Shown piece by piece: positions 1 through 64,000 of a stretch of 64,000 nucleotides of DNA. How positions within the stretch are numbered: the stretch's first letter is position 1; each line of letters opens with the position of its first letter. The position numbers and the translations under genes were made by a program. The notes beneath the pieces are model-generated. The model had not been told where the DNA came from. It saw nothing but the letters and a program-made list of their open reading frames with translations, and searched no databases. The DNA is from Paramacrobiotus metropolitanus. Taxonomy: Eukaryota; Tardigrada; Eutardigrada; Parachela; Macrobiotidae. The stretch covers positions 124,001 to 188,000 of the forward strand of contig NW_026570289.1 in assembly GCF_019649055.1 (NCBI RefSeq), given 5' to 3'.

Positions 1-200
1 GGAGACAAGTTGATCTGTGCATCAAGTTTCAAACCACAGATATGTGCTGCATCTGCTATAAACCTAACGAATTTCGGTATATTTTCAAGAAATCAGCATT
101 TTATCGCGCCATTTTACGGTATATGAGCCCACACTCAAAAGTTATTTGGTTATTAATATTGCCAATTAAATGCATTAATAGTGAATGCAGTATAGGTGTA

Positions 201-284
201 GGTGTAGATAGTACAGATACAGTATTTGTTTGCAGGTGTAATAGTTTGCAGGTGTAGGTAGTACAGTATTTGTTTGCAGGTGTA
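201..284. repeat. two-copy minisatellite
   Basis: Two direct copies of a unit that starts GGTGTAG, contains GTACAG and ends TATTTGTTTGCAGGTGTA lie at 201-240 and 251-284. The second copy lacks a 6-bp GATACA-like segment. No gene overlaps it. Confidence 0.6.
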
Positions 285-1415
285 TTATATGGGCGCAAGC
301 ATGCATCGCGCTGGTTATGCACAGATATGTAGTTTTGTATCGTGAGGCTCGTAATTACGCTAGTTTTCCATGTTTACATGCATCGTTTTTTAAGAGTTTT
401 TTTTGAATGACCAACCAGAATTAACTGTTATGAACCAAAACTGTCAGTCAGGTGCATAATTATAAGAGTTTATTTCCAAAGTATTTCGTGAAACATGAAA
501 TCAGTAGCAATGAATTAATTAAAATGATGAATGTTACTTATGCCGAGAAAATTAAAGCAGTTAAAACAACTGAAAACTTCGAGCGGTAATTCTCTTTTAC
601 TATCCAGATTCCAGTAAAGCGTACCGTAATTACGGCACAGGTACATACTTATAAGTATATTTATGTTATACTTACAAATATTTCGCAGTTTAATCTTCTT
701 GTCATCACTTAAACACGTGTTAAAGAAACAGTTACAAAAACAACAGCTCGTTAAACATTTCCGCTTACAAGTACTTATACTTATAAGTTACAACCACAGT
801 CTCTCTGGGCTCCCAGGCAGTATGGCCAAACCCCCTTGTGCGCGGTTATATTTTGACTTGTGGTTTTTCAGTTTTAAGCCGTTATTCCTTGTTGAAAATT
901 TAAGTTTTAAATTAAATATCCGCTTAAATGCGTCACAAATTCCAAGAAAAAACAGTTTGTTTTCTAGACCGTTTTAAAACTTCTGTTGCTAATATTCGTT
1001 AATTCGGTATAAGTAGAAACAAAAAATGGTTCTGCCTGAGTTCCAGTTCAACCAATTTTACGGGTGTTCAACAACTGTTTTATTTCTCGCAATAAACCGG
1101 TTGCAGATTCGAAATCACCGAATTTTTCTGATTCAGAATCCAAACCGACTGATAGCCGTATCCTAAAAGTCCCTTCTAGCCGGGAGCCCCGATGTTAAAC
1201 TGTATTGTACAGGGAGCACATAGGGCGGATTTTTCGTAGTAAGAAGCTTAAACGAAGGCAGCATAATGACATCACACTGATTCGAAACCCAACAATCAAA
1301 TCACAATCACAGTTAAGAAAAGTAAACTGACGGAGGCTGCGCACCAGAACAGTACAAACAGGGAACCTCCGACAGCCGGAAATGGGCAAGACGTGGCGGG
1401 CAGTTGGCAGCTGAA
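285..1415. other. intergenic, nothing recognised
   Basis: AT-rich sequence without a supported exon. Short open frames here lack splice context, codon bias or any recognisable family. Confidence 0.5.
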
Positions 1416-1787
1416 TCAGCACTTGACGTAGTGCCAGCTGATATGAATATAATCCAGATCCCTGGCAGCCAGCTTCTCGAAGGCGGCCGGAGACAGATCG
1501 ATGGCGCCGCTAGCACATTGCAGACAGCGATCCACCACCCTGACTTTTACTTGTTTATAGGGGCCAAATTTCACCAGGGCACACTTCCCGCAAACGGGTG
1601 CGTTGTTGGGATTGCCGTGCTGTCCATACTGCGCTGGACTGATGGCCATCACCAGTTCCTCTTCAGTGTTGACCATTCCGCAGGCGCCAGTGCTCGGAAT
1701 GTAAAACGTCGCTTTGCCCTGGATGCAAAAGGTAACGCTGCATGAACATACGAGCACAAGAATACCAAAAAGCGTTCGAGCGGACAT
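1416..1787 (-). CDS. secreted DPBB (expansin/barwin-like) protein, copy 1
   Basis: A single-exon gene of 123 codons. I take the ATG at 1785-1787 because it aligns with the MAAR start of the other copies; the frame stays open further upstream but past the TATA-like box. The first 20 or so residues are a hydrophobic signal peptide, then comes the DPBB body with GKATFYIPSTGACG, VCGKCALVK, VVDRCLQC, IDLSPAAFEKL and a C-terminal KC. Six mature cysteines (three likely disulfides) and the Asp of the DLS motif, which corresponds to the HFD Asp of expansins and GH45-like folds, are present. The family is known from plants, fungi and bacteria as secreted cell-wall or defence proteins. The substrate here is unknown. 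This is the most diverged copy of the array. It is divergent with the chimeric gene at 2584-3411. Confidence 0.85.
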   Translation of the reverse strand: MSARTLFGILVLVCSCSVTFCIQGKATFYIPSTGACGMVNTEEELVMAISPAQYGQHGNPNNAPVCGKCALVKFGPYKQVKVRVVDRCLQCASGAIDLSPAAFEKLAARDLDYIHISWHYVKC

Positions 1788-1893
1788 TTCACTAAAGAAG
1801 CAGACTGAAAACTGAGAAAGCACAGTATTACTGTAATCGAACCCTTGATTTATGCGGAATATTGTATTACTTTTGTAAAAGGAAGGCTTCAGC

Positions 1894-1901
1894 ATTAAAT
1901 A
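1894..1901 (-). promoter_or_regulatory. TATA-like box of DPBB copy 1
   Basis: ATTAAATA on the plus strand reads TATTTAAT on the minus strand, about 107 bp before the ATG. The other four DPBB copies have their box 105-113 bp before the ATG, which supports it. Confidence 0.55.
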
Positions 1902-2149
1902 GTATTTACGACCCACTACCTTGTAGACATGGCATGGCGTTTAAATTCTTCGTACCATGATACGATCCAAACTAACTTTCCAACAAATCGCTTTAACAAG
2001 TCAACCGTGAAGCGAAATTCGCTATTTCTATTTAATGGCTATGAAAGCGCAGATTTTCCCTTCTAAAAACACTTGATGTTAATCTTCGCAGAAGTGCGAA
2101 ATGGCTGCCGTTTCTGCTGGCTGCCTAATGGAGACACCGGTTTCCGTTA

Positions 2150-2192
2150 TGCTTGACGTTGCAGTTTGTCGCCACCGTCTGGAGTGGAATTC
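2150..2192. repeat. array repeat R1, unit 1
   Basis: Conserved block around GCCACCGTCTGGAGTGGA between the divergent DPBB and peptide genes. Related blocks lie at about 7001-7046, 12555-12597, 18070-18112 and 25627-25670. It is either duplicated spacer or a shared bidirectional regulatory element. Confidence 0.6.
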
Positions 2193-2262
2193 TCATTGTG
2201 CTTATGGATATTTTATGCACATTATGCATATGTTGTTAATCACGAGCGTGCGGTTAACACTG

Positions 2263-2296
2263 AGTTCCCTGTAGCTGCCGACGCAGTTTTCAAGTT
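2263..2296 (+). repeat. array repeat R2, unit 1
   Basis: Block resembling GAATTCCCGTTAGCTG followed by CGACGCAGTTTTCAAGT, upstream of the peptide-type gene. Copies occur at 8794-8827, 13476-13510, 19292-19325 and 26458-26491. The small open frame across it is incidental. Confidence 0.65.
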
Positions 2297-2478
2297 GATA
2301 CGCGGAGCGCTGGAGAAAGACCGTCGGATTCCTGGGAACCACTTTTAGTTGCCTCAGATGTTTAAGGAAACGCTTTAATTCTTGTAAAATTAGCGAGCGA
2401 TTTCTCTGGATATTTCAATTCGTATGCATATTAGCCGCCACAATTTGAACTACTAAAGATCGGCGGTGCAAAAATTAC

Positions 2479-2485
2479 TATAAAA
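2479..2485 (+). promoter_or_regulatory. TATA box of chimeric gene
   Basis: TATAAAA lies 105 bp before the ATG at 2584. The same motif lies 101-111 bp before the start in the three related genes at 13813, 19627 and 26806. Confidence 0.7.
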
Positions 2486-2583
2486 GCCTTTAGAAGCTTC
2501 AAATGAGAAACACATTTTCGACACTATCATTTCCAAAAACTTAATTTTTGTCTCACGGTTTTCTCGATTACAAATCGGACATC

Positions 2584-3411
2584 ATGAACGCTCTCGTACC
2601 ATTGCTGTTTGTGGCTGCTCTTCTGGCTTTTTCGGTAGGTTCCAAACAATCTACAAGCAGACGCATTACCCGTTACAGGAGCATAAGGACACAAGAAATA
2701 ATTGAAAAAGTGTTTGCATTTAAACGCCTTTCTCTCTAGTACGCCACGCCGGAAAAAGAGGACTCACCACCTCCGTCGCCGGAAGTGAATGGCAAAATTC
2801 CGTTTGGTCGCAATACTATGCCGGAGACCGGTAAGAGTCTGTATACCATAAAATCAATTTTTTACTGTTTACATTTTTTTATACAATTTACAACTATTTT
2901 TCTCCATTAACTGAGTTCGTTTAAATAATTCAGAAGAATTTTTCTGGTGATCAGATGGATTCATGCTTGTACTCCTTACATACACAAACAATTTCGTTTA
3001 GCAGTGGAAATGAATCCCGCTCCACCGAGAAAAAAGCGCAACATGAGCGCCATCTCCCTTATTCCTTTTGTCCAAAATGAGAAACCCTTTCGCTTTCCCC
3101 CGAGCCACCATGGCAATGCGACCTTTTACACCCCGGCAATGGGAGCATGCGGAAAGGTCAACACTGCAAAGGAAATGGTGATGGCGGTCAGCAAGGAGCA
3201 GTACGGACAGGACCCAAAAAACGCGCTCGTCTGCGGTATTTGTGCCCTGGTGAAAGCGGATGGCTCCGGTAAGCAGGTCAAGGTCCGAGTGGTCGATCGT
3301 TGTGTGAAATGTGCCGGCGCCTCCATCGATCTGTCTCCAGCCGCTTTCCAGAAACTGGCTTCCAAGAATGTGGGCCATATCCAGGTCACGTGGGAATATG
3401 CTTTTTGCTGA
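2584..3411 (+). CDS. chimeric secreted protein: peptide-precursor N-terminus joined to DPBB domain
   Basis: Three exons are proposed: 2584-2634, 2740-2830 and 3002-3411, giving 183 residues. Exon 1 is the signal peptide MNALVPLLFVAALLAFS and ends in phase 0 at GTAGGT. Exon 2 is acidic and proline-rich and ends in phase 1 at GTAAGA. Exon 3 begins after TTTAG and runs through PRKKRNMSAISLIP, which nearly matches PRAKRNMSAISVIP in the peptide gene at 26806. It then passes directly into a full DPBB domain without the usual DPBB signal peptide (GNATFYTPAMGACGKV, VCGICALVK, VVDRCVKC, IDLSPAAFQKLA). All six DPBB cysteines and the DLS Asp are kept. Exon phases match the other peptide genes exactly. 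A basic KKR site precedes the domain, so the DPBB part might be released by a furin-type protease. The splice model is inferred. Confidence 0.75.
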
Positions 3412-3677
3412 ATCGACTGCATTTGACTAGCCACCGTCTTTCAGATGCTATCTAGTTTTTGCTGTCCTTTTGTAATTAATTCCTTTTTTAATTCTTCTCT
3501 GCGATATCCACTACTTGTTCCTGATTGGATTCAGTTTGTCATACAATTTTGGTTCCTGAGCCTATAGTGCAATTGATTTAATCCCACGTGAACAATAATG
3601 TTATCGGCTCTATAATTTGTCTGGTAGCTGCATGTTGTCTCAACAAAATCTTGAGCGTTTCATTGAAATGTATTAAC

Positions 3678-3683
3678 AATAAA
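3678..3683 (+). terminator. polyadenylation signal AATAAA
   Basis: AATAAA lies about 270 bp after the stop of the chimeric gene, in an AT-rich 3' region, and is a likely mRNA end signal. Confidence 0.45.
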
Positions 3684-5145
3684 TATTAAGAACTTAATTT
3701 GCGTATAAACGTATGTTGTTCATTCTGTGACCAGGCTTGAAAGCAATGGTGAATTATATGAACTTTGGTACCAAGTGGTACCATTCAGCAGCGCAGCGAG
3801 TAATCAAATAATTTAATTTCGTTGCACCAATATGCCGATTCGGGGTTACTGAAAGCATTGGTCAACTGTTCACCTGCAATTTTTCAACTTCCGCCAGGCT
3901 ATTTTATCCGCCTCGATCTTAAAAAGACAATAAAGTCTTTAGCCATTTTACAAGTCGCAGTATTTTGTTCGTATCAACCGTTCTCATAGTAATACATATT
4001 AATGATTGCCCTAAATGCCAAAATGCATTATACGTATTGTAAATGCTTCGTGCATGTAGAAATAGTAGAGGACGACGTATATGGACGACTTCGTAAATGT
4101 TAAATCTTTTGAGATACTTGTTCCTTGTATCCGCAGTATCCCGCCGTATTCCACGGTATCCTCTACGTATATCCATCAGCTCTTTTTACATGATCCACAT
4201 GCACCTTGCTAAAGAAACTAAGAAAAACATAAGAAAGCATAACAAAATTGACGGGATAGATGAATACTACACGAAAGGTACTGTGAGAGTGCTGTGGGAT
4301 ACGCTTCTTAAAAGGAATGGGATAACAATAATATTCGCTATACGTGCAGAGTGCTAAATATCCCACGGCATCCTCTTTGTATCCTTCATGTTGCTGCTGA
4401 GTACAGCTTTGGGGACGATCAGGAACTGCAGTATCCAAGCGTTTCTTAACGTGGCCTTATTGTATCCGTCGATTATCTTATATTTTTATCTTTCAGTTAT
4501 CTGGATAATTTTTTTAGGTTGCCGGTTGGATACTTTGAGGCAGGAGAACCGTCTCAACAATAAATCTGTCATTGTTGTTATCGTTGCCGAAGTGAGCGTG
4601 CAAGCAATTCTAGTTTAAGCACGGAAGGTTTCGTTTAAAATGTTGTACACAGCACCAGAAAATCGCAACGACTTCCGGCTGCAAACGGAAACGCCAACTA
4701 CCCCTTACGATTCCGAGGGGAAACTAGTACCATTGATGATTATGTTATGGCATAGCCGATACAGTATACAGTGATGCGCATACCTAATTGCAGTAATGTA
4801 TTTCCTGTTCCCGGTTCAGGTTGTAAATTGTAATGAACAGATTGATTCAGTACATCTGTTTTTTTTGGCAAGTAATTTGCAGAAAAAAGTTTCATAAAAA
4901 GTCTCCGTATGCGAACGGGGAAGCAAAGAGTATTTTAGTTAAAATTAAGCTGTAAAGGTGCCGTCTCTGTATTCAGCCACAGCTGCCTTTGACAAAGTCC
5001 CCCAGATACAGTTTACAAACATTTAAAAACCATCTCTGGGTGAATTGTGTTTCTTATGAATAATTTACAGTTTCATTGGCTGCATTATTTAAAATTCAGC
5101 GTCTCCACTCTCCGTACAGTACATCGAACGGCGCTGCTCTGACTT
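3684..5145. other. intergenic, nothing recognised
   Basis: AT-rich spacer between units 1 and 2. Two short stretches share GTATCC/CACGGTATCCTCT wording (about 4127-4165 and 4360-4385), but no gene or element ends were found. Confidence 0.4.
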
Positions 5146-5594
5146 TTAGCACGTATCGGTAACATTGCGTCCACTGGCATCTATAAAATACGCCTCGCAC
5201 TTCATGTTACAGAAATTATTACAGCACACCGCATAAGGATTTCCGGGACACGTGGCACATGAACACGGATCCGGTTTACACAGAGTTTCGTCGGAACCTG
5301 ACGGACAGGTTGCGTTAACGGGTATGGCCGGGCAGCCCGGATTCGTTCTGATTGGCCGGATACTGGGTGTGCCAGAGCAGCTTCCCGTCAGATACGTGAA
5401 ACCAACGAATCCTGAAACTAAATCCTCCCCGTAGCCAAAAAAAACGGTTTTACAGCCATGGCAGTTATATGTGTTGCAACTGGCTTCCGGGAAATTTGCA
5501 CAGGTCAGATTGCCGGTAGGGTAACAACGATTCTCGCAGGGCGGCTGGTTGGGGGGCTGGAGTAATGGGCAGCCACGGAGGCCTCCTTGGGTTA
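5146..5594 (-). CDS. 3'-terminal exon of a cysteine-rich secreted protein (5' part not found)
   Basis: Read on the minus strand, an open frame of about 148 residues runs from a splice-acceptor-like CTTTGCTGCAG (acceptor AG at 5595-5596) to a TAA at 5146-5148. It has no internal ATG start, so a simple ATG search misses it. It holds about 19 cysteines in patterns such as PPCENRCYPTGNLTC, CNTYNCHGC and CSCATCPGNPYAVCC, and ends NVTDTC. Sequons (NLT, NAT, NVT) agree with secretion. The exon enters in phase 1. The signal-peptide exon should lie above 5600 but I could not place it. The family is not recognised; the density of paired cysteines suggests a disulfide-rich extracellular protein. Confidence 0.6.
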
Positions 5595-5596
5595 CT

Positions 5597-6267
5597 GCAG
5601 CAAAGTGGTGGTCAGTATGCGGAAAAATTAAAAATTACTTGTGTGAAATATAAGTCGGTACGCTTATGTTTATGATTTAGCATCTCCATGCTTATAATCC
5701 ATTATGTTACCAACTACTCTAGGGTGTTGATATAACTAAGCTAAGATTACTCCTGGTGCCCGTATACATAACTAGGATTACATCTGGTTCTCGGACGTAT
5801 TACAAAATCCGCTCAACAACTTCAACCTGCCTTTCTCACTAACTATAAGATCACACAGATGTGTTCTTCGCCTAATATTATACAGCAAGCACCGAAGATC
5901 ATAGAGCTACAGAATAGCCAAGACCGCAGTTTTGCAGGCTTAACGTTAACATACGGGCACCACGTCAGCGATCCTTTACTGAAAAGGAACGTCAGCAGAA
6001 TCCGGACTGCCGGCGATGTTGTTATATTATTTGCCTACTATACCTTCGCAAACGGGCGAAGTTTTGGTGATACCGGCCAAAACATGCGTGTTTTCCAAAA
6101 AATTCCATACTGATAAATACGTTGCTGCAATAACCAGTGGACAAAGAGCATATCTACGCCGTAGAGACATGATGCTTTCAATCTACAGAGTAGTTGAGAA
6201 AGCCCGTTTTAGCAGGCAGTGTTGTTACTGTAATGTTCGAAATTATAGCCGCTATAGCCGAAACGAT
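5597..6267. other. intergenic or intron of the cysteine-rich gene
   Basis: Presumably contains the upstream exon of the cysteine-rich gene, but no convincing signal peptide plus donor was seen. Short open frames continuing into 6268-6666 on the plus strand are shadows of DPBB copy 2. Confidence 0.35.
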
Positions 6268-6642
6268 CTAGCACTTCACGTAGTTCCAGGTGACCTCGAT
6301 GTGGCCGAGGTCCTTGTCCGCCAGTTTCTCGAAGGCGGCCGGGGACAGGTCAATGGAGCCACTGTCGCATCCCTCGCAGCGGTCGACCACCTTGACCTTG
6401 ACCTGCTCGCCGGAGTCCACAGCCTTGACCAGGGCGCATTTGCCGCAGACGGGTGCCTTGTTGGGGTTGCTGTGCTCTCCGTACTGCACATGGCTGATGG
6501 CCATCACCATTTCGGTCTTCGTGTTGACCTTTCCGCAGGCTCCCATCGCCGGATAGTAGAAGGTCGCTTTTCCCTCAAAACCGAGGGCAACGGTGCACAA
6601 ACCTACGAAGAGAACAACACCAAAAAGGAAACGAGCGGCCAT
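6268..6642 (-). CDS. secreted DPBB (expansin/barwin-like) protein, copy 2
   Basis: An intact single exon of 124 codons. Residues 1-21 (MAARFLFGVVLFVGLCTVAL...) form a signal peptide. The mature part has cysteines at about 36, 66, 69, 89, 92 and 124, VVDRC with Asp88, and IDLS with Asp98. This is the plainest member of the array and a good reference for the others. No linker or cellulose-binding domain follows, so it is a DPBB-only protein rather than a two-domain expansin. Its coding part is visibly richer in GC than the flanks. It has no intron, unlike the plus-strand neighbours. Confidence 0.9.
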   Translation of the reverse strand: MAARFLFGVVLFVGLCTVALGFEGKATFYYPAMGACGKVNTKTEMVMAISHVQYGEHSNPNKAPVCGKCALVKAVDSGEQVKVKVVDRCEGCDSGSIDLSPAAFEKLADKDLGHIEVTWNYVKC

Positions 6643-6754
6643 TTTACAACGTTTGTTAGAAGATGAAGAAAACGACTGAGAAAATACAGAATCGGTAGAG
6701 ATGCTAAGTTAGTACAGACAGGTTTGCTACTGTTTTAAACGGAAAGCGTAGATC

Positions 6755-6762
6755 TTTAAATA
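6755..6762 (-). promoter_or_regulatory. TATA-like box of DPBB copy 2
   Basis: TTTAAATA on the plus strand (TATTTAAA on the minus strand), about 113 bp before the ATG. Confidence 0.55.
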
Positions 6763-7000
6763 GTTCGCAGGAGCTAACGCGTTGCAAACACGGCATTAAA
6801 ATTCATCGAACCACTCAAAATATGTTCCGGTGAATCGCCTTATCCAGCGATTTAGTGAGAAGAATTCTTCTTTTTGTTGAATAGGCATATTAGCGTTAGG
6901 CGATTCCGTTGTCTGAAATTGTTCGATGGTTTAGTTTCGGAGAAAGGCACAGTGGAAATGGATTCCGTTAATAACAGCTGAATCACAGAGACGTCTATTA

Positions 7001-7046
7001 TGCTTAACGTTGCAGCTTGCCGCCACCGTCTGGAGTGGATTCACGG
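7001..7046. repeat. array repeat R1, unit 2
   Basis: CTTAACGTTGCAGCTTGCC followed by GCCACCGTCTGGAGTGGA. This is the same block as in the other units. Confidence 0.65.
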
Positions 7047-7249
7047 TACCCAGACGCGTTTTTGCCGGTAAAACCCTCGACTGGAGTGCTTTTCTGGGGC
7101 TCATAAATTGTGCATGCATTGTAGAAATTTTGTTTGCTCAGGCACCTGGAAAACTTTTTACCAGCGGATACATATGTTAAATTGCATACCGTCTTTCGCC
7201 AAGCATCAAAATTTGACTTTATTACATTTGTCATAGAAGTATACGTGTA

Positions 7250-8790
7250 TTATACGTTAGCTGCGGCGAGTTTTATTATGCTGCCAGTATAATAGTTATT
7301 TCCCAACACTTTTATTTTTTAAAAATTATAGAAGTGCAAACAAGGCATGCGGTAACTTATTTGTACGATGATGCGCGCATTCGGACCGACTGCTAAATTT
7401 ATTCAGCAGGACCAGCCGACGACCATCCACGGAGTGCAACCAACTACCAAACACCCCCGGATTCCATCCGTTGGTGGTTGGCCGTTGGTAGTACTCAAAT
7501 TATTATTGTTAAGGAGAGCTTTTTTGATGCCTTAAGACGCTCGGCACATCGCGGAAGTTTGGATCGACAACGCTATTAACTTGCCATTAACGCGGTATGC
7601 GTAATTTGCCTGTACTTAGTAGTTTGTACGTCCGTCGTAGTTCACGTACGATTTATCTGTTCTTATCTAAAAATTCTGATCGCTAATTTCATCAGCGATT
7701 CTGCTTGTGTCGATGAGTTTATTGTGAGTCTGAGTTTAGTCTTGACTGCCAGATCTGTGCGCAGTGTGTGCAGATTTGATAGTGTGGCTGGAGAGTCTGT
7801 ATGCACTGTGTGCAGTCTTCAGATTATGAATAAATCATTAAAGGTTATGAGATCCTGAGTGACCTTCTTGTGGCGAAAGCATTAGTGTGTACCTGCAGGA
7901 AGTCACATTAGAATCTGGATAGCATCATCCAGATATTTGGCTGTGAGTTAGAAGCAAATCATCGTTCAGAAGATAGTCCCACTCTACCGACTGTGTGTGG
8001 TTGGTCATTTAGTACGGTAGTCGTAGTGCGACTGCCGTATAGCATGTCACCACTGTATACTTTTTTATTTAGAAATTGTGAGCGGAATGTAAAGCCTACA
8101 TCGTTGTATCCTAAAAAATTGCTTATGTCCGAAAGTGCGTGTTGCGTGTAAATTATCCGATTAATTTAAAATTTCGAGCGTCGGATAAGGACCGAATAAT
8201 CATAAGAAAATGGAAAAAAATCGAATAAAAATTTCAAAAAGCGTCGGATGGGGTTAGGTACAGAAATCTCATCCGGTGCCCATCTGTAATGAATGGCTGT
8301 CAAGTGTATCACACACATACTGTAAATGCCTACCAGCCGTCCGCGGGTTGGCTGTATTTGTGGAAACAGCTTCAAACAACATCTGCTTGTACGCCTGCAA
8401 GTCTGCGGTTAGAATAGGCGCTTCTCCGTATCATAAAATCATTATAGTTTCGTTTTCGTGCTTGATAGCAATGTGGTTATTCTAGAGCATAAAGCCAGAA
8501 AAAAAATAAAAAATAAAAAATAAAATTATTTTCGTGAGTTGTTGGTCCAAGTATCTGTAGTAGCAAATCTAAACACGAACCGTTGCATATTTAATAAAGT
8601 CGACAAAACCGTGTCCGTCGTAAATTCCGCCAGCCCAGTTTTTTTTCGCTGTTCTTGTTGGATGAAATCATGAATGTGGACTTCCACCCAACAGGTTTTC
8701 TTGGAGTTTCACATCCGAAAGGTTTACTGTAATGTGCCAATGCAGCCGGCAGTTTTGCCGGTTATACGAGTACACGTGTTTAAACTTGGC
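7250..8790. other. unassigned spacer in unit 2, possible inserted element
   Basis: Longer than the equivalent spacer in units 1 and 3. About 7380-8050 has a different texture (TG-rich, repeated AGTGTGTGCAG near 7760 and 7808, one AATAAA near 7829). It could be a decayed LTR or MITE, but no matching ends were found. Confidence 0.3.
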
Positions 8791-8793
8791 AAT

Positions 8794-8827
8794 GAATTCC
8801 CGTTAGCCGTCGAAGCAGTTTTCAAGT
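8794..8827 (+). repeat. array repeat R2, unit 2, without a peptide gene
   Basis: GAATTCCCGTTAGCCGTCG followed by AAGCAGTTTTCAAGTGGAT clearly matches the promoter-proximal repeat of the peptide genes. Downstream to 9200 there is no TATAAAA, signal peptide or exon like those of units 1, 3, 4 and 5. Unit 2 has therefore lost its plus-strand gene, leaving only the promoter remnant. Confidence 0.6.
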
Positions 8828-9208
8828 GGATACACGAGGTGCTGGAGCGGACCCACCATATACCAGTAATCAGTATGCTGGAATCACTTGTTTATTTCGA
8901 ATAAATATTCAACTGAAAGGCAGTGATTTTTAATGGATGAGCCAATTCTGCGAATGTCTTAATAATTGATCACAGTAACTGCTATTCTGTAAAGGAGATG
9001 TACCCATACTTTCCGACTTCAGTAACTGTTACAATGCATAGTACAAAAATATTACCAAAGCTCCATTTTCAGCTTACCTTCATCGGATAAAACTAATTTT
9101 TTACAAAGTTCACAAACAAAGTTTTGTTTGTACCTCATAATTTTGAATCTTCATATAAATTCATAATAATACTGTATTTTTGAATTTTCATAATTTTGAA
9201 TCTTCATA

Positions 9209-9955
9209 CAGCCCTGCCAAGCCAAGTTGGGGCAGTTAAAAAAATTCCTCGACTTCTAGCAGTGAAGTGGAAAAGTTTTATCAAATCTTTCCATGATAGT
9301 TCTTGGTCTATAGCACCTTCAGTGATTTTGTTTCCATGCAAAAAACTGAGGGTCAGGGAACGGGATCCAAATTTAAAATTTGATTTTTGGTAAAAAAATG
9401 GCACTGCTTACTAAGAAATAATCAAGTTTATTCGACAACTATTTAAAAATTGGAAGAAGCTGAGAAGGTTCAGTGGATAGCGTAGTTGCCTAACGGAGCC
9501 TTCATAGTATTTGTCTAAGCATCGACATCTTGTCTAAAGGGATCAGTGCTCTAGGCAATCGCATTTTCCTGAAGGTGCTTTTTAACATACCAGTCTATGG
9601 GAGATGAAACTTGTTTCGAGGTCACCTCGAGCAGTGATGGCATATCGTCCCTATGTTGATCCCTCACGGACACCTTCTGGGTCGCTCAACAGGTTTCAAA
9701 CATGTCCACATAAAAGTATGAGTTGGCGTATTTTCCAGAGGAGCAGTTATAAGCCTCCGAAAAATGACCACTCCCCCTTACCATAAATCCCAGTCTTGCC
9801 CTTTACTGTCACGGCAAACGATTACAACTTTGACACTGTTGAATCGGCAAAGAAAAAGTTTAGCTAGAAAAATGCGTAAATGAAAACAGAACTGCGTACG
9901 GCAAATTTTTAAATTTAATTTTACACAACTGCCCCAACTTGGCTTGGCACCCCTG
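9209..9955. mobile_element. MITE with about 30-bp inverted ends and TA target duplication
   Basis: The left end starts CAGCCCTGCCAAGCCAAG. The complement of the right end starts CAGGGGTGCCAAGCCAAG, and both continue through TTGGGGCAGTT. TA flanks both sides (9207-9208 and 9956-9957), as for Tc1/mariner superfamily elements. The element is 747 bp with no transposase frame. It sits in a short repeat containing AAATTCATAATAATACTGTATT that is found on both sides. Confidence 0.8.
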
Positions 9956-10034
9956 TATAAATTCATAATAATACTGTATTCAGACCTTCATAATTTTCAC
10001 CACGTTTTCATACAAATCATTTTTAAATATTGTA

Positions 10035-10527
10035 CAGTGAAACTTCTCTACAACATACACCCTCCGTTCCAGGCTTTCTGAATGTTACAGAGGGGTGTAT
10101 GTTATACAGAAGCACTGCTCCCTGCGGCACTGCCCTCAGGGGCTCAGGGGCACAACCCCCGGGAGTGTTACTTAACCAAAAAATAAACACAATATCAGAG
10201 TATGGACATTATTCGGTCTGAATGTTAGTTTTGCTGCCCTTTTGTATGCTTGGAGCTGGAAGATCCGGTACTAATCAGATTAAAAACAGAAGCTGGAACC
10301 TTCTTTTAGAGACACCGAAATGGTTTTCTTCACCAGCCTAGTCAACCGTATGTTACGCAGGGGTTGAATAAGCTGGGAAAACTGTTACCGGTTCCATAAA
10401 AGGTGTATGTTATAGCTGTAAAGGGGTGAATGTTATAAAGAGAACTGCCCCTGTGTTATAGTCTACCGGGCGGTAGACCATAACTATAAATGTTATAGGA
10501 AGGTGAATGTTAAGAGGAGTTTCACTG
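10035..10527. mobile_element. pogo/mariner-like MITE, 493 bp
   Basis: The left end is CAGTGAAACTTCTCTACAAC and the complement of the right end is CAGTGAAACTCCTCTTAACA. Both are followed by ATNCACC and flanked by TA. The CAGTGAAAC start is typical of pogo/Tigger-type elements. The interior repeats short GTGTATGTTATA words and has no transposase. Confidence 0.75.
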
Positions 10528-11813
10528 TATCTTTTCCGACAGATTTATGCAAACGATTTCATTTCACGTTGTTCTAAAATCGAAAACAGCCACGCCGGAA
10601 ACGAATTGCAATACCAACCATACATGAGGTTCTCATCTCGCGTCGTATTAAAACAATAAACCTAAGGACCGTCGGTAAATTATTACGAAATGCATAACTT
10701 TTAATCACAGAAATGAAATGACACAAATGAACTATGAGAAGCTTTATGTGAATTAACAGGTGCAAGCACCAAATTGCAACAAAGGTCGCTGAAATCTGGG
10801 CAAGCGTACAGATGCTGTGTCAGTATATTTAATTGATAACCTCATATAATTTACGGGTAGTAATTACGCATTCCACACGAGTGAATATTATTATAATCCA
10901 AACTGAATTTTTATTGTTATAGAATGTTGTGTTATTTTTGTTGTTATGTTATTTTTATTGTTATATTGAATTTTGTTATAGAACCGGGAAGAATTCAGTA
11001 GTCGCCGTTTATACGATAACAGATCACGTTTAATAAAAGAAAAACAAAATATTAGGTCACAGTTATGCGCAGAAGTTTTTATTACAGTTTTATAAACAAC
11101 AGCACACAAAAGTAAATAGAAGAAGCAAAAGAAGGTAAATATTACGACGCCAACCTTTTTATTCATGTACATAGTACATTGATTTATCTCAATAATGGAT
11201 CGTTTTAACCGTACATTCTGAACAACAGATCAACCATGCAATCCATATCCTAGTAGTGGTGGTGCAAAAATTTTATCCTGAACTGTTTTACATAATTACC
11301 GCTTTCATCTGCCGGCAAGACATAAATTTTCTAATCACAAGCGATAATTAGATTGATTTTAATGATTAATGTTGGGGTATGCGCAAAAGTTACATTTCAA
11401 ACATACTAGTAAGTATTTAGAGTAAGTATTTAACGTAAGTTAATTATGGTTCTGAACTTCTCATTATCACATATCTATATTATGTATACCGTACAACTCC
11501 GCCACTTGTGGACATTTTTCCGGCTAATGTGAGGCTGCTAGAGCATGCTCAACACACGTTCATTTTCCATACGGCGGATATGGAAACTTAACCCGATACA
11601 AACATAAGTACGAGTATCTTTGTTTTATTTATGAACTTTTATTACTGCATACCGGTCGTTAAACTTCGCATGCTATCAGGACGAAAAAATTTTTAAATTT
11701 ATAAAGCACTAATATTAAAAGCGGTGGAGGAGCCACATTGGAACGAAGCAGTATCTAGTAGCAGCGTAGCACAATAAAAGCATCGAAAGCACGCAGTCTA
11801 AACAACAGCAGAT
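10528..11813. other. intergenic, nothing recognised
   Basis: Strongly AT-rich, with an (A/T)TTGTTAT-type low-complexity stretch at 10900-10980. No supported exon. Confidence 0.45.
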
Positions 11814-12188
11814 TTAGCATTTAACGTAGTTCCAGGTGACCTGGGTGACACCGAGGTCCTTGGGAGCCAGCGACTCGAAGGCAGCCGGGGACAGATCGAT
11901 GGCGCCACTCGCACAGCCCTCGCAGCGGTCGACCACCTTGACCTTGACCTGCTTTCCGGAGTCCACATCTTTGACCAGTGCGCACTTGCCGCAGACGGGC
12001 GCCTTGTTGGGATTCTTGTGCTCTCCGTACTGATGCTTGCTCACAGCCATCACCATCTGGTTTTCGTGGTTGACCTTTCCGCATGCTCCCATCGCCGGAA
12101 GGTAGAACGTCGCTTTGCCCTGGAAACTCAGCGCAACAGCACACAAACCTGCAAACACAGCAACGGTGAAGATGATGCGAGCGGCCAT
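11814..12188 (-). CDS. secreted DPBB (expansin/barwin-like) protein, copy 3
   Basis: An intact 124-codon single exon. The open frame extends to 12284, but the ATG at 12186-12188 (MAARIIFTVAVFAGLCAVAL) aligns with the other copies and gives a clean signal peptide, so I use it. The mature protein has GKATFYLPAMGACGKV, VCGKCALVK, VVDRCEGC, IDLSPAAFESLA and VTWNYVKC. All six cysteines and the DLS Asp are present. It shares its upstream region with the intact peptide gene of unit 3 at 13813. Confidence 0.9.
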   Translation of the reverse strand: MAARIIFTVAVFAGLCAVALSFQGKATFYLPAMGACGKVNHENQMVMAVSKHQYGEHKNPNKAPVCGKCALVKDVDSGKQVKVKVVDRCEGCASGAIDLSPAAFESLAPKDLGVTQVTWNYVKC

Positions 12189-12299
12189 TTTATAGGAAAG
12201 GACTTTAAAGACTTGGGAAGTACAGAAAGTACAGAATCGATTGAGAATTTGAATTAAGATTGAATGATTTGTTGTAGTTGTCACAGAAACGCATGAATC

Positions 12300-12307
12300 T
12301 TTATATA
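12300..12307 (-). promoter_or_regulatory. TATA box of DPBB copy 3
   Basis: TATATAAA on the minus strand, 112 bp before the ATG. Confidence 0.7.
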
Positions 12308-12554
12308 GTTTCTAAAATACAGCGGGCTACAGCCACGGCATTAATTTTCCTCGAACCACTCAAAATATTTCCGGCAGACTGTCTTATCCAGCGAATTATT
12401 AAGCAGATTTCGTTTTATTTATTAAGTGCATAAGAACAGTAGATAACTGACTTCTCTTTCTTAAAATACTTGATGGCAGAAATCTTCGCAGAAGGCGCAG
12501 TGGAAATGGATTCCGCTGGTAGTACTACCTAGCAGGAATCACGTAGATTTTCTT

Positions 12555-12597
12555 TGTGCTTACATTGCAGCTTGCCGCCACCGACTGCAGTGGATTC
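12555..12597. repeat. array repeat R1, unit 3
   Basis: CATTGCAGCTTGCC followed by GCCACCGACTGCAGTGGATT between the divergent gene pair. Confidence 0.6.
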
Positions 12598-13284
12598 AAA
12601 GTACGCAGACGCGAGTTTTGCCGGTAAACGCTCGAGTCAAGTGTATCTCTGCTGCTCTGACAATATAGGTTTGTCCATGTATTGTTAATCTGTATGCCCA
12701 AACATCTAATTTTTGAAACTTATTACCAACGCCGATAAACTTCAAACACCGTCCAGTTCTAGTATCTGACAAAACGCAAAGATTTGCCACGCATATATAC
12801 ATGTAATTTACATTAGTTGTACAGATAATGTTGTAATTCTGCAGACAAACAATGTTTATAAGAATTTAGAGGCCAAAACATAGCAGAATGAATACTAACC
12901 ATAAGTACAAAGTAAGATTTAAATCGATAATATTTCTTCTCCATTCTTGTTCATGAGAGTGGCATTGTCATAACGCAGCAGCAACAAATAAATGTTAAAC
13001 GATAAATTCGTTTTACTCACCATGGTCAGTTTTTGACTTTTTGTGAATTATACGGTAGAACAACAAACAAGATGGACAGTTGTTACCGACCTAGTGGAGG
13101 CGGGAGAATCGCCGTCGTAAATTTTGTTAGCCCAAGTTTTTGCCTTTCTCCTTACTACAGAATCCCTAATCCGGAATTCTCCCCATATGATGTAATGGAG
13201 TGTGTTTTCTCAACCGGGTGGTTTTTAGCACGGTGCTAATGCAGGCAGACAGCTTTGTCGGCTACAAACGTACGAGTGCTAGTG

Positions 13285-13460
13285 CAGTAAAACCTGTGTA
13301 ATCTGAACACCTCCGGTTCCTTCAAAAGTGTTCAATGTAACCAACTGTTCAATATTCGCAGTAGCTTTTGCAGTATTCGAGACGCGCCGGTTCCTACACG
13401 GGCGTTCAATATTCGCAGTTGTTCAATTTTCGCAGTTGTTCAATCTTACAGAGTTTACTG
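13285..13460. mobile_element. short pogo-like MITE inserted in unit 3 promoter region
   Basis: The left end is CAGTAAAACCTGTGTAATCT and the complement of the right end is CAGTAAACTCTGTAAGATTG, an imperfect inverted pair. The 176-bp interior repeats GTTCAATATTCGCAG. It breaks a stretch that is continuous in unit 2 near 8770 (ACGAGTACACG). The right flank is TA; the left is TG, so the duplication is imperfect. Confidence 0.6.
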
Positions 13461-13475
13461 TACACACGTCTGCGT

Positions 13476-13510
13476 TCAGTTTCTGTTAGCTGGCGACGCA
13501 GTTTTCAAGT
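13476..13510 (+). repeat. array repeat R2, unit 3
   Basis: CTGTTAGCTGGCGACGCAGT followed by TTTCAAGT, upstream of the unit 3 peptide gene. Confidence 0.6.
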
Positions 13511-13701
13511 GAATACGCCGGGTGCTGGAGCGGGCCCGTCGGCTGCGGGGAATCACTTATCATTCCTTCAAATATTCGACGGAAAAACTGTGATTTCTTC
13601 AAAATCGCTTAATCGCATTCTAAGAACATTTCGCACAGTAAGCACAATAACCGCCACAGCTCTTCTGCAGTAGAAATGCATCTCAGCCCAGCGGGAATTC
13701 C

Positions 13702-13708
13702 TATAAAA
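13702..13708 (+). promoter_or_regulatory. TATA box of unit 3 peptide gene
   Basis: TATAAAA, 111 bp before the ATG at 13813. Confidence 0.75.
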
Positions 13709-13812
13709 GCTCGTGGTAGCTCCGATTCAGCTATCTGTATAATTCCAATGTTATTTTACTAATAATTAATTTCTGTTGATTGGCACGTAATTCCTGTCTC
13801 CTATTCGGCAGT

Positions 13813-14829
13813 ATGAACGTTTTCCTGCCCTTGCTGCTTGCGGCTGCCATTCTGGCTTTTTCGGTAAGTGCATTACACCAGCTCCATGCAGTTGTTGATC
13901 TTTAAATTGAAATGAATTTACTTCGGAAATCGATATGAAATTTACCGCCATGTTTTGCAGGACGCCGTGCCGCGAGCAACGTCAGCGGATGTTAGTAAGT
14001 GTTAATACACAGTACGCAAGATTTTCCAAAGTAATTTTCATACATGAAGCCCTCGATATAAACAGTGTAGCGAGCGAACAAAATGTAAAAGTATGAAAAC
14101 TGTAGTCTTTATTTTCTAATTTTTGCGTGGCCCGGTCAACTAACAGCCTACACATCCTGCACTTTTCTTACAAGTTTCAATTTTATCATCGTTTGAAAAA
14201 TTTCCCGTAGTTTCTTTTTTATGTAATTTTGACGTTAACTGTTTTTATGCGTGCTATAACTGGTCGGTTTATTTATGCAACAAACGTTATTTCAGCACCG
14301 CAAACGGAAACAACATACGGGGTAACCACCGAAGATCCCGAAACACCAATGGAGACCCCGAGGACGAGCATCATAGTTGATGTTCCCATCTCGGTCAACA
14401 AACAAACAGGAAGATACCGGCGAAATGTAAGTAAATTACAAAACTTTATGTAATTTTCGGTGTTGCGTAAGTAACTACAAAATCAACGAGTGGATGGAAA
14501 TATTAATATCACTTCTCCTTTGTTTGTTACTGTATTCGGCAAATATAATCCATCGTTTTCTTCGTTTTCTTGTTAAATGAAACAAATAAAAAGAAAGTAT
14601 CCTGCCAGTACGTGTCGATTCTGTAAAGGATTCTAATAAACTCCTTAAAATATATATAAGTAAAAGCTATGTATAATAGAAATATTAAATTTCATAATTC
14701 TGTGGATCATGATCTTATAATAGACAATCAGGCTAATTTTATTATTTATCTGCAATTATATTGTTGCAGGCATTGTTTGATAGCCCCTCGTGCAACATGA
14801 ATTCCAAACTGCGACGCGCTTGTGGTTAA
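13813..14829 (+). CDS. secreted peptide precursor, unit 3
   Basis: Four exons are proposed: 13813-13863, 13961-13994, 14296-14426 and 14770-14829, giving 91 residues. All joins keep frame (phases 0, 1, 0) and use GTAAG donors and YAG acceptors. Exon 1 is the signal peptide MNVFLPLLLAAAILAFS. The middle is threonine/proline-rich. Exon 3 ends GRYRRN, a dibasic site, and exon 4 gives ALFDSPSCNMNSKLRRACG and a stop. A cleaved C-terminal peptide would have two cysteines and a terminal Gly of the kind used for amidation. Arrangement and size fit a neuropeptide, hormone or defence-peptide precursor, but I recognise no family. The last exon differs from those of units 4 and 5. Confidence 0.7.
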
Positions 14830-14932
14830 AGTTCCAGTCCCCAAAAAGTTCCGGCCGCACTCACCGGAAAAAGTTCACTCACCGCATTTAAATAGTCGCA
14901 TTTCGGAGCATTCTGTACTGATGTTCGCCGTC

Positions 14933-14938
14933 AATAAA
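14933..14938 (+). terminator. polyadenylation signal AATAAA
   Basis: AATAAA 104 bp after the stop of the unit 3 peptide gene. Confidence 0.6.
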
Positions 14939-14939
14939 T

Positions 14940-16425
14940 GAGGAGCTTTACATAACCGCAGAGAATCATAGTAGCTTTACTCTATCTGTACATACATGAG
15001 CATCGGATTGTAATAATTATTATCATAAAGGTTGAAAAAAACTTGGCAGATGCTCAGATAAGGCTCACTCTTGTATACACTTTCAATTAAAATAATTACA
15101 ATTCTAAAGAGCTATTAAGTAATAAACCAGACAAACTGCAACAAATAGCAGGCTAGCAATTACTGTGTATGTAGTATTAATTCAATGCCCACTGTCAGCT
15201 GTAGCACAGCAGCGCAGTAATCAGTAGCTACGGTTAACAGAACATGTTATAATAAAATATCGAAAAAGACAGCCAAATAATATGCAGCGGTATATAAATA
15301 ATAAAACTAAAAGCTGAATCGTGGAGCCAAAAAAAACAAGGAAATAAGCAGCAACCTTACTGCTCTACGCAGTCTTATCTCATTAGCAACAGCGGTTTTT
15401 AATTGTGAAGAAAGATAGTGCGCAAGTGGAAGCGCTGTACATATGTACTCCGAAAATAGAGACCATAAGCCGAAACACTGACGGTGAGCTTTGTTCAGTC
15501 TTAAATTTTATGTATTTGGATCATGAACGGCATCAGCGGAGCAACGAAATCATCTGTGACAAGAAAAAATGGAAATAGTTATTACTTTAAAATATCTGTT
15601 TAATTTTTTCATAGCTTTTCCATACTGATAGACTAATAGTAATAAATGGCTTATCTCCGGCAAATCAAAATGCACAACTGAAAAAATATTCCAAATGCAC
15701 GCTCATCTGCAGAGGTCTGCGCGTTCTTCTGCCTGGCTTTTTGCGCATAATGCATGTTTATTAAAACTCTGCTATGGAAAAACAATCACTGTTGTCCAGG
15801 AAAAGAAGTATTTCAGCGAAATATTTTGAATACCGGCGAAACGACAGGAAATTTTATCTCAGTGTTTACATTTTCGTACAGATGCCATTTTCGTACAAGT
15901 TTGATTAATATGAACCGGGTATTTTCATGCGAGAAAAAAGCATAACTACTCGTAAATTTTTAATGGCAGTACACTTCCTAATTGCGTATGACATCCTGGA
16001 CGGCGACCAATAAAACCAGCTCAGAAAATCTACGATGTCCAAATAATATTTCGAACAGATGTTTCCATAGACTCGTATACTAGCTTCAAACGATGTTAAC
16101 AAAATTAAAGAATTAAGGTCATTTGTGCCCTACAATTTATCGTGCACACCGACTGTCTGCGCTGATATATTTATAATTATTGTCCAGTTTTCTAACCAAA
16201 AGTTTCATAATACCAATGTGATTATGCAATATAAATTTGTACACATTTAAAAAGTTGGGCGTACATTTGTACGTTATGCGCATTTGTGCGTACAACAACC
16301 AGTAGTAATGAGAAATATGCTTAGCACGGGACTTACTGTAAGTCGATATCGTTGCGACTTCACATATAAAGTCCACACCGACCACGGCTGGATCGGTCGC
16401 GACCTAGGCCTAGGCGGAATACATT
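14940..16425. other. intergenic; part shared with 24.1-24.4 kb
   Basis: No gene seen. About 16075-16260 resembles 24180-24330 (CAAAATTAAAG, GTCCAGTTTTCTAACC, CATAATACCAATGTGA), and 17030-17150 resembles 24610-24720. This shows that units 4 and 5 arose by a larger duplication than the gene pair alone. Confidence 0.45.
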
Positions 16426-16585
16426 TTCGCACCACTTGCTTTCGAAACACTCGGGCCATGGGGAAATTCAGCTGCCCGTTTAGTGAAAGAAATTGGCAAG
16501 CGTCTCCAGCAGCATACTGGGGAGCCTCGCTCTCATGAGTTTTTTCGTCAACGACTGTCAGTGGAAATTCAGCGGGGAACGCCGC
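16426..16585 (+). pseudogene. retroelement ORF C-terminal tail, fragment 1
   Basis: A frame with the segments FAPLAFETLGPWG, LVKEIGKRLQ, HTGEPRS and FFRQRLSVEIQRG. This is the conserved tail seen at the C-terminus of reverse-transcriptase-type ORFs in many animal genomes. No reverse transcriptase lies beside it and it has no start, so it is a relic. The same tail occurs at 29296-29620 on the other strand. Confidence 0.55.
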
Positions 16586-17338
16586 TTCCGTGCTCGGAAC
16601 AATGGATGGAACGGCAGCATTAAATGAAATTTTGTTACTTTGATTGACTGTTTATGATCTGTGATGTTACCACGATTTGTGAAATAAAAATTCCCCAGGT
16701 GGAAGAATCGCAGTCTACATTGTACTCGTACTTAAACAACCGATGCATTTTCCCACCGATAACCATCGAAAAAACGGGCTCTGAGGACCTTCGGCTACTG
16801 CCACTATCAAGGAAACAAAAGCCGGCGGCACAACCATATTGGAGACATCCGCTCGCACGAATTTCTGCGGCCAGTTGTCCTTGGAGGTACAGTCGGGGAC
16901 CGCGGCATTAGTTTTCTAATAACAGAGGGAGCTGAAAAGAATTAAACTGGCGCTTTCTGTTGACTGTTTTATTGACTTGTACCCTGCACATTTTGTAAAA
17001 TACAATATGAGCACATCATACAATGTACTGGTTTGAACACCGCGGTCGCCTGTTGAGACAAAATCATAAAGAGAGAATACTACGATGCCGACTTGGGCTG
17101 CTCGAAAGCCTCTTTCACTCTTTCCAGCTATAATGATTAGCCTCAAAGAAAAGATTTAGATTTTTATTCATCGATCAGACGCACCACGTCTAAACAGTTG
17201 TATAACGAACTAATAAAAGCCTTAGGAAAAGTTAAAGCAAGCAAAGTAGCGGAGAAGGGATCAAAATAGCATTAGACGTCATACAACACGACAGAAATTT
17301 GCAGAAAGCAGGAAGACAGGGGACATTTTATAGCTAAT
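16586..17338. other. intergenic, nothing recognised
   Basis: Spacer 3' of DPBB copy 4. It is partly duplicated in front of copy 5. No exon supported. Confidence 0.4.
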
Positions 17339-17724
17339 TTAGCATTCGACGTAGTTCCAGATGACCTGGCTTTGTTCCTCGGAAGCCAGCTTCTCAAAGA
17401 CGGCCGAAGACAACAGGACGGCGCCACTGATACATCGCTCGCAACGGTCGACCACTTTGACCTTGACCTGCTCACCATTGCTTTGACCAGATTTGTCCAC
17501 AGCTTTGACGAGGGCGCACTTGCCGCATGAGGGTGACTTGTTGGAATTGCGGTAATCGCCGTATTGCATCCAGCTGATGGCCATCACCATTTCGTCCGCA
17601 CTGTTGACCTTTCCGCAGGCCGTAGTAGCTCCCGGAGTGTAAGGGTCGCTTTGCCCTGGAAACCCAGAGCAACAGCGCACAAACCTACGAAGACAACAAC
17701 ACCAAAAAGGTAGCGAGCGGCCAT
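17339..17724 (-). pseudogene. DPBB copy 4 with a 1-nt frame break
   Basis: The start MAARYLFGVVVFVGLCAVAL and the first mature residues FQGKAT are in one frame. From TPGATTACGKVNSADEM to the terminal NYVEC is in another; the frame changes near 17641-17648. The span of 386 nt is one short of 129 codons, which fits a single-base deletion or a sequencing error. The 3' frame keeps CGKCALVK, VVDRCERC and SAVFEKL, but DLS is changed to LLS, so the usual Asp is missing, which supports relaxed selection. It shares with copy 5 an insertion around KSGQSNGEQ after AVD, so these two are sister copies. A TATA box is present. Confidence 0.75.
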
Positions 17725-17832
17725 TTTAAAGACAAGGTAGGTTAGAAGAATGACAAAACAGAGAGAGAATTGGTATAGATGCTGAGACTGAACTGAATGT
17801 TTTGTTACTGTTATGGAAGAAAAGCGTCGAAC

Positions 17833-17840
17833 CTTATATA
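17833..17840 (-). promoter_or_regulatory. TATA box of DPBB copy 4
   Basis: TATATAAG on the minus strand, 109 bp before the ATG. Confidence 0.65.
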
Positions 17841-18069
17841 GTTTTTAGGCGCCAGTGTTTTGCAGATATGCTAAAAATCTTTCTCAAAACACTCAAAATA
17901 TGTTCCGGCGAATCCCCTTATACAGCAAATTACTGAGAAGATTTCGTGATTTTGTTGATTAGGCATGGCAGTTTTAGACGAAGTTTACTTCAAAAACGCT
18001 TGATCGCTAATCTTCGCAGAAGCGGGCAGCTCGGTAGCTGAACCCTGGAGATATCGGTTTTACCGAGTC

Positions 18070-18112
18070 TTAACGCTGCGTATTGCTGGCACCGTCTGGA
18101 GTGTAATTCACA
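18070..18112. repeat. array repeat R1, unit 4
   Basis: TAACGCTGCGTATTGCTGGC followed by ACCGTCTGGAGTGTAATTCA. Confidence 0.55.
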
Positions 18113-19291
18113 GTAAAATATGCATAATTTTCTGGTAAAGAATCCACTCGAGTTTATTTTCAGCTGCTCGCAAGTTTTGCATGCATACAATCTACTTAGG
18201 AAATCCGTCAGTGGCGCAAACCGCGCAAAGCCTTTGCGCGAACAAACATTTATTTATTCAAGTAATTTCAGCAAGCCTGCACCGAGGCCTATCTGTATAT
18301 CAAGTTAATACAGTAACGTTAATACAGTAACATAAGTTAATACAGTTAATACAGTAACAGAGGATTCTCGCATCAATAAGGCTGCCCTGACGGAAGACTA
18401 TTATAACCATTGCAATCATTCAAAATAACATAGTGAACACAGAAACTCTTAAAATTGTATGAAATTAATTAGAACGCTGTGCTAACCACTTTCCCTAAGG
18501 TTCAGCTAGCTTAATGGCAAACTATCGTTTCCATTGTATCTGTTATAGTAAGTTAAATAGAAAACCGTCATTTTTTTGGGAAAGTCACAAAGTGCACTGC
18601 CTACATAACTCATCCAGCGCATGCAGTATGTCCACAACTTTTATTCCACTGAAATTGTATGTTTCGCTCTAGATAAAACTCCTGCAAATATTCAGATAGT
18701 GCGTAACGGAAAGAAGCGATTCCACTAGATTCGACGTTCTGCGAGCTGGAACACGAAAACCTTTCACGCCATTATAATCTGCACCATTGCAAACGAGCTC
18801 GTTTAACTCTTTCAACCAAATTTTGTTGATTTTGGTAGCTCATTTAATTGTCTATCCCTTAACGAGGCTAAACAGTAAACATTGCGTTAAGTGGTTCGCA
18901 AGAAACAAGCCAAAAGAGAAGACCGATATTTTGTTCGGCCACCCAGTAAGGCTTCAAAATCGTTGCGGCATTAATTTTATTGTGCAGTATAGGTCATATC
19001 TGTTGCTGATAGCCTCCCCGCCAAACATAGGATGAGAATGATTATAACAATCAGTGAACGAGTATTGTAGACAACAAATACATGTGTAACCAGTACAATG
19101 AATCAACATAAAAGCTTTTTCTTTCTTCTTGTGACATTATCGATGCGCCTAAAGGCTAAAGCTACAACTACTTGCTACGGATTCGACGATTTAGCATTTT
19201 AATTTAAAAAGGATGTTGCATCATTTGCTGTGGCTAAGTTAGCCGAAAAATATAAATATTTTTGTAATGTCCATGCTCGCATCGGGCGCTG
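18113..19291. other. unit 4 inter-gene spacer
   Basis: AT-rich. It contains a short repeat of GTTAATACAGTAAC at about 18303-18358. No exon supported. Confidence 0.4.
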
Positions 19292-19325
19292 GAATTCCCG
19301 TTAGATGTCGTCGCAGTTTTCAAGT
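19292..19325 (+). repeat. array repeat R2, unit 4
   Basis: GAATTCCCGTTAGATGTCGT followed by CGCAGTTTTCAAGTA. Confidence 0.65.
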
Positions 19326-19517
19326 AGTTACGCAAAGTGTCGGCCTGTAGTTCCGGAAACACTAGAGTTTTTCTCCAATATTTAGCGGAAAGGACTTCAT
19401 TTCTTCGGAACTGTTAAGCCGTTTCTCTTTAAGCAGCAGCAGTAAGCATAATAACCGCCACGGGTTTGAAGAGCTCTTGTACAAGAGAAAGAAGGAGCTC
19501 AGCCGTGTAGCGATTCC

Positions 19518-19524
19518 TATAAAA
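19518..19524 (+). promoter_or_regulatory. TATA box of unit 4 peptide gene
   Basis: TATAAAA, 109 bp before the ATG at 19627. Confidence 0.75.
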
Positions 19525-19626
19525 GATCGTGTTAGCGGCGACAGAACTGTATGTTCGAAACAATCCACTCAACGATAGTCAACGATTTCTGTTGCTTAAC
19601 ACTTTTATTGATTCGCTTCCGGCATC

Positions 19627-20757
19627 ATGAACGTTTTCGTGACCTTAGTTCTCTTCGGTGCCATTCTGGCTTTTGTGGTAAGTGCACGCAGTACGTTGTC
19701 TGCTTGCAGTTACATGATAGCTGCGAGGTGAACTGACTTTACAAATTAAATTAGTTTTTGGAAAGTTTTTTTAATTTGCCTTTCGGCTTTATTTTAGGAA
19801 GCCATGCCGGTCAAGGACGAATCACCATTAACATTAGCGGAAAAAAGCCACAAAACCCAGGAAATCTCTGAGCCCGGTAAGTGTCCGGACAACTTTTAAA
19901 ACTCTACCGAAACGTTACGGTTCTGTCTTTGAAAACGCTGTTGTCAACTATAAAATAATGAGCAACTGAGCAATGCAGTCTTAGAAATTAAACATGTAAA
20001 GATAGGTGTACGCCTTCATTTATCAAGCCTGATACGCTTTTCTAAACAGCCTGCACAAAACCCTATTTTAGTATACCTGGTAATTGTTTTACTAGTTAAC
20101 CGTGTTTTTTTCATACACTGTCAAACTTCAAGTAAATGAAGCTTTTGTTCTGTATTTAACTTTGTGCAACCATAACTATCATGCGAGTACAATTTTCCGC
20201 CTAATATATGCAAAAACTGTTATTTAGCAACCGAAACTGATGAGGGCGTACCGGAAAACGACCGCAACACGAATCTCTCCAAATCTGGTAAGTGAAACTG
20301 CAACGCACAGAAAAGTAACCGGAACATCTATTACCGATAGTGCCATTGGCTATGAGGAGAAAGAAAAGAAAAGTCTTTTCTTTTATCGCGCAAAATTATT
20401 TTTCTGAAGTGCTGTCACTAAGGTCATCAGTAGAAAGAACAATCTCAAAAACCTAGACTTAGATGTGTTTTTTTTCTATTTCACTGCTTTGCGAACACCT
20501 TCCTGTACATAAATTCTGCGTACCGCATTTATTTGCAATTGACAGCGTCTTATTGATATATGTTTCTGGTAGCGCTCCTACAAACAAAATTGTGAATTTT
20601 TAATATGCGCAAACAACCTTATTTAGCACCGGAAATCCATCCAACGAAACAGAAAACGAAGCGCGATGCCATCCTTATCCCTTCTCCGTGTTCAGCTAAA
20701 GAATGGCGTTCGAATAAAGAAGAATGTGCACTGCGAGAGGAAATGTTTGGACACTAA
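19627..20757 (+). CDS. secreted peptide precursor, unit 4
   Basis: Four exons are proposed: 19627-19677, 19798-19876, 20228-20287 and 20627-20757, giving 106 residues with phases 0, 1, 1. Exon 1 is the signal peptide MNVFVTLVLFGAILAFV. Exons 2 and 3 are acidic spacer (VKDESPLTLAEKSHK; EGVPENDRN). Exon 4 has KQKTKR, a basic site, then a C-terminal peptide DAILIPSPCSAKEWRSNKEE continuing CALREEMFGH. The pattern P-C-x2-K/A-E-W-x-S-x4-C-x2-R-E is shared with the unit 5 gene. The two cysteines, 11 residues apart, suggest one disulfide loop. Introns are 120-351 nt. The family is unrecognised. Confidence 0.75.
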
Positions 20758-20855
20758 TTTAACGCTCGATATTTTCGGTTCTTTGTATTGCTAATTTTTG
20801 ATACATAACTAAGGTCGATTTACGTATTACAAACTGAATACATCGCTTTTAATTT

Positions 20856-21099
20856 TGTCAGAGCGGGCTTATGATTCAGCCCTTCTGTCATTGGTTGGTT
20901 TTGGGTTTTTTCCTGTCTGGGCATTTTCATGCGTTTTGATGGCTCTGTAAGGCAGCTGCGCTGCCTACAGAGGCCAGTTGGTTTTTGGCTTGCGCGCAAA
21001 GCGCGGTGTGTGTTCAGATTTCGGCATTAAAGCCTACATCCGGGTTCGTTTTGTTCCTCCGTCGATGGAAGATGCGCGCTTAGCCAGCGCCATCTGATA
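20856..21099 (+). repeat. 5' LTR of TRIM-like element
   Basis: 244 bp, starting TGTCAGAGCGGG and ending CATCTGATA. It contains GGCAGCTGCGCTGCC, a short palindrome. Confidence 0.88.
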
Positions 21100-21115
21100 T
21101 GGTAGCAGCTCACGG
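21100..21115 (+). promoter_or_regulatory. primer-binding site of TRIM-like element
   Basis: TGGTAGCAGCTCACGG directly abuts the LTR. Its first nine bases match the complement of the 3' end of animal initiator Met-tRNA. Confidence 0.65.
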
Positions 21116-22029
21116 TGACGATCGTGGGCTCCACAGCGGGCTTGTCCCGCTCACGGATCACCTCTGACTGTGGACCAGATCGCGTCCTGTGCCACCCCCG
21201 GGTACGGAGCTCACCCGCTCCTCCGGATTTCCCGTCAGTCGCCGGAGCTGTGCCGTCACTCCCGCAGAACGCGGAGGAAACTGCCTCTCCCAGAAGGGGA
21301 TGGAGATGTCGCCAAGCCAGAAGTGCAGCGATGGACGGACAAACCCACAGCCACACCGTACCGATGACGGATGCCGACGGTGGACGCAACCCGGACCAGC
21401 GGGAAACCCGCGGACCTTCACCACCACCAACAGCCATGCCAACCCCGATCCCCACGGCCGGATCGACCACCATCACCACGCCGAGAAATTCACCCCACCA
21501 AAACCCTGCCCGCCTTACCTGGGACAGCGACCTTTCTCACGGCGGAGCACCGGAATTGCCCCACCGGAGCAGCGTAATATTGTGTTTGCAGGGTCATGGC
21601 CGTACCTGTGCCCCAAACCCCTGCGCGATTTTCCCCAGACGGTGACCTTTCTCCAGACGGATAAAATGCGGAATCTACCGATTTCCGCATCCGACCCTGG
21701 ATTCTGTCGCGACAGTGCGTTGACCTAGGCACTGGACCGCGTGAAGCCGAACCAGACCGACCGAACCCGAGCCAAACCGACCGAGAACCACTCCTAAACC
21801 GAACCTGATCCGAGCCGACCAAACCTGGACCGAGCCGGACCAAACCTGACTGAACCAGATCCCATACCGGACCACGTGAGCCGACCGAACTGGAACCGAG
21901 CCACCCGGTAGTACAGTCTATTAGACATAGTACAGGGACCGTACCGGTCACTGTATCCACTGTTCTTTTACGGCGCATCACGCCATTTACCTGCACTTCG
22001 CAGGAGCTCAGTGTTAGACCGTACAGGGA

Positions 22030-22273
22030 TGTCAGGGCGGGCTTATGATTCAGCCCTTCTGTCATTGGTTGGTTTTGGGTTTTTTCCTGTCTGGGCATTT
22101 TCATGCGTTTTGATGGCTCTGTAAGGCAGCTGCGCTGCCTACAGAGGCCAGTTGGTTTTTGGCTTGCGCGCAAAGCGCGGTGTGTGTTCAGATTTCGGCA
22201 TTAAAGCCTACATCCGGGTTCGTTTTGTTCCTCCGTCGATGGAAGATGCGCGCTTAGCCAGCGCCATCTGATA
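22030..22273 (+). repeat. 3' LTR of TRIM-like element
   Basis: 244 bp, identical to the 5' LTR except at the seventh base by eye. Confidence 0.88.
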
Positions 22274-22437
22274 ATTTAAAAGCTTAGCTTTCGCAAAAGA
22301 AGCTGTGGAAATAAAAAGATACTGCTTTGAGTGTTCTCTGGTTGTATGGTGGTCATTCGCAAAACTTCCGTACAAAACAACATTGCGCAAGCCATGAAGT
22401 ATTGCGTAAATTCTAATACATAAACGATATATGAGTA

Positions 22438-23373
22438 CAGAGGGTTATTCAGCCAAGTGTGGACACTTCAAAAAAAACTCCTTAGAAATTTCATTTTAAG
22501 AGAAATGATGCCATAAGCATCTCAGTATGACGACTAACTAATCTGAATGCTTTTTGCAAATTTTGGTGAAAATCCAGCGAAAAATGCTCGCGATATTGTC
22601 TGTTAACCAAAAGTCTCCGACTATTAACCCTTGACCAGTCAAAATTTGGCATTCGGTCACCTGGCCTTAAAATGATCGTCAAATTTTCCAATCTGCATGG
22701 TTTTAATTGCGAAAAACGACGATCCGAATATTTTTTATAGCAAGAACGATTTCATATTCTCGCGCGTTCTTGCGGTAGGACGGTTGGAAAAAACGCGAAA
22801 ACAGGAAGAGACCCGCAGGAGCCATGCCCATTGCGCGAACTCTTATGCACACAACTATAGCTATCCTTTCCGTCCCTCCATAAACTAAAGTTGTAAAACA
22901 AGTCATTCTCCACCGTTTACAATGTTCATTGGTCGAGAAAGACGCTCCACGGATCAAGCCTGGCAGGAAAGAAGAAGTCATCCAGAACCCGAGACGTGCT
23001 CCCGGGAGCACTGCTGAGTAAACAAGGATGCAGCTTCCCAATCCTCTAATACTAGTAATTCCTTCAGAAAAAGGATTGTTCGAAACCCCCGACAGGTTTT
23101 CAACGGGTTATGGCGAAAATCCAAATTTTAGATGAATTTTGAATAAAGGGAATCCATTTCCTATAGCTGAACTGGTCAACTGTTGCCAACATGGGGGGGA
23201 CAAACTTAATTTTTTCCTGAGCTACAGGATCAGAAAATCGTGATTCGATTGAATTTAAAGTATGACTGGATGTTGTGGCTACCTGATAAAATTTTTAAAA
23301 AAGTAAAATGAGCGTGCGACGGCTAAGGAGAAATTTCCCAAAAAGTGTCCACACTTGGCTGAATAACCCTCTG
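22438..23373. mobile_element. Tc1/mariner-type non-autonomous element, 936 bp
   Basis: A perfect 31-bp terminal inverted repeat starts CAGAGGGTTATTCAGCCAAG. The direct flank is TA on both sides (22436-22437 and 23374-23375). No transposase frame with D,D,D/E spacing is visible. Array sequence on either side (22345-22430 and 23400-23500) continues as one block at 28155-28340, so the element interrupted a duplicated segment. Confidence 0.88.
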
Positions 23374-23885
23374 TACTTACGTCGCTTATTTGACATGGTA
23401 ATTTGTACAAATCACCTTCAACTGATTTAAGCATAAATTATTCCTGGACAAATTCCATATTCTTGGAAAAACTGACAGTAGTATTGACTGAATAATTATT
23501 CGGGAATGGTGAAGTGCCGCCGTGGATCATATGATACGGTATTTGTTTGTAACGGATAACGATAACATGGCAGCCGCGGGCATCACAAAACGTCTAAAAA
23601 AATGTTTACAACAGACCGCAGATTTCCAGGTCATTCGATTAGAGGCCATACTTCAGATTTGTCATGTGGTACACCACCTTTTCTCAAATAGATTGCCAAT
23701 TTTTTGAAATTCTTTTTAAAACCTGAAAAAATTGCGGGAATCGTGGTTTGGTGCAAGTACGTACCATTTCACGGCAAAGTCTGTACATCGTTTGGCTAAA
23801 CAATGCCATAAAGTGTAACAATGCAAAAAGATAATTGGAAGTGTGAGAAAAGCGAAATTTTCTGTGCCATGTACTGGTAATTTCC

Positions 23886-24104
23886 CGTAACGTAGTTTCA
23901 GGTAACTGGGTGAGATCGAAGCCCTGGGTAACCAGCTCCTGGAAGGCGGCCTGGTAGACTGGCAGATGGCGTCATTGGCACATCTCTCGCAGTGAACAAT
24001 TACCTCGCACTGCTTGCCGGGGTCCATAGCATTGAGTGCGAACTTGTCGAAGACGGTCGCCTTGTGGAGATTGCTGCGTACTGTACATGGTTGGCGTTGG
24101 TCAA
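23886..24104 (-). pseudogene. degenerate DPBB fragment
   Basis: Minus-strand sequence aligns by eye with the C-terminal half of DPBB copies (CGTAGTTTCAGGTAACTGGG; the CTCGCAG... block; CCTTGTGGAGATTGCTGCGT). Frame breaks remove DRC/IDLS continuity, and the N-terminal half with the signal peptide is absent. It is a sixth copy, left by duplication. Confidence 0.65.
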
Positions 24105-24901
24105 ATAAAAATTCCGAAGGTGCTCTAACTGTTTTATAAAATATTAAATTTCTGGGAACCGATTTTTTCGTTGGCTCGTGTGGCCACTTCGAACAATATT
24201 AGCAAAATTAAAGCAATGCCGGTGTCGGTACCTTGTGAGAAGATTGTCTCGGTTAATATATTTATGCTGTTCCAGTTTTCCAATCGGTTTCATGATATTA
24301 CCAATGTGACTACAGTGAACAACATACAGCCAATAGCCCTGCATATGGGTGGTATGCGTTGACATTGTCTTTGATTACTTATGTTCGGCAATGGCCACCT
24401 CTTAGATTAAAAAGCCAGCACTGGTACACACTAATTAAAATGATATAAATGTTTTTGATGTCCTTTAATATAAGGCGAAAAGGTTATCGATACACGGGCA
24501 TCCGCTGTTCGATCAGCAACGCCTGTTGCCATTTTAAGTTCGCAGTTGAGGCCTGTTCTACACGCTCTAACTCTATAGATTAATAATATACGCGAATCCA
24601 GGGAACGGCAGTGGATAAGCCACGTATTCAGCAGTATGGACAGCACTGAAGTTCCAGAAAAATTACGATGATACTGCGATGCCGATTCGGGCTGGTCGAT
24701 GATCTTCGTCATTCATTCAGACAGTCTTCAAGAACGTTTAGACTTTTTAATAGTTTGTAAGCGGCACCACATCAAATTCAGTTATCTAACAAAGCAAACA
24801 AAACTTTATGGAAACGTAAAGCACACAAGACAGCGGAGACTGCCGAATATAACATCAGCCATAGAACAACAGAAATTGTAGAAAGACAAATTACAGCCAA
24901 T

Positions 24902-25294
24902 TTAACATTTAACGTAGTTCCAAATGACTTGGTCGAGGTGGAGGTCATCGTTTGTCAGCTTGCGGAAGGCGGCGGAGGACAACTGGATAGCTCCTAGGAC
25001 GCATCCCTCACAGCGCTCGACCATTTTAACCTTGACCTGCTTACCGGTGCTTTGACCAGTTTTGTCCACAGCTTTGACCAGGGCGCACTTGCCGCAGACG
25101 GGGGACTTGTTGGAATTCGGGTAATCCCCGTACAGCCTGGCGCTGATGGCCATGCCCATTTCGTCCGCAGTGATGACCTTTCCGCAGGCTCCGTTTTCTC
25201 CGAAATGGTAGATGGTCGCTTTGCCCTGGAAACCCAGAGCAACAGCGCACATAACTGCGAAGACAACAATGCCAAACATGAAGCGAGCGGCCAC
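24902..25294 (-). CDS. secreted DPBB (expansin/barwin-like) protein, copy 5
   Basis: An intact 130-codon single exon. The signal peptide is MAARFMFGIVVFAVMCAVAL, then FQGKATIYHFGENGACGKV, VCGKCALVKAVDKTGQSTGK, VKMVERCEGC, LGAIQLSSAAFRKL and VIWNYVKC. All six cysteines remain. However, VVDRC has become MVERC, and the DLS Asp is Gln (IQLS). If that Asp is catalytic in the family, this copy is not active in the same way. It shares a lysine/serine-rich insertion after AVDK with copy 4. Confidence 0.85.
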   Translation of the reverse strand: MAARFMFGIVVFAVMCAVALGFQGKATIYHFGENGACGKVITADEMGMAISARLYGDYPNSNKSPVCGKCALVKAVDKTGQSTGKQVKVKMVERCEGCVLGAIQLSSAAFRKLTNDDLHLDQVIWNYVKC

Positions 25295-25398
25295 TTTAGA
25301 GACAAGTCAGGTTACAAGAATGGAAAAGCAGAGAATCGGTAAAGATGCTAACTTTGAACGGAATGTCTTGTTACTGTTATAACAGAAAAGCGTGGAGC

Positions 25399-25406
25399 CT
25401 TATATA
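25399..25406 (-). promoter_or_regulatory. TATA box of DPBB copy 5
   Basis: TATATAAG on the minus strand, 105 bp before the ATG. Confidence 0.65.
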
Positions 25407-25626
25407 GCTATTAAGCACCAGCGTTCTGCCGATATTTCTGAAAACACTCGAAATATGTTCCGGCGAATCACCTTATACAGCAAATTACTGTGAAGAATTC
25501 GTGATTTTGTTAATTAGACATGGCAGTTTAGACGAAGTTTACTTTAAAAATGCTTGATCGCTAACCTTAGCAGAAGCGCGCAACTTCGGGCAGCTGAATC
25601 ATGGAGACATCGGTTATAACAAGTGT

Positions 25627-25670
25627 CAACGCTGCGAAATTCCCGCCCCGTCTGGAATGTAGTTCACGGT
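25627..25670. repeat. array repeat R1, unit 5
   Basis: CAACGCTGCGAAATTCCCGC followed by CCCGTCTGGAATGTAGTTCA. Confidence 0.5.
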
Positions 25671-26457
25671 ATAATATGCATATTTTGCTGGCAAAGAATC
25701 ACTCCGTTATACAGTATCTTCGGCTTCTCGTAAGTTTGCATGCGTGCAAATTACAGAGCACTTAAAAGATCAGTCTGAGCGATCATCGAGGGAATTTATT
25801 TGTTTAAATTTTGCAAGGTCACAATACAGGTGCATATCGAATCAAATTAAGCAAAACTTAACAATGAGCTTTCGTACAAATAAGGATGGACTGACGGGGA
25901 CTACGTAAACTTAAGTTAACTCAGAATAAGATCGGAAACACATACAAAATCCTTGCAAATTAAAACGCTGTGTTAAACAGTTTTATCTACGCTTTAACCG
26001 ATTAGCGGCAAGCCATCGCTTTCGATGTAGGGCCTCACGATTATTGTGGCTTCAGTTTTGTAATGCATTCGATTATTTATTTTTTGCATGACTGCTACAC
26101 ACTGATTATGTAAAACAACCATTACAATGAAGTAACATAAAAGCTTCCTTCTTTTTTTATGACATTCATGATGCGCGTAAAGCTAGAAACCGTCACATTA
26201 CTTGCTGCCCGTACAAAGTTTATTACCCGCCATTTAGAAATTAAATAATAAACTTAATAATAGACAAATTCTTCATTTGATCATATTTGTTGAGCGAAGC
26301 TCGCCTTGTACATATTGAGAAATAAGATATATAGTAATAAACCTTCGTGAGTTCGTATTCCTGTATCATTCCCTGTCAGCTGTTACTAATTAGGGCGAAC
26401 AAAAATAATTACCTTTTTATCGTAATACTCTGTACACATGCACATATACTGGTGTTT
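25671..26457. other. unit 5 inter-gene spacer
   Basis: AT-rich and similar in order to the unit 4 spacer. No exon supported. Confidence 0.4.
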
Positions 26458-26491
26458 GAATTCCCGTTAGCTGGCGATACAATTTTCAAGT
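26458..26491 (+). repeat. array repeat R2, unit 5
   Basis: GAATTCCCGTTAGCTGGCGA followed by TACAATTTTCAAGTAGG. Confidence 0.65.
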
Positions 26492-26698
26492 AGGTTCGCA
26501 AGTGCAGACGCTGGCCCATCCGCTGTTCGGGAAATACTTGAATTTGTCTCAAACTTTAAGGGAAATGCTTTGATTTCTAACAAACTGTTAAGCAATTTCT
26601 CTTATAGCTGCAAACTGTAAGCATAAAAACCGCCACGGGTTTAACTGTAAGTACAAGAGGAATATTGGTTCAGTCGAGCAGCGATCATTATAAAAGCA

Positions 26699-26705
26699 CT
26701 TCGTA
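26699..26705 (+). promoter_or_regulatory. TATA box of unit 5 peptide gene
   Basis: TATAAAA, 107 bp before the ATG at 26806. Confidence 0.75.
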
Positions 26706-26805
26706 TCGTCAGCTGAGCTGCATCTCCGAAACAGTCAACTCAACTATAACAATCATTGATCTCTGTTGATTAACGTTTTGGTTCCACCGTCTCATAGCCG
26801 ACATC

Positions 26806-28004
26806 ATGAATTTACCCGTGACCTTGCTCCTCTTTGGTACCATTCTGGCTTTTGCGGTAAGTGCATTACACGAGATGCTTGCTGTCGCATCACAACTGCG
26901 AGGAGAAATTGCTTACAAATTGAAGTAGTTTTGCAGAGTCGTTAGAATTTTACGTGCCACGGCTTCATTTTAGGGCACCGTGCCGGTCAAGGAAGACTCA
27001 CCATCAACTTCAGCGGAGGCTAGCCCGAAAAATCCGAGAGCCTCTGAGTCCGGTATGTATCACTACAGCCATCGAAAGCTGCACCAAAGCTGTTTTCTGC
27101 TAATTGTCACTGCTAAAGTATAGACATATAAAGATACGCAGTGCGCAATTCTTTAGCCTGACGCGTTTTTCTAACCTCCATAAAATCTGTTTTGGTATGC
27201 ACTTGTGCCTGTTGACAGAGTTATTCCTCGACAAAAATTCTCGCATTTAATTTTTGTACTTCTGAATTTGACTTGTCCGCACGCTTAAAAACTGTATCGT
27301 TTGTCGCCTCGATAAATTCAAACAATGTTATTCAGATCCGGACACACCGAAAAACGACCACAAAACGGGGACCTCCGTGTCCCGTAAGTTGCAATGCAAC
27401 GCAAGGAAAATTAACCAATTCTCTACGAGTATCGTTCGCAAGCGCTCACATTACTTTCACCGCTCTAAATAGGTTTTACATCATGTCAGCAACATCAGTA
27501 ATACCATGTCAGTAACGCAATTTCGAAAACATAAAACAAAAAGTATTAGATTTTTTGTTGCTTCACGCGTTCTGTGGTAAGTCTACTGCATATAAGTCCT
27601 GCATACTGGATTTGTTTCGACTTACAGGTATATTTCTGGCACTGATAGGTTTACGTGATGTGCTCTTCTACGACATATTGTGTTTTAATAGGTTTAAATT
27701 CTAATGTGTCAATTATCTGGAGTTTTATTATAAGCAACTTTGTTTAGCACCAGAAATCTATCCAGCAAAACCGAGAGCGAAGCGCAATATGAGCGCAATC
27801 AGCGTTATTCCTTGTGATGAGGCAGAGTGGCTTTCTGATCCAAATGACTGCAGATGGCGAGAACTGTATGGAAACAAATTTAACATTCGATATAATTTTT
27901 CGGTCGTTTGTATTGCTGATTTTTTCTACATCGCTTACAGGGTTAATCATGCCTGTACCCCACGGTCTGGACTGGACTGCGCGCGTTTGAAAGGCCTTCG
28001 TTAA
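26806..28004 (+). CDS. secreted peptide precursor, unit 5, with C-terminal extension
   Basis: Four exons are proposed: 26806-26856, 26974-27052, 27336-27383 and 27748-28004, giving about 144 residues with phases 0, 1, 1. The signal peptide is MNLPVTLLLFGTILAFA. Exon 2 has exactly the same length (79 nt) as in unit 4. Exon 4 has PRAKRNMSAISVIPCDEAEW, then LSDPNDCRWRELYGN. At the point where unit 4 has its stop (GGACAC TAA TTTAAC), unit 5 reads GGAAAC AAA TTTAAC and stays open for about 40 more residues into sequence homologous to the unit 4 3' UTR. The extension adds cysteines and hydrophobic residues and ends at TAA 28002-28004. It may be a recent stop loss or an early step of decay. Confidence 0.7.
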
Positions 28005-28154
28005 ACTGAACATTCGACATTTTCGACGGGAGTTTGGCAATATTTCACCCGATCAGATTGCCTGTGCTCTCCCGACCTGACCATCCATATTATCCAGATT
28101 TATTCGTCTAATCTTTTAGTTTTTCGAAATCTACTCAGTAGTTTGTTAACGGGT

Positions 28155-28340
28155 CATTCGCAAAAGCTCCATATAAAACGACATTGCGCAAGCATGGAGG
28201 CATTGCGTAAATTCTGATATATTATCAATATAATCGTCTATTTAGCATTGTGACTTTAACAAGATCAGAATGAAACAAAAGTAATTCCTGGGTAAATTTC
28301 GTATTCTCAGACAACTTGGCAGTATTATTGACCAAAGTAA
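28155..28340. repeat. array tail block, copy also at 22345-22430 and 23420-23500
   Basis: GTCATTCGCAAAA, ACATTGCGCAAGC and ATTGCGTAAATTCT occur in the same order after unit 4 and after unit 5. This gives the 3' edge of the duplicated unit. Confidence 0.55.
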
Positions 28341-28414
28341 TCGTGAGTAGCTAGGTGTACCCATTGATCGCTGAAAAGGGCACTTGTTTCTAGCGGACAT
28401 CGACATGGCGATTA

Positions 28415-28728
28415 GGCGCGATTCAAGTATTACGTAACGCAATTTTTCGTGATTTTTTACCACCCCCCGCCCCTTGCCCTTGTAACACCGCATAACAAAA
28501 TTTTCAACCCCCCTGCTGAATACGTAAAAGAGAGCCGGACCACCGTAAAAGAGAGAGCCATTATAATATTTATAGAAATTTAATTAAAATATATTATTTT
28601 TTTCGTTTTTTATGGGGTGTCGGCCCGCACGTAACAAAAAGTTTTGCACCCCCCTACCCCATGTAACACGGCGTAACAAAAAGCCATGACCACCGCCCGT
28701 CTGCGTTACGTAATACTTGAATCGCGCC
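28415..28728. mobile_element. PIF/Harbinger-like MITE, 314 bp
   Basis: Perfect 27-bp terminal inverted repeats start GGCGCGATTCAAGTATTACG. They are flanked by TTA on both sides (28412-28414 and 28729-28731), the 3-bp target duplication usual for PIF/Harbinger elements. The interior carries C-runs and GTAACAC/GTAACAAAA words and no coding frame. Confidence 0.82.
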
Positions 28729-28731
28729 TTA

Positions 28732-29295
28732 CGGGAATCTCAAAATATAAGCGTCTCACAAGCATTAGGGCAGAAATTATTGCATCAGAAACTTACCAGA
28801 TCCCTTAAAATAATGCATTAGCAGTAAACGCTGCCCGCGTGCTGATTTCAAGCGATTTAATTTTTATGAACGCAGGTAACGAAGCAAAGAAAACAAGGTG
28901 AAGTCGCTCCGAACGACCTGGCACCTGGTGATACCCGCATGCCGTATGAGTTGGTATGCGTTAACACCATAATTTTGAATTAAACTGTTTGTAAGCCGAT
29001 CACCGTTATCGCTGCAAGGTACGCAAGCCTTATATAGAACGACGTCCCGTCGAACTGAAGAAGAACGTAGACCTAAATTAGGATTACAGAAATACTTTGG
29101 CCAGCTTCCGGTAATGTACTGGGAAGAGGCGATGATTATAATTGTCCAAAACTGCATTAGTAGTACTTTCGATTTTAGTGTTGATGTACTGTATAGTGAG
29201 TGTTACGTACAGAAGGGTTAAATTTCACACAGTAAAATAATAATACAATACAACGGAAAACAATAAAACAATCATCCGCAACAGATACACCCCAA
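28732..29295. other. intergenic with an unassigned minus-strand open frame
   Basis: A 97-codon open frame at 28864-29157 on the minus strand contains RRDVVLYKACVPCSDNGDRL and a leucine/arginine-rich end. I do not recognise it and see no splice or promoter context. Confidence 0.3.
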
Positions 29296-29620
29296 TCACC
29301 ACAAGAAAATTTCCTCTATCCTGTCTTGCTCACGAATCGTGCCCATTACGCATATCGCATTCCCGCGCTGTATCTGTATAGACAAGCGCTGCCGAAAAAA
29401 CTCTTTGGTGCGTTTCTGGCCAGTGGCAGAAATTAGGCAGCTTCCAACCTTGTCCACGAGTTTCTTAGTGCCACTGCTCCACGGTACGTGAATCTCGAAC
29501 GCCGCCGCAACGAAATCGTATCGTGGCATCAGCCAGCTGTGCTTCGATAGCTTTCCCCTTTCGGCTTGCTCCGCATTCCGCAGCAGCTCCAGCGTTCACG
29601 GAGGTGCGATCAATATAGGA
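29296..29620 (-). pseudogene. retroelement ORF C-terminal tail, fragment 2
   Basis: The minus strand encodes GAAAECGASRKGKAIEAQLA, then a frame change, then YDFVAAAFEIHVPWSSGTKK, SATGQKRTKEFFRQRLSIQI and QRGNAICVMGTI. This is the same conserved tail as at 16426-16585 (TGxxR, FFRQRLS, IQRG). No reverse transcriptase domain is present upstream. Confidence 0.55.
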
Positions 29621-30616
29621 CATAAGGTAACTAAACTGTTTTGGCTAATTTAGGTCAGCTGCTTTCTGTGATGAGACAGCTCGTATCCGCTACGTGTTAA
29701 TTCACTACAATTTCAGTTAGTCTTTATCAGCGCTTTGACATACTGTGCAGATATATCCTTTAAACAAACTATTCAGACAATAATTTATATGGATATTTAA
29801 CAACTGTGCTGAAAAATAATAATTTCTGTAGAATATAGTCCACAACGTGAACTATCTGGTGAGATGCTAACCGTGAATGACAAAGTATTAATAACTATTC
29901 GTAGCAATGCTGCATCCTTACCACTCGAAACTAATAATAAAATATGACCTGGTGCTCATACTTTTACCATCATAATAAAACTAATTTACTGACAATGTTA
30001 AGTACTGCAGTATTAATTAAACATACCCTGTAATACTCCACAACCTGCCGTAATCTTCGCGACATACAGTTCTGGACCAGAAGGAAAGCTATAGTGTTGT
30101 TATATGTAAAGGAATGGAAATTATTTCTGTAGGGAAAAAGATGATGAGTGAAGCCGCGCTTTAGCACCACAATCTATAATTATTTTTTGACTACCGGCCA
30201 CAATGATGCCGGATCGGCTCATCCTGGGTATGCGTGCATGGGAAACTTTGTTGTTATTCCCAAAAAATCGGCGCCTTGCATACGCGCACTTTTGCATTCA
30301 TAGGGTAGCTGTACAACAAGCTAGCGTTATCCTATTGTTTTGGCAGCTGATTATTCGCCCGTTGTACAATACATAAACGACAACACAAGCAGGTGAACCC
30401 AAGCGGTAAAATATTTTGCTGTGCAAAATAATATGCGACAGTGCGCGCACGTTAAAATCAGTTGCATGAAATTAAATTCTTGTTAGTCTGGATCTGCGTT
30501 CTCAGTATTCGACTACTACAATTGTTCAAATTTGCCCAAGTATTAGTAAGTGCATAGCTTACTTTGTTTTTTTCAGCTCCTCTTGCCTCAGTTAATACTG
30601 ACATTTACATGGATAT
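29621..30616. other. intergenic flank of the giant element
   Basis: No exon of the downstream tetraspanin or any other gene was found here. Confidence 0.4.
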
Positions 30617-31052
30617 TGTCAGAGGCACATGACTGCGCCTGGTGCATACGGCCCACCATGGACGTACTGCACTCATGCTTGCCATATCGCCTCTCTCGCT
30701 GTACGTACGTGTGCTGCTGCACTGCACTCATATCCGCTGAAGCGGATATACGCGGCGCACACACTGAGCATACTTGCTCTCTCGTCCCTCTCTCGCTGTA
30801 TGACTCAGCGTTGATACGCTCGCGTTGGATCGAGTCCAGTCTGCGCATCAACACACAGCTGATGGCTCACACCACGTGCTTGCCGCCAGTTGCTTCTTTC
30901 ACGCCTTGGCGAACGCTCAAGAGCTTTTTAGCATTCACTTGCTTGCTTAGCCATCAGTGCTTTGTTTTGCTTTCCCTGCTATTACGCAGCATTGTTCCCT
31001 TTATTAGTACAACAAAGCATCACTCGTGATCTCCTCGCGCTTGCCTGTTACA
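30617..31052 (+). repeat. 5' LTR of giant element
   Basis: Starts TGTCAGAGGCACATGACTGC and ends TTGCCTGTTACA. It is about 95% identical by eye to the 3' LTR, with substitutions and small indels. The position of the 3' copy's AATAAA reads AACAAA here. The open frames across it are not genes. Confidence 0.85.
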
Positions 31053-31067
31053 TGGTAAGCAGCATCG
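31053..31067 (+). promoter_or_regulatory. probable primer-binding site
   Basis: TGGTAAGCAGCATCG starts at the LTR edge. It resembles the TRIM site TGGTAGCAGC with one extra A, so an initiator Met-tRNA primer is possible but the match is imperfect. Confidence 0.45.
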
Positions 31068-32362
31068 TTTGGTTTTCTTTCAACGGACCCTTTGAGGAGA
31101 CGGTGAAGGCTTCATTCACGGAGAACCTGTCTGAAACCTTACAGTCACTGTCAGACCGATTGCTGAAGCAATCTCTGCATTGACTGTCGATCAGAACGGT
31201 CGCATCGTCTTACAGCTGCGGAAAACGAGGATCACTGAAGTGATTCTTGCCCAGCTGGTGAGCACAGTTCCTTGGTCTCTTCCACACTGAAGAGCGGAAT
31301 CTCAGTTTCCCGAACGTACGGACATTTACTTCTCGCAACTGACGGATCAGACTCGAACGAGAGTCTGCAGCGCGAACGGATTAATCCAATTATACGGGGA
31401 CCATCGGTTTGAACACCGACCCGCAACTTTACTCGCGGATTTCAGCACGGAAACGACGGATTTCCGACCTCGGACGGAGGAAATCGACCGGAACCGACAC
31501 CGACACCGACACTGGTAAAGTCACGGTTATAGGTCGATTTTAGCCGAAACTAGGTCGGCATTTCATTTTCTAGCGGTAGAAAACAATTTCTATCCGTAAA
31601 TTTAAACTTTTAACGGTTAAAAGTAATTTTCGACGGAGAAACCGACTCGGAATTTTGCTTTTGGTCGAGAACCGACCTGCTAGGTCAACGAACCTGTCTA
31701 GACAGTTAGACAAAGGCTAACCGGCAACAGGTCGGAAATTCTCTTATTTCTGATTTCTAACGGTGTTTCGACCACCAGAAAATTTTCTTAATTAATAAAA
31801 CTAATTTCTAACGGTTAAAAACTTTAAAATCCGACTAGATAAACTTTCTAGCCGACCTAAAATAATTTGTTTTTCTTGCGGAAAATAGCGCGAAAATTCT
31901 CGAACTTCCTTGTGACGTCATAACGACCGCTTATCAGTACTTAAGAGGCAGCCAATCAGCGTGCAGGGGAAAGTTCCCATAGCTTAACATAGGCGTGATT
32001 CATCGTTTTTTGCAAATTTTGCACGCGGCTCGCATTCTGTGACGTAGGCAGAAGTGCAAGACCACTTAACCTGTTACGTCACACTGGTCAGCACAGTAAC
32101 ATAGGACGTACTACACCGTACTACTATTACGTACTGTACTGTACCATTGTACTGTATATTAATACCCTGTGTACTGAGTCACCAACAGACACATCAACAA
32201 CAATAACAACATCTCATCGGACGTTCCTGACCCTTGGAAGTTCCTGAACAAAAAGACGTTCCTGACTTTACCGAACATCTTCACACAGAAGATTGTTTGA
32301 CTTTCTCTTTCTAACCGACTAAACTATTAAGGCTCCACCAGAGCCGACCTGACTTGACAACA
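31068..32362 (+). other. untranslated leader of giant element
   Basis: About 1.3 kb without a long frame. It has (CCGACA)n-like wording at 31485-31515 and inverted pairs such as CTTTTAAC/GTTAAAAG near 31610 and the palindrome CTGTCTAGACAG near 31694. It probably holds the RNA start, packaging and dimerisation signals. Confidence 0.5.
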
Positions 32363-32810
32363 ATGTCGAATCCTCGAGAAGATCAGTACGCGAGAAAGTT
32401 CAACACGGACTATTCTCGGCGTGCGAACATGACCGGGAAGTATTCACTTCGATACGCCGGTCAAGACAAAAGTCAGCCGTCCTCAACCGACTCGACTAAG
32501 TCGGCCGAGGCAAGGAGAGACGCAACGAACGCATCCTCCTTGCCGACTCGAATCCAACCTCGGATGACAGTTTCGAGGACGCCAGGGATAAAACATTCCT
32601 GGAAACCCCAGCTGACACAGCAGCCCCGTCCCACCCGACCAAGGGGGATGTGGAACAGCCGCAAGCTGAGACCACATTGTCTCATACCGACCTGGAGTCG
32701 AGCTCACACAGAGCTCAAGGCTCGGTAGTCACAAAGACAACCGAGCTCGGACGGCATTCACCCAACAGGACGGAAGAAGTGCCGAAGCCGACCTCGTCCA
32801 ACATGGATGT

Positions 32811-32829
32811 TCCGACTAACCAAGTCGGA
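32811..32829. repeat. hairpin element H1
   Basis: 5' arm TCCGACT, loop AACCA, 3' arm AGTCGGA. A 7-bp perfect stem. Confidence 0.7.
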
Positions 32830-33014
32830 AGGAAATCGCCGACCACACAGGCCGAGCGAAAATCTCCGACTAAGCAAGTTGGTGAACAACAACCGACTAC
32901 GGTGGCCGACCAACAAATGGTCGACCAGCCGCCGGCAAGAGAAGTCGGTCAACAGCAGGCCGACCTGCCCCAAACTCGAGAGGTCGAACAACCGACCTCG
33001 ACCGGAATGGATAA

Positions 33015-33059
33015 GCCGACAACAGAAGTCGGCAATGTCCAACCGACCACACAGGTCGG
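33015..33059. repeat. hairpin elements H2 and H3
   Basis: H2 (33015-33033) has arms GCCGAC and GTCGGC with loop AACAGAA. H3 (33043-33059) has arms CCGACC and GGTCGG with loop ACACA. Ten bases separate them. Confidence 0.75.
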
Positions 33060-33141
33060 AAGGTTTTCACCGACGGTCAGCAAACCGACAGGGAGAAAGG
33101 AAGTCGGCAACAAGCAACCGACTTCCTGGAACGGCAACCAA

Positions 33142-33156
33142 CCGACACAAAGTCGG
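33142..33156. repeat. hairpin element H4
   Basis: Arms CCGAC and GTCGG, loop ACAAA. Confidence 0.7.
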
Positions 33157-33283
33157 ATGCGGCCGTCCAGCCGACTAAATACCAACCAGAACGGAAGATT
33201 CCGAGGTACCGCCACGAAGCGGCCCTCACCCAGCTGGATCGCCGACTAGCATACCAGCACCCAACGAACGGGTTATTTCACCG

Positions 33284-36121
33284 TTGAGCCGACCTTCGCC
33301 AACCGGAAGCGAGTCGACTCGAGTAACTGAAGCTCAACAAACGGTGAAGTCGACTAAGGCGACACAAAGTCGACCTGTCGACCTGAAAATCCGATCGTCA
33401 CCACCGATGTTCGAACCTGGCGAACTCGGTAGCACTCCGTCACCAACAAACGAAGTCTTTGACGCAACAAAGGTGTCAAGACCGAATAGTGCGGACGGAT
33501 TCTTCACAACACCGGTGAAGTCCAACAAGGACGACCTCACCTACCAGGCCAGTACACTCGAATATACGGCCGAGAAGTGGATAGCGGCAACACCGCCCGA
33601 AAGGATCGTAGACGTCGACCTACTCCGCTCGAGATGCCGTAGACTGATCACTCAGATCGCTTTGGCAGACAGAATTATCGACTCGGCGGGAAAATCGCTC
33701 CGAAACTCGGAAGATACCCATCGGCTCGAACGAAGCAAATGGGAACGCGAAATGGCCGACGCCAACAAAGGCATCGCCATCCAACAACGGGAAATCGATC
33801 GGCTCAATGCCATACTGAAGCGTACCGACCAACCGTGTCGGCATGACATCGACGAAGCTACTACACTCAAGGGCATGTTGGATCGATCCATGGATGCGGT
33901 TCACGAGCTGAACCGAGAACTCGCCGAAGCGAACAAAGCGCTCGAAGAAGCCCAAAAAGACCTGGCCGACGTACAAACCGCACTGGTCGAGTCCGAGCAG
34001 GCAGCTGGAGCGTTCCACCAGCAACTCAACACGGCCAACGAAGAAGCCGAGGTCTATCGAAACGAAGTCGATAGATATGTGGTGGAACTGAAGAAGGCCG
34101 ACGACGAGATCGACCGCCTAACACACAGAGTCGACGAGCTCGAGTCGGAAATTGAACTCGTCTTCACCAGAATGGGACGACGGTTCATCGACGAGAACGC
34201 TCGGGACATGGGCTTTCCTAACCAAAGGACAGCCGATGTCGACCTGGTGGAAGCAAACGCCCAGCTGGCTGACCAGGTCCATGGACTGAACCAAGTCCTT
34301 AAGGAGGAACAGAAACTCCGAGCTCAACTCGAGTACAACTTGAACGAGGCCCAAAAGGTAAACGAGGCGCAACACAGTCGCATCCTTTACCTGGAGGCCC
34401 GTGAAGTCGAACTGTACGACTTCGGCGAACAGGCCGCCCGCAATCTCACAGATATGATGCGGCAAATGGACGAAATGGACATCGAAACAAGATGTCTGAG
34501 GGAAGAAAAGAAACACCTGGAACAAAGCCAGGTCGAACTTCCCCCATACCAAGAACATAGTCGGGTTGAACCGCCCTCATACCGGACGTCCATGGCACAG
34601 GATCAACAGCCGTCACGAACAATCAGTGACATCCTGTGGGGAATTAACCCGACCCAGGAAATGGTGAAGAAGGAGAACAACACCTCCTACTTCGTCGGAG
34701 TCGTAACAACCGACCCGAGTGTGGGAACAATCCCACAACCACCAGCAGTACCGAGTGCTCCGGAACCGGAACACAACACGTCGACCGCGGCACCACGAGT
34801 GCCAACGACGAACGTGGCGACAACGACGTCGGCTGGTGCGTATACCAGCACCTCGTACGCGACGCGCACAACAATGTACGCGCCAGTACCTAACGCCAGG
34901 AGAGACTGGACAACGGACGCCGAACGTCTCCCAATCCAGCCACCAAGACCTGGCATGGAGGCATACCGGCCACCACGGACGAATTCCAACCCGAACTTGC
35001 TCCGCCAGAACCCGCAGTTCGACCTTGAACGCGGGCGAGCTCGGTCATTCAACACGGCCGACCAGCAGCAGGACGGACGAAACGGAGAAGACAGCTCCGA
35101 CCAACAAGGCCGGAGGCCTCCAAACCGACTTACACAGAGTCGGATGCCGGCTCAGGGAACACAGCCCGACCGGTACGGAAGAGTCTACGATCAACCGAGC
35201 GGATTCTATCCGCCGGCGCCGAGACAAAATCGAGCGCCCCTTCCACAACAGTATGGAGGACAGCCGCAACAGCCTCGTCACGCAGACCAGGCTCAGGCTC
35301 GACATCCGCAACAGGACGGATACGAAGGCCATGACGACGATGCCTACCAACAGGAGGCGTACGAAGACCAACAAGGTCACATGCCATACGTCAATCCACC
35401 ACCCGCCCCGGCTGCACAACAAGCTGCGCCGGCGGCACACCCAACTCCCTTGGAACAAAACCCAGCACACGTTGCTTTGGTACGAGCAATAGCCCACGGA
35501 CGTCGGCAACCCTTACCACCGTTCGACGGGGACCACACCAAACTTCATGGGTGGCTTAAGCAAATCCGAAGCCTGTATCGTCAAGCCCAACGATGGTATG
35601 AAGACGATCAGACCTTCATGTCCGACTTGATAGCCGAACTGGACGGCCAAGCGAAAGAATGGCATACTCTCGAAGCCGCCGGAGAACCACTCGGCGGATG
35701 GCCAGTCAACTTATGGCTGACCAAATTCGAGCAGAGATTTGCGGACAAAAACAAAGAAGTGAACATGATATCCAGGATTAACAAACGGATATTCCGTTTC
35801 GGCGAAGAAACGCCGGAACAATACTACGACGCAATGATGTTCATGAAGTCCCAAGTCCCGACGGTCACAGACCAAATCATACTGTACCACCTTAAGGAGA
35901 ACGTTCATGAGCCCCAACTGCGGGCGGCCCTGGAAATCAGGATGCCGTCAACGCCGATCGAGTTCCGCGACTATTTACGGGACTTCGTCAACGGCAAGGA
36001 GATGTACGAGGTACGTAAGTCGCGTGACAGCGACTACGCTAGAGTTCGGGCAGCAACACCTGCACCTGTCCCGACTCCACCTCCGGCGATACCGCAACAG
36101 ACTGGATATCAGCCCACATGA
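33284..36121 (+). CDS. Gag: coiled coil and capsid
   Basis: An open frame of 945 codons; its first ATG (MFEPGELGSTPS) is at about codon 42. Residues about 140-400 are heptad-rich coiled coil (ERSKWEREMADANKG, LNRELAEANKALEEAQKDL, RLTHRVDELESEIELV). Residues about 420-720 are Pro/Gln-rich linker. Residues about 730-915 match a Ty3-type capsid (retrotransposon gag): PFDGDHTKLHGWLKQI, MSDLIAELDGQAKEWH, NLWLTKFEQRFADK. The coiled coil ahead of capsid is unusually long. The stop overlaps the next start as ATGA at 36118-36121. The expected role is assembly of the particle that packages the RNA. Confidence 0.8.
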   Translation: MSRPSPTGSESTRVTEAQQTVKSTKATQSRPVDLKIRSSPPMFEPGELGSTPSPTNEVFDATKVSRPNSADGFFTTPVKSNKDDLTYQASTLEYTAEKWIAATPPERIVDVDLLRSRCRRLITQIALADRIIDSAGKSLRNSEDTHRLERSKWEREMADANKGIAIQQREIDRLNAILKRTDQPCRHDIDEATTLKGMLDRSMDAVHELNRELAEANKALEEAQKDLADVQTALVESEQAAGAFHQQLNTANEEAEVYRNEVDRYVVELKKADDEIDRLTHRVDELESEIELVFTRMGRRFIDENARDMGFPNQRTADVDLVEANAQLADQVHGLNQVLKEEQKLRAQLEYNLNEAQKVNEAQHSRILYLEAREVELYDFGEQAARNLTDMMRQMDEMDIETRCLREEKKHLEQSQVELPPYQEHSRVEPPSYRTSMAQDQQPSRTISDILWGINPTQEMVKKENNTSYFVGVVTTDPSVGTIPQPPAVPSAPEPEHNTSTAAPRVPTTNVATTTSAGAYTSTSYATRTTMYAPVPNARRDWTTDAERLPIQPPRPGMEAYRPPRTNSNPNLLRQNPQFDLERGRARSFNTADQQQDGRNGEDSSDQQGRRPPNRLTQSRMPAQGTQPDRYGRVYDQPSGFYPPAPRQNRAPLPQQYGGQPQQPRHADQAQARHPQQDGYEGHDDDAYQQEAYEDQQGHMPYVNPPPAPAAQQAAPAAHPTPLEQNPAHVALVRAIAHGRRQPLPPFDGDHTKLHGWLKQIRSLYRQAQRWYEDDQTFMSDLIAELDGQAKEWHTLEAAGEPLGGWPVNLWLTKFEQRFADKNKEVNMISRINKRIFRFGEETPEQYYDAMMFMKSQVPTVTDQIILYHLKENVHEPQLRAALEIRMPSTPIEFRDYLRDFVNGKEMYEVRKSRDSDYARVRAATPAPVPTPPPAIPQQTGYQPT
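35125..35143. repeat. hairpin element H5
   Basis: Arms CCGACT and AGTCGG, loop TACACAG, inside the Gag linker. Confidence 0.65.
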
Positions 36122-36903
36122 TGCCGGGATACCAAACTCCAACGGCACAATACGGACAACTCAGTCCGGCTCCGACGCCACCGGTGCAACAAGCACCAGT
36201 CCAGCAACAGACGTGGGCAGGCGCGGCAGCAGCGAACCTGAATCCCCCAGCACCTGGAGTAGGAGCCCCCGTTAACAACTACGGCGGCCCAGGTTACAGC
36301 TCGGGTGGTAACCAAAGCAACACAGGTTTCGGTTACGAACAGAATCCTAACCAGGGGTACTCCGCATACGGACAGTATCCCCCACAAGGATACGGCGGCG
36401 GAGGCTATGGTCGCGGAAAAGGACGCGGCGGCGGGAATCGCGGCCGTGGGAACTTCCCTAACCGCGGCGGAGGCGGCGGCCCACAAGGCAACCGACCTCC
36501 CCAGGCACAACAAAGTGCTCGGCAAGGAACATCGTACGTTGATAAGATGGAGGCAGCCTTCTTCCAGTGGACGAAGGACAAGACCTTCCGATGCAGGCAC
36601 TGCATGTTCAACAACCATGACGAGTCGCGCTGCATCTATGGCTCGGATAACAATCCGAACCTTCGGTGGTACGACGACTGGTACCGCCGATACTCGATGA
36701 ATGGCCCGGTAGGCTCGGTCAATCCCTTCTGGAAGGATATTGTGCCGCCGCCGCGCCAACGCCAACAGGCAGGAGGCTCGGGTAGCCCCGGTAACCGAAA
36801 CCGGTCGCCCGGCCAGGGAATGGCGGAAACCGCAACAGTAGCGGTGGGAACCAACAAGGTTCCCCGGCATACAGAGAACCGTTGCCGCCCCGCCAGTCGT
36901 TGA
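36118..36903 (+). CDS. Gag C-terminal part: glycine-rich region and CCHC nucleocapsid knuckle
   Basis: A frame of 261 codons opening with ATGATG. Residues about 60-130 are Gly/Tyr/Gln-rich with RGG-like repeats (GGYGRGKGRGGGNRGRGNFP), an RNA-binding style. At 36592-36633 lies C-x2-C-x4-H-x4-C (CRHC, four residues, H, four residues, C), a canonical retroviral zinc knuckle. The C-terminus is Pro/Arg-rich. It follows the capsid frame with a 4-nt stop/start overlap. It may be made by termination-reinitiation or be one Gag split by a frame change. Confidence 0.75.
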   Translation: MMPGYQTPTAQYGQLSPAPTPPVQQAPVQQQTWAGAAAANLNPPAPGVGAPVNNYGGPGYSSGGNQSNTGFGYEQNPNQGYSAYGQYPPQGYGGGGYGRGKGRGGGNRGRGNFPNRGGGGGPQGNRPPQAQQSARQGTSYVDKMEAAFFQWTKDKTFRCRHCMFNNHDESRCIYGSDNNPNLRWYDDWYRRYSMNGPVGSVNPFWKDIVPPPRQRQQAGGSGSPGNRNRSPGQGMAETATVAVGTNKVPRHTENRCRPASR

Positions 36904-36964
36904 ACTCGACGCCACCCAACAATGGGCCGGCTCGGAGTAACTCCCCGGGAAACGCCCAAGGTCG

Positions 36965-39265
36965 ATGAGCTCCGGTGACTCATTCGACCTCCAACATCCG
37001 ACCGAACCACCGGACAAGGATAACCCCACTAATCAGCCGCTAACTTCCCGGAACGAGCCGAACTTAGATCCGTTACAACAACGGATCGTAACAGTCCTAA
37101 ACACATTAGGACTGGATTGGATCAGTTGCACGGAAGACGAACTTCTTACGGCACTGTCCGCCTCTACAAAGGAGGCAGAAGCTGCTCGAATTAAGGCAGC
37201 CGAACTCGGAATTTCCATCAACAATGGAGAAATCGAGATCCGGACCGGAACGCAAGAAATGCCCGGCCGAACTGATCCAGCGCGTCGACTTGGCTCTGGA
37301 ACATCGGAAGCTCGGAACGAACCGAACTTTCCTACAACGATAGAGGAAGGCTACCAACAGGTAGCCACCATCCTCCAACTACTCGGACTGAACGAAAACA
37401 GCTCCGAGGAGGATTTCGCACAGGCGATATCGGCCTCCACAAAGGAGGCGGAGACGGCTCGGAAGTTAGCCGCTCAGTTCGGCGTGTACGCCAACAATGG
37501 CACCGTCGAAGCGTGGCCCGGGATGCAACAAGCACTCGAGGCGACCGACCCAGCCCCTCGATTCGAAGCTGGAACGTCGGAGGTCGGAACGCAGAAATTG
37601 CCCGACCTAAGCAGTGCGAACAAAGCGACTGCGCCGTCCGCCACACAAAGTGACGTAGTACGGCCCGGCCACGGAAGTTGGACCGGATTGCCGGTGAGGA
37701 TAAACTCAACCGAGCAGGCCAGACGATGCCCAAGACGCGGAGGACCGGGACGCCGATTCACGCACCGGGGCAACAGAAACTTCCCCAATGTATCATCCGG
37801 ACGCGCAACGGATAGATACGCTGCGACAATGGCAGCCATCGACCTCACCGAAGAATCGGAAGGAGAAGTCGAAGAATGGGAAACAGTCCCATTGGGAGCA
37901 CAGGTACCCGTTTACTCTCGGCCGGGAGAAGCGGACCTCTTCCAGCCAAAAGAGCGACCAGCCAGAACGATAGCCAGCTCTAGAACATTCCTCAACATCG
38001 ACTACATGTGGTCGAAATTGAGGCCAACAGACACCTCAATAGAGGAACGGATACTGGCTCAGGCACAACGGTTCCGAACCGCCAAATTACCGGAGGACGG
38101 AGTAGCTAACCGACCTGAGGTACAGGAAGCGGGTGAAGTCGGAGTCGAACTTACACAAAGTTCAACTCAACAGCCAGCCGACCACGGACCGGTGTCACTA
38201 ATTCCCATCAAACCAACGATACGGGAAGTAACCTTTGAGAAGGGAACGCATAAGAAACCGAAAACAGTTCGAGCTTGGACACACGAAATCCAAGTCGGAT
38301 CCACGCCCACAATGGCGATGTTAGATACCGGAGCGGAGACTTCGCTCATCGAACAACGGTTTTGCGAGAGGAACGGTTTAACGATGCAACCCCTCGGACA
38401 TTACACCAAAATACTTGGAGTGGGCGGACAAGTCGCCTTTGTAGTGTCACACTGCTGTACGGCACCTGTAACAATGCAGGGCTTTACTAGCCATCACACA
38501 TTCCATGTCCAGCCGACCGAAGCGGATATCCCAGTGCTACTCGGATGCGACTACCTGCATTCGAAGTTCACTTTTATTCTTACACCAATTCCAATTCCGG
38601 AACAACCGGAAGGAAAGACGGTAGTGCAGTCTATCCCGATACCAGAGGCATCGGACACGGTAGGAAACGAAGCTCGGATTAGTCGGCTTGATCACCCGGC
38701 GAACTCCACACGTAAAATCTGCCGCGATTGCCGGGATACGAACCGCACTCTGTTGGAGGAACTAGCACTCCACAACGTGATAGAGCACTATCAGAAACGG
38801 ATACGCAACGGTACACTACGAACGGCAAGGACGGTACTGAAGTCTATCCCGATACCAGAGGCACCCGCTGAAGCGGATGCCCAGAACCTAGAACGAGTAC
38901 GACAAAAGTACCGAACTTGGTTCTCGGGAGCTCGACACTTTCTCGACCAACGGACGTTGGAGATGGTGACCACTCTGCGACAGAACGGAGCGGTAACTTA
39001 CGAGCAAATACGGGACGCACAACAAATGTGTGAACCAGTAATCGCCCTCATGAACGACATAGAGGACGAAGCATGGGAATGGGAAGATGAACGAATTCCG
39101 ATCCATCGACAGTACATGGAATACGGACTTCCCGTCCCACGGCCTTTGGAAATGCCCTGCCAGGAACTAGGCTTTCAACTTTTGCCTATATGCAGCGAGT
39201 TCAGTTGCACGGAGAATCGTCAACGACCGCATTCTGGCAACGGTATGGCGAAGACACCGCTATAA
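36965..39265 (+). CDS. retropepsin-containing polypeptide
   Basis: 766 codons from ATG. The N-terminal half holds two copies of a module (about residues 20-90 and 110-180) with the shared core ALSASTKEAEAARIKAAELG / AISASTKEAETARKLAAQFG. The aspartic protease has its DTGAETSLI active site at 38324-38350, then ILGVGG and VLLGCDYLHSKF, the usual flap and C-terminal glycine regions. It dimerises in known retroelements to cut Gag and Pol. The C-terminal third has two copies of a SIPIPEA-containing stretch. It overlaps the next frame by 76 nt. Confidence 0.8.
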   Translation: MSSGDSFDLQHPTEPPDKDNPTNQPLTSRNEPNLDPLQQRIVTVLNTLGLDWISCTEDELLTALSASTKEAEAARIKAAELGISINNGEIEIRTGTQEMPGRTDPARRLGSGTSEARNEPNFPTTIEEGYQQVATILQLLGLNENSSEEDFAQAISASTKEAETARKLAAQFGVYANNGTVEAWPGMQQALEATDPAPRFEAGTSEVGTQKLPDLSSANKATAPSATQSDVVRPGHGSWTGLPVRINSTEQARRCPRRGGPGRRFTHRGNRNFPNVSSGRATDRYAATMAAIDLTEESEGEVEEWETVPLGAQVPVYSRPGEADLFQPKERPARTIASSRTFLNIDYMWSKLRPTDTSIEERILAQAQRFRTAKLPEDGVANRPEVQEAGEVGVELTQSSTQQPADHGPVSLIPIKPTIREVTFEKGTHKKPKTVRAWTHEIQVGSTPTMAMLDTGAETSLIEQRFCERNGLTMQPLGHYTKILGVGGQVAFVVSHCCTAPVTMQGFTSHHTFHVQPTEADIPVLLGCDYLHSKFTFILTPIPIPEQPEGKTVVQSIPIPEASDTVGNEARISRLDHPANSTRKICRDCRDTNRTLLEELALHNVIEHYQKRIRNGTLRTARTVLKSIPIPEAPAEADAQNLERVRQKYRTWFSGARHFLDQRTLEMVTTLRQNGAVTYEQIRDAQQMCEPVIALMNDIEDEAWEWEDERIPIHRQYMEYGLPVPRPLEMPCQELGFQLLPICSEFSCTENRQRPHSGNGMAKTPL
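38147..38163. repeat. hairpin element H6 (changed stem)
   Basis: Arms GAACTT and AAGTTC, loop ACACA. The stem differs from CCGACC/GGTCGG at several positions yet pairs fully, so both arms changed together. Confidence 0.75.
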
Positions 39266-40722
39266 CGCGACATGTTCCCGACCCATTGCCGCCAATTGAG
39301 GAGCATACTCCGACCACAGTGCAATTCGTGAGTAGCCCGGCGAAACCCCAGGACGACGTAATCCTGGAGGAAACTGATAAACCTTATCAGTGTACCATCT
39401 GTAAGGACAACATTGACGGAGTGGTACGGGCCATAAAGGCTCATCACGACTTAACTTGGTCGGACGACAGACCGTCGTCACCGTCACCTCCGCAACAGGA
39501 ACGGAAGGTAGACCGCTTTCGGAAGCCCCAACAGACGCGCATCCAATGGTTGAGCGACATAGGCTCACAACCAACCGACCTTGAGAACCAGGACGGAGCA
39601 AGTCGACCTACCCAACCGACGGAGCAAGTCGACCAAGCCGAAACGACCACACAGGTCGAAGTCGGCAATATACCGCAAGTTGGACAGGAAGACGGAACAA
39701 CCGTCGAAAACGAAGATTACCAGTCGGACGACTCGGATATACAGAGTACGAGTGATTCGGCGGACACAGACTCCGATAACCGACCTTCGGAAGAATCCGA
39801 GGAAGAAGACGACGAAGAATTCGATCTGTCAGTCCGACACTGTAAGACGGACAAACCGAGCATAAACGACTCGGATGATTCGTCATCGGAGGACGAAGAA
39901 CCGACCTACGATGTCCGACTAACCACGGCATTGCGGACTATAGTTCACACAGAATTTATAGTCGAGCAACCGGAACAAACCGAACAACCTAAGTCAGTCG
40001 ACTCCGAACAACAGGAAGAACTCGACCAACTTAAGGCTTTGCGGGAATTTGGAGGAGGTAAACCGGAGGAAGACGATTTCCGACCTCCAACTTTAGTCGT
40101 CCAGCAGTTGTCAACCGAACAACCGACCTTGGCTAACTTAACCGACCAACAGAAGTCGGAGCACTTCAACACATGGAAGGCACGAGTTGCCAAAGTAACG
40201 ACGATTGAAGAGTTGGACCTGGACAACAAATGCCCAGAAGTCCACCACCTAAAGCTGGATCCCCACGTAGAGACGAAAGCGCTAGACCGACAAGTCGTCT
40301 TCAACAGCGAACGAGTCTCTCTTCCACCATGGTCAACATGCTCGATTAAGGTGCGGACGGCCAAACCAATGGACCCGAGAAGGCCAATTTACTTCTCTAC
40401 CCTACAACGGGTAGTCCGACCTATTCGGCCAATCGAAGCCAAGATCGACATCCGACCGACAAACGACACGGCCTGGATAAACATTCAGAACACGACTCAC
40501 CAAACAAAGGTGCTGAAGAAAGGTGTTCGACTCGGACATATGCAATACGCTGATGTCTATGAACCGGAAATCAACAATGCATTCGTCGAATGGGAACTCC
40601 CACACAGAGTGGCGAAGACTTGGCCCCGACTCGGGAAGCAAAGCCAAAACCCCAATTCGAAGTTTTCGAGGCAACAGGAGTTCGAGCCCAACGGAAGGTC
40701 AAACTCATTCCTCGAGCCGTAA
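39190..40722 (+). CDS. acidic spacer region between protease and reverse transcriptase
   Basis: 510 codons. Residues about 65-90 contain YQCTICKDNIDGVV and a nearby HH pair, a possible small zinc-binding motif. Residues about 150-240 are very acidic (EESEEEDDEEFD, SDDSSSEDEEP). The C-terminal third (residues 330-470) looks folded (LPPWSTCSIKVRTAKPMDPR, IYFSTLQRVVRPIRPIEAKI) and resembles the dUTPase-like or protease-RT linker regions of Ty3 elements, but I cannot assign it. A hairpin lies at 39644-39658. Confidence 0.55.
   Translation: MQRVQLHGESSTTAFWQRYGEDTAITRHVPDPLPPIEEHTPTTVQFVSSPAKPQDDVILEETDKPYQCTICKDNIDGVVRAIKAHHDLTWSDDRPSSPSPPQQERKVDRFRKPQQTRIQWLSDIGSQPTDLENQDGASRPTQPTEQVDQAETTTQVEVGNIPQVGQEDGTTVENEDYQSDDSDIQSTSDSADTDSDNRPSEESEEEDDEEFDLSVRHCKTDKPSINDSDDSSSEDEEPTYDVRLTTALRTIVHTEFIVEQPEQTEQPKSVDSEQQEELDQLKALREFGGGKPEEDDFRPPTLVVQQLSTEQPTLANLTDQQKSEHFNTWKARVAKVTTIEELDLDNKCPEVHHLKLDPHVETKALDRQVVFNSERVSLPPWSTCSIKVRTAKPMDPRRPIYFSTLQRVVRPIRPIEAKIDIRPTNDTAWINIQNTTHQTKVLKKGVRLGHMQYADVYEPEINNAFVEWELPHRVAKTWPRLGKQSQNPNSKFSRQQEFEPNGRSNSFLEP
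39644..39658. repeat. hairpin element H7
   Basis: Arms CGACC and GGTCG, loop ACACA. Confidence 0.7.
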
Positions 40723-41315
40723 CAATGGTAGAAGTCGTCCTGGACGTACCGGTATCCAAGGACCAAAAATTAATGTACCTCGGTGAATCCGACCCCAAAC
40801 GAGACGGAGTCGAATTCATGGACGGCGTAACCAAGCATGACGGGAAACGATTCACCGTCATGGTGGCTAACCACACTCATCGGGAAGTCACCTTACGCAA
40901 AGGTGCCCCGATGGGCCGAGCTGAAGCATTTACTATGATGACGGACGACCAGAAGGTCGAAGAGGCACGAGTCAACACGGCTGAAGTCGAGCAGGAAGAC
41001 GCGGAATCCCAAGAGGAGCGACGAAGAATCATCGACTCCATGAACTTCGGTAAAAACTTAACCGACGAGCAACTAGCCAAACTGAAGGCAGTTGCATGGG
41101 ATTACCGGACTGTATTTCCGACCTCGAAGAAACCCTACGGGGACGTCAAAGGGGTAACACATACCATTGACGTCCAGGGCGCACAGCCGATTAAGATGAA
41201 CCCCACCAGGACAAGCTGGAAGGGACGTGAATTCATCCAAAAACACGTGCAAGAGATGCTCGACCAAGGAGTCATCGAACCGTCATCGGCTGCATGGAGC
41301 TTCCCGTCGTCTTAG
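40590..41315 (+). pseudogene. reverse transcriptase N-terminal part (frame closes at 41315)
   Basis: 241 codons. The C-terminal half has LTDEQLAKLKAVAWDYRTVF, then GVTHTIDVQGAQPI, then EMLDQGVIEPSSAAWSFP, the normal start of a Ty3 reverse transcriptase. The frame is lost at about 41308 and the domain resumes in the frame from 41294. Confidence 0.8.
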
Positions 41316-42358
41316 CCGCGAAACGGAACGGAGACGGCACGGTAGGAACACGCTTCTGCATCAACTATATCAAGTTGAATGCCGTCACGAAGAAGAACAA
41401 CTACCCACTACCGAACCCGGACGAGCTACTGGACCGATGTGCCGGAATGGAATACTACGGCAAGGTAGACTGTCAGTCCGGCTTTTGGCAAATACCCATG
41501 GATGAACAGTCCAAGGACTACACGACCTTCGTAACACCCGAAGGTATGTGGAGATTCAACCGTATGCCGTTTGGAGTCTGCAACGGACCAGCAACTTTCC
41601 AAATGCATATGGACAAGATCACGGCATCAGCTCGGAAGAAGGGTGTGTTCGCCTACATTGACGATATCATCTTCTTCGGCAAAACGTTCGAAGACTTCCT
41701 TGAGGCTTTCCGAGCAACCCTCGAATGCCTCCGTGATGCCGGATTTACGGTCAAACCCTCCAAATGTGAGGTCGGAACGGACAGACTGCTGTTCCTGGGA
41801 CATGTTCTTAGTAAAAACGGAGTCCAGACCGATGACGAGAAAGTGGCCTGTATCGCAGAACAAAGCTGCCCGAGAACTGAACGACAACTCAGGTCGTTCC
41901 TCGGACTGGCCAACTACTACCGCAAGTTCATCCGAGGATACGCTCAGAAAACTTCAAAAATGTACGAGCTCCTCCGGAAGGACAAGAATATTAAGCTCGA
42001 TTGGACGGAAGCCCACACGGCTGAGTTCAACGACATCAAGAAGGCGCTGAAAGAAGCACCTGTACTGGCGAAGTTCGACCCGACCAAGAAGACCGTCGTC
42101 GAATGTGACGCAAGCGGAGCCGGACTTGGCGCGGTGATCTCACAAGACGATCACCCAATCGCCTACGCCAGCAGAGTCTTACGTGGACCGGAACTCAACT
42201 ATGGAGTTACCGAATGGGAATGTTTGGCCGTGGTATGGGCGGTGCAGAAATTCAAGCACTTCATCGACCACGGACCATTCACCGTAAGAACGGATCATCG
42301 AGCACTGCAGAACCTGCTCCGATGCGAGTCGAACCGACCTGGCATCAACCTCGACTAA
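41294..42358 (+). pseudogene. reverse transcriptase core and RNase H (frame closes at 42358)
   Basis: 354 codons. Motifs in order: RFCINYIKLN, YYGKVDCQSGFWQIPM (first catalytic Asp), FNRMPFGVCNGPATFQ, FAYIDDIIFF (YIDD at 41654-41665), LFLGHVLSKNGV and FLGLANYYRKFI (thumb). RNase H follows with VVECDASGAGLGAV, TEWECLAVVWA and VRTDHRAL, so its acidic residues are present. The last part of RNase H and the NADALSRW tail continue in another frame from about 42340 to 42666. Catalytic residues look intact but the frame is broken on both sides. Confidence 0.88.
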
Positions 42359-42666
42359 CGAGATGGGCACTGGCTTTACAAGGACGGGACATAACCATCG
42401 AGTATAAGCCAGGAGTTTTCTGCGACAATGCGGACGCCCTGTCGAGATGGCCACTCGAACGTAGTGACGACAAAGATCCACACGAAGAGTTGGACCAAGT
42501 CCCCAACTTCGAGGACTTCAAGGACGAAATCAAGGTCTGCACAATACGGACTCTTAGACGTCTGAAGGCAAATGCCTCAAAGAAAAGGAAGAAGGATCTG
42601 AAGGAACCACCGAAAATCCCCTCCACCGGTTCTCCCCGGATGCAATGTCATAACCGACTGGGATGA
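42214..42666 (+). pseudogene. RNase H C-terminal tail in shifted frame
   Basis: From about 42345 this frame reads RLTRWALALQGRDITIEYKP and then FCDNADALSRW, the normal end of Ty3 RNase H. Its first 45 codons are only the shadow of the preceding frame. Confidence 0.7.
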
Positions 42667-42667
42667 C

Positions 42668-43177
42668 TTGAGTACCACAGAGGTCCGAGTCATTAATATC
42701 CCAGCACCGGAGACACCGGAACCGACCATTCGGACCGTCAACACGGCGGAAGACGACGAGTTGGAAGTCGAAGAGACACTCCCACCTCCACCCGAACCGA
42801 ACTTGGAACTTCGGAAAGCGCAGTTACGAGACCCGCAGCTACGCAAAATCATTGACGAACTGGAGAATCCAGAGAAACTCGACCACAAGTCGAAACATCT
42901 GGAACATTACCAGATGGCGCAAGGAGTACTGTACAGACTGAAGACGATCAACACAAAGTTGGAACGTTGCTTCGTCGTACCACTCTTTATGCGTAATCAA
43001 ATCATCCGATCACTCCACGATGGAAAAACCGGAAACCATTTCGGACGGGAGAAGACGATCGAAGCGCTGAAGCTGCGTTACTATTGGCCACGGATGAATA
43101 CCGACGCCATTGCCTACATCGAGAAGTGCCGACAGTGCATCATGACCAATAAAGCAACGGCGCCCACCACCCGGTAA
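42668..43177 (+). pseudogene. integrase N-terminal zinc-binding region
   Basis: 169 codons without an obvious ATG at the start. It contains VVPLFMRNQIIRSLHD, GNHFGREKTIEALKLRYYWP and CRQC, an HH-CC zinc-binding domain (H-x6-H, C-x2-C). It precedes the integrase core, and the frame closes at 43177 just before it. Confidence 0.78.
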
Positions 43178-43187
43178 ACTCCAGAAG

Positions 43188-44816
43188 ATGGAAGTCGGTG
43201 AAGCCTGGTATCGCATCTATGCGGACTTCAAAGGTCCTCTTCCTCGGACGGAGACGAAGGGATACCAGTACATCGCAGTGGTAACCGACCAGCTGACGAA
43301 GTTCACCGTAGCTCGGGCAACGAAGACGAATACCGCGAGGGAATTCGAACGGTTCTTCGTCAAAGACGTCCTACTGAAGTACGGAATGCCGACCTTCATC
43401 CACTCGGACAGAGGGACACACTTCACAGCGAAGACGTTCGCTAAGGTCGCACGGATCTTCGGCATCCAACATACGCTCGGAACTGCCCATCATCCGGAAG
43501 GACAAGGACAAGTCGAACGGCAAATGCAAACGATTTGGGACGGAATAAGGAAGTTCTGCGATGTAAAAGACGGACACCGATGGCACAGAGCCTTGGATTA
43601 TGTCGTCTGCGGAATGAACCGAGCCGTCCATGCCGCGACTAAGTTCTCACCGTTCTACATGTTGTATGGTCGAGAAATGACCATGCCACAGGACATAGTG
43701 GCCGGAACGAATACACCGGAAACCTTTACGGATAAAGAACAATATATCCGACGGATAAAAGAACGACTTCAACGCTCGCACGAGATTGCTCGCATCAACA
43801 TTGATGAAGCATTCGAACGGAACGCCGAGCATTACAACAAGAAGAAGTCGAATCCGACCTTCAAACCGAGGGACAAGGTAACGGTGGAATTCCCGACCAA
43901 GGACCCAGCTCGGAAGGAACGCTATGATGGAGTTTGGACGGTCATCAACTATGTTGGCCCAAACAACTTGCTCCTCCGATGCGAAGACGGACGTGAAGAT
44001 ACGGTAGCCGTCGACCGAGTTAAACATTGCCGAGTCGAGACAAGTCGACCAGCAACTCGGTCAACTGGCCCAGTAGCCGACCCGACAGAAGGGAAAGCTA
44101 CTCGGAAGCCGAAGAAGAAAACGGAAGAAACCGTCGAAAAACCTTCGGATCCGACCAACGATGCGGATAAAACCGAACCGAAGGTGAAGAACAAGCGAGG
44201 TCGACCTCGGAAGAAACCTCCGACCGACTTCGAGACACCGGCACTGAAGGAACTTCAGAAGCAAGATGTGATAGCTGCCGACCCAGCACCGACCTCGGAG
44301 GAAGTCGACGAGCACAAAGCTCAGCCGACCACCGAGCAACCGAAGAAGTCGGATGATAAGTCGGAAACGCCGGTCCAGCCAGCCAACCAACCAACAGAGG
44401 AACCGAAGTCGGCAACAAAGCCAGCTCGGAAAAAGAGGACGGTAAAGAAAACCGACTCGTCGGCACCGACCACAGAGGCCGTTGTAGCCGACTCGGCAGT
44501 CCAACCGACCAAGCCAAAGCGCAAGTATACGAAGCGGAAGGTCGACTTACCTAGCACATCGGCGCCGACCACGGAAGTCGTAGCAGCCGACCAGGCAGTC
44601 GAACCGACTAAGCCGAAACGGAAGTACGGAACAGCTAAGAAACCGAAGCTGACGGCACAACAGATGCTGGAGGAAACAGAAGTCGCTGAAGATGAAGCCC
44701 ATAAGGAAATCCTCGAACGAATTACCGAAGGACGGGCGGACTCGGAGAAACCAGTCAAAACAGCAAAACCTAAGACACCCAAAACAGCAGTCACAACAGA
44801 ACAGACTCAGTCATAG
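43188..44816 (+). CDS. integrase core with long basic AT-hook-like tail
   Basis: 542 codons. The catalytic triad is Asp13 (YADFKG), Asp74 (IHSDRGTHF) and Glu110 (EGQGQVERQ), so D,D35E is exact. FSPFYMLYGREM and a chromodomain-free C-terminal domain follow to about residue 290. The rest is disordered and basic: NKRGRPRKKP at about 44191-44220 is an AT-hook, and two copies of APTTExVxADxAV followed by PTKPKRKY lie at about 44463-44640. The enzyme would insert the cDNA. The tail may guide binding to AT-rich host DNA, which is an inference. Confidence 0.85.
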   Translation: MEVGEAWYRIYADFKGPLPRTETKGYQYIAVVTDQLTKFTVARATKTNTAREFERFFVKDVLLKYGMPTFIHSDRGTHFTAKTFAKVARIFGIQHTLGTAHHPEGQGQVERQMQTIWDGIRKFCDVKDGHRWHRALDYVVCGMNRAVHAATKFSPFYMLYGREMTMPQDIVAGTNTPETFTDKEQYIRRIKERLQRSHEIARINIDEAFERNAEHYNKKKSNPTFKPRDKVTVEFPTKDPARKERYDGVWTVINYVGPNNLLLRCEDGREDTVAVDRVKHCRVETSRPATRSTGPVADPTEGKATRKPKKKTEETVEKPSDPTNDADKTEPKVKNKRGRPRKKPPTDFETPALKELQKQDVIAADPAPTSEEVDEHKAQPTTEQPKKSDDKSETPVQPANQPTEEPKSATKPARKKRTVKKTDSSAPTTEAVVADSAVQPTKPKRKYTKRKVDLPSTSAPTTEVVAADQAVEPTKPKRKYGTAKKPKLTAQQMLEETEVAEDEAHKEILERITEGRADSEKPVKTAKPKTPKTAVTTEQTQS

Positions 44817-44992
44817 GGCCATAGGTGTAAAACTTAGAATAAGTTTTAGGTAGCTTAACAGTAGCTAGGTATAGATGGACCTTTGGTGTCGAAATGGAAC
44901 CTCTTCAGTTGACCGGAACATCTTCAGTTGAATGTACGGGAGTTGGTAGAATTCTAACGCGCCGTATTTCCTTTCCTTGACAGCAAGCGACA

Positions 44993-45562
44993 ATGTCAGG
45001 CCGTCACCGACACGACCCACCTTCCAGCGGATCAAATAGCGGACGTAGTGGCAGCGGATCGAACCGATCACAGCCCTACCCGACTTCTTACACGAGTCAT
45101 CGCTCGACATCGCGATCGGATAATTCGCGGTCGGCCACACAGACGCCTTTACCGCAGGTAGATAATCCTAGTGCTAACTTAACAGCTAATGTGTTAGCAG
45201 GTCTTACGGTCGGGCCCCAACGTGGAGCGATACCGCCGCAGGTTTTGCCGCCGAACACAGCAGTCGATAACACAGGCTGCCTGTGGAATCTCGGTACTGG
45301 AACGAGTCAAACGACTCCGGTAACGGCAGCAGACCTACATGGTCAAATGCCACCTTACCAGTGGTCGGCACCGACAACAATAGTCGGACCAACCAGCTCG
45401 GCATCAACAATGATGACCGGAGCAGCTTACCCGTCACCGACAATGGTGCCAGGGATGGCGAACACGCCTGCAACGATTTACATGGTGCCCACAATGGCGC
45501 CAGGAATGGCTAACACAGCTGGCCCGATCTACACGACGCCCACATTGGCGCCGCCCACTTAA
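44993..45562 (+). CDS. unknown disordered protein, 189 aa
   Basis: Starts at an ATG about 175 nt after integrase ends. It is Ser/Gly/Arg-rich at first, then Pro/Met/Thr-rich with a tandem motif TMVPGMANTPATIY / TMAPGMANTAGPIY. The stop overlaps the next start as TAATG at 45560-45564. No homologue recognised. Confidence 0.5.
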   Translation: MSGRHRHDPPSSGSNSGRSGSGSNRSQPYPTSYTSHRSTSRSDNSRSATQTPLPQVDNPSANLTANVLAGLTVGPQRGAIPPQVLPPNTAVDNTGCLWNLGTGTSQTTPVTAADLHGQMPPYQWSAPTTIVGPTSSASTMMTGAAYPSPTMVPGMANTPATIYMVPTMAPGMANTAGPIYTTPTLAPPT

Positions 45563-46302
45563 TGAACCGGCTGAATCAGCATAGAAGTCAGGTCGGAGGA
45601 CAGAGCCAACAAGTGCCTGTCTCGACGACGGCCACACAGGTCGTAACGTCGATGCCTCCACCTTTCGTGGTCGTCCAGGAAATTAATACTAATGGAAGGA
45701 CGGACGAAGAACTGCGCCAACAAGCAAAGCTGGCTCGTGCTCACATAGACACGATTAGCCACGCGTTGACGCAGACTTCGCAGATGGATCCAAGCCACGC
45801 CGACTATCGAGCGGCACTATTAAATCAGCTCTCTTATAATGAGACACGGCTGAACGAGGCTACCAAGACGCTCTATCAAAGGGAACAGCAATCCCTCCGA
45901 ATCTGCCAGCAGGCAGTAGCTCGAAATGTGGCCCAGAGACTGGGAGACCCAGAACCAGACCCTTTCTCGATAACCACACAGGTTGTCGTACCGACGTCCC
46001 AGCCAACTCCGTCGACTTCGGCAGGCCAACAAGTGCCTGGCCGAACACCGTCGTTGGAGATCGGAAAACTCCGTATCCAGAAGGAGGAGGCTATGAAGGA
46101 GGCAGTGAAACTCAGAATGAGCTACTCAAAATCCCCATACATCGGAGAACTACTCGGCCGAGATGGGGATAGGAGAAACAAAGAACAACAACCGATCAGC
46201 TGCCACCTGGAAAGGAAGATACGAGCCGAGGAACGAAACTTGCGCTCGTCCGGAGTCTCAGCACCGACCACACAGGCGGTGATTGATGAGAAATCCGGTT
46301 AG
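45562..46302 (+). CDS. unknown protein with one helical module, 246 aa
   Basis: An ATG overlaps the previous stop. Residues about 40-135 form an alpha-helical module (ELRQQAKLARAHIDTISHAL, LNQLSYNETRLNEATKTLYQ) like those in the 1545-codon frame downstream. The linkers contain TTATQVV and ITTQVVVP at the hairpins below. The product may be the N-terminal piece of the next frame. Confidence 0.5.
   Translation: MNRLNQHRSQVGGQSQQVPVSTTATQVVTSMPPPFVVVQEINTNGRTDEELRQQAKLARAHIDTISHALTQTSQMDPSHADYRAALLNQLSYNETRLNEATKTLYQREQQSLRICQQAVARNVAQRLGDPEPDPFSITTQVVVPTSQPTPSTSAGQQVPGRTPSLEIGKLRIQKEEAMKEAVKLRMSYSKSPYIGELLGRDGDRRNKEQQPISCHLERKIRAEERNLRSSGVSAPTTQAVIDEKSG
45623..45651. repeat. hairpin element H8 (two-part stem)
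   Basis: Inner arms ACGGCC and GGTCGT (one G-T wobble) around loop ACACA. Outer arms CGACG and CGTCG are separated from the inner 3' arm by AA. Confidence 0.75.
45968..45988. repeat. hairpin element H9 (changed stem)
   Basis: Arms CGATAACC and GGTTGTCG with one T-G wobble, loop ACACA. An 8-bp stem. Confidence 0.75.
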
Positions 46303-46455
46303 CTCGGCTGGACGCTTTAGCGCAAAACGCGACGAATACCTCCACAGGATCGACGAGGCGAAGCAACGCCTGCCACACTCGATCCGACTAAGGAACATCA
46401 TCATCGAATTTTCCAGAGCAATCTCGAACTGATTGACCACTGGACAAAGAAATAC

Positions 46456-49400
46456 ATGGAGAAGGAGAACGAAATCCGAGCACTCCAACCGACGACGACC
46501 CAACCAGCGGCCGTCCCGACGAGTCAACCCCAACCAATGATAGCGGTGAACGTAGGCGCGGATGTGCCACCAATAATGGTACCGGCCTTCCAACCGAACC
46601 CGATACAGCAGGTCCCACAAGGACCACCTGTACTGCCGCTCCCAACACTGCAGGAGCTACGGGCATTCTTACGAATGGCTGGAATAGTCGTGGAACGAAT
46701 GGGCGCGGTCATGGAAGATACACAAGCTGGAACTCCTGAATGGCAAGCCCTTGAACATAACGGGAAAGTCATTCGTGACTACATGGCAGGACTTCAGTCG
46801 TACTTGACCACCGGACTGCCAGCAACTACGGCAGAACTGATCGTCATCCGAACAAGGATACAGAACGCGCAAAACCGAATCGACCGCCATCACCACCTGA
46901 CCCAAAACTTGGAAGCAGCGGAACGGAGGTCGTCAGCCGTACCAACCCCTCAGATAACGGATGTACGGGCCGCCATCGAGGTCGGAAATCGAATCCTCGA
47001 CGGCATAAGGATGACGCAAGGTGGAGATTTACCAGCTATCGCCAACAGAGCTCAGATAGTTAACGACCTCCACCGAAGCTTGCGCATCGCCCGCCAATTA
47101 CTCGAACTACGTGACGGGATAACGACAGATGACCAAGCCGTCCGACTGAACATGCATTACCGAAGGATTCAACAGATAATCCAGAGCCAGACGGGTGGAA
47201 CCGAACAACAGGTCCCCCAGCTCAGGTATCATGCAATGGCACTTCAGATTGGACAGGATGACCAGACGACAGAAGTCTGGAAAACCATCCTCGACGGCAA
47301 AGAAGCCCTCCAAGCCATCTATGGACGGATAGCCAATGGAATCCAGAATCCCACCGACTTAGATCCAGTTCGGAAAATTAACGATCTCATAGCTCACATA
47401 GGGCTAACTGAAGATCTTACTCGGTACGGCTTGCCCACCACAGAGGTGGACAAGCACCGACTCCGAACAGCCATGGATCAGGTGAAAACGGCTATCCTGG
47501 CGGAGAAGGAGAAACCTCCGACCTCACTGACGGATAGCGCCCAACCGACGACGCTACCCTCGACAGCCACTGTGACTTCACCGATATCGTCGCCTCCACC
47601 ACTACCGACCACACAGGTCGATAGCGGAGCTCATCCGCCGAATACACAAGTGTTCGACCCGGCACGTCTGCGGACGCTCGAAACACTGGAACGGAGACGG
47701 GACGAAGCGGTTAAACAGTCCAACACAATTAGGGAACGGATGCAGAACCTCCCAACAAGCGGAGCCGACCATCCCCAGAAGTTCCAAGTCCTGCTGAATC
47801 AGTACAAACAAGTGTCTGACAGCCTTACGGAACTCGATAAACTAATTCAGGTTGAACAACACATGATTCAACTAACCGCTACACCGCGATCGGCGAAGAC
47901 CACACAGGCCTTAGCCACACCAGCTGTAGACGGCGAAAAGACATTCGCTGACGCAAAAGCCGCCGTGGAGGAGGCCAAGCAAATTCTGACAAAGGTATAC
48001 GAACGTTCCCGACAAGGCTTGGAACGCTTCGCCTTGCAGAAGATAAACGACTTCACAACTCACATAGAGTTAGTCGAAAATCTGATCCGAAGCGGGATGC
48101 CACAGACGTTGGCGCATCAACAGCTGATACAGCCAGGAGTCGAATTATTGTCGAAACTTAATGCCGACAACCGGAGCATTCTAACCTTACCGTCGACGAC
48201 GACCACACAGGCCGCAACGTCGACATTACCATCTACCGAGCTGGTAATTAAGTATGCCCGAAGTAAAATACAACTGGCGGAGGACCTCCTGAAGCGAATA
48301 CAACGGCGAGCCAAAAGAGGACTCGAACATAATGTCCCGAGGACCACCGCCGAACTTACCAGCCGCATAGAATTGCTGAAGAACCTGACACAATCGGGTG
48401 TGGTCGAATCGGAAGACCACCTTCAACAGGTAGTGCAGGCTACAGATCAGCTGGTAGAGTACGAACGAAGCCAACGCCGACCAACCGACTCCGACACGGA
48501 GACCTCGGACGCATTACCGTCGACCTCATCGGCCATGGAAATGCACTCGGCAATGCGGAAAAGCCGCAGGGAAAAGATGGCTGGAATAATAACCGACGGG
48601 TGGAATCTACTGGAACACCTCCAGCGATCCTTTGTCAACGAAACACCGTCCGATCCTGAAACCCTTAAAGTGGCGAGACAGAAGATGAACGACCTGATGG
48701 CCTACCTGAAAAAGGCGGACATCCTCATGGGTAAAAGTGAACCAACCGAGGCCGACGAACGGCAACTCAGGTCGGTAGTCGAACGGATCACAGAGATCCT
48801 CGACGCGGAACCGGCATACTCTAAGCGGATTCCGACCCCATCGCCACCTCGCCGAGCAGCACCGACTACGACAGCGGTGATGACTCTAGTCGGCACGACA
48901 CCGATGGAAAACCCAATCGCCAACATGGACATAATTACCCAAGCTGGACAGGATTTAGCCGATATCTTCTTTCACCGACTCAGTGGAACCTTAACGGAAC
49001 AAGAGGAAACCGACCTCACCCGGATCGACCGAGCATTACGACTCGAGTTGGATTGGGCCGATACTCTAGGCTCATGGGAAATTCCACCGCCAGGTCCGAA
49101 CCGAGACCGGCTAGTCGAAGCACTTCAGTCGGTGATCGACTACGTCAAACAGTACTTGGCTAACCCGAACAAAGCGGGAGCACCAGTACCAGCTCGGGAG
49201 AGAACACCTTCCCCAGTCCCATCAGTTGGACTCGACGTCGAACTTCCATTCACCGAAGCAGTTGAACAAAAAGAAGTCAACATCGGTGAAGTCGAAGAAC
49301 AGTATCGAGAAGCGGTCGAAGTTATGGAGAAGCTCGGAAAACAACTCCGGGAGCTCGACCCTAACAACGCTACGGAGAGACAGATGCGTGACGCCTTGGA

Positions 49401-51093
49401 CCAGCAGTATACTATCTGCTCAAGGCGGGTCGAAGATTTGTGGAAAGTCCTAGAAGCTAACCCACAAAGGGTTCAGCCGACCTCCACTCAGTCACAGCCG
49501 ACTACTTCACAGCAACCGCCCGAGCCCACAATGGCCGAACAGCGGGCAGAACTTGATCAGAGGTTGGCTTGTGCTAAGAAGATTGCTGCCGACTTACAAC
49601 GACAAGTCGACAGTATGGACGGAACAGATCCGACCATCCGCAACATACGGACAGCAATCGGAGATCAACTTAAGATTTCCCAGATGCACGTCCAAGACAT
49701 AGAGGCGGAGTACGACATGCTCCGACGCAAATGGATGACGGATAAGACACGTCAGGAACGACTTGAGAGATACCGGAAGGAAACGCAACAAGGCGCATCC
49801 GGTCCGCAACAGCCGAACACTTCGAGTCAGCCGACCTCGACAGCAGCTCGGATTCAGCTCCAGCCGACCTCAACAACGAGTTTGGCTCAACCGAAACCGA
49901 TGGAAATGGCCGACCGGCCCATGTCTCCAGCTACAGAAGCTCGGATCATGGAAGCAATACCGGACACTGACGAGTTGCCGAGTACGGTCGCGCCACATAT
50001 AGTCAAATTGTTGGCCCGAGTAGCGGAACTCATCACAGAGATGAGAGCCCGCAGAAATTTTTGCGTCGACAACAGTCAGGAAGCAAACGACTTGGATCGA
50101 GACATCCTGGCCTGGGGAAATAACGCTCGGTTCATACGACGACTTTGTCATCCGGACGCCCCCCAAACGACCAGGACTCGACAACACCTGATTCGTACTA
50201 CATCATGGTTGGAAACAAGGGTAAACGAGTACGAGGAAGAGAAGGAACGGGACAAAGAACAGTCGACGAACCTGGCAACAAACGCCATGGCTGAAGATCG
50301 GTCATCTCGGATCACAAAGATCCAGACGGCTCGGAAACCGAGCTTCGACTCAGTCCGACTTCCACCTCCAGCCCCACCAGCCAAACCCGACCTTGAATGG
50401 ATAAAAGCAGTCAACACACAGTTACTGCGAGCGGACGCTGTTATAGTCGAACTCCGAAAAATGATGGACGAAACCGACCAACGGAGTCCACAGTATTGTC
50501 AGATCGACATCAACCTCGGACACTTGGAGAACAACACCAAGGAAGCCCGATTTATCCTTCGACCAACAACAGTGTGGTCAGCTAAGAATCAGGAACGGCT
50601 GCAAACATTGGTAGCCATGATTCAGTCTTTCGTAGACGACTTCTACAAACGGAAGGAAGCGGAAGAACAGAAGAAATCGAAGAGACCGCCATCCGCTAAA
50701 AAGCCAAAGGTACAATCGGTCAAACCGACACAGGTAGTCCCACCGGTGAGTCACCAAGACGAGCCGATGGACGAAGTACCAGTACCACCACTTGAAGGCG
50801 ATGACGAACCGATGGATACGTCGGAGGAAGTCGGAACAACAGAAGTAATCCGACCTAAGCCCCTGGAACGACCTACAACGTTACCTGGGCTCTCACAAAG
50901 AGAACCACAGAGTGAACGAACACCTGACGGTCGACTTATCCTCCAACCAGGCGGATCGAACTCACCGAAGTTCGCACGGAAGCCGAAACGACGGATAACG
51001 TCGAAGAGCATGGACCACGCAGGCGGCTCTTCCCGTCGAAGTCGCCATCACCAGTCCCAGTCAGGACCAAGGAACAACTCTTGGAAATCCTGA
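46456..51093 (+). CDS. giant unknown protein of repeated helical modules, 1545 aa
   Basis: An open frame of 4.6 kb from ATG without interruption. By eye it has about 10-11 modules of 70-95 residues, each predicted as helices, e.g. AAIEVGNRILDGIRM, DGKEALQAIYGRIANG, VEEAKQILTKVYERSRQG, SKIQLAEDLLKRIQRRAKRG and EEQYREAVEVMEKLGKQLRE. Several share a core K-x-N-D-L/F-x-x-H/Y-I/L-x-L-x-E/K. Modules are joined by Pro/Ser/Thr/Gln-rich linkers with TTTQA- or PTTQV-type segments, which are the DNA hairpins. The C-terminal 150 residues are disordered and basic. No signal peptide, membrane segment or enzyme motif is seen. It could be a scaffold or structural protein. No family recognised. Confidence 0.65.
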   Translation: MEKENEIRALQPTTTQPAAVPTSQPQPMIAVNVGADVPPIMVPAFQPNPIQQVPQGPPVLPLPTLQELRAFLRMAGIVVERMGAVMEDTQAGTPEWQALEHNGKVIRDYMAGLQSYLTTGLPATTAELIVIRTRIQNAQNRIDRHHHLTQNLEAAERRSSAVPTPQITDVRAAIEVGNRILDGIRMTQGGDLPAIANRAQIVNDLHRSLRIARQLLELRDGITTDDQAVRLNMHYRRIQQIIQSQTGGTEQQVPQLRYHAMALQIGQDDQTTEVWKTILDGKEALQAIYGRIANGIQNPTDLDPVRKINDLIAHIGLTEDLTRYGLPTTEVDKHRLRTAMDQVKTAILAEKEKPPTSLTDSAQPTTLPSTATVTSPISSPPPLPTTQVDSGAHPPNTQVFDPARLRTLETLERRRDEAVKQSNTIRERMQNLPTSGADHPQKFQVLLNQYKQVSDSLTELDKLIQVEQHMIQLTATPRSAKTTQALATPAVDGEKTFADAKAAVEEAKQILTKVYERSRQGLERFALQKINDFTTHIELVENLIRSGMPQTLAHQQLIQPGVELLSKLNADNRSILTLPSTTTTQAATSTLPSTELVIKYARSKIQLAEDLLKRIQRRAKRGLEHNVPRTTAELTSRIELLKNLTQSGVVESEDHLQQVVQATDQLVEYERSQRRPTDSDTETSDALPSTSSAMEMHSAMRKSRREKMAGIITDGWNLLEHLQRSFVNETPSDPETLKVARQKMNDLMAYLKKADILMGKSEPTEADERQLRSVVERITEILDAEPAYSKRIPTPSPPRRAAPTTTAVMTLVGTTPMENPIANMDIITQAGQDLADIFFHRLSGTLTEQEETDLTRIDRALRLELDWADTLGSWEIPPPGPNRDRLVEALQSVIDYVKQYLANPNKAGAPVPARERTPSPVPSVGLDVELPFTEAVEQKEVNIGEVEEQYREAVEVMEKLGKQLRELDPNNATERQMRDALDQQYTICSRRVEDLWKVLEANPQRVQPTSTQSQPTTSQQPPEPTMAEQRAELDQRLACAKKIAADLQRQVDSMDGTDPTIRNIRTAIGDQLKISQMHVQDIEAEYDMLRRKWMTDKTRQERLERYRKETQQGASGPQQPNTSSQPTSTAARIQLQPTSTTSLAQPKPMEMADRPMSPATEARIMEAIPDTDELPSTVAPHIVKLLARVAELITEMRARRNFCVDNSQEANDLDRDILAWGNNARFIRRLCHPDAPQTTRTRQHLIRTTSWLETRVNEYEEEKERDKEQSTNLATNAMAEDRSSRITKIQTARKPSFDSVRLPPPAPPAKPDLEWIKAVNTQLLRADAVIVELRKMMDETDQRSPQYCQIDINLGHLENNTKEARFILRPTTVWSAKNQERLQTLVAMIQSFVDDFYKRKEAEEQKKSKRPPSAKKPKVQSVKPTQVVPPVSHQDEPMDEVPVPPLEGDDEPMDTSEEVGTTEVIRPKPLERPTTLPGLSQREPQSERTPDGRLILQPGGSNSPKFARKPKRRITSKSMDHAGGSSRRSRHHQSQSGPRNNSWKS
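47606..47620. repeat. hairpin element H10
   Basis: Arms CGACC and GGTCG, loop ACACA; extended by CTA and TAG after one mismatch. Confidence 0.7.
48192..48224. repeat. hairpin element H11 (outer stem)
   Basis: Outer arms GTCGACG and CGTCGAC. Inner CGACC and GGCCG around loop ACACA, with one A-C mismatch in the third pair from the loop. Confidence 0.65.
49456..49477. repeat. hairpin element H12 (changed stem)
   Basis: Arms AACCC and GGGTT, loop ACAAA, extended by GCT and AGC with one bulged C. Confidence 0.72.
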
Positions 51094-54000
51094 AGGCGAC
51101 CCCGTCTTCCCTACCACCGGCCGAAGAGAAGCCGAGCCCGTCGCGGAAAGTGATGGGAGCAAAAGCCTTGTTTACTCCGGCCGTCCATAAGAAGCTAGTC
51201 GGCCAAGCTAAAACGCTGGACCTTCAACGGATACTCTACGAAGCACAACTTCAAGGAGGTATTCGAGATCGGACCATGACAGAAGAGCAACAGACTCAAA
51301 TGGCCCAGAAGATCCATGCTACCATCCAGGATAGAGACAAAGTCCTGAGAAGGTTGGTTACTCTGAGATGCGGAAAGCAGGAGCTACGACAACTCCCGCT
51401 GGATACGAACATGATCCAGACGATTCAGCGGCTCCGCAATCCGAGCATCAACCCGGGCGCCTACACATTGGAGATTCAACCTCGGCCTGGAGAAGAGGTT
51501 ACCGAGAAGATTCCGATAACAATGTCGGATAGTAGCGAAGATGAGGAGAACGCGGACAACATCGACTCCGACGACTCCATGCATCAAAAGGCAGCGGCAC
51601 CTACGAAGGGATCTACACCGAAACGAGGTAGATCGCCGGTAAAGCAGATTTCGCCGACTCGATCAGCATCCCAGCCGACTAAGCTGCCAAGTCAACCGAC
51701 GACTGAGAAACCACCTAGGTTCTCACCTCGGAACACCCCAACGAAACCAAAGAAAACCGAAGAAGCGATGGATACAACATCCCCTTCGGAAGCGCGAGTC
51801 GGAATTACGGTCGAAACGTCACCACAAAGGGACGAACCGACCTCCGTTCACTCTGGTCCACGTCTAACAATAGACGAGTCTCGAACGAACGAGTCGACGA
51901 CCGAGTCGGGTAACATACCGACCAAACGGAGTACGGCCAAGGAGAAACCACCTCAAGACTCGTCGCGGGAATTTCATGACGACCTAGCCCTACAACACGT
52001 AAAGGACTTAACGAGGTCGGAACAGGACGCCTGCATCGACATGGCGTACCCAGAGGATAGGGAACTCTGGCATTCGCTGAGAATCCGACGTGCCAGTATA
52101 GTCGGAAATACCACGGAAGCTCGGCGTGACCACGACCGACTTACCGAGAAGATGGCCGACGTGATGAAACGAATGGGAGAACACTACCGGGCGGAAAGGA
52201 GTCGACCTAAAGCCCTACAAGAGGCTACGCCGACTCAGCGCAAAGCCACCGCCCCGGAACCCAAGTCAACCAAGAAGACGGTACAACCACCCGTCGTCAA
52301 AATGAAAGTTCCCCCTCCGATTAGACAACCTTCTGTCCAAATCGACGATGATCTCGACGCAAGGGTCATCAACTCGGCTAATTCCGCGAAATCCCACAAG
52401 GATAAACGGAAGGCTAAGAAGGAAGCAGCAAAACAGTCTGCCAAGCCGCAACCGACGGAAACCCAAAAGAAACCAGTCAAGTCGGAAACCAAGGAGCCGG
52501 CCAAACCGAAGTCGGACTCCACGGTTAAGACGCCGAAGCCCAATCCGGCCAAGCGGCATAAGTCATCCGACGACTTGGATATTTCGGATGCCGGCCCACA
52601 AAGGACCGAGCAGAAGGAGAAGGCTCAAGAACCGCACGACAAGGAGGCGGTCGAACGGAAATTTAAGGAAGTCATGGAACGAACCGGCACAAAGCCGGCT
52701 AAGACTTCAGGAGGTCGGCTACGAAACCCACCAAGACCACCGACCCCGCCCGAACAATCTCAGCCTTCAACATCCAAGCAACAGTCCGATGTAGAATCCG
52801 ATCAGGCCTCGGACATTGAAGATAAGGATTCAATCTCCGACCACGGAGATGGGGATCCCTATGAAGGATTTAAAGGCGACATGAAAGAAATGTTTAACCA
52901 TGGAGCGGACACCGACGAATCCCAGTGGCCAGCTCCAGACGATGTACGCGAGCGTCTTCCGGACGAACAGCCGGAGGACCCGGTCGACACATTAATCCGC
53001 ACAGTCCGCGTACACGTCGAAGTCGTCCGTAGTATTCGGAGTGCCAAGGAAAATGGCAGGGACATCTACCAATCCCTGGTACAAGACTTGTCGAATAACA
53101 TACAAGTCGAAGGCGAAACCGGAAAGTGGTTAACGCATCAACTCATGATGCAAATCGTCGCCTGGACTCTCGACTATGGATTAGCAGTCGCCGTCCACCG
53201 ACAATGGGGACGAATGGCTGAACTTATCCAACCGGACCTCATCAAGTCACTTAAAAGTGCAGCAGCAAGGAACGCGGATGACACACCGACTAGAATTGCA
53301 CGGTGTATCGGATACATTCGGAACCCCCGCGGATCGACTCTGGTCCAAATCGCCCGTGTATACAACGTGATGTACATGGACAAGAAGGGGAACATCGACG
53401 AAATTATCACGTATAGGATAGGCGAACGAATCGCGCTCCTGGTCGAGCAACATACTCTCCAGACGACTAATGCGGAACGCGATGTGCCAGTTCGGTATAC
53501 CGTGCCAAACTTCATACCGGAACAACATCGGCGTGAATTCAACCTCCGGATGTCTTACGTCAACACGGACAAGCCTCCGGCGGGCACGGAACCGACCGAA
53601 GAATACAGTGAATCCAACGAACAACCGTCGGAAGATGCAGCCACTTTGCTGCATATAGCTCGTACGGCTGCACAGTCGTCACAAAGACGAGTACAAGCCT
53701 TAACCCGACCTCGAGCACCGCACGAACCGACAACATATGTCGGCACGGCATCGGCTCCGGCGGGACGAGCAAGCACAGCCAAACCAACTCGGAGTGCGAA
53801 GGGACGGTTTATACCGAAGGACGTACAGTCACTTCCACCGTCCTCGCCTATGGAAATTTCGCCGGAACCAGAAGACTCGACCCAACAGAAGGGAAAGTCG
53901 AAGTCGACTAAAACGAAGTCGACTAAGCCGGCTAAGAAAAAGGAACCGAAGTCATCCGAGCTGATCTCGTCATCCGAGGAAGAAACCGAAGACGAAGACG

Positions 54001-55079
54001 ACGACGACGAAGATTTCCGAACACCCGGAAATGGATCGCCGAAGGATGACGACGACGACGACGATGGAAACGGTAAACCCCCACCACCGTCGAGCTCGGC
54101 ACCTCAACAGCAGGCCGAACCGGAGATACCGGCTAAACAACCCGAAGAGAAGGATAGCGGCGACAAGGCCGACGACTCCAAGAGTAACGAAGACGATGGC
54201 GGAGTATACGTTCCTCGTCAGTACGGTAAACGAGTACCACTGACGCCCGACTCCGACCACCAGCCACTTCGCTCGGACTTCCATGAGGATATGATAGAAG
54301 TCCTACCAGACGACATTCCCCCACTGGTCAACGTTAGGTTGAAGTATACCGGCATTAAATCGGCTTCGAAACCCAAGCCGAGTGTCTCGGAATATGACGC
54401 CGGATGGATGTACACATTCGCCGCTCTGAAGGCCTTAGCCACACGAGGACCGAAGTTCGCCACACCAAGAATCGCCTTCAAACTCCTCCAACACTGGAAG
54501 GTAGATGAGACGGGCGATTGGCGACAACTTAGTCAGAACAACGTACGACACTACTGCGACCTAGGATACCATGCTGGGAAGTTGATACGTACATACACCA
54601 GCGGAAAGCGGATGTACTACGAGTTCCCACCGGCTAAGAAAGACCCGGCTCCTTCAACATATGAAGGATGGATACACGCTATTGAAGCGTGCATGGAAAT
54701 GTCCTGGCACCCTGACGGACTTACCCGCGGAGAAATACTCCACCAACTTATAGCGCGGTTTGAGTTCCAGTGGACATCGACGGAACCGCAGCTGGTCGAT
54801 CCCAAATACAAGGCCAAACCGGACACGATTGCCGGACGGAAGAAGTACTCCCTGGACGACGAACTAGAATTCGTCATATCGAAGGCACTCTACCAACAAC
54901 AATTCGCCACAAATACCGATAAAACCCAAGGCGGTCAACGGTTTATCGCCTTAAATCCATCAAATCATCGACATGGACATTTACCGAAGGAACGACCGAC
55001 CTCGGCACAATCGACCGAGTTGGCCGACTCGCACCAAGCAAGTCGGCTCGGGTCGCCAGAAGCACCTACACGGGAATGA
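51081..55079 (+). CDS. giant unknown protein, about 1308-1332 aa
   Basis: A 4.0-kb open frame overlapping the previous one by 13 nt. The first ATG is near 51153 (MGAKALFTPAVHKKL). Residues about 25-130 look folded and helical. A long Lys/Pro/Ser/Glu-rich disordered region follows. A helical block at about residues 650-840 comes next (LIRTVRVHVEVVRSIRSAKE, RIARCIGYIRNPRGSTLVQI). An acidic run (DDDDEDF, DDDDDDDG) is next. The folded C-terminal region at about residues 1100-1290 (YTFAALKALATRGPKFATPR, GKRMYYEFPP, ILHQLIARFEFQ) is possibly of winged-helix type. No enzyme motif was recognised. Confidence 0.6.
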   Translation: MEILKATPSSLPPAEEKPSPSRKVMGAKALFTPAVHKKLVGQAKTLDLQRILYEAQLQGGIRDRTMTEEQQTQMAQKIHATIQDRDKVLRRLVTLRCGKQELRQLPLDTNMIQTIQRLRNPSINPGAYTLEIQPRPGEEVTEKIPITMSDSSEDEENADNIDSDDSMHQKAAAPTKGSTPKRGRSPVKQISPTRSASQPTKLPSQPTTEKPPRFSPRNTPTKPKKTEEAMDTTSPSEARVGITVETSPQRDEPTSVHSGPRLTIDESRTNESTTESGNIPTKRSTAKEKPPQDSSREFHDDLALQHVKDLTRSEQDACIDMAYPEDRELWHSLRIRRASIVGNTTEARRDHDRLTEKMADVMKRMGEHYRAERSRPKALQEATPTQRKATAPEPKSTKKTVQPPVVKMKVPPPIRQPSVQIDDDLDARVINSANSAKSHKDKRKAKKEAAKQSAKPQPTETQKKPVKSETKEPAKPKSDSTVKTPKPNPAKRHKSSDDLDISDAGPQRTEQKEKAQEPHDKEAVERKFKEVMERTGTKPAKTSGGRLRNPPRPPTPPEQSQPSTSKQQSDVESDQASDIEDKDSISDHGDGDPYEGFKGDMKEMFNHGADTDESQWPAPDDVRERLPDEQPEDPVDTLIRTVRVHVEVVRSIRSAKENGRDIYQSLVQDLSNNIQVEGETGKWLTHQLMMQIVAWTLDYGLAVAVHRQWGRMAELIQPDLIKSLKSAAARNADDTPTRIARCIGYIRNPRGSTLVQIARVYNVMYMDKKGNIDEIITYRIGERIALLVEQHTLQTTNAERDVPVRYTVPNFIPEQHRREFNLRMSYVNTDKPPAGTEPTEEYSESNEQPSEDAATLLHIARTAAQSSQRRVQALTRPRAPHEPTTYVGTASAPAGRASTAKPTRSAKGRFIPKDVQSLPPSSPMEISPEPEDSTQQKGKSKSTKTKSTKPAKKKEPKSSELISSSEEETEDEDDDDEDFRTPGNGSPKDDDDDDDGNGKPPPPSSSAPQQQAEPEIPAKQPEEKDSGDKADDSKSNEDDGGVYVPRQYGKRVPLTPDSDHQPLRSDFHEDMIEVLPDDIPPLVNVRLKYTGIKSASKPKPSVSEYDAGWMYTFAALKALATRGPKFATPRIAFKLLQHWKVDETGDWRQLSQNNVRHYCDLGYHAGKLIRTYTSGKRMYYEFPPAKKDPAPSTYEGWIHAIEACMEMSWHPDGLTRGEILHQLIARFEFQWTSTEPQLVDPKYKAKPDTIAGRKKYSLDDELEFVISKALYQQQFATNTDKTQGGQRFIALNPSNHRHGHLPKERPTSAQSTELADSHQASRLGSPEAPTRE
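52684..52698. repeat. hairpin element H13 (changed stem)
   Basis: Arms CCGGC and GCCGG, loop ACAAA. Confidence 0.7.
53676..53690. repeat. hairpin element H14 (changed stem)
   Basis: Arms TCGTC and GACGA, loop ACAAA. Confidence 0.7.
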
Positions 55080-55331
55080 GGAAACGCAGAACGCGTTGGG
55101 AGAGAGGCATAACCGACCTCCTCCCATTGACACCACATAGGCGTCATCGACCAACAGAAGTCGACTTACCTCATTAGACGACCACAAAGGCGTCTTGGAC
55201 CAGTTCGAGAACCGACCTGGCCCGACCGTAGTAATTATAGGGTGTAAATTATAGGATGCAACCGAGAAACGGTTTGCTGACTTTTGTTTTGACAGACTCG
55301 TACGGAAGAGCCCCGAACGGAAGCCTTCACG
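55080..55331 (+). other. short non-coding gap in giant element
   Basis: Contains hairpins near 55129 (GAC-CC / GG-GTC around ACATA), 55150 (TCGAC / GTCGA) and 55179 (AGACG / CGTCT around ACC-ACAAA-GG). Confidence 0.5.
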
Positions 55332-55349
55332 GTGGACTGCCAACAGTGC

Positions 55350-56090
55350 ATGGATAATGCGACGAGGGACAACAACAGAATGCCCTGCGCGCTGTGCATC
55401 GTATCCTTTACGAACGAACGAATTTCCGGCACCGGAGCGCAACACCGTGCTCAGGCGGCGGCACTTTACCTAAACGTTGTCGCTGGCAATTTGAGCGCAT
55501 ACCGGTACTTGGCCGGCAGAGAATACCTGATTAATCAACTGGAGTCATATGAACAGGACAATCTGGCTACAATTCAGCGACAACGAGCTCGCGACCCGAG
55601 ATGGGAAGAAACTCGACCACCAGTCCTAACAAATAGGCTGTTCGAGTACCGCCAGATGCTGGACCTGCAACGTCAACTTGACGACCAGAAGAAGATAAAG
55701 GAGGTCGATAGGAAGATCGCCACAATGCGAGTCCATCCACCACCGACCGATTTCGAACCGGAAATAAAGATTCGGGTACAGACACCCACACAGGGTCTCC
55801 CGACAGTCGGAGAATTAACTCCTACAATACGCGATGTCTTTCGTCGGAGATCCGAACCGACCGATGACCGGCGCATCTATAACGATGATGATGAATATGC
55901 CGGACGGAACTCAACAGCCAGTTACCTTCACACCGGCAACTCAGGAACAGTTGATGGCAATCCCACACAGGGCAACGCCAGTGGTCACACAGGCCCGTCC
56001 AACTGTTTCTCAGCAGATTCCTCAATCCGGAATCCCTGGAAATCGCGCTCAACAGCAGCGCCGACCGAGCAAAAACCTTGCGGGACATGA
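55350..56090 (+). CDS. unknown protein with CxxC and helical module
   Basis: Open from 55332 with a first ATG at 55350. Early residues include CIVSFTNERI after a CxxC (CALC). A helical segment (LYLNVVAGNLSAYRYLAGRE, LNLQRQLDDQKKIKEVDRKI-like) follows, then a disordered end. It overlaps the next frame by about 260 nt, and the true junction is not clear. Confidence 0.4.
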   Translation: MDNATRDNNRMPCALCIVSFTNERISGTGAQHRAQAAALYLNVVAGNLSAYRYLAGREYLINQLESYEQDNLATIQRQRARDPRWEETRPPVLTNRLFEYRQMLDLQRQLDDQKKIKEVDRKIATMRVHPPPTDFEPEIKIRVQTPTQGLPTVGELTPTIRDVFRRRSEPTDDRRIYNDDDEYAGRNSTASYLHTGNSGTVDGNPTQGNASGHTGPSNCFSADSSIRNPWKSRSTAAPTEQKPCGT

Positions 56091-57339
56091 TCTTAGACAC
56101 CGGATTGGCCCAGTTGATCTTCGAGACAGAATCGAAGCGCAACGAGCCGTTATCCATGAAGCGGGAAAGGAGCCAACCAGAGCTCCACCAGGGAAACGTA
56201 CTGGATCTGGAGAAACAGGGATCGGACTTACGGTCGACTTAACAAATAAGTCGAAACGTAACGTCATCCCACCTGAACAACGGCCGGAAGCTCAACAAGC
56301 AGAACCACCGGCCGAAGTCCAAGCTGAACTGGCAGCTCAACAGGAGCAGATGGACGTCGACGTAGCCGACCAGATGGCACAACTGCCACAAGTGGAAGTG
56401 CCGATCCGAGAAGACCCTCGCTATGACCGAGCTCGACAACAAGGAATCGAGGTCGTCATGCCACACCCTACCGAAAGGACGAACCACATTATGAACGTCA
56501 TGAATTACGAGGAACGGTACCGACCACAAATCTGGCGGATGGTAGAAAACCTTCGTCAATTCCTCGTCCGATCCGGATATCAGGCGCTGTTCGAACAACA
56601 CCAGTGGCAGGCCGACTTCAACATGAACGCGCACACAGCGCCGAATGTTGAACACCCGTACACCAGATCGAATGCGTTGCCGTCGATGACCGACCCGGTC
56701 TTGCTGAATGTACCATTGTACAGCCCGGACGGAACACGTGCGAGCCAACTAGGAGCTCGGGAATACTCCCATGACGAGTTGGAGAGTGTTGCCCAGTTCG
56801 TCATTACGGACGCACACCCAGCCTTTGTAATCACCGCGGCTCGGGCAGCACTGGACTTAACCCAGTATCTTCCGGAAGGAGAAGTCGACACGGCCCAAGA
56901 CGGAGTCACGGCATTCCTGCGATTCATCTTCGCAGCTCGACTCGGCAATTACTTTTGCCATTACACCTTGTACGGACTGTACCAGAACGAGATGATACCA
57001 GCGGCTGTGGAAACCCTCGTAGCCCAACTCGGCACACCGATGAGAAGTGTTATCCTAGCTGTCTGGATGCGTGACTTGCTGTACACCCACGAACGGTATG
57101 CGACAAAGTATGCCTTTCGTGAGGATCACGTAGATCCCAGCGACGACGCAACTCGATTCATCAGCTGGTACCGCGAAAAGAAAACTTTGCCTAGCGGATT
57201 CAACTCGTCGCCCTACGAACCTTGGATGTCGGATGACATAGCACCTGGCGTACGACCATATGCGCTGCGGCTCCGCAAAACAAGCGGCCAAGGAATCGAG
57301 GAAGAGCAGAGCGGAGCGCTTAGGCCAAGAAACGGATGA
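55834..57339 (+). CDS. unknown folded protein, 501 aa
   Basis: From ATG. The N-terminal 180 residues are disordered (Gln/Pro/Arg). From about residue 225 to 485 the composition is that of a globular, mostly helical domain: WRMVENLRQFLVRSGYQALF, ESVAQFVITDAHPAFVITAA, FLRFIFAARLGNYFCHYTLY, VILAVWMRDLLYTHERYATK. It has the last large frame of the element and ends in a short basic tail. No membrane anchor or signal peptide is seen, so it is not envelope-like. It resembles a capsid- or coat-like helical domain only in general character. Confidence 0.55.
   Translation: MSFVGDPNRPMTGASITMMMNMPDGTQQPVTFTPATQEQLMAIPHRATPVVTQARPTVSQQIPQSGIPGNRAQQQRRPSKNLAGHDLRHRIGPVDLRDRIEAQRAVIHEAGKEPTRAPPGKRTGSGETGIGLTVDLTNKSKRNVIPPEQRPEAQQAEPPAEVQAELAAQQEQMDVDVADQMAQLPQVEVPIREDPRYDRARQQGIEVVMPHPTERTNHIMNVMNYEERYRPQIWRMVENLRQFLVRSGYQALFEQHQWQADFNMNAHTAPNVEHPYTRSNALPSMTDPVLLNVPLYSPDGTRASQLGAREYSHDELESVAQFVITDAHPAFVITAARAALDLTQYLPEGEVDTAQDGVTAFLRFIFAARLGNYFCHYTLYGLYQNEMIPAAVETLVAQLGTPMRSVILAVWMRDLLYTHERYATKYAFREDHVDPSDDATRFISWYREKKTLPSGFNSSPYEPWMSDDIAPGVRPYALRLRKTSGQGIEEEQSGALRPRNG
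56620..56649. repeat. hairpin element H15 (two-part stem)
   Basis: Inner arms GCGC and GCGC around loop ACACA; outer arms AACAT and ATGTT. Confidence 0.68.
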
Positions 57340-57662
57340 GACTGACGAGATGTCTCAGCGGAGTGGCCCGGCGACTTGCAAACCAAGGGACCCGAATATA
57401 CGGCCACATAACCGACCTGGCCCGGACGACGATGAAGAAGAAGATTACTTCGGCGGCGACAAACCTGTCGAAGTTCCACTCAGTTAAGATCGTGTTCCCA
57501 CACTGGAACTCGATCCCATATTGGAATAACTTCAAGGAGGCATTGCCGAGAAACGGCACGGTCGAGAACCGACCTTCCGACTGAGAAACAGTCTAGCTGA
57601 GAAACAGCGCCGTCGAGAACCGACTTCGGAATGGACACTTCCCTCTAGTTTTCTTTTGGAAA

Positions 57663-58160
57663 ATGACTAACCATGTACGCGGCGGACGTCAACGACGGTT
57701 TTGCCAGAAGGCCGACTACACAAGTCAGCCGGATTCTTTGGTCGGACCCGGAAACGCGTGGTTAGACCCGGGTATTTCGGCTCTTTCACCGTACCGGTAC
57801 GTCCCCAAGGAATCCCCTGGAACGAACTGGGCAACCGACCCCAGTTCCCCAGCTTGGCAAAAACAGATCGTAACCACATCTGCTAACAAAGCAGATCGTC
57901 AACCACGTTCTGCGACCATCGGAGCCAACAGAAGCCCCAATCCGCGTTACATGGAGATTACTCCGGCCAACCGACTCCGGAGAAGAAACCGAGAGGATTA
58001 CGCTAACATGGCGCGGAACACGTCGCTGCGCGCGTTCCACGCCATGTTTGCCAAGCACCCGTGGCCAACTTCGGAACCGGGTAGCCGAGCAGCCTTCACC
58101 ATTGTAAACAGCGGAAATCCTCGGCCGAGCCGCCAACAGTGCAGGAAGACTCGGATTTGA
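57663..58160 (+). CDS. small basic unknown protein, 165 aa
   Basis: An ATG start (MTNHVRGGRQRRFCQKADYT), rich in Arg, Asn, Pro and Ser, with about 27 Arg/Lys. No domain recognised. It may be a real accessory frame or chance. Confidence 0.35.
   Translation: MTNHVRGGRQRRFCQKADYTSQPDSLVGPGNAWLDPGISALSPYRYVPKESPGTNWATDPSSPAWQKQIVTTSANKADRQPRSATIGANRSPNPRYMEITPANRLRRRNREDYANMARNTSLRAFHAMFAKHPWPTSEPGSRAAFTIVNSGNPRPSRQQCRKTRI
57878..57896. repeat. hairpin element H16 (changed stem)
   Basis: Arms ATCTGCT and AGCAGAT, loop AACAA. A 7-bp perfect stem with no CCGAC core. Confidence 0.75.
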
Positions 58161-58164
58161 CTAG

Positions 58165-58198
58165 GTACGAGAGCCGACCACAAAGGTCGACTTCGTAC
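58165..58198. repeat. hairpin element H17 (two-part stem)
   Basis: Outer arms GTACGA and TCGTAC; inner arms CGACC and GGTCG; loop ACAAA. Confidence 0.8.
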
Positions 58199-58233
58199 TT
58201 CGCCCATAACTTGGAGACATAACGGATACTGCT

Positions 58234-58263
58234 GCGCAAGTCGACCACAAAGGTCGGTTGTGC
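58234..58263. repeat. hairpin element H18 (two-part stem)
   Basis: Outer arms GCGCAA and TTGTGC with one wobble; inner arms CGACC and GGTCG; loop ACAAA. Confidence 0.8.
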
Positions 58264-58266
58264 AAG

Positions 58267-58283
58267 CCGATCACAAAGATCGG
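58267..58283. repeat. hairpin element H19 (compensated stem)
   Basis: Arms CCGATC and GATCGG, loop ACAAA. Compared with CCGACC/GGTCGG, one base pair is exchanged on both arms. Confidence 0.8.
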
Positions 58284-58304
58284 TTTTGAAAACTGTTCGA
58301 CCTG

Positions 58305-58322
58305 TAACGACGCAGATCGTTA
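58305..58322. repeat. hairpin element H20
   Basis: Arms TAACGA and TCGTTA, loop CGCAGA. Confidence 0.65.
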
Positions 58323-58346
58323 GAACCACGACTCGCTACCTTTAAA

Positions 58347-58361
58347 CGATCACACAGATCG
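58347..58361. repeat. hairpin element H21 (compensated stem)
   Basis: Arms CGATC and GATCG, loop ACACA. Confidence 0.75.
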
Positions 58362-59341
58362 ACGGAGTATTTGGTAGCCGACCAACAAGAAGTCGACCAT
58401 GGACGGAAGCTGGCAGTAGCAACGTGGTAACTTAACCGGATTCTCCGTTTGAATCCAGACCTACAGGCTCTGTACCTGGAGATCAACCGCAGTCTCCCCC
58501 GGCCGATATCGGGTAAACCAGCCGATTCACCGGTGACCACGACTACGCGCGTCTCTGAACGTGCTGCCATTCCCTGAAGAGGAACAGCGACGGTGATTTG
58601 GATACTGGTGTACCAACGACTCCGCCGCGACCTGCTTCCCCATGCCTTCAATGGAACATCCTAGGCAGACTGAGTTAGAATACTCGACCTGCACCCCTTA
58701 ACGAACCCCGATGGCGATGCCCACTTGCCCGCAACAGTACCGGCCAGTCGGTCTTCGTCAGCGGCAAAGAAAAATTTCCCCGCGGACGTGAGTCGTCTAC
58801 CCCCAACAGAGCGGCTAGGCGTCACAGGTTCGCGACAAAACAGAATGGAAGAATCGGATCTGACGACCTCAGGGACTTGCATGTGCATGAAGTTTAAACC
58901 AAAGAGCTTGTCTCGGCAACCGGGGCCACAAAGACCCTTAGCGTTGTGAGCGAGCGCAGTGCATGATGAGACGCCAGCCAACCGGCCAACAGATGCCAAG
59001 AAACTCCTACCTCACAGGACTTGGCGACCCAGAAGCAAGTAATTCGGATTGACCGACCTCAACAGTAGCTCGGATCCGACCTGGAGTTCACGTCAGAAAT
59101 AACAGAAGGAACGGAGTTGTGCTGCCGAACATCCTTCTGCCAGTCCGAACTGACCGTGGGATGTCCTGACACCAAGGACCCGGCCAACTGTAGCCGAACG
59201 CACAGGACTCCTAAAATGAAGTTGACAACCACCAGATGGAGGTCGGAAGTAAGCGACAACAGCTCGGAAAACCAACCAGAAGTACGAAATCGACCTCTCA
59301 GTGGAAGAACTTACATTCCCGGCGGATAGACACAAAGTTTA

Positions 59342-59416
59342 TCCGACCTGGGGAAGTCGGAAAATAGCCGACCTCCGAACTTGGATATGGATATCCGACC
59401 TCAAGCCGAGGTCGGA
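59342..59416. repeat. hairpin elements H22 and H23
   Basis: 59342-59361 has arms TCCGAC and GTCGGA with loop CTGGGGAA. 59394-59416 has arms TCCGACCTC and GAGGTCGGA with loop AAGCC, a 9-bp perfect stem. Confidence 0.75.
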
Positions 59417-59713
59417 AGTGACCGTACACAAGTCGGTAGGGTACAACAACAAGTCGGCAAAGACATTCAGAAGTCGAGAACCGACCTCCTAACGGAAAAA
59501 TCCGACCTTCGGACGGATGGAAACATAGTTCATCCGACCTTCCGAAGTCGACCATAACCGACCACATGTCGGAAGTCGGCAACTTAGTCAACATGACGGA
59601 AGAAGAACGACAGATATCTGCGGTGGACGAATTCGACTTGAAGGAACTTGTTTAGCCCCACATGGGCATGTTATTGCAGGTTAACCCTAGTCGACCACTG
59701 ACGGATAGGATAA

Positions 59714-59734
59714 CCGACCTCGACAGAAGGTCGG
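59714..59734. repeat. hairpin element H24
   Basis: Arms CCGACCT and AGGTCGG, loop CGACAGA. Confidence 0.72.
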
Positions 59735-60738
59735 ATAACAACGGAACAGATCGGATGGAAGTCGACTGGACACTTCCATCGCTGAAACTCATAAATTCCG
59801 ACCGGACCCTCGAGCCAGTTCGACTCGGAATACTAAAAACTAGGCTCGTGGTAGCAGATTGAACGGTTGTAACCGACCACTTTTGAACGGAACTGCTGTA
59901 CATGACGACCACACAGGCCGCATGACTTTCATACAGCCTTTTCCGACCTGGACTTTAAGAATTCGGAACATAGCCGAATTTCCCAGCCGCCGGTCGACTT
60001 ACCGGTAGGCCGACCTTGGTCAAACCGACCTCGGTTCTATTCCCCATTCAGAGAGGATGCCTCGGCATTTGCAACTCGCAACAGTGCCTCTCTATCCCGA
60101 CGGACGGATACGAGTCGGAAGTAAGTGTTTAACCGTGCTTATCCGACCTCGGTGAATTTAACCGGTTACGACGGGTAACCCGGGAACCGATGCCCCGGAC
60201 CCAACTTACCGGATGAAAGTGGACAGGAGACCCCGTGGAGACTCAACTGCCCCGTGGACGTCATCCTAGTCGGAATAGGACCCCGGACAGATTTTTGCAT
60301 TTTTTTAGCATTTCTCCTAACAAACGGAATTGTATTTTTCTAGTTCGATCTCTTTAACAGATCTGTTTTTGTAACCCCTTTTGCTCACTGGAATTGTGAT
60401 TAAACTTTATTTCATACTTTCTTTCGCGCTGTATACAACTTTCATTACACTTTTCTTTCACATTGTTCTCCGTTGCCAACAGAAGCAAGAAGCCAGCCAA
60501 CAGAAGCATCACCGGTCCAACGAAACGCCCGAGCGGCTTCCGGATTTTTCGGCCGTGAGTGGTTTCCACTCATGGGTTCGGAAGTGAAGAAGGGACGGTC
60601 GACCAGACACCGGACTCCCACTGCCAGAGGACGCGTACCAGCGACCCCACATTGGGTCCGACTGGAGAGTTGTGCGGTACTGGTGCGGTACCGAGTCGGA
60701 GCATCCTTCGCAGGAGCTCGGATTCCCGCCCAGAGGCA

Positions 60739-61172
60739 TGTCAGAGGCACATGACTGCGCCTGGTGCATACGGCCCACCATGGACGTATTTGCACTCATG
60801 CTTGCCATATCGCCTCTCGCTGTACGTACGTGTGCTGCTGCACTGCACTCATATCCGCTGAAGCGGATATACGCAGCGCACACACTGAGCATACTTGCTC
60901 TCTCGTCCCTCTCGCAGTATGACTCAGCGTTCATACGCTCGCGTTGGATTGAGTCCAGTCTGCGCATCATCACACAGCTGATGGCACACAGCACGTGCTT
61001 GCCGCCAGTTGCTTCTTTCACGCCTTGACGAACGCTCAAGAGCTCTTCTAGCATTCACTTGCTTGTTTAGCCATCAGTGCTTTGTTCTTGCATTCCCTGC
61101 TATTACGCAGCATTGTTCCTTTATTTGTACAATAAAGCACCACTCGTGATCTCCTCGCGCTTGCCTGTTACG
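60739..61172 (+). repeat. 3' LTR of giant element
   Basis: Starts TGTCAGAGGCACATGACTGC and ends TTGCCTGTTACG, about 95% identical to the 5' LTR. No short direct repeat of the 5' flank (GGATAT) follows it. Confidence 0.85.
61131..61136 (+). terminator. LTR polyadenylation signal AATAAA
   Basis: AATAAA about 40 bp before the end of the 3' LTR, where a retroelement transcript would be cut. The 5' LTR has AACAAA here. Confidence 0.55.
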
Positions 61173-61738
61173 CGTAACCTTCATTCGCGCTTGATCATCG
61201 CGTGCGTTATATGGTTTAACAAATTTTTAATAATTTTTCAATAAAGGTATAATAATTTTTCAATACCGAGTATTCAGTATATTGTTACAAAGTGTTAAAA
61301 TTAAATTTAAATATTGTTAAAAATTAATTCGTCAGCCAGGATGTTCGATTATCAGTTTAGAAAGGTTTGCAAAAAATGTGTATCTACTTACAAAAAATTT
61401 ATACTTCCTGTAAAAACATGTGGTATTGTATGTTCCTTTAATTTACGTTTGACCACGCCTTTCTTGATTACAGCAGCTGAAATTGTTTTTAAGTATACTG
61501 CGTAAGTGTGCACCCCTTCTGCAAAAAATAAAAATTTTTTTAATTTGGAGCCTCCTTATGTGCCCTGGTTATTTTTGTAGTATTTTACGAGTATTTCACC
61601 TGCGTTGTATTTTTCCTACGTACGTTGGTGTCCCACTGTCCGGAGTTAATTATTGGAGGTGCAAAATTGTGCAATTAGTAACGCTCCTGCCCACACTATC
61701 GTGTTCCTAGCAGAATAATTCCCGCTTTTGAACTGCAG
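61173..61738. other. flank or intron before the tetraspanin exons
   Basis: AT-rich. The short frame at 61314-61505 has no membrane segment suited to a tetraspanin N-terminus, and no donor site was matched. Confidence 0.4.
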
Positions 61739-63985
61739 GTTGGGGGCTTTGTTATCTTCATTCTGCCTTTCTGCCTGGAACTGGATTACCAGAATAATTA
61801 CATTTTCGACGCTCTGCAACTGGCCGATCAGCACCGAACCTGGCACAAAGGAATCGTGGGAGTGGCTGGGATTTTTATTATGGGCATCGGTATACTAGGC
61901 GCCACTGCGGCCTGGGCTCATAAGGACGACAAAGCGGTCAGGATGCTGATGGCTCTCTTTGGTGTAAGACAGGAATATTTATTTCAATTAATAATTCGGC
62001 AAACAACAGAGAAAAGTCAAGCGATGACACTTAATCATAAGTAACAAGTAACAACTATACCTGCTCTATTAAGCCGATTGGCAGAATGTAGGATTGCAAC
62101 AGACCAGCGTCCTCATTTTTTTGTTTGCAGGTAACCGCACTGCTTGCACTTCTCGGTGGTTTCCAGATCTTTGGCATCGTTTTCATTCAGACAGAAAGAG
62201 ATTTGGTAAAAAAGAAACCAGAAAAATTTATTACAGAAATAAGTTTTTGTCAGTAACGGGTTTTACTTTTGCAGATGGAAACATGGACAAATACCGATTT
62301 GCTGCACAGCATTCACCTGTATAAGACCACACCCAACGGATCTATTCAGGAGGAAATAGATTTCAAACAATCTAAGGCAAGGTGGTCTTCACGGTAGATG
62401 TGGTAGGTCGTTAGCTACAAATATTTGAGATAACCTTGGCGCGTTCCATTTATGCCGCATACTATCGCGCAAAGGGCAGTCTATCTGTACAGATCTGTAC
62501 TAGCACTTAACACAACTCTTAACGTGCTAATACTTAATTCTATTAAGTTATTAAACATTAACACTTCCTACAAAGCGAACGCATATGACCCGCAAATCGA
62601 ATTGCAAGTAGAGCGGAAACTGGTAAAAAAAACGATTATGACAACGTCTGCGTCGACTTTGCTATTACAATCTTGGTGTCTGGGACGGGCCTTCTAAAGA
62701 GAAACGGATACTATTCTTAATTTTACGTGTACTATAATGTGCTGTGGTTTTGGCGACGGTAGCGCGTTGAACTCGATTGGCATAAATGGTGCGAGTGGAT
62801 TTTTCTGCAGTTAACCCTGAACAATGCATTCTTAGCGCGTTGTCTTATCCGTCGACGAACAATTAGAAAAATAATAATGATAAATATACGAGTACAGCAA
62901 TGCTTTAATGTAACTCACAGCAGACAATAAGGGGAGCGGGCACAAGTTCAAAGTGTGTTTGGGATAATTATTTGTATCACCGTTGAATTAGTCAGCGGAC
63001 TGATAATTCGTCGACATTGCCGAAAGTGTTAGTCAACAACTGATTACAGTTCGAGCAATCTATTATCTACCATAGTATTATTATCTACCATAGTATTATT
63101 ATCTACCATAGTATTAAGAAATTCAACATATTGGAACAAGACAAGCGTTGTTTGGCGTAATACGAGTTTAAAAACGGGTGTTATTTATAACTAGTTAGGC
63201 TTATGATATGACTGAATGCTTAATATACTGCTTATGATATCCCTGCATGCTGTTAAAATTAACCACTGTGAATAACTGACCAACATTTTTACTGTTTTGC
63301 AGGGTCAGTGTTGTGGTTCGCAAAGTTATCAGGATTGGCTGGATCAAAAGACCAAAGATCACCTTCAAAATTGGATTTTGGGGCCAAATTTTACACTTCC
63401 GCTGAACAGAACTGACCGCCGGGAAAGCTTCGCGAGACTTCAACATCAGTCAATAGGATACCAAACGTTCTACATGCCACCTCCGTCCTGCTGTAAGGTG
63501 GAGCAAAGCCGCTGCACTATTGATCTGAAAACGCTGGCCGGGTGCTCGATCAGCTCGGATCATGACTTCTGCGATATCTACACTGAAGGATGTGCACCGA
63601 AAATGAACGCCCATCTGGACACAGTTGTACTAAACGCGACGCTGGTCATCGCGTTTGTATTTCTCTTTTTAGAGGTAAGGAGCTCCCAGTTGCACAGTTT
63701 CTGATTAGTTACTCCTGTTCCGATTTTAATTCAGATTATTTTATTAATACACTTTATATACATCTAATTCAGTTTATTTTTTTCCAGCTTGCCGGTTTTA
63801 TTGCCGTACTTTGCTGTGCTTGGCGAACACTGAACAACATGGCTCTCAACTACCACAAAATTAAGGATGATGGAATTCCCCAGCCAGTAACCGGATCCGC
63901 GGGCACAGCTACTCAACTTTCGCTCGAAACAACAAGCTTACAGTCGGTCTCAACAAGCGCACCAAATTACAGAACCTCGTCTTAG
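61739..63985 (+). CDS. tetraspanin (3' five exons; 5' exon missing)
   Basis: Exons are proposed at 61739-61963, 62131-62205, 62275-62376, 63303-63674 and 63788-63985, all joined in phase 0, for 300 residues. Exon one holds the end of membrane segment 1 and segment 2 (GIVGVAGIFIMGIGILGATA). Exon two is segment 3 (TALLALLGGFQIFGIVFIQT). Exons three and four make the large extracellular loop with the diagnostic CCG (GQCCGSQSYQDW), PPSCC and EGC cysteines. Segment 4 (VVLNATLVIAFVFLFLE, LAGFIAVLCCAW) spans the last junction. A cytoplasmic tail follows. The donor after 62376 is GC (AAG/GCAAGG) rather than GT. The membrane protein would organise partner proteins at the cell surface. The exon with the N-terminus is not in the 570 bp before it. 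Confidence 0.88.
62377..63302 (+). other. long tetraspanin intron
   Basis: 926-nt intron with a GC donor and a TTTTGCAG acceptor. It contains the 18-bp tandem repeat at 63059-63112. Confidence 0.6.
63059..63112. repeat. 18-bp tandem repeat, three copies
   Basis: Three direct copies of a unit containing TATTATCTACCATAG in the tetraspanin intron. Confidence 0.85.
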
Positions 63986-64000
63986 AATTATTGCAACAAT

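Follow-up and report, generated by a model that had tools for sequence, protein, structure and literature searches.

In the tardigrade Paramacrobiotus metropolitanus, a giant Ty3-like LTR retroelement carries on its sense strand an array of small hairpins whose arms covary between related copies while the loop is kept as ACAMA (M = A or C); the genome also contains more divergent subfamilies, whose arrays have loops of their own. We slightly favour the reading that these hairpins act in cis as RNA recognition sites, dispersed along the element and with a lineage-specific loop, read by an element-encoded protein and serving in packaging.

The retroelement and its coding regions

The element lies in a window of 64,000 nt, the whole stretch of DNA that was analysed (GCF_019649055.1, NW_026570289.1 positions 124,001-188,000, forward strand; Table 1). 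Its LTRs are 94.7% identical over 438 aligned columns, and inspection by eye for a target-site duplication found no short repeat matching beyond the LTR ends. The AT skew is about +0.21 to +0.35 between 32 and 60 kb. Pfam matches above cut-off in the pol region comprise a Ty3/gypsy RT-RNase H and an aspartic protease (PF00078, PF17919, PF17917 and PF13975) together with PF00665; the RT (41294-42358) precedes rve (in 43188-44816), and the best database match, at 45% identity, has the RT and RNase H domains in common. The label Gag for the upstream ORFs rests on their position and on a single CX2CX4HX4C zinc knuckle at 36592-36633, since Pfam returned no Gag family for them, only two sub-threshold matches. 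A Pfam search of the accessory ORFs gave zero matches, and Rfam gave none in the window above gathering score. The host was identified through a flanking gene, a COX1 search having given no match, and at least 114 relatives of the element were scored in the P. metropolitanus genome.

Table 1. Features of the element in window coordinates; an ACAMA hairpin was counted when its Watson-Crick arms reached at least 4 bp
Feature	Position	Strand	Basis or remark
Giant Ty3-like LTR retroelement, ~30.6 kb, A-rich sense strand	30617..61171	+	LTR pair, AT skew, PR/RT-RNase H/IN domains
5' LTR	30617..31051	+	LTR pair alignment
3' LTR	60739..61171	+	LTR pair alignment
Gag-like ORFs	33284..36903	+	position and zinc knuckle
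pol region: protease, RT-RNase H, integrase, several ORFs	36965..44816	+	Pfam above cut-off
Accessory ORFs, about 3,600 codons, without Pfam match	45562..57339	+	ORF list, Pfam search
Accessory-ORF C-terminal domain, predicted winged-helix fold, candidate reader	54330..55079	+	predicted fold
ATCTTC-ACACA-GAAGAT	32277..32293	+	ACAMA hairpin
GAGCTC-ACACA-GAGCTC	32700..32716	+	ACAMA hairpin
CGACCA-ACAAA-TGGTCG, outer stem present	32907..32923	+	ACAMA hairpin
CCGACC-ACACA-GGTCGG	33043..33059	+	ACAMA hairpin, loop start 33049
CCGAC-ACAAA-GTCGG	33142..33156	+	ACAMA hairpin
CGAC-ACAAA-GTCG	33360..33372	+	ACAMA hairpin
GATCCGTT-ACAAC-AACGGATC, loop not ACANA	37067..37087	+	hairpin
CAGTCCTAA-ACACA-TTAGGACTG	37092..37114	+	ACAMA hairpin
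GCCTCC-ACAAA-GGAGGC, compensated in relatives	37433..37449	+	ACAMA hairpin, loop 37439
GAACTT-ACACA-AAGTTC, compensated versions among copies	38147..38163	+	ACAMA hairpin, loop 38153
CGCACA-ACAAA-TGTGTG, one G-U	39016..39032	+	ACAMA hairpin
CGACC-ACACA-GGTCG	39644..39658	+	ACAMA hairpin, loop 39649
GGTA-ACACA-TACC	41153..41165	+	ACAMA hairpin; 14 occurrences over 30 RT-region loci
TCAAC-ACAAA-GTTGG, one G-U	42948..42962	+	ACAMA hairpin
GAGC-ACAAA-GCTC	44310..44322	+	ACAMA hairpin
CGATAACC-ACACA-GGTTGTCG	45968..45988	+	ACAMA hairpin, loop 45976
CGACC-ACACA-GGTCG	47606..47620	+	ACAMA hairpin
AACCC-ACAAA-GGGTT	49459..49473	+	ACAMA hairpin, loop 49464
GGATC-ACAAA-GATCC	50309..50323	+	ACAMA hairpin
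TCTC-ACAAA-GAGA	50891..50903	+	ACAMA hairpin
CCGGC-ACAAA-GCCGG	52684..52698	+	ACAMA hairpin, loop 52689
TCGTC-ACAAA-GACGA	53676..53690	+	ACAMA hairpin, loop 53681
CCTA-ACAAA-TAGG	55625..55637	+	ACAMA hairpin
ACCC-ACACA-GGGT	55784..55796	+	ACAMA hairpin
TCGACTTA-ACAAA-TAAGTCGA	56234..56254	+	ACAMA hairpin
GCGC-ACACA-GCGC, 8-bp outer stem	56629..56641	+	ACAMA hairpin, loop 56633
GACT-ACACA-AGTC	57714..57726	+	ACAMA hairpin
CGACC-ACAAA-GGTCG, outer stem present	58175..58189	+	ACAMA hairpin
AGTCGACC-ACAAA-GGTCGGTT, outer stem present	58239..58259	+	ACAMA hairpin
AAGCCGATC-ACAAA-GATCGGTTT	58264..58286	+	ACAMA hairpin, loop 58273
CGATC-ACACA-GATCG	58347..58361	+	ACAMA hairpin
CGGATAGAC-ACAAA-GTTTATCCG, contains G-U	59323..59345	+	ACAMA hairpin; not in Watson-Crick count
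Nine ACAGA/ACATA hairpins	40600..54668	+	loop starts 40604, 47440, 48062, 48790, 49624, 49933, 50035, 53733, 54657
Second class, nine AGAAM hairpins	31663..59485	+	loop starts 31668, 55088, 55265, 57549, 57565, 57584, 57600, 57616, 59477

Paired arms are concentrated at ACAMA loops

A first-pass annotation had claimed that small hairpins with a constant ACAMA loop recur between positions 32811 and 59734. In that interval the arms pair at 28 of the 118 ACAMA sites, where re-dealing of the 3' arms leads one to expect 1.37 (maximum 5 in 500 tries), and all eight arm pairs that it named are present (loop starts 33049, 58273, 38153, 45976, 49464, 52689, 53681 and 56633). Over 31200-60450 the count is 30/128 against 1.41 expected (maximum 6, 500 re-deals), rising to 37/128 against 3.35 (maximum 10) when G-U pairs are allowed; for all ACANA loops taken together it is 39/234 against 1.67 (maximum 7). 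Arms of at least 4 bp flank 17/69 ACAAA and 13/59 ACACA sites, compared with 0.7% for all 5-mers. ACAGA and ACATA loops taken by themselves are paired at 9/106 sites (0.51 expected, maximum 4 in 300 re-deals). A second class, with AGAAM loops, is found at 9/115 sites (0.74 expected, maximum 4 in 300 re-deals); eight of these nine are closed by G-C and all nine are non-coding, lying outside ORFs. The ACAMA hairpins occur within coding frames, as the annotation had described, and also between ORFs. Around the RT they are sparse: across 30 loci, 256 ACAMA sites yielded 38 hairpins.

Word abundance, codon usage, peptide repeats and composition were ruled out as sources of the excess by the re-dealing, by synonymous-codon and dinucleotide shuffles and by the flanks of the element. 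Synonymous-codon shuffling of seven ORFs gave a mean of 0.52 hairpins (maximum 5 in 100 shuffles), whereas 15 were observed at 76 sites. The annotation had made its claim depend on an excess of stems around ACAMA over shuffled sequence; against dinucleotide shuffles, hairpins with a loop of 5 and arms of at least 5 number 67 where the mean is 21.4 (maximum 31 in 20 shuffles). In the flanks, no ACAMA site had arms of at least 4 (0/111 on the plus strand and 0/109 on the minus strand, 0/220 in all). The reverse strand of the element likewise gave 0/12, but as a control this is weak, so few ACAMA sites being present on that strand of an A-rich element.

Predicted local pairing probability was 0.83, 0.97 and 0.98 for ACAMA arms of 4, 5 and 6 or more bp (n=11, 10 and 9), compared with 0.32, 0.60 and 0.71 for other-loop hairpins with equal arms (n=121, 26 and 17). 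The second, outer stems that had been proposed at 45623, 56620, 58165 and 58234 are present in the predicted minimum-energy folds, with z of -2.6 to -3.5.

Pairing is kept and compensated among copies

The first-pass annotation had also proposed that both arms change together and had made its claim depend on other copies keeping the pairing, and the relatives bear it out on both points: the arms covary between them while the loop is kept. In a comparison of the window with copies at 86-90% identity, pairing was lost at 8/164 pairs in ACANA hairpins and at 53/297 in other-loop hairpins, and the loops remained ACANA in 30/30. The hairpin with its loop at 38153 has three arm versions among copies, and all 18 of 18 cells are paired. 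For the loop at 37439, 43/48 cells are paired and the covariation score was reached by 3/500 shuffles; a stem shifted by one column scores nearly as high (0.250 vs 0.274), but only 24/48 of its cells pair. At the site of loop 39649 the stem is kept and most g78 copies have CACAGAA as the loop instead, and in one relative (L065) the arms of the hairpin at 59323..59345 have changed with pairing kept. The hairpins thus resemble proposed viral packaging signals in being conserved or compensated among related genomes, and these data support selection on hairpin structure.

Co-resident subfamilies use different loops

Three more divergent subfamilies of the same genome bear dispersed hairpins with CAATA, with the 7-nt loop CACNNAA and, less sharply, with the tetraloop YAMC. 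Five lineages were sampled in depth (the window, own90, g78, g85 and g82), each as one copy and all from one species. Downstream of the RT the table of motif by subfamily is nearly diagonal, the 15 off-diagonal cells holding 0 or 1 each. ACAMA hairpins were found at 7/38 sites in the window (expected 0.5) and 8/43 in own90 (0.4). The counts for the other three lineages are CACNNAA 14/26 in g78 (expected 1.9), CAAYA 20/50 in g85 (1.3) and YAMC 17/246 in g82 (1.2), with the member CACC of the g82 motif added after its downstream piece was inspected, and CACNNAA and CAAYA widened likewise. The test was repeated with motifs derived from the upstream pieces, with 500 re-deals each. CAATA was then found at 17/33 sites (1.26 expected, maximum 5), the g78 motif at 10/22 (2.05, maximum 6) and the g82 motif at 11/163 (0.81, maximum 4); CACC tested apart in g82 gave 6/83 (0.47, maximum 3).

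The g82 motif is loose. Two or three of four neighbouring tetraloop classes are slightly in excess (RAMC 6/277, expected 1.39; YGMC 4/214, 0.77; YAKC 4/180, 0.71; YAMG 0/138, 0.6), many g82 hairpins have loops other than YAMC, and a more distant relative, L053, has YAMC hairpins at only 3/129 sites. Upstream of the RT, g78 has just 2/15 CACNNAA hairpins (expected 0.4, maximum 3). Raw counts, taken without permutation, were CACNNAA 1/13 and ACAMA 3/16 in L063, and 1/12 and 2/16 in L064. The nine g78- and g85-group copies (L044-L052) have no ACAMA hairpin at all, and six g82-group copies (L053-L058) have 0-2 each, upstream; aligned places and all-loop scoring showed that these relatives use other loops. 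The first-pass annotation had read the array as selected structure and suggested Gag binding, packaging or a recognition code. Selection on structure stands, and since other subfamilies in the genome bear arrays with other loops, the case for a recognition code is stronger than could be known from the window; Gag binding fared less well, as the type of Gag zinc knuckle does not track loop type.

A putative reader and the proposed role of the hairpins

The subfamilies of one genome differ in their loops, and it is unlikely that a single host protein reads them all; the reader is therefore probably encoded by the element. The likelihood that it is the Gag zinc knuckle was lowered by own90, whose knuckle region is 88% identical to that of g78 and 45% identical to that of the window, yet whose loop is ACAMA. 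The accessory protein with a predicted winged-helix fold, compared by VIA-align, is only a candidate. When alignments of the winged-helix and X domains were searched against PDB sequences, nothing convincing was returned, and the model of the X domain (mean pLDDT 33) was discarded.

Each hairpin presents the fixed ACAMA loop on a stem of 4-9 bp, free in sequence and usually closed by C-G, at a spacing of ~1 per kb on the sense strand through coding and non-coding parts. Under the reading we favour, an element-encoded protein would read this loop repeatedly along a single RNA and thereby mark self RNA that is full-length, most probably for particle assembly, much as packaging signals do in small RNA viruses. 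The loop of each subfamily (ACAMA, CACNNAA, CAAYA or YAMC) would have diverged together with its reader, giving separate channels.

An element-encoded protein might instead bind the hairpins to export the unspliced 30 kb RNA from the nucleus, to control its translation or to stabilise it. Rev/RRE and the MS2 repressor are models of such autoregulation, the evidence for an element-encoded reader applies equally, the accessory region holds uncharacterized proteins (one with the predicted winged-helix fold), and the hairpins lie in coding frames as well as between ORFs. Regulation normally takes one or a few sites, however, and it would here be spread over 28 in 27 kb, so we think this unlikely, though worth keeping in view. 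Cellular RNA-binding proteins often target small loop-specific hairpins, and a host protein, exploited by the element or acting as a defence sensor, could in principle differ for each subfamily. This we hold to be improbable, since a single host protein would not impose different loops on subfamilies of one genome, and a defence sensor would favour elements that had lost the hairpins, which are instead retained.

The first-pass annotation had left the acting molecule as RNA or single-stranded DNA. In single-stranded cDNA the structures might be sites for integrase or nucleocapsid, or places where the RT pauses; the motif is strand-specific, as cDNA strands are too, and a G-U vs A-C test that could have pointed to sense RNA did not reach significance (p 0.18 and 0.08). 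Several stems nevertheless need sense-strand G-U pairs, for example at 58239-58286 and 59323-59345, and we rate a role in cDNA a shade lower still than one for a host protein. Very improbable, finally, is that the hairpins are by-products of repeated words, of codon or peptide bias, or of template switching that perfects palindromes during reverse transcription. It is true that the 3' region repeats CCGACC/GGTCGG words, that loops in coding parts are in phase 0 in 16/26, and that hairpins whose loops differ in sequence or length likewise exceed shuffles. Re-dealing that preserves words yields 1.4 hairpins against 28-30, however, and the synonymous-codon shuffles yield 0.52 against 15; the arm sequences differ widely, the loops are retained as ACANA in 30/30 and their pairs far better than those of other hairpins, and a mutational process would not explain why the fixed loop differs from one subfamily to the next. 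A by-product explanation is thus strongly disfavoured.

Comparison with known systems

The related coat proteins of MS2 and PP7 each have their own diverged operator loop. The likeness is that every one of a set of related proteins has a hairpin loop to itself, the reader here being a putative one; the difference is that those phages have, in the main, a single strong operator in each genome and are separate, not co-resident elements.

In the cited passages on STNV, up to 30 stem-loops are described in 1,239 nt, and the coat protein prefers an ACAA loop (AXXA type), with the stem irrelevant (PMC3593212; PMC6281560). The array described here shares with STNV (AXXA loops) and MS2 (xxYA loops), as so described, many short dispersed stem-loops with free stems and one fixed loop motif. 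It differs in that the carrier is a 30 kb animal LTR retroelement, that the raw sequence already gives a statistically sharp signal, and that relatives within one genome use different loops. Yeast Ty3 is likewise a Ty3-type LTR element. According to the cited passages, its packaging and retrosome localisation require the UTRs and POL sequence (PMC11381356), and nt 429-4979 can be dispensed with if the proteins are provided in trans (PMC4974528), so dispersed internal signals are not general to Ty3 elements; those passages make no mention of dispersed constant-loop hairpins. Planarian Burro, compared here by its description, resembles the element in exceeding 30 kb and having a Ty3/gypsy-like pol and many extra domains, and differs in that the cited passages mention no hairpin array (PMC6431247). 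Among the papers listed by literature searches of openly accessible main texts, none was seen to describe such hairpins in an LTR element. The main text of a tardigrade transposon paper, as available, has no occurrence of Paramacrobiotus (PMC11071193), and the available text of a P. metropolitanus paper has none of 'transpos' (PMC11191345).

Implications

The RNA features by which Gag-type proteins choose their own RNA are, in the cited passage, not precisely defined for Ty3 (PMC11381356), and proposed viral packaging signals are characterized, again in the passage cited, as short and degenerate (PMC6475782). The array in this animal retroelement stands out in raw sequence and exists in at least four versions in one genome. 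The co-resident loops make up a natural orthogonality experiment, in which pairing of loops with subfamily proteins should expose the reader and would make plain how selfish elements that are related come to have separate recognition codes; the hairpins would also supply short orthogonal hairpin tags. Whether private, element-wide loop codes with co-diverging readers provide orthogonal self/non-self RNA recognition among co-resident giant retroelements is, in our judgement, evenly balanced. If they do, relatives would be kept from packaging or regulating one another's RNA.

The element and its relatives

The hairpins lie in a Ty3-like LTR retroelement that encodes aspartic protease, RT-RNase H and integrase domains and a Gag-like ORF carrying a single CX2CX4HX4C knuckle; its accessory ORFs, about 3,600 codons, were without a Pfam match. 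Its sense strand is A-rich. One papain-inhibitor-like gene in the flank encodes a protein 98% identical to one of Paramacrobiotus metropolitanus, which identifies this tardigrade as the host. Searching this genome for RT gave 1,601 candidates, among the best 115 of which, the window's own included, RT protein identity was 81-100%; 14 of these 115 scored matches had stops within the matched part. Ty3-type RTs account for at least 100 further scored matches, at 40-50% to a spider RT and with open frames reaching 2,982 codons.

Related copies, fetched as pieces (L039-L065), were grouped by similarity to the window element: own90 (contigs C13 and C10; L042, L043, L062, L065; DNA about 86-90% identical), g78 (L044-L048, L061; RT 91-93%), g85 (L049-L052, L059; RT 85-87%) and g82 (L053-L058, L060; RT 81-83%). 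The g78 copy on contig C42 (L061) seems to end early: hairpins late in the piece are AT-rich, and none of the listed winged-helix domains lies nearby.

Features of the window
Feature	Start	End	Strand	Remarks
Papain-inhibitor-like (double-psi beta-barrel) gene cluster	1195	25306	both	flanks element; one gene recognised by search, rest by eye
LTR retroelement	~30617	61171		LTRs 94.7% identical
Gag zinc-knuckle part	36592	36633		two types among elements
Three-hairpin stretch	37067	37176		in window, L039, L041; the remaining 9 of 12 aligned copies lack it
Accessory protein X	55834	57339		far 3' end of element
AGAAM loop	31668
AGAAM loop	55088
AGAAM loop	55265
AGAAM loops	57549	57616
AGAAM loop	59477

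Hairpins are enriched around one loop

Across 32811-59734, the span in which the first-pass annotation had noticed hairpins with constant loops, stems of at least 5 bp around five-nucleotide loops numbered 67; 20 dinucleotide shuffles averaged 21.4. Loop lengths 3, 4, 6 and 8 ranged from near chance to twice chance (28/24.1, 30/22.1, 32/22.3 and 44/22.6, observed/shuffle mean), and lengths 7 and 9 (73/24.9 and 66/22.1) partly count the same stems again. ACAAA and ACACA were by far the top loops. We scored ACAMA (M = A or C) under a control in which 3' arms are re-dealt among sites, preserving all words. Arms of at least 4 bp enclosed 30 of 128 sites over 31200-60450 (re-deal mean 1.41, maximum 6 in 500); within 32811-59734 the count was 28 of 118, with 1.37 expected and a maximum of 5. 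None of 220 ACAMA sites in the flanks formed a hairpin, nor did any of the 12 on the reverse strand of the element, where sites are few.

Of 76 sites in seven ORFs, 15 formed hairpins; synonymous-codon shuffling gave 0.52 on average (maximum 5 of 100). The eleven listed ORFs contain 26 of 39 ACANA hairpins, in all three phases (16, 4, 6). C-G closed 22 of the 30 ACAMA hairpins, A-T six and T-A two; none was closed by G-C. Local folding predicted mean pairing probabilities of 0.83-0.98 for these stems, versus 0.32-0.71 for same-length arms around other loops; the surroundings are thus predicted not to compete with the stems.

A second hairpin class, with AGAAM loops, was closed by G-C in eight of nine cases. 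All nine lie outside ORFs, versus 24 of 115 AGAAM sites overall, and the class may mark leaders or gene boundaries. The three-hairpin stretch may be a tandem duplication, since the peptide it encodes is similar to the repeat that comes next, around 37439.

Pairing is retained among close relatives

Pieces upstream of RT were taken from 20 copies. L039-L043 (copies 98% and 90% identical) held 6-8 ACAMA hairpins per 4.8 kb, and copies 77-78% identical to the window had thinner sets (L063, 3/16; L064, 2/16). At 38153 the arms change jointly (GAACTT/AAGTTC, GAACTC/GAGTTC, GGACCT/AGGTTC): all 18 cells were paired, with both sides changed in two pairs, and 59 of 500 shuffles reached the score, a weak control with three sequences. 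The arms at 37439 also change jointly (GCCTCC/GGAGGC, GCTTCC/GGAAGC, and GCTTCA/TGAAGC around ACAGA in L044). Here 43 of 48 cells were paired, the innermost pair being broken in L046 and L063, and 3 of 500 shuffles reached the covariation score of 0.274; sliding the partner one column gave 0.250, but then just half of the cells (24 of 48) paired. Among hairpins of the 3' non-coding region, pairing was kept through changes at 58239 and 59323 and, with G-U pairs, at 57714 and 58347; for 58175, 58264 and two AGAAM hairpins (57579 and 59473) the other copy has gaps over all or part of the hairpin.

Retention was compared in four aligned pieces, with each comparison counted in both directions and 8 motif and 19 other hairpins set aside for gaps. 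ACANA hairpins with arms of at least 5 kept their loop class in 30 of 30 cases, with 8 of 164 pairs broken and 9 of 17 changed pairs still paired, versus 53 of 297 and 16 of 69 for hairpins with other loops (Fisher p 4e-5; 0.007 after halving the counts to allow for double counting).

More distant groups carry other loops

ACAMA hairpins were absent from the upstream pieces of nine g78 and g85 copies and numbered 0-2 in each of six g82-group copies. When every loop was scored, each group had its own. Four motifs were tested on downstream pieces, one copy per group (observed/sites, expected): ACAMA in the window (7/38, 0.5) and own90 (8/43, 0.4), CACNNAA in g78 (14/26, 1.9), CAAYA in g85 (20/50, 1.3) and YAMC in g82 (17/246, 1.2). 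The remaining 15 motif-by-group cells held 0 or 1 each; all but one of the 20 reverse-strand cells held 0, and that one held 1. In a separate test, motifs set from upstream pieces also remained prominent downstream. Upstream, g82 had ACAMA at 2/14 (expected 0.3) and YAMC at 8/126, g78 had CACNNAA at just 2/15 (expected 0.4, maximum 3) and g85 had CAAYA at 2/11 (expected 0.2, maximum 2), so loop separation is less complete there. The g85 hairpins were cleanest (17 of 33 CAATA sites) and those of g82 loosest: neighbouring tetraloop classes gave 6/277, 4/214, 4/180 and 0/138 (expected 1.39, 0.77, 0.71 and 0.6), and many g82 hairpins have other loops.

At 39649 the same stem encloses different loops: the window and L063 have ACACA, own90 and L064 have ACAAA, and L044-L046 and L048 have CACAGAA, with C and A in place of the closing C-G pair in these last copies. 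In L047 the stem is fully paired and its loop is ACAGA. Genome-wide, the 15-mer CGACCACAMAGGTCG occurred 481 times and its reversed control once; among the places listed it was largely clustered, several within about 30 kb, as elements would give.

The two knuckle types are swapped between otherwise similar elements (L040, L042, L063, L064, L045), which suggests that the nucleocapsid module has recombined. Accessory protein X is conserved at 60% and about 43% (L061:1612-3923; L059:1914-4352). It directly follows integrase in g78 and g85 and lies elsewhere in the window element; these differing positions indicate that accessory genes were shuffled.

A putative role in packaging

The coat protein of STNV prefers an AXXA loop irrespective of stem, and as many as 30 copies occur in 1,239 nt (PMC3593212); in modelling, multiple dispersed sites promote assembly (PMC6281560). 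The array described here resembles those dispersed signals and probably works in a like manner, as a putative set of packaging sites. For Ty3, cis-acting packaging sequences are described as imprecisely defined, with UTRs and POL required (PMC11381356), and an internal stretch as dispensable in trans (PMC4974528). Speculatively, an RNA of 30 kb may need many marks.
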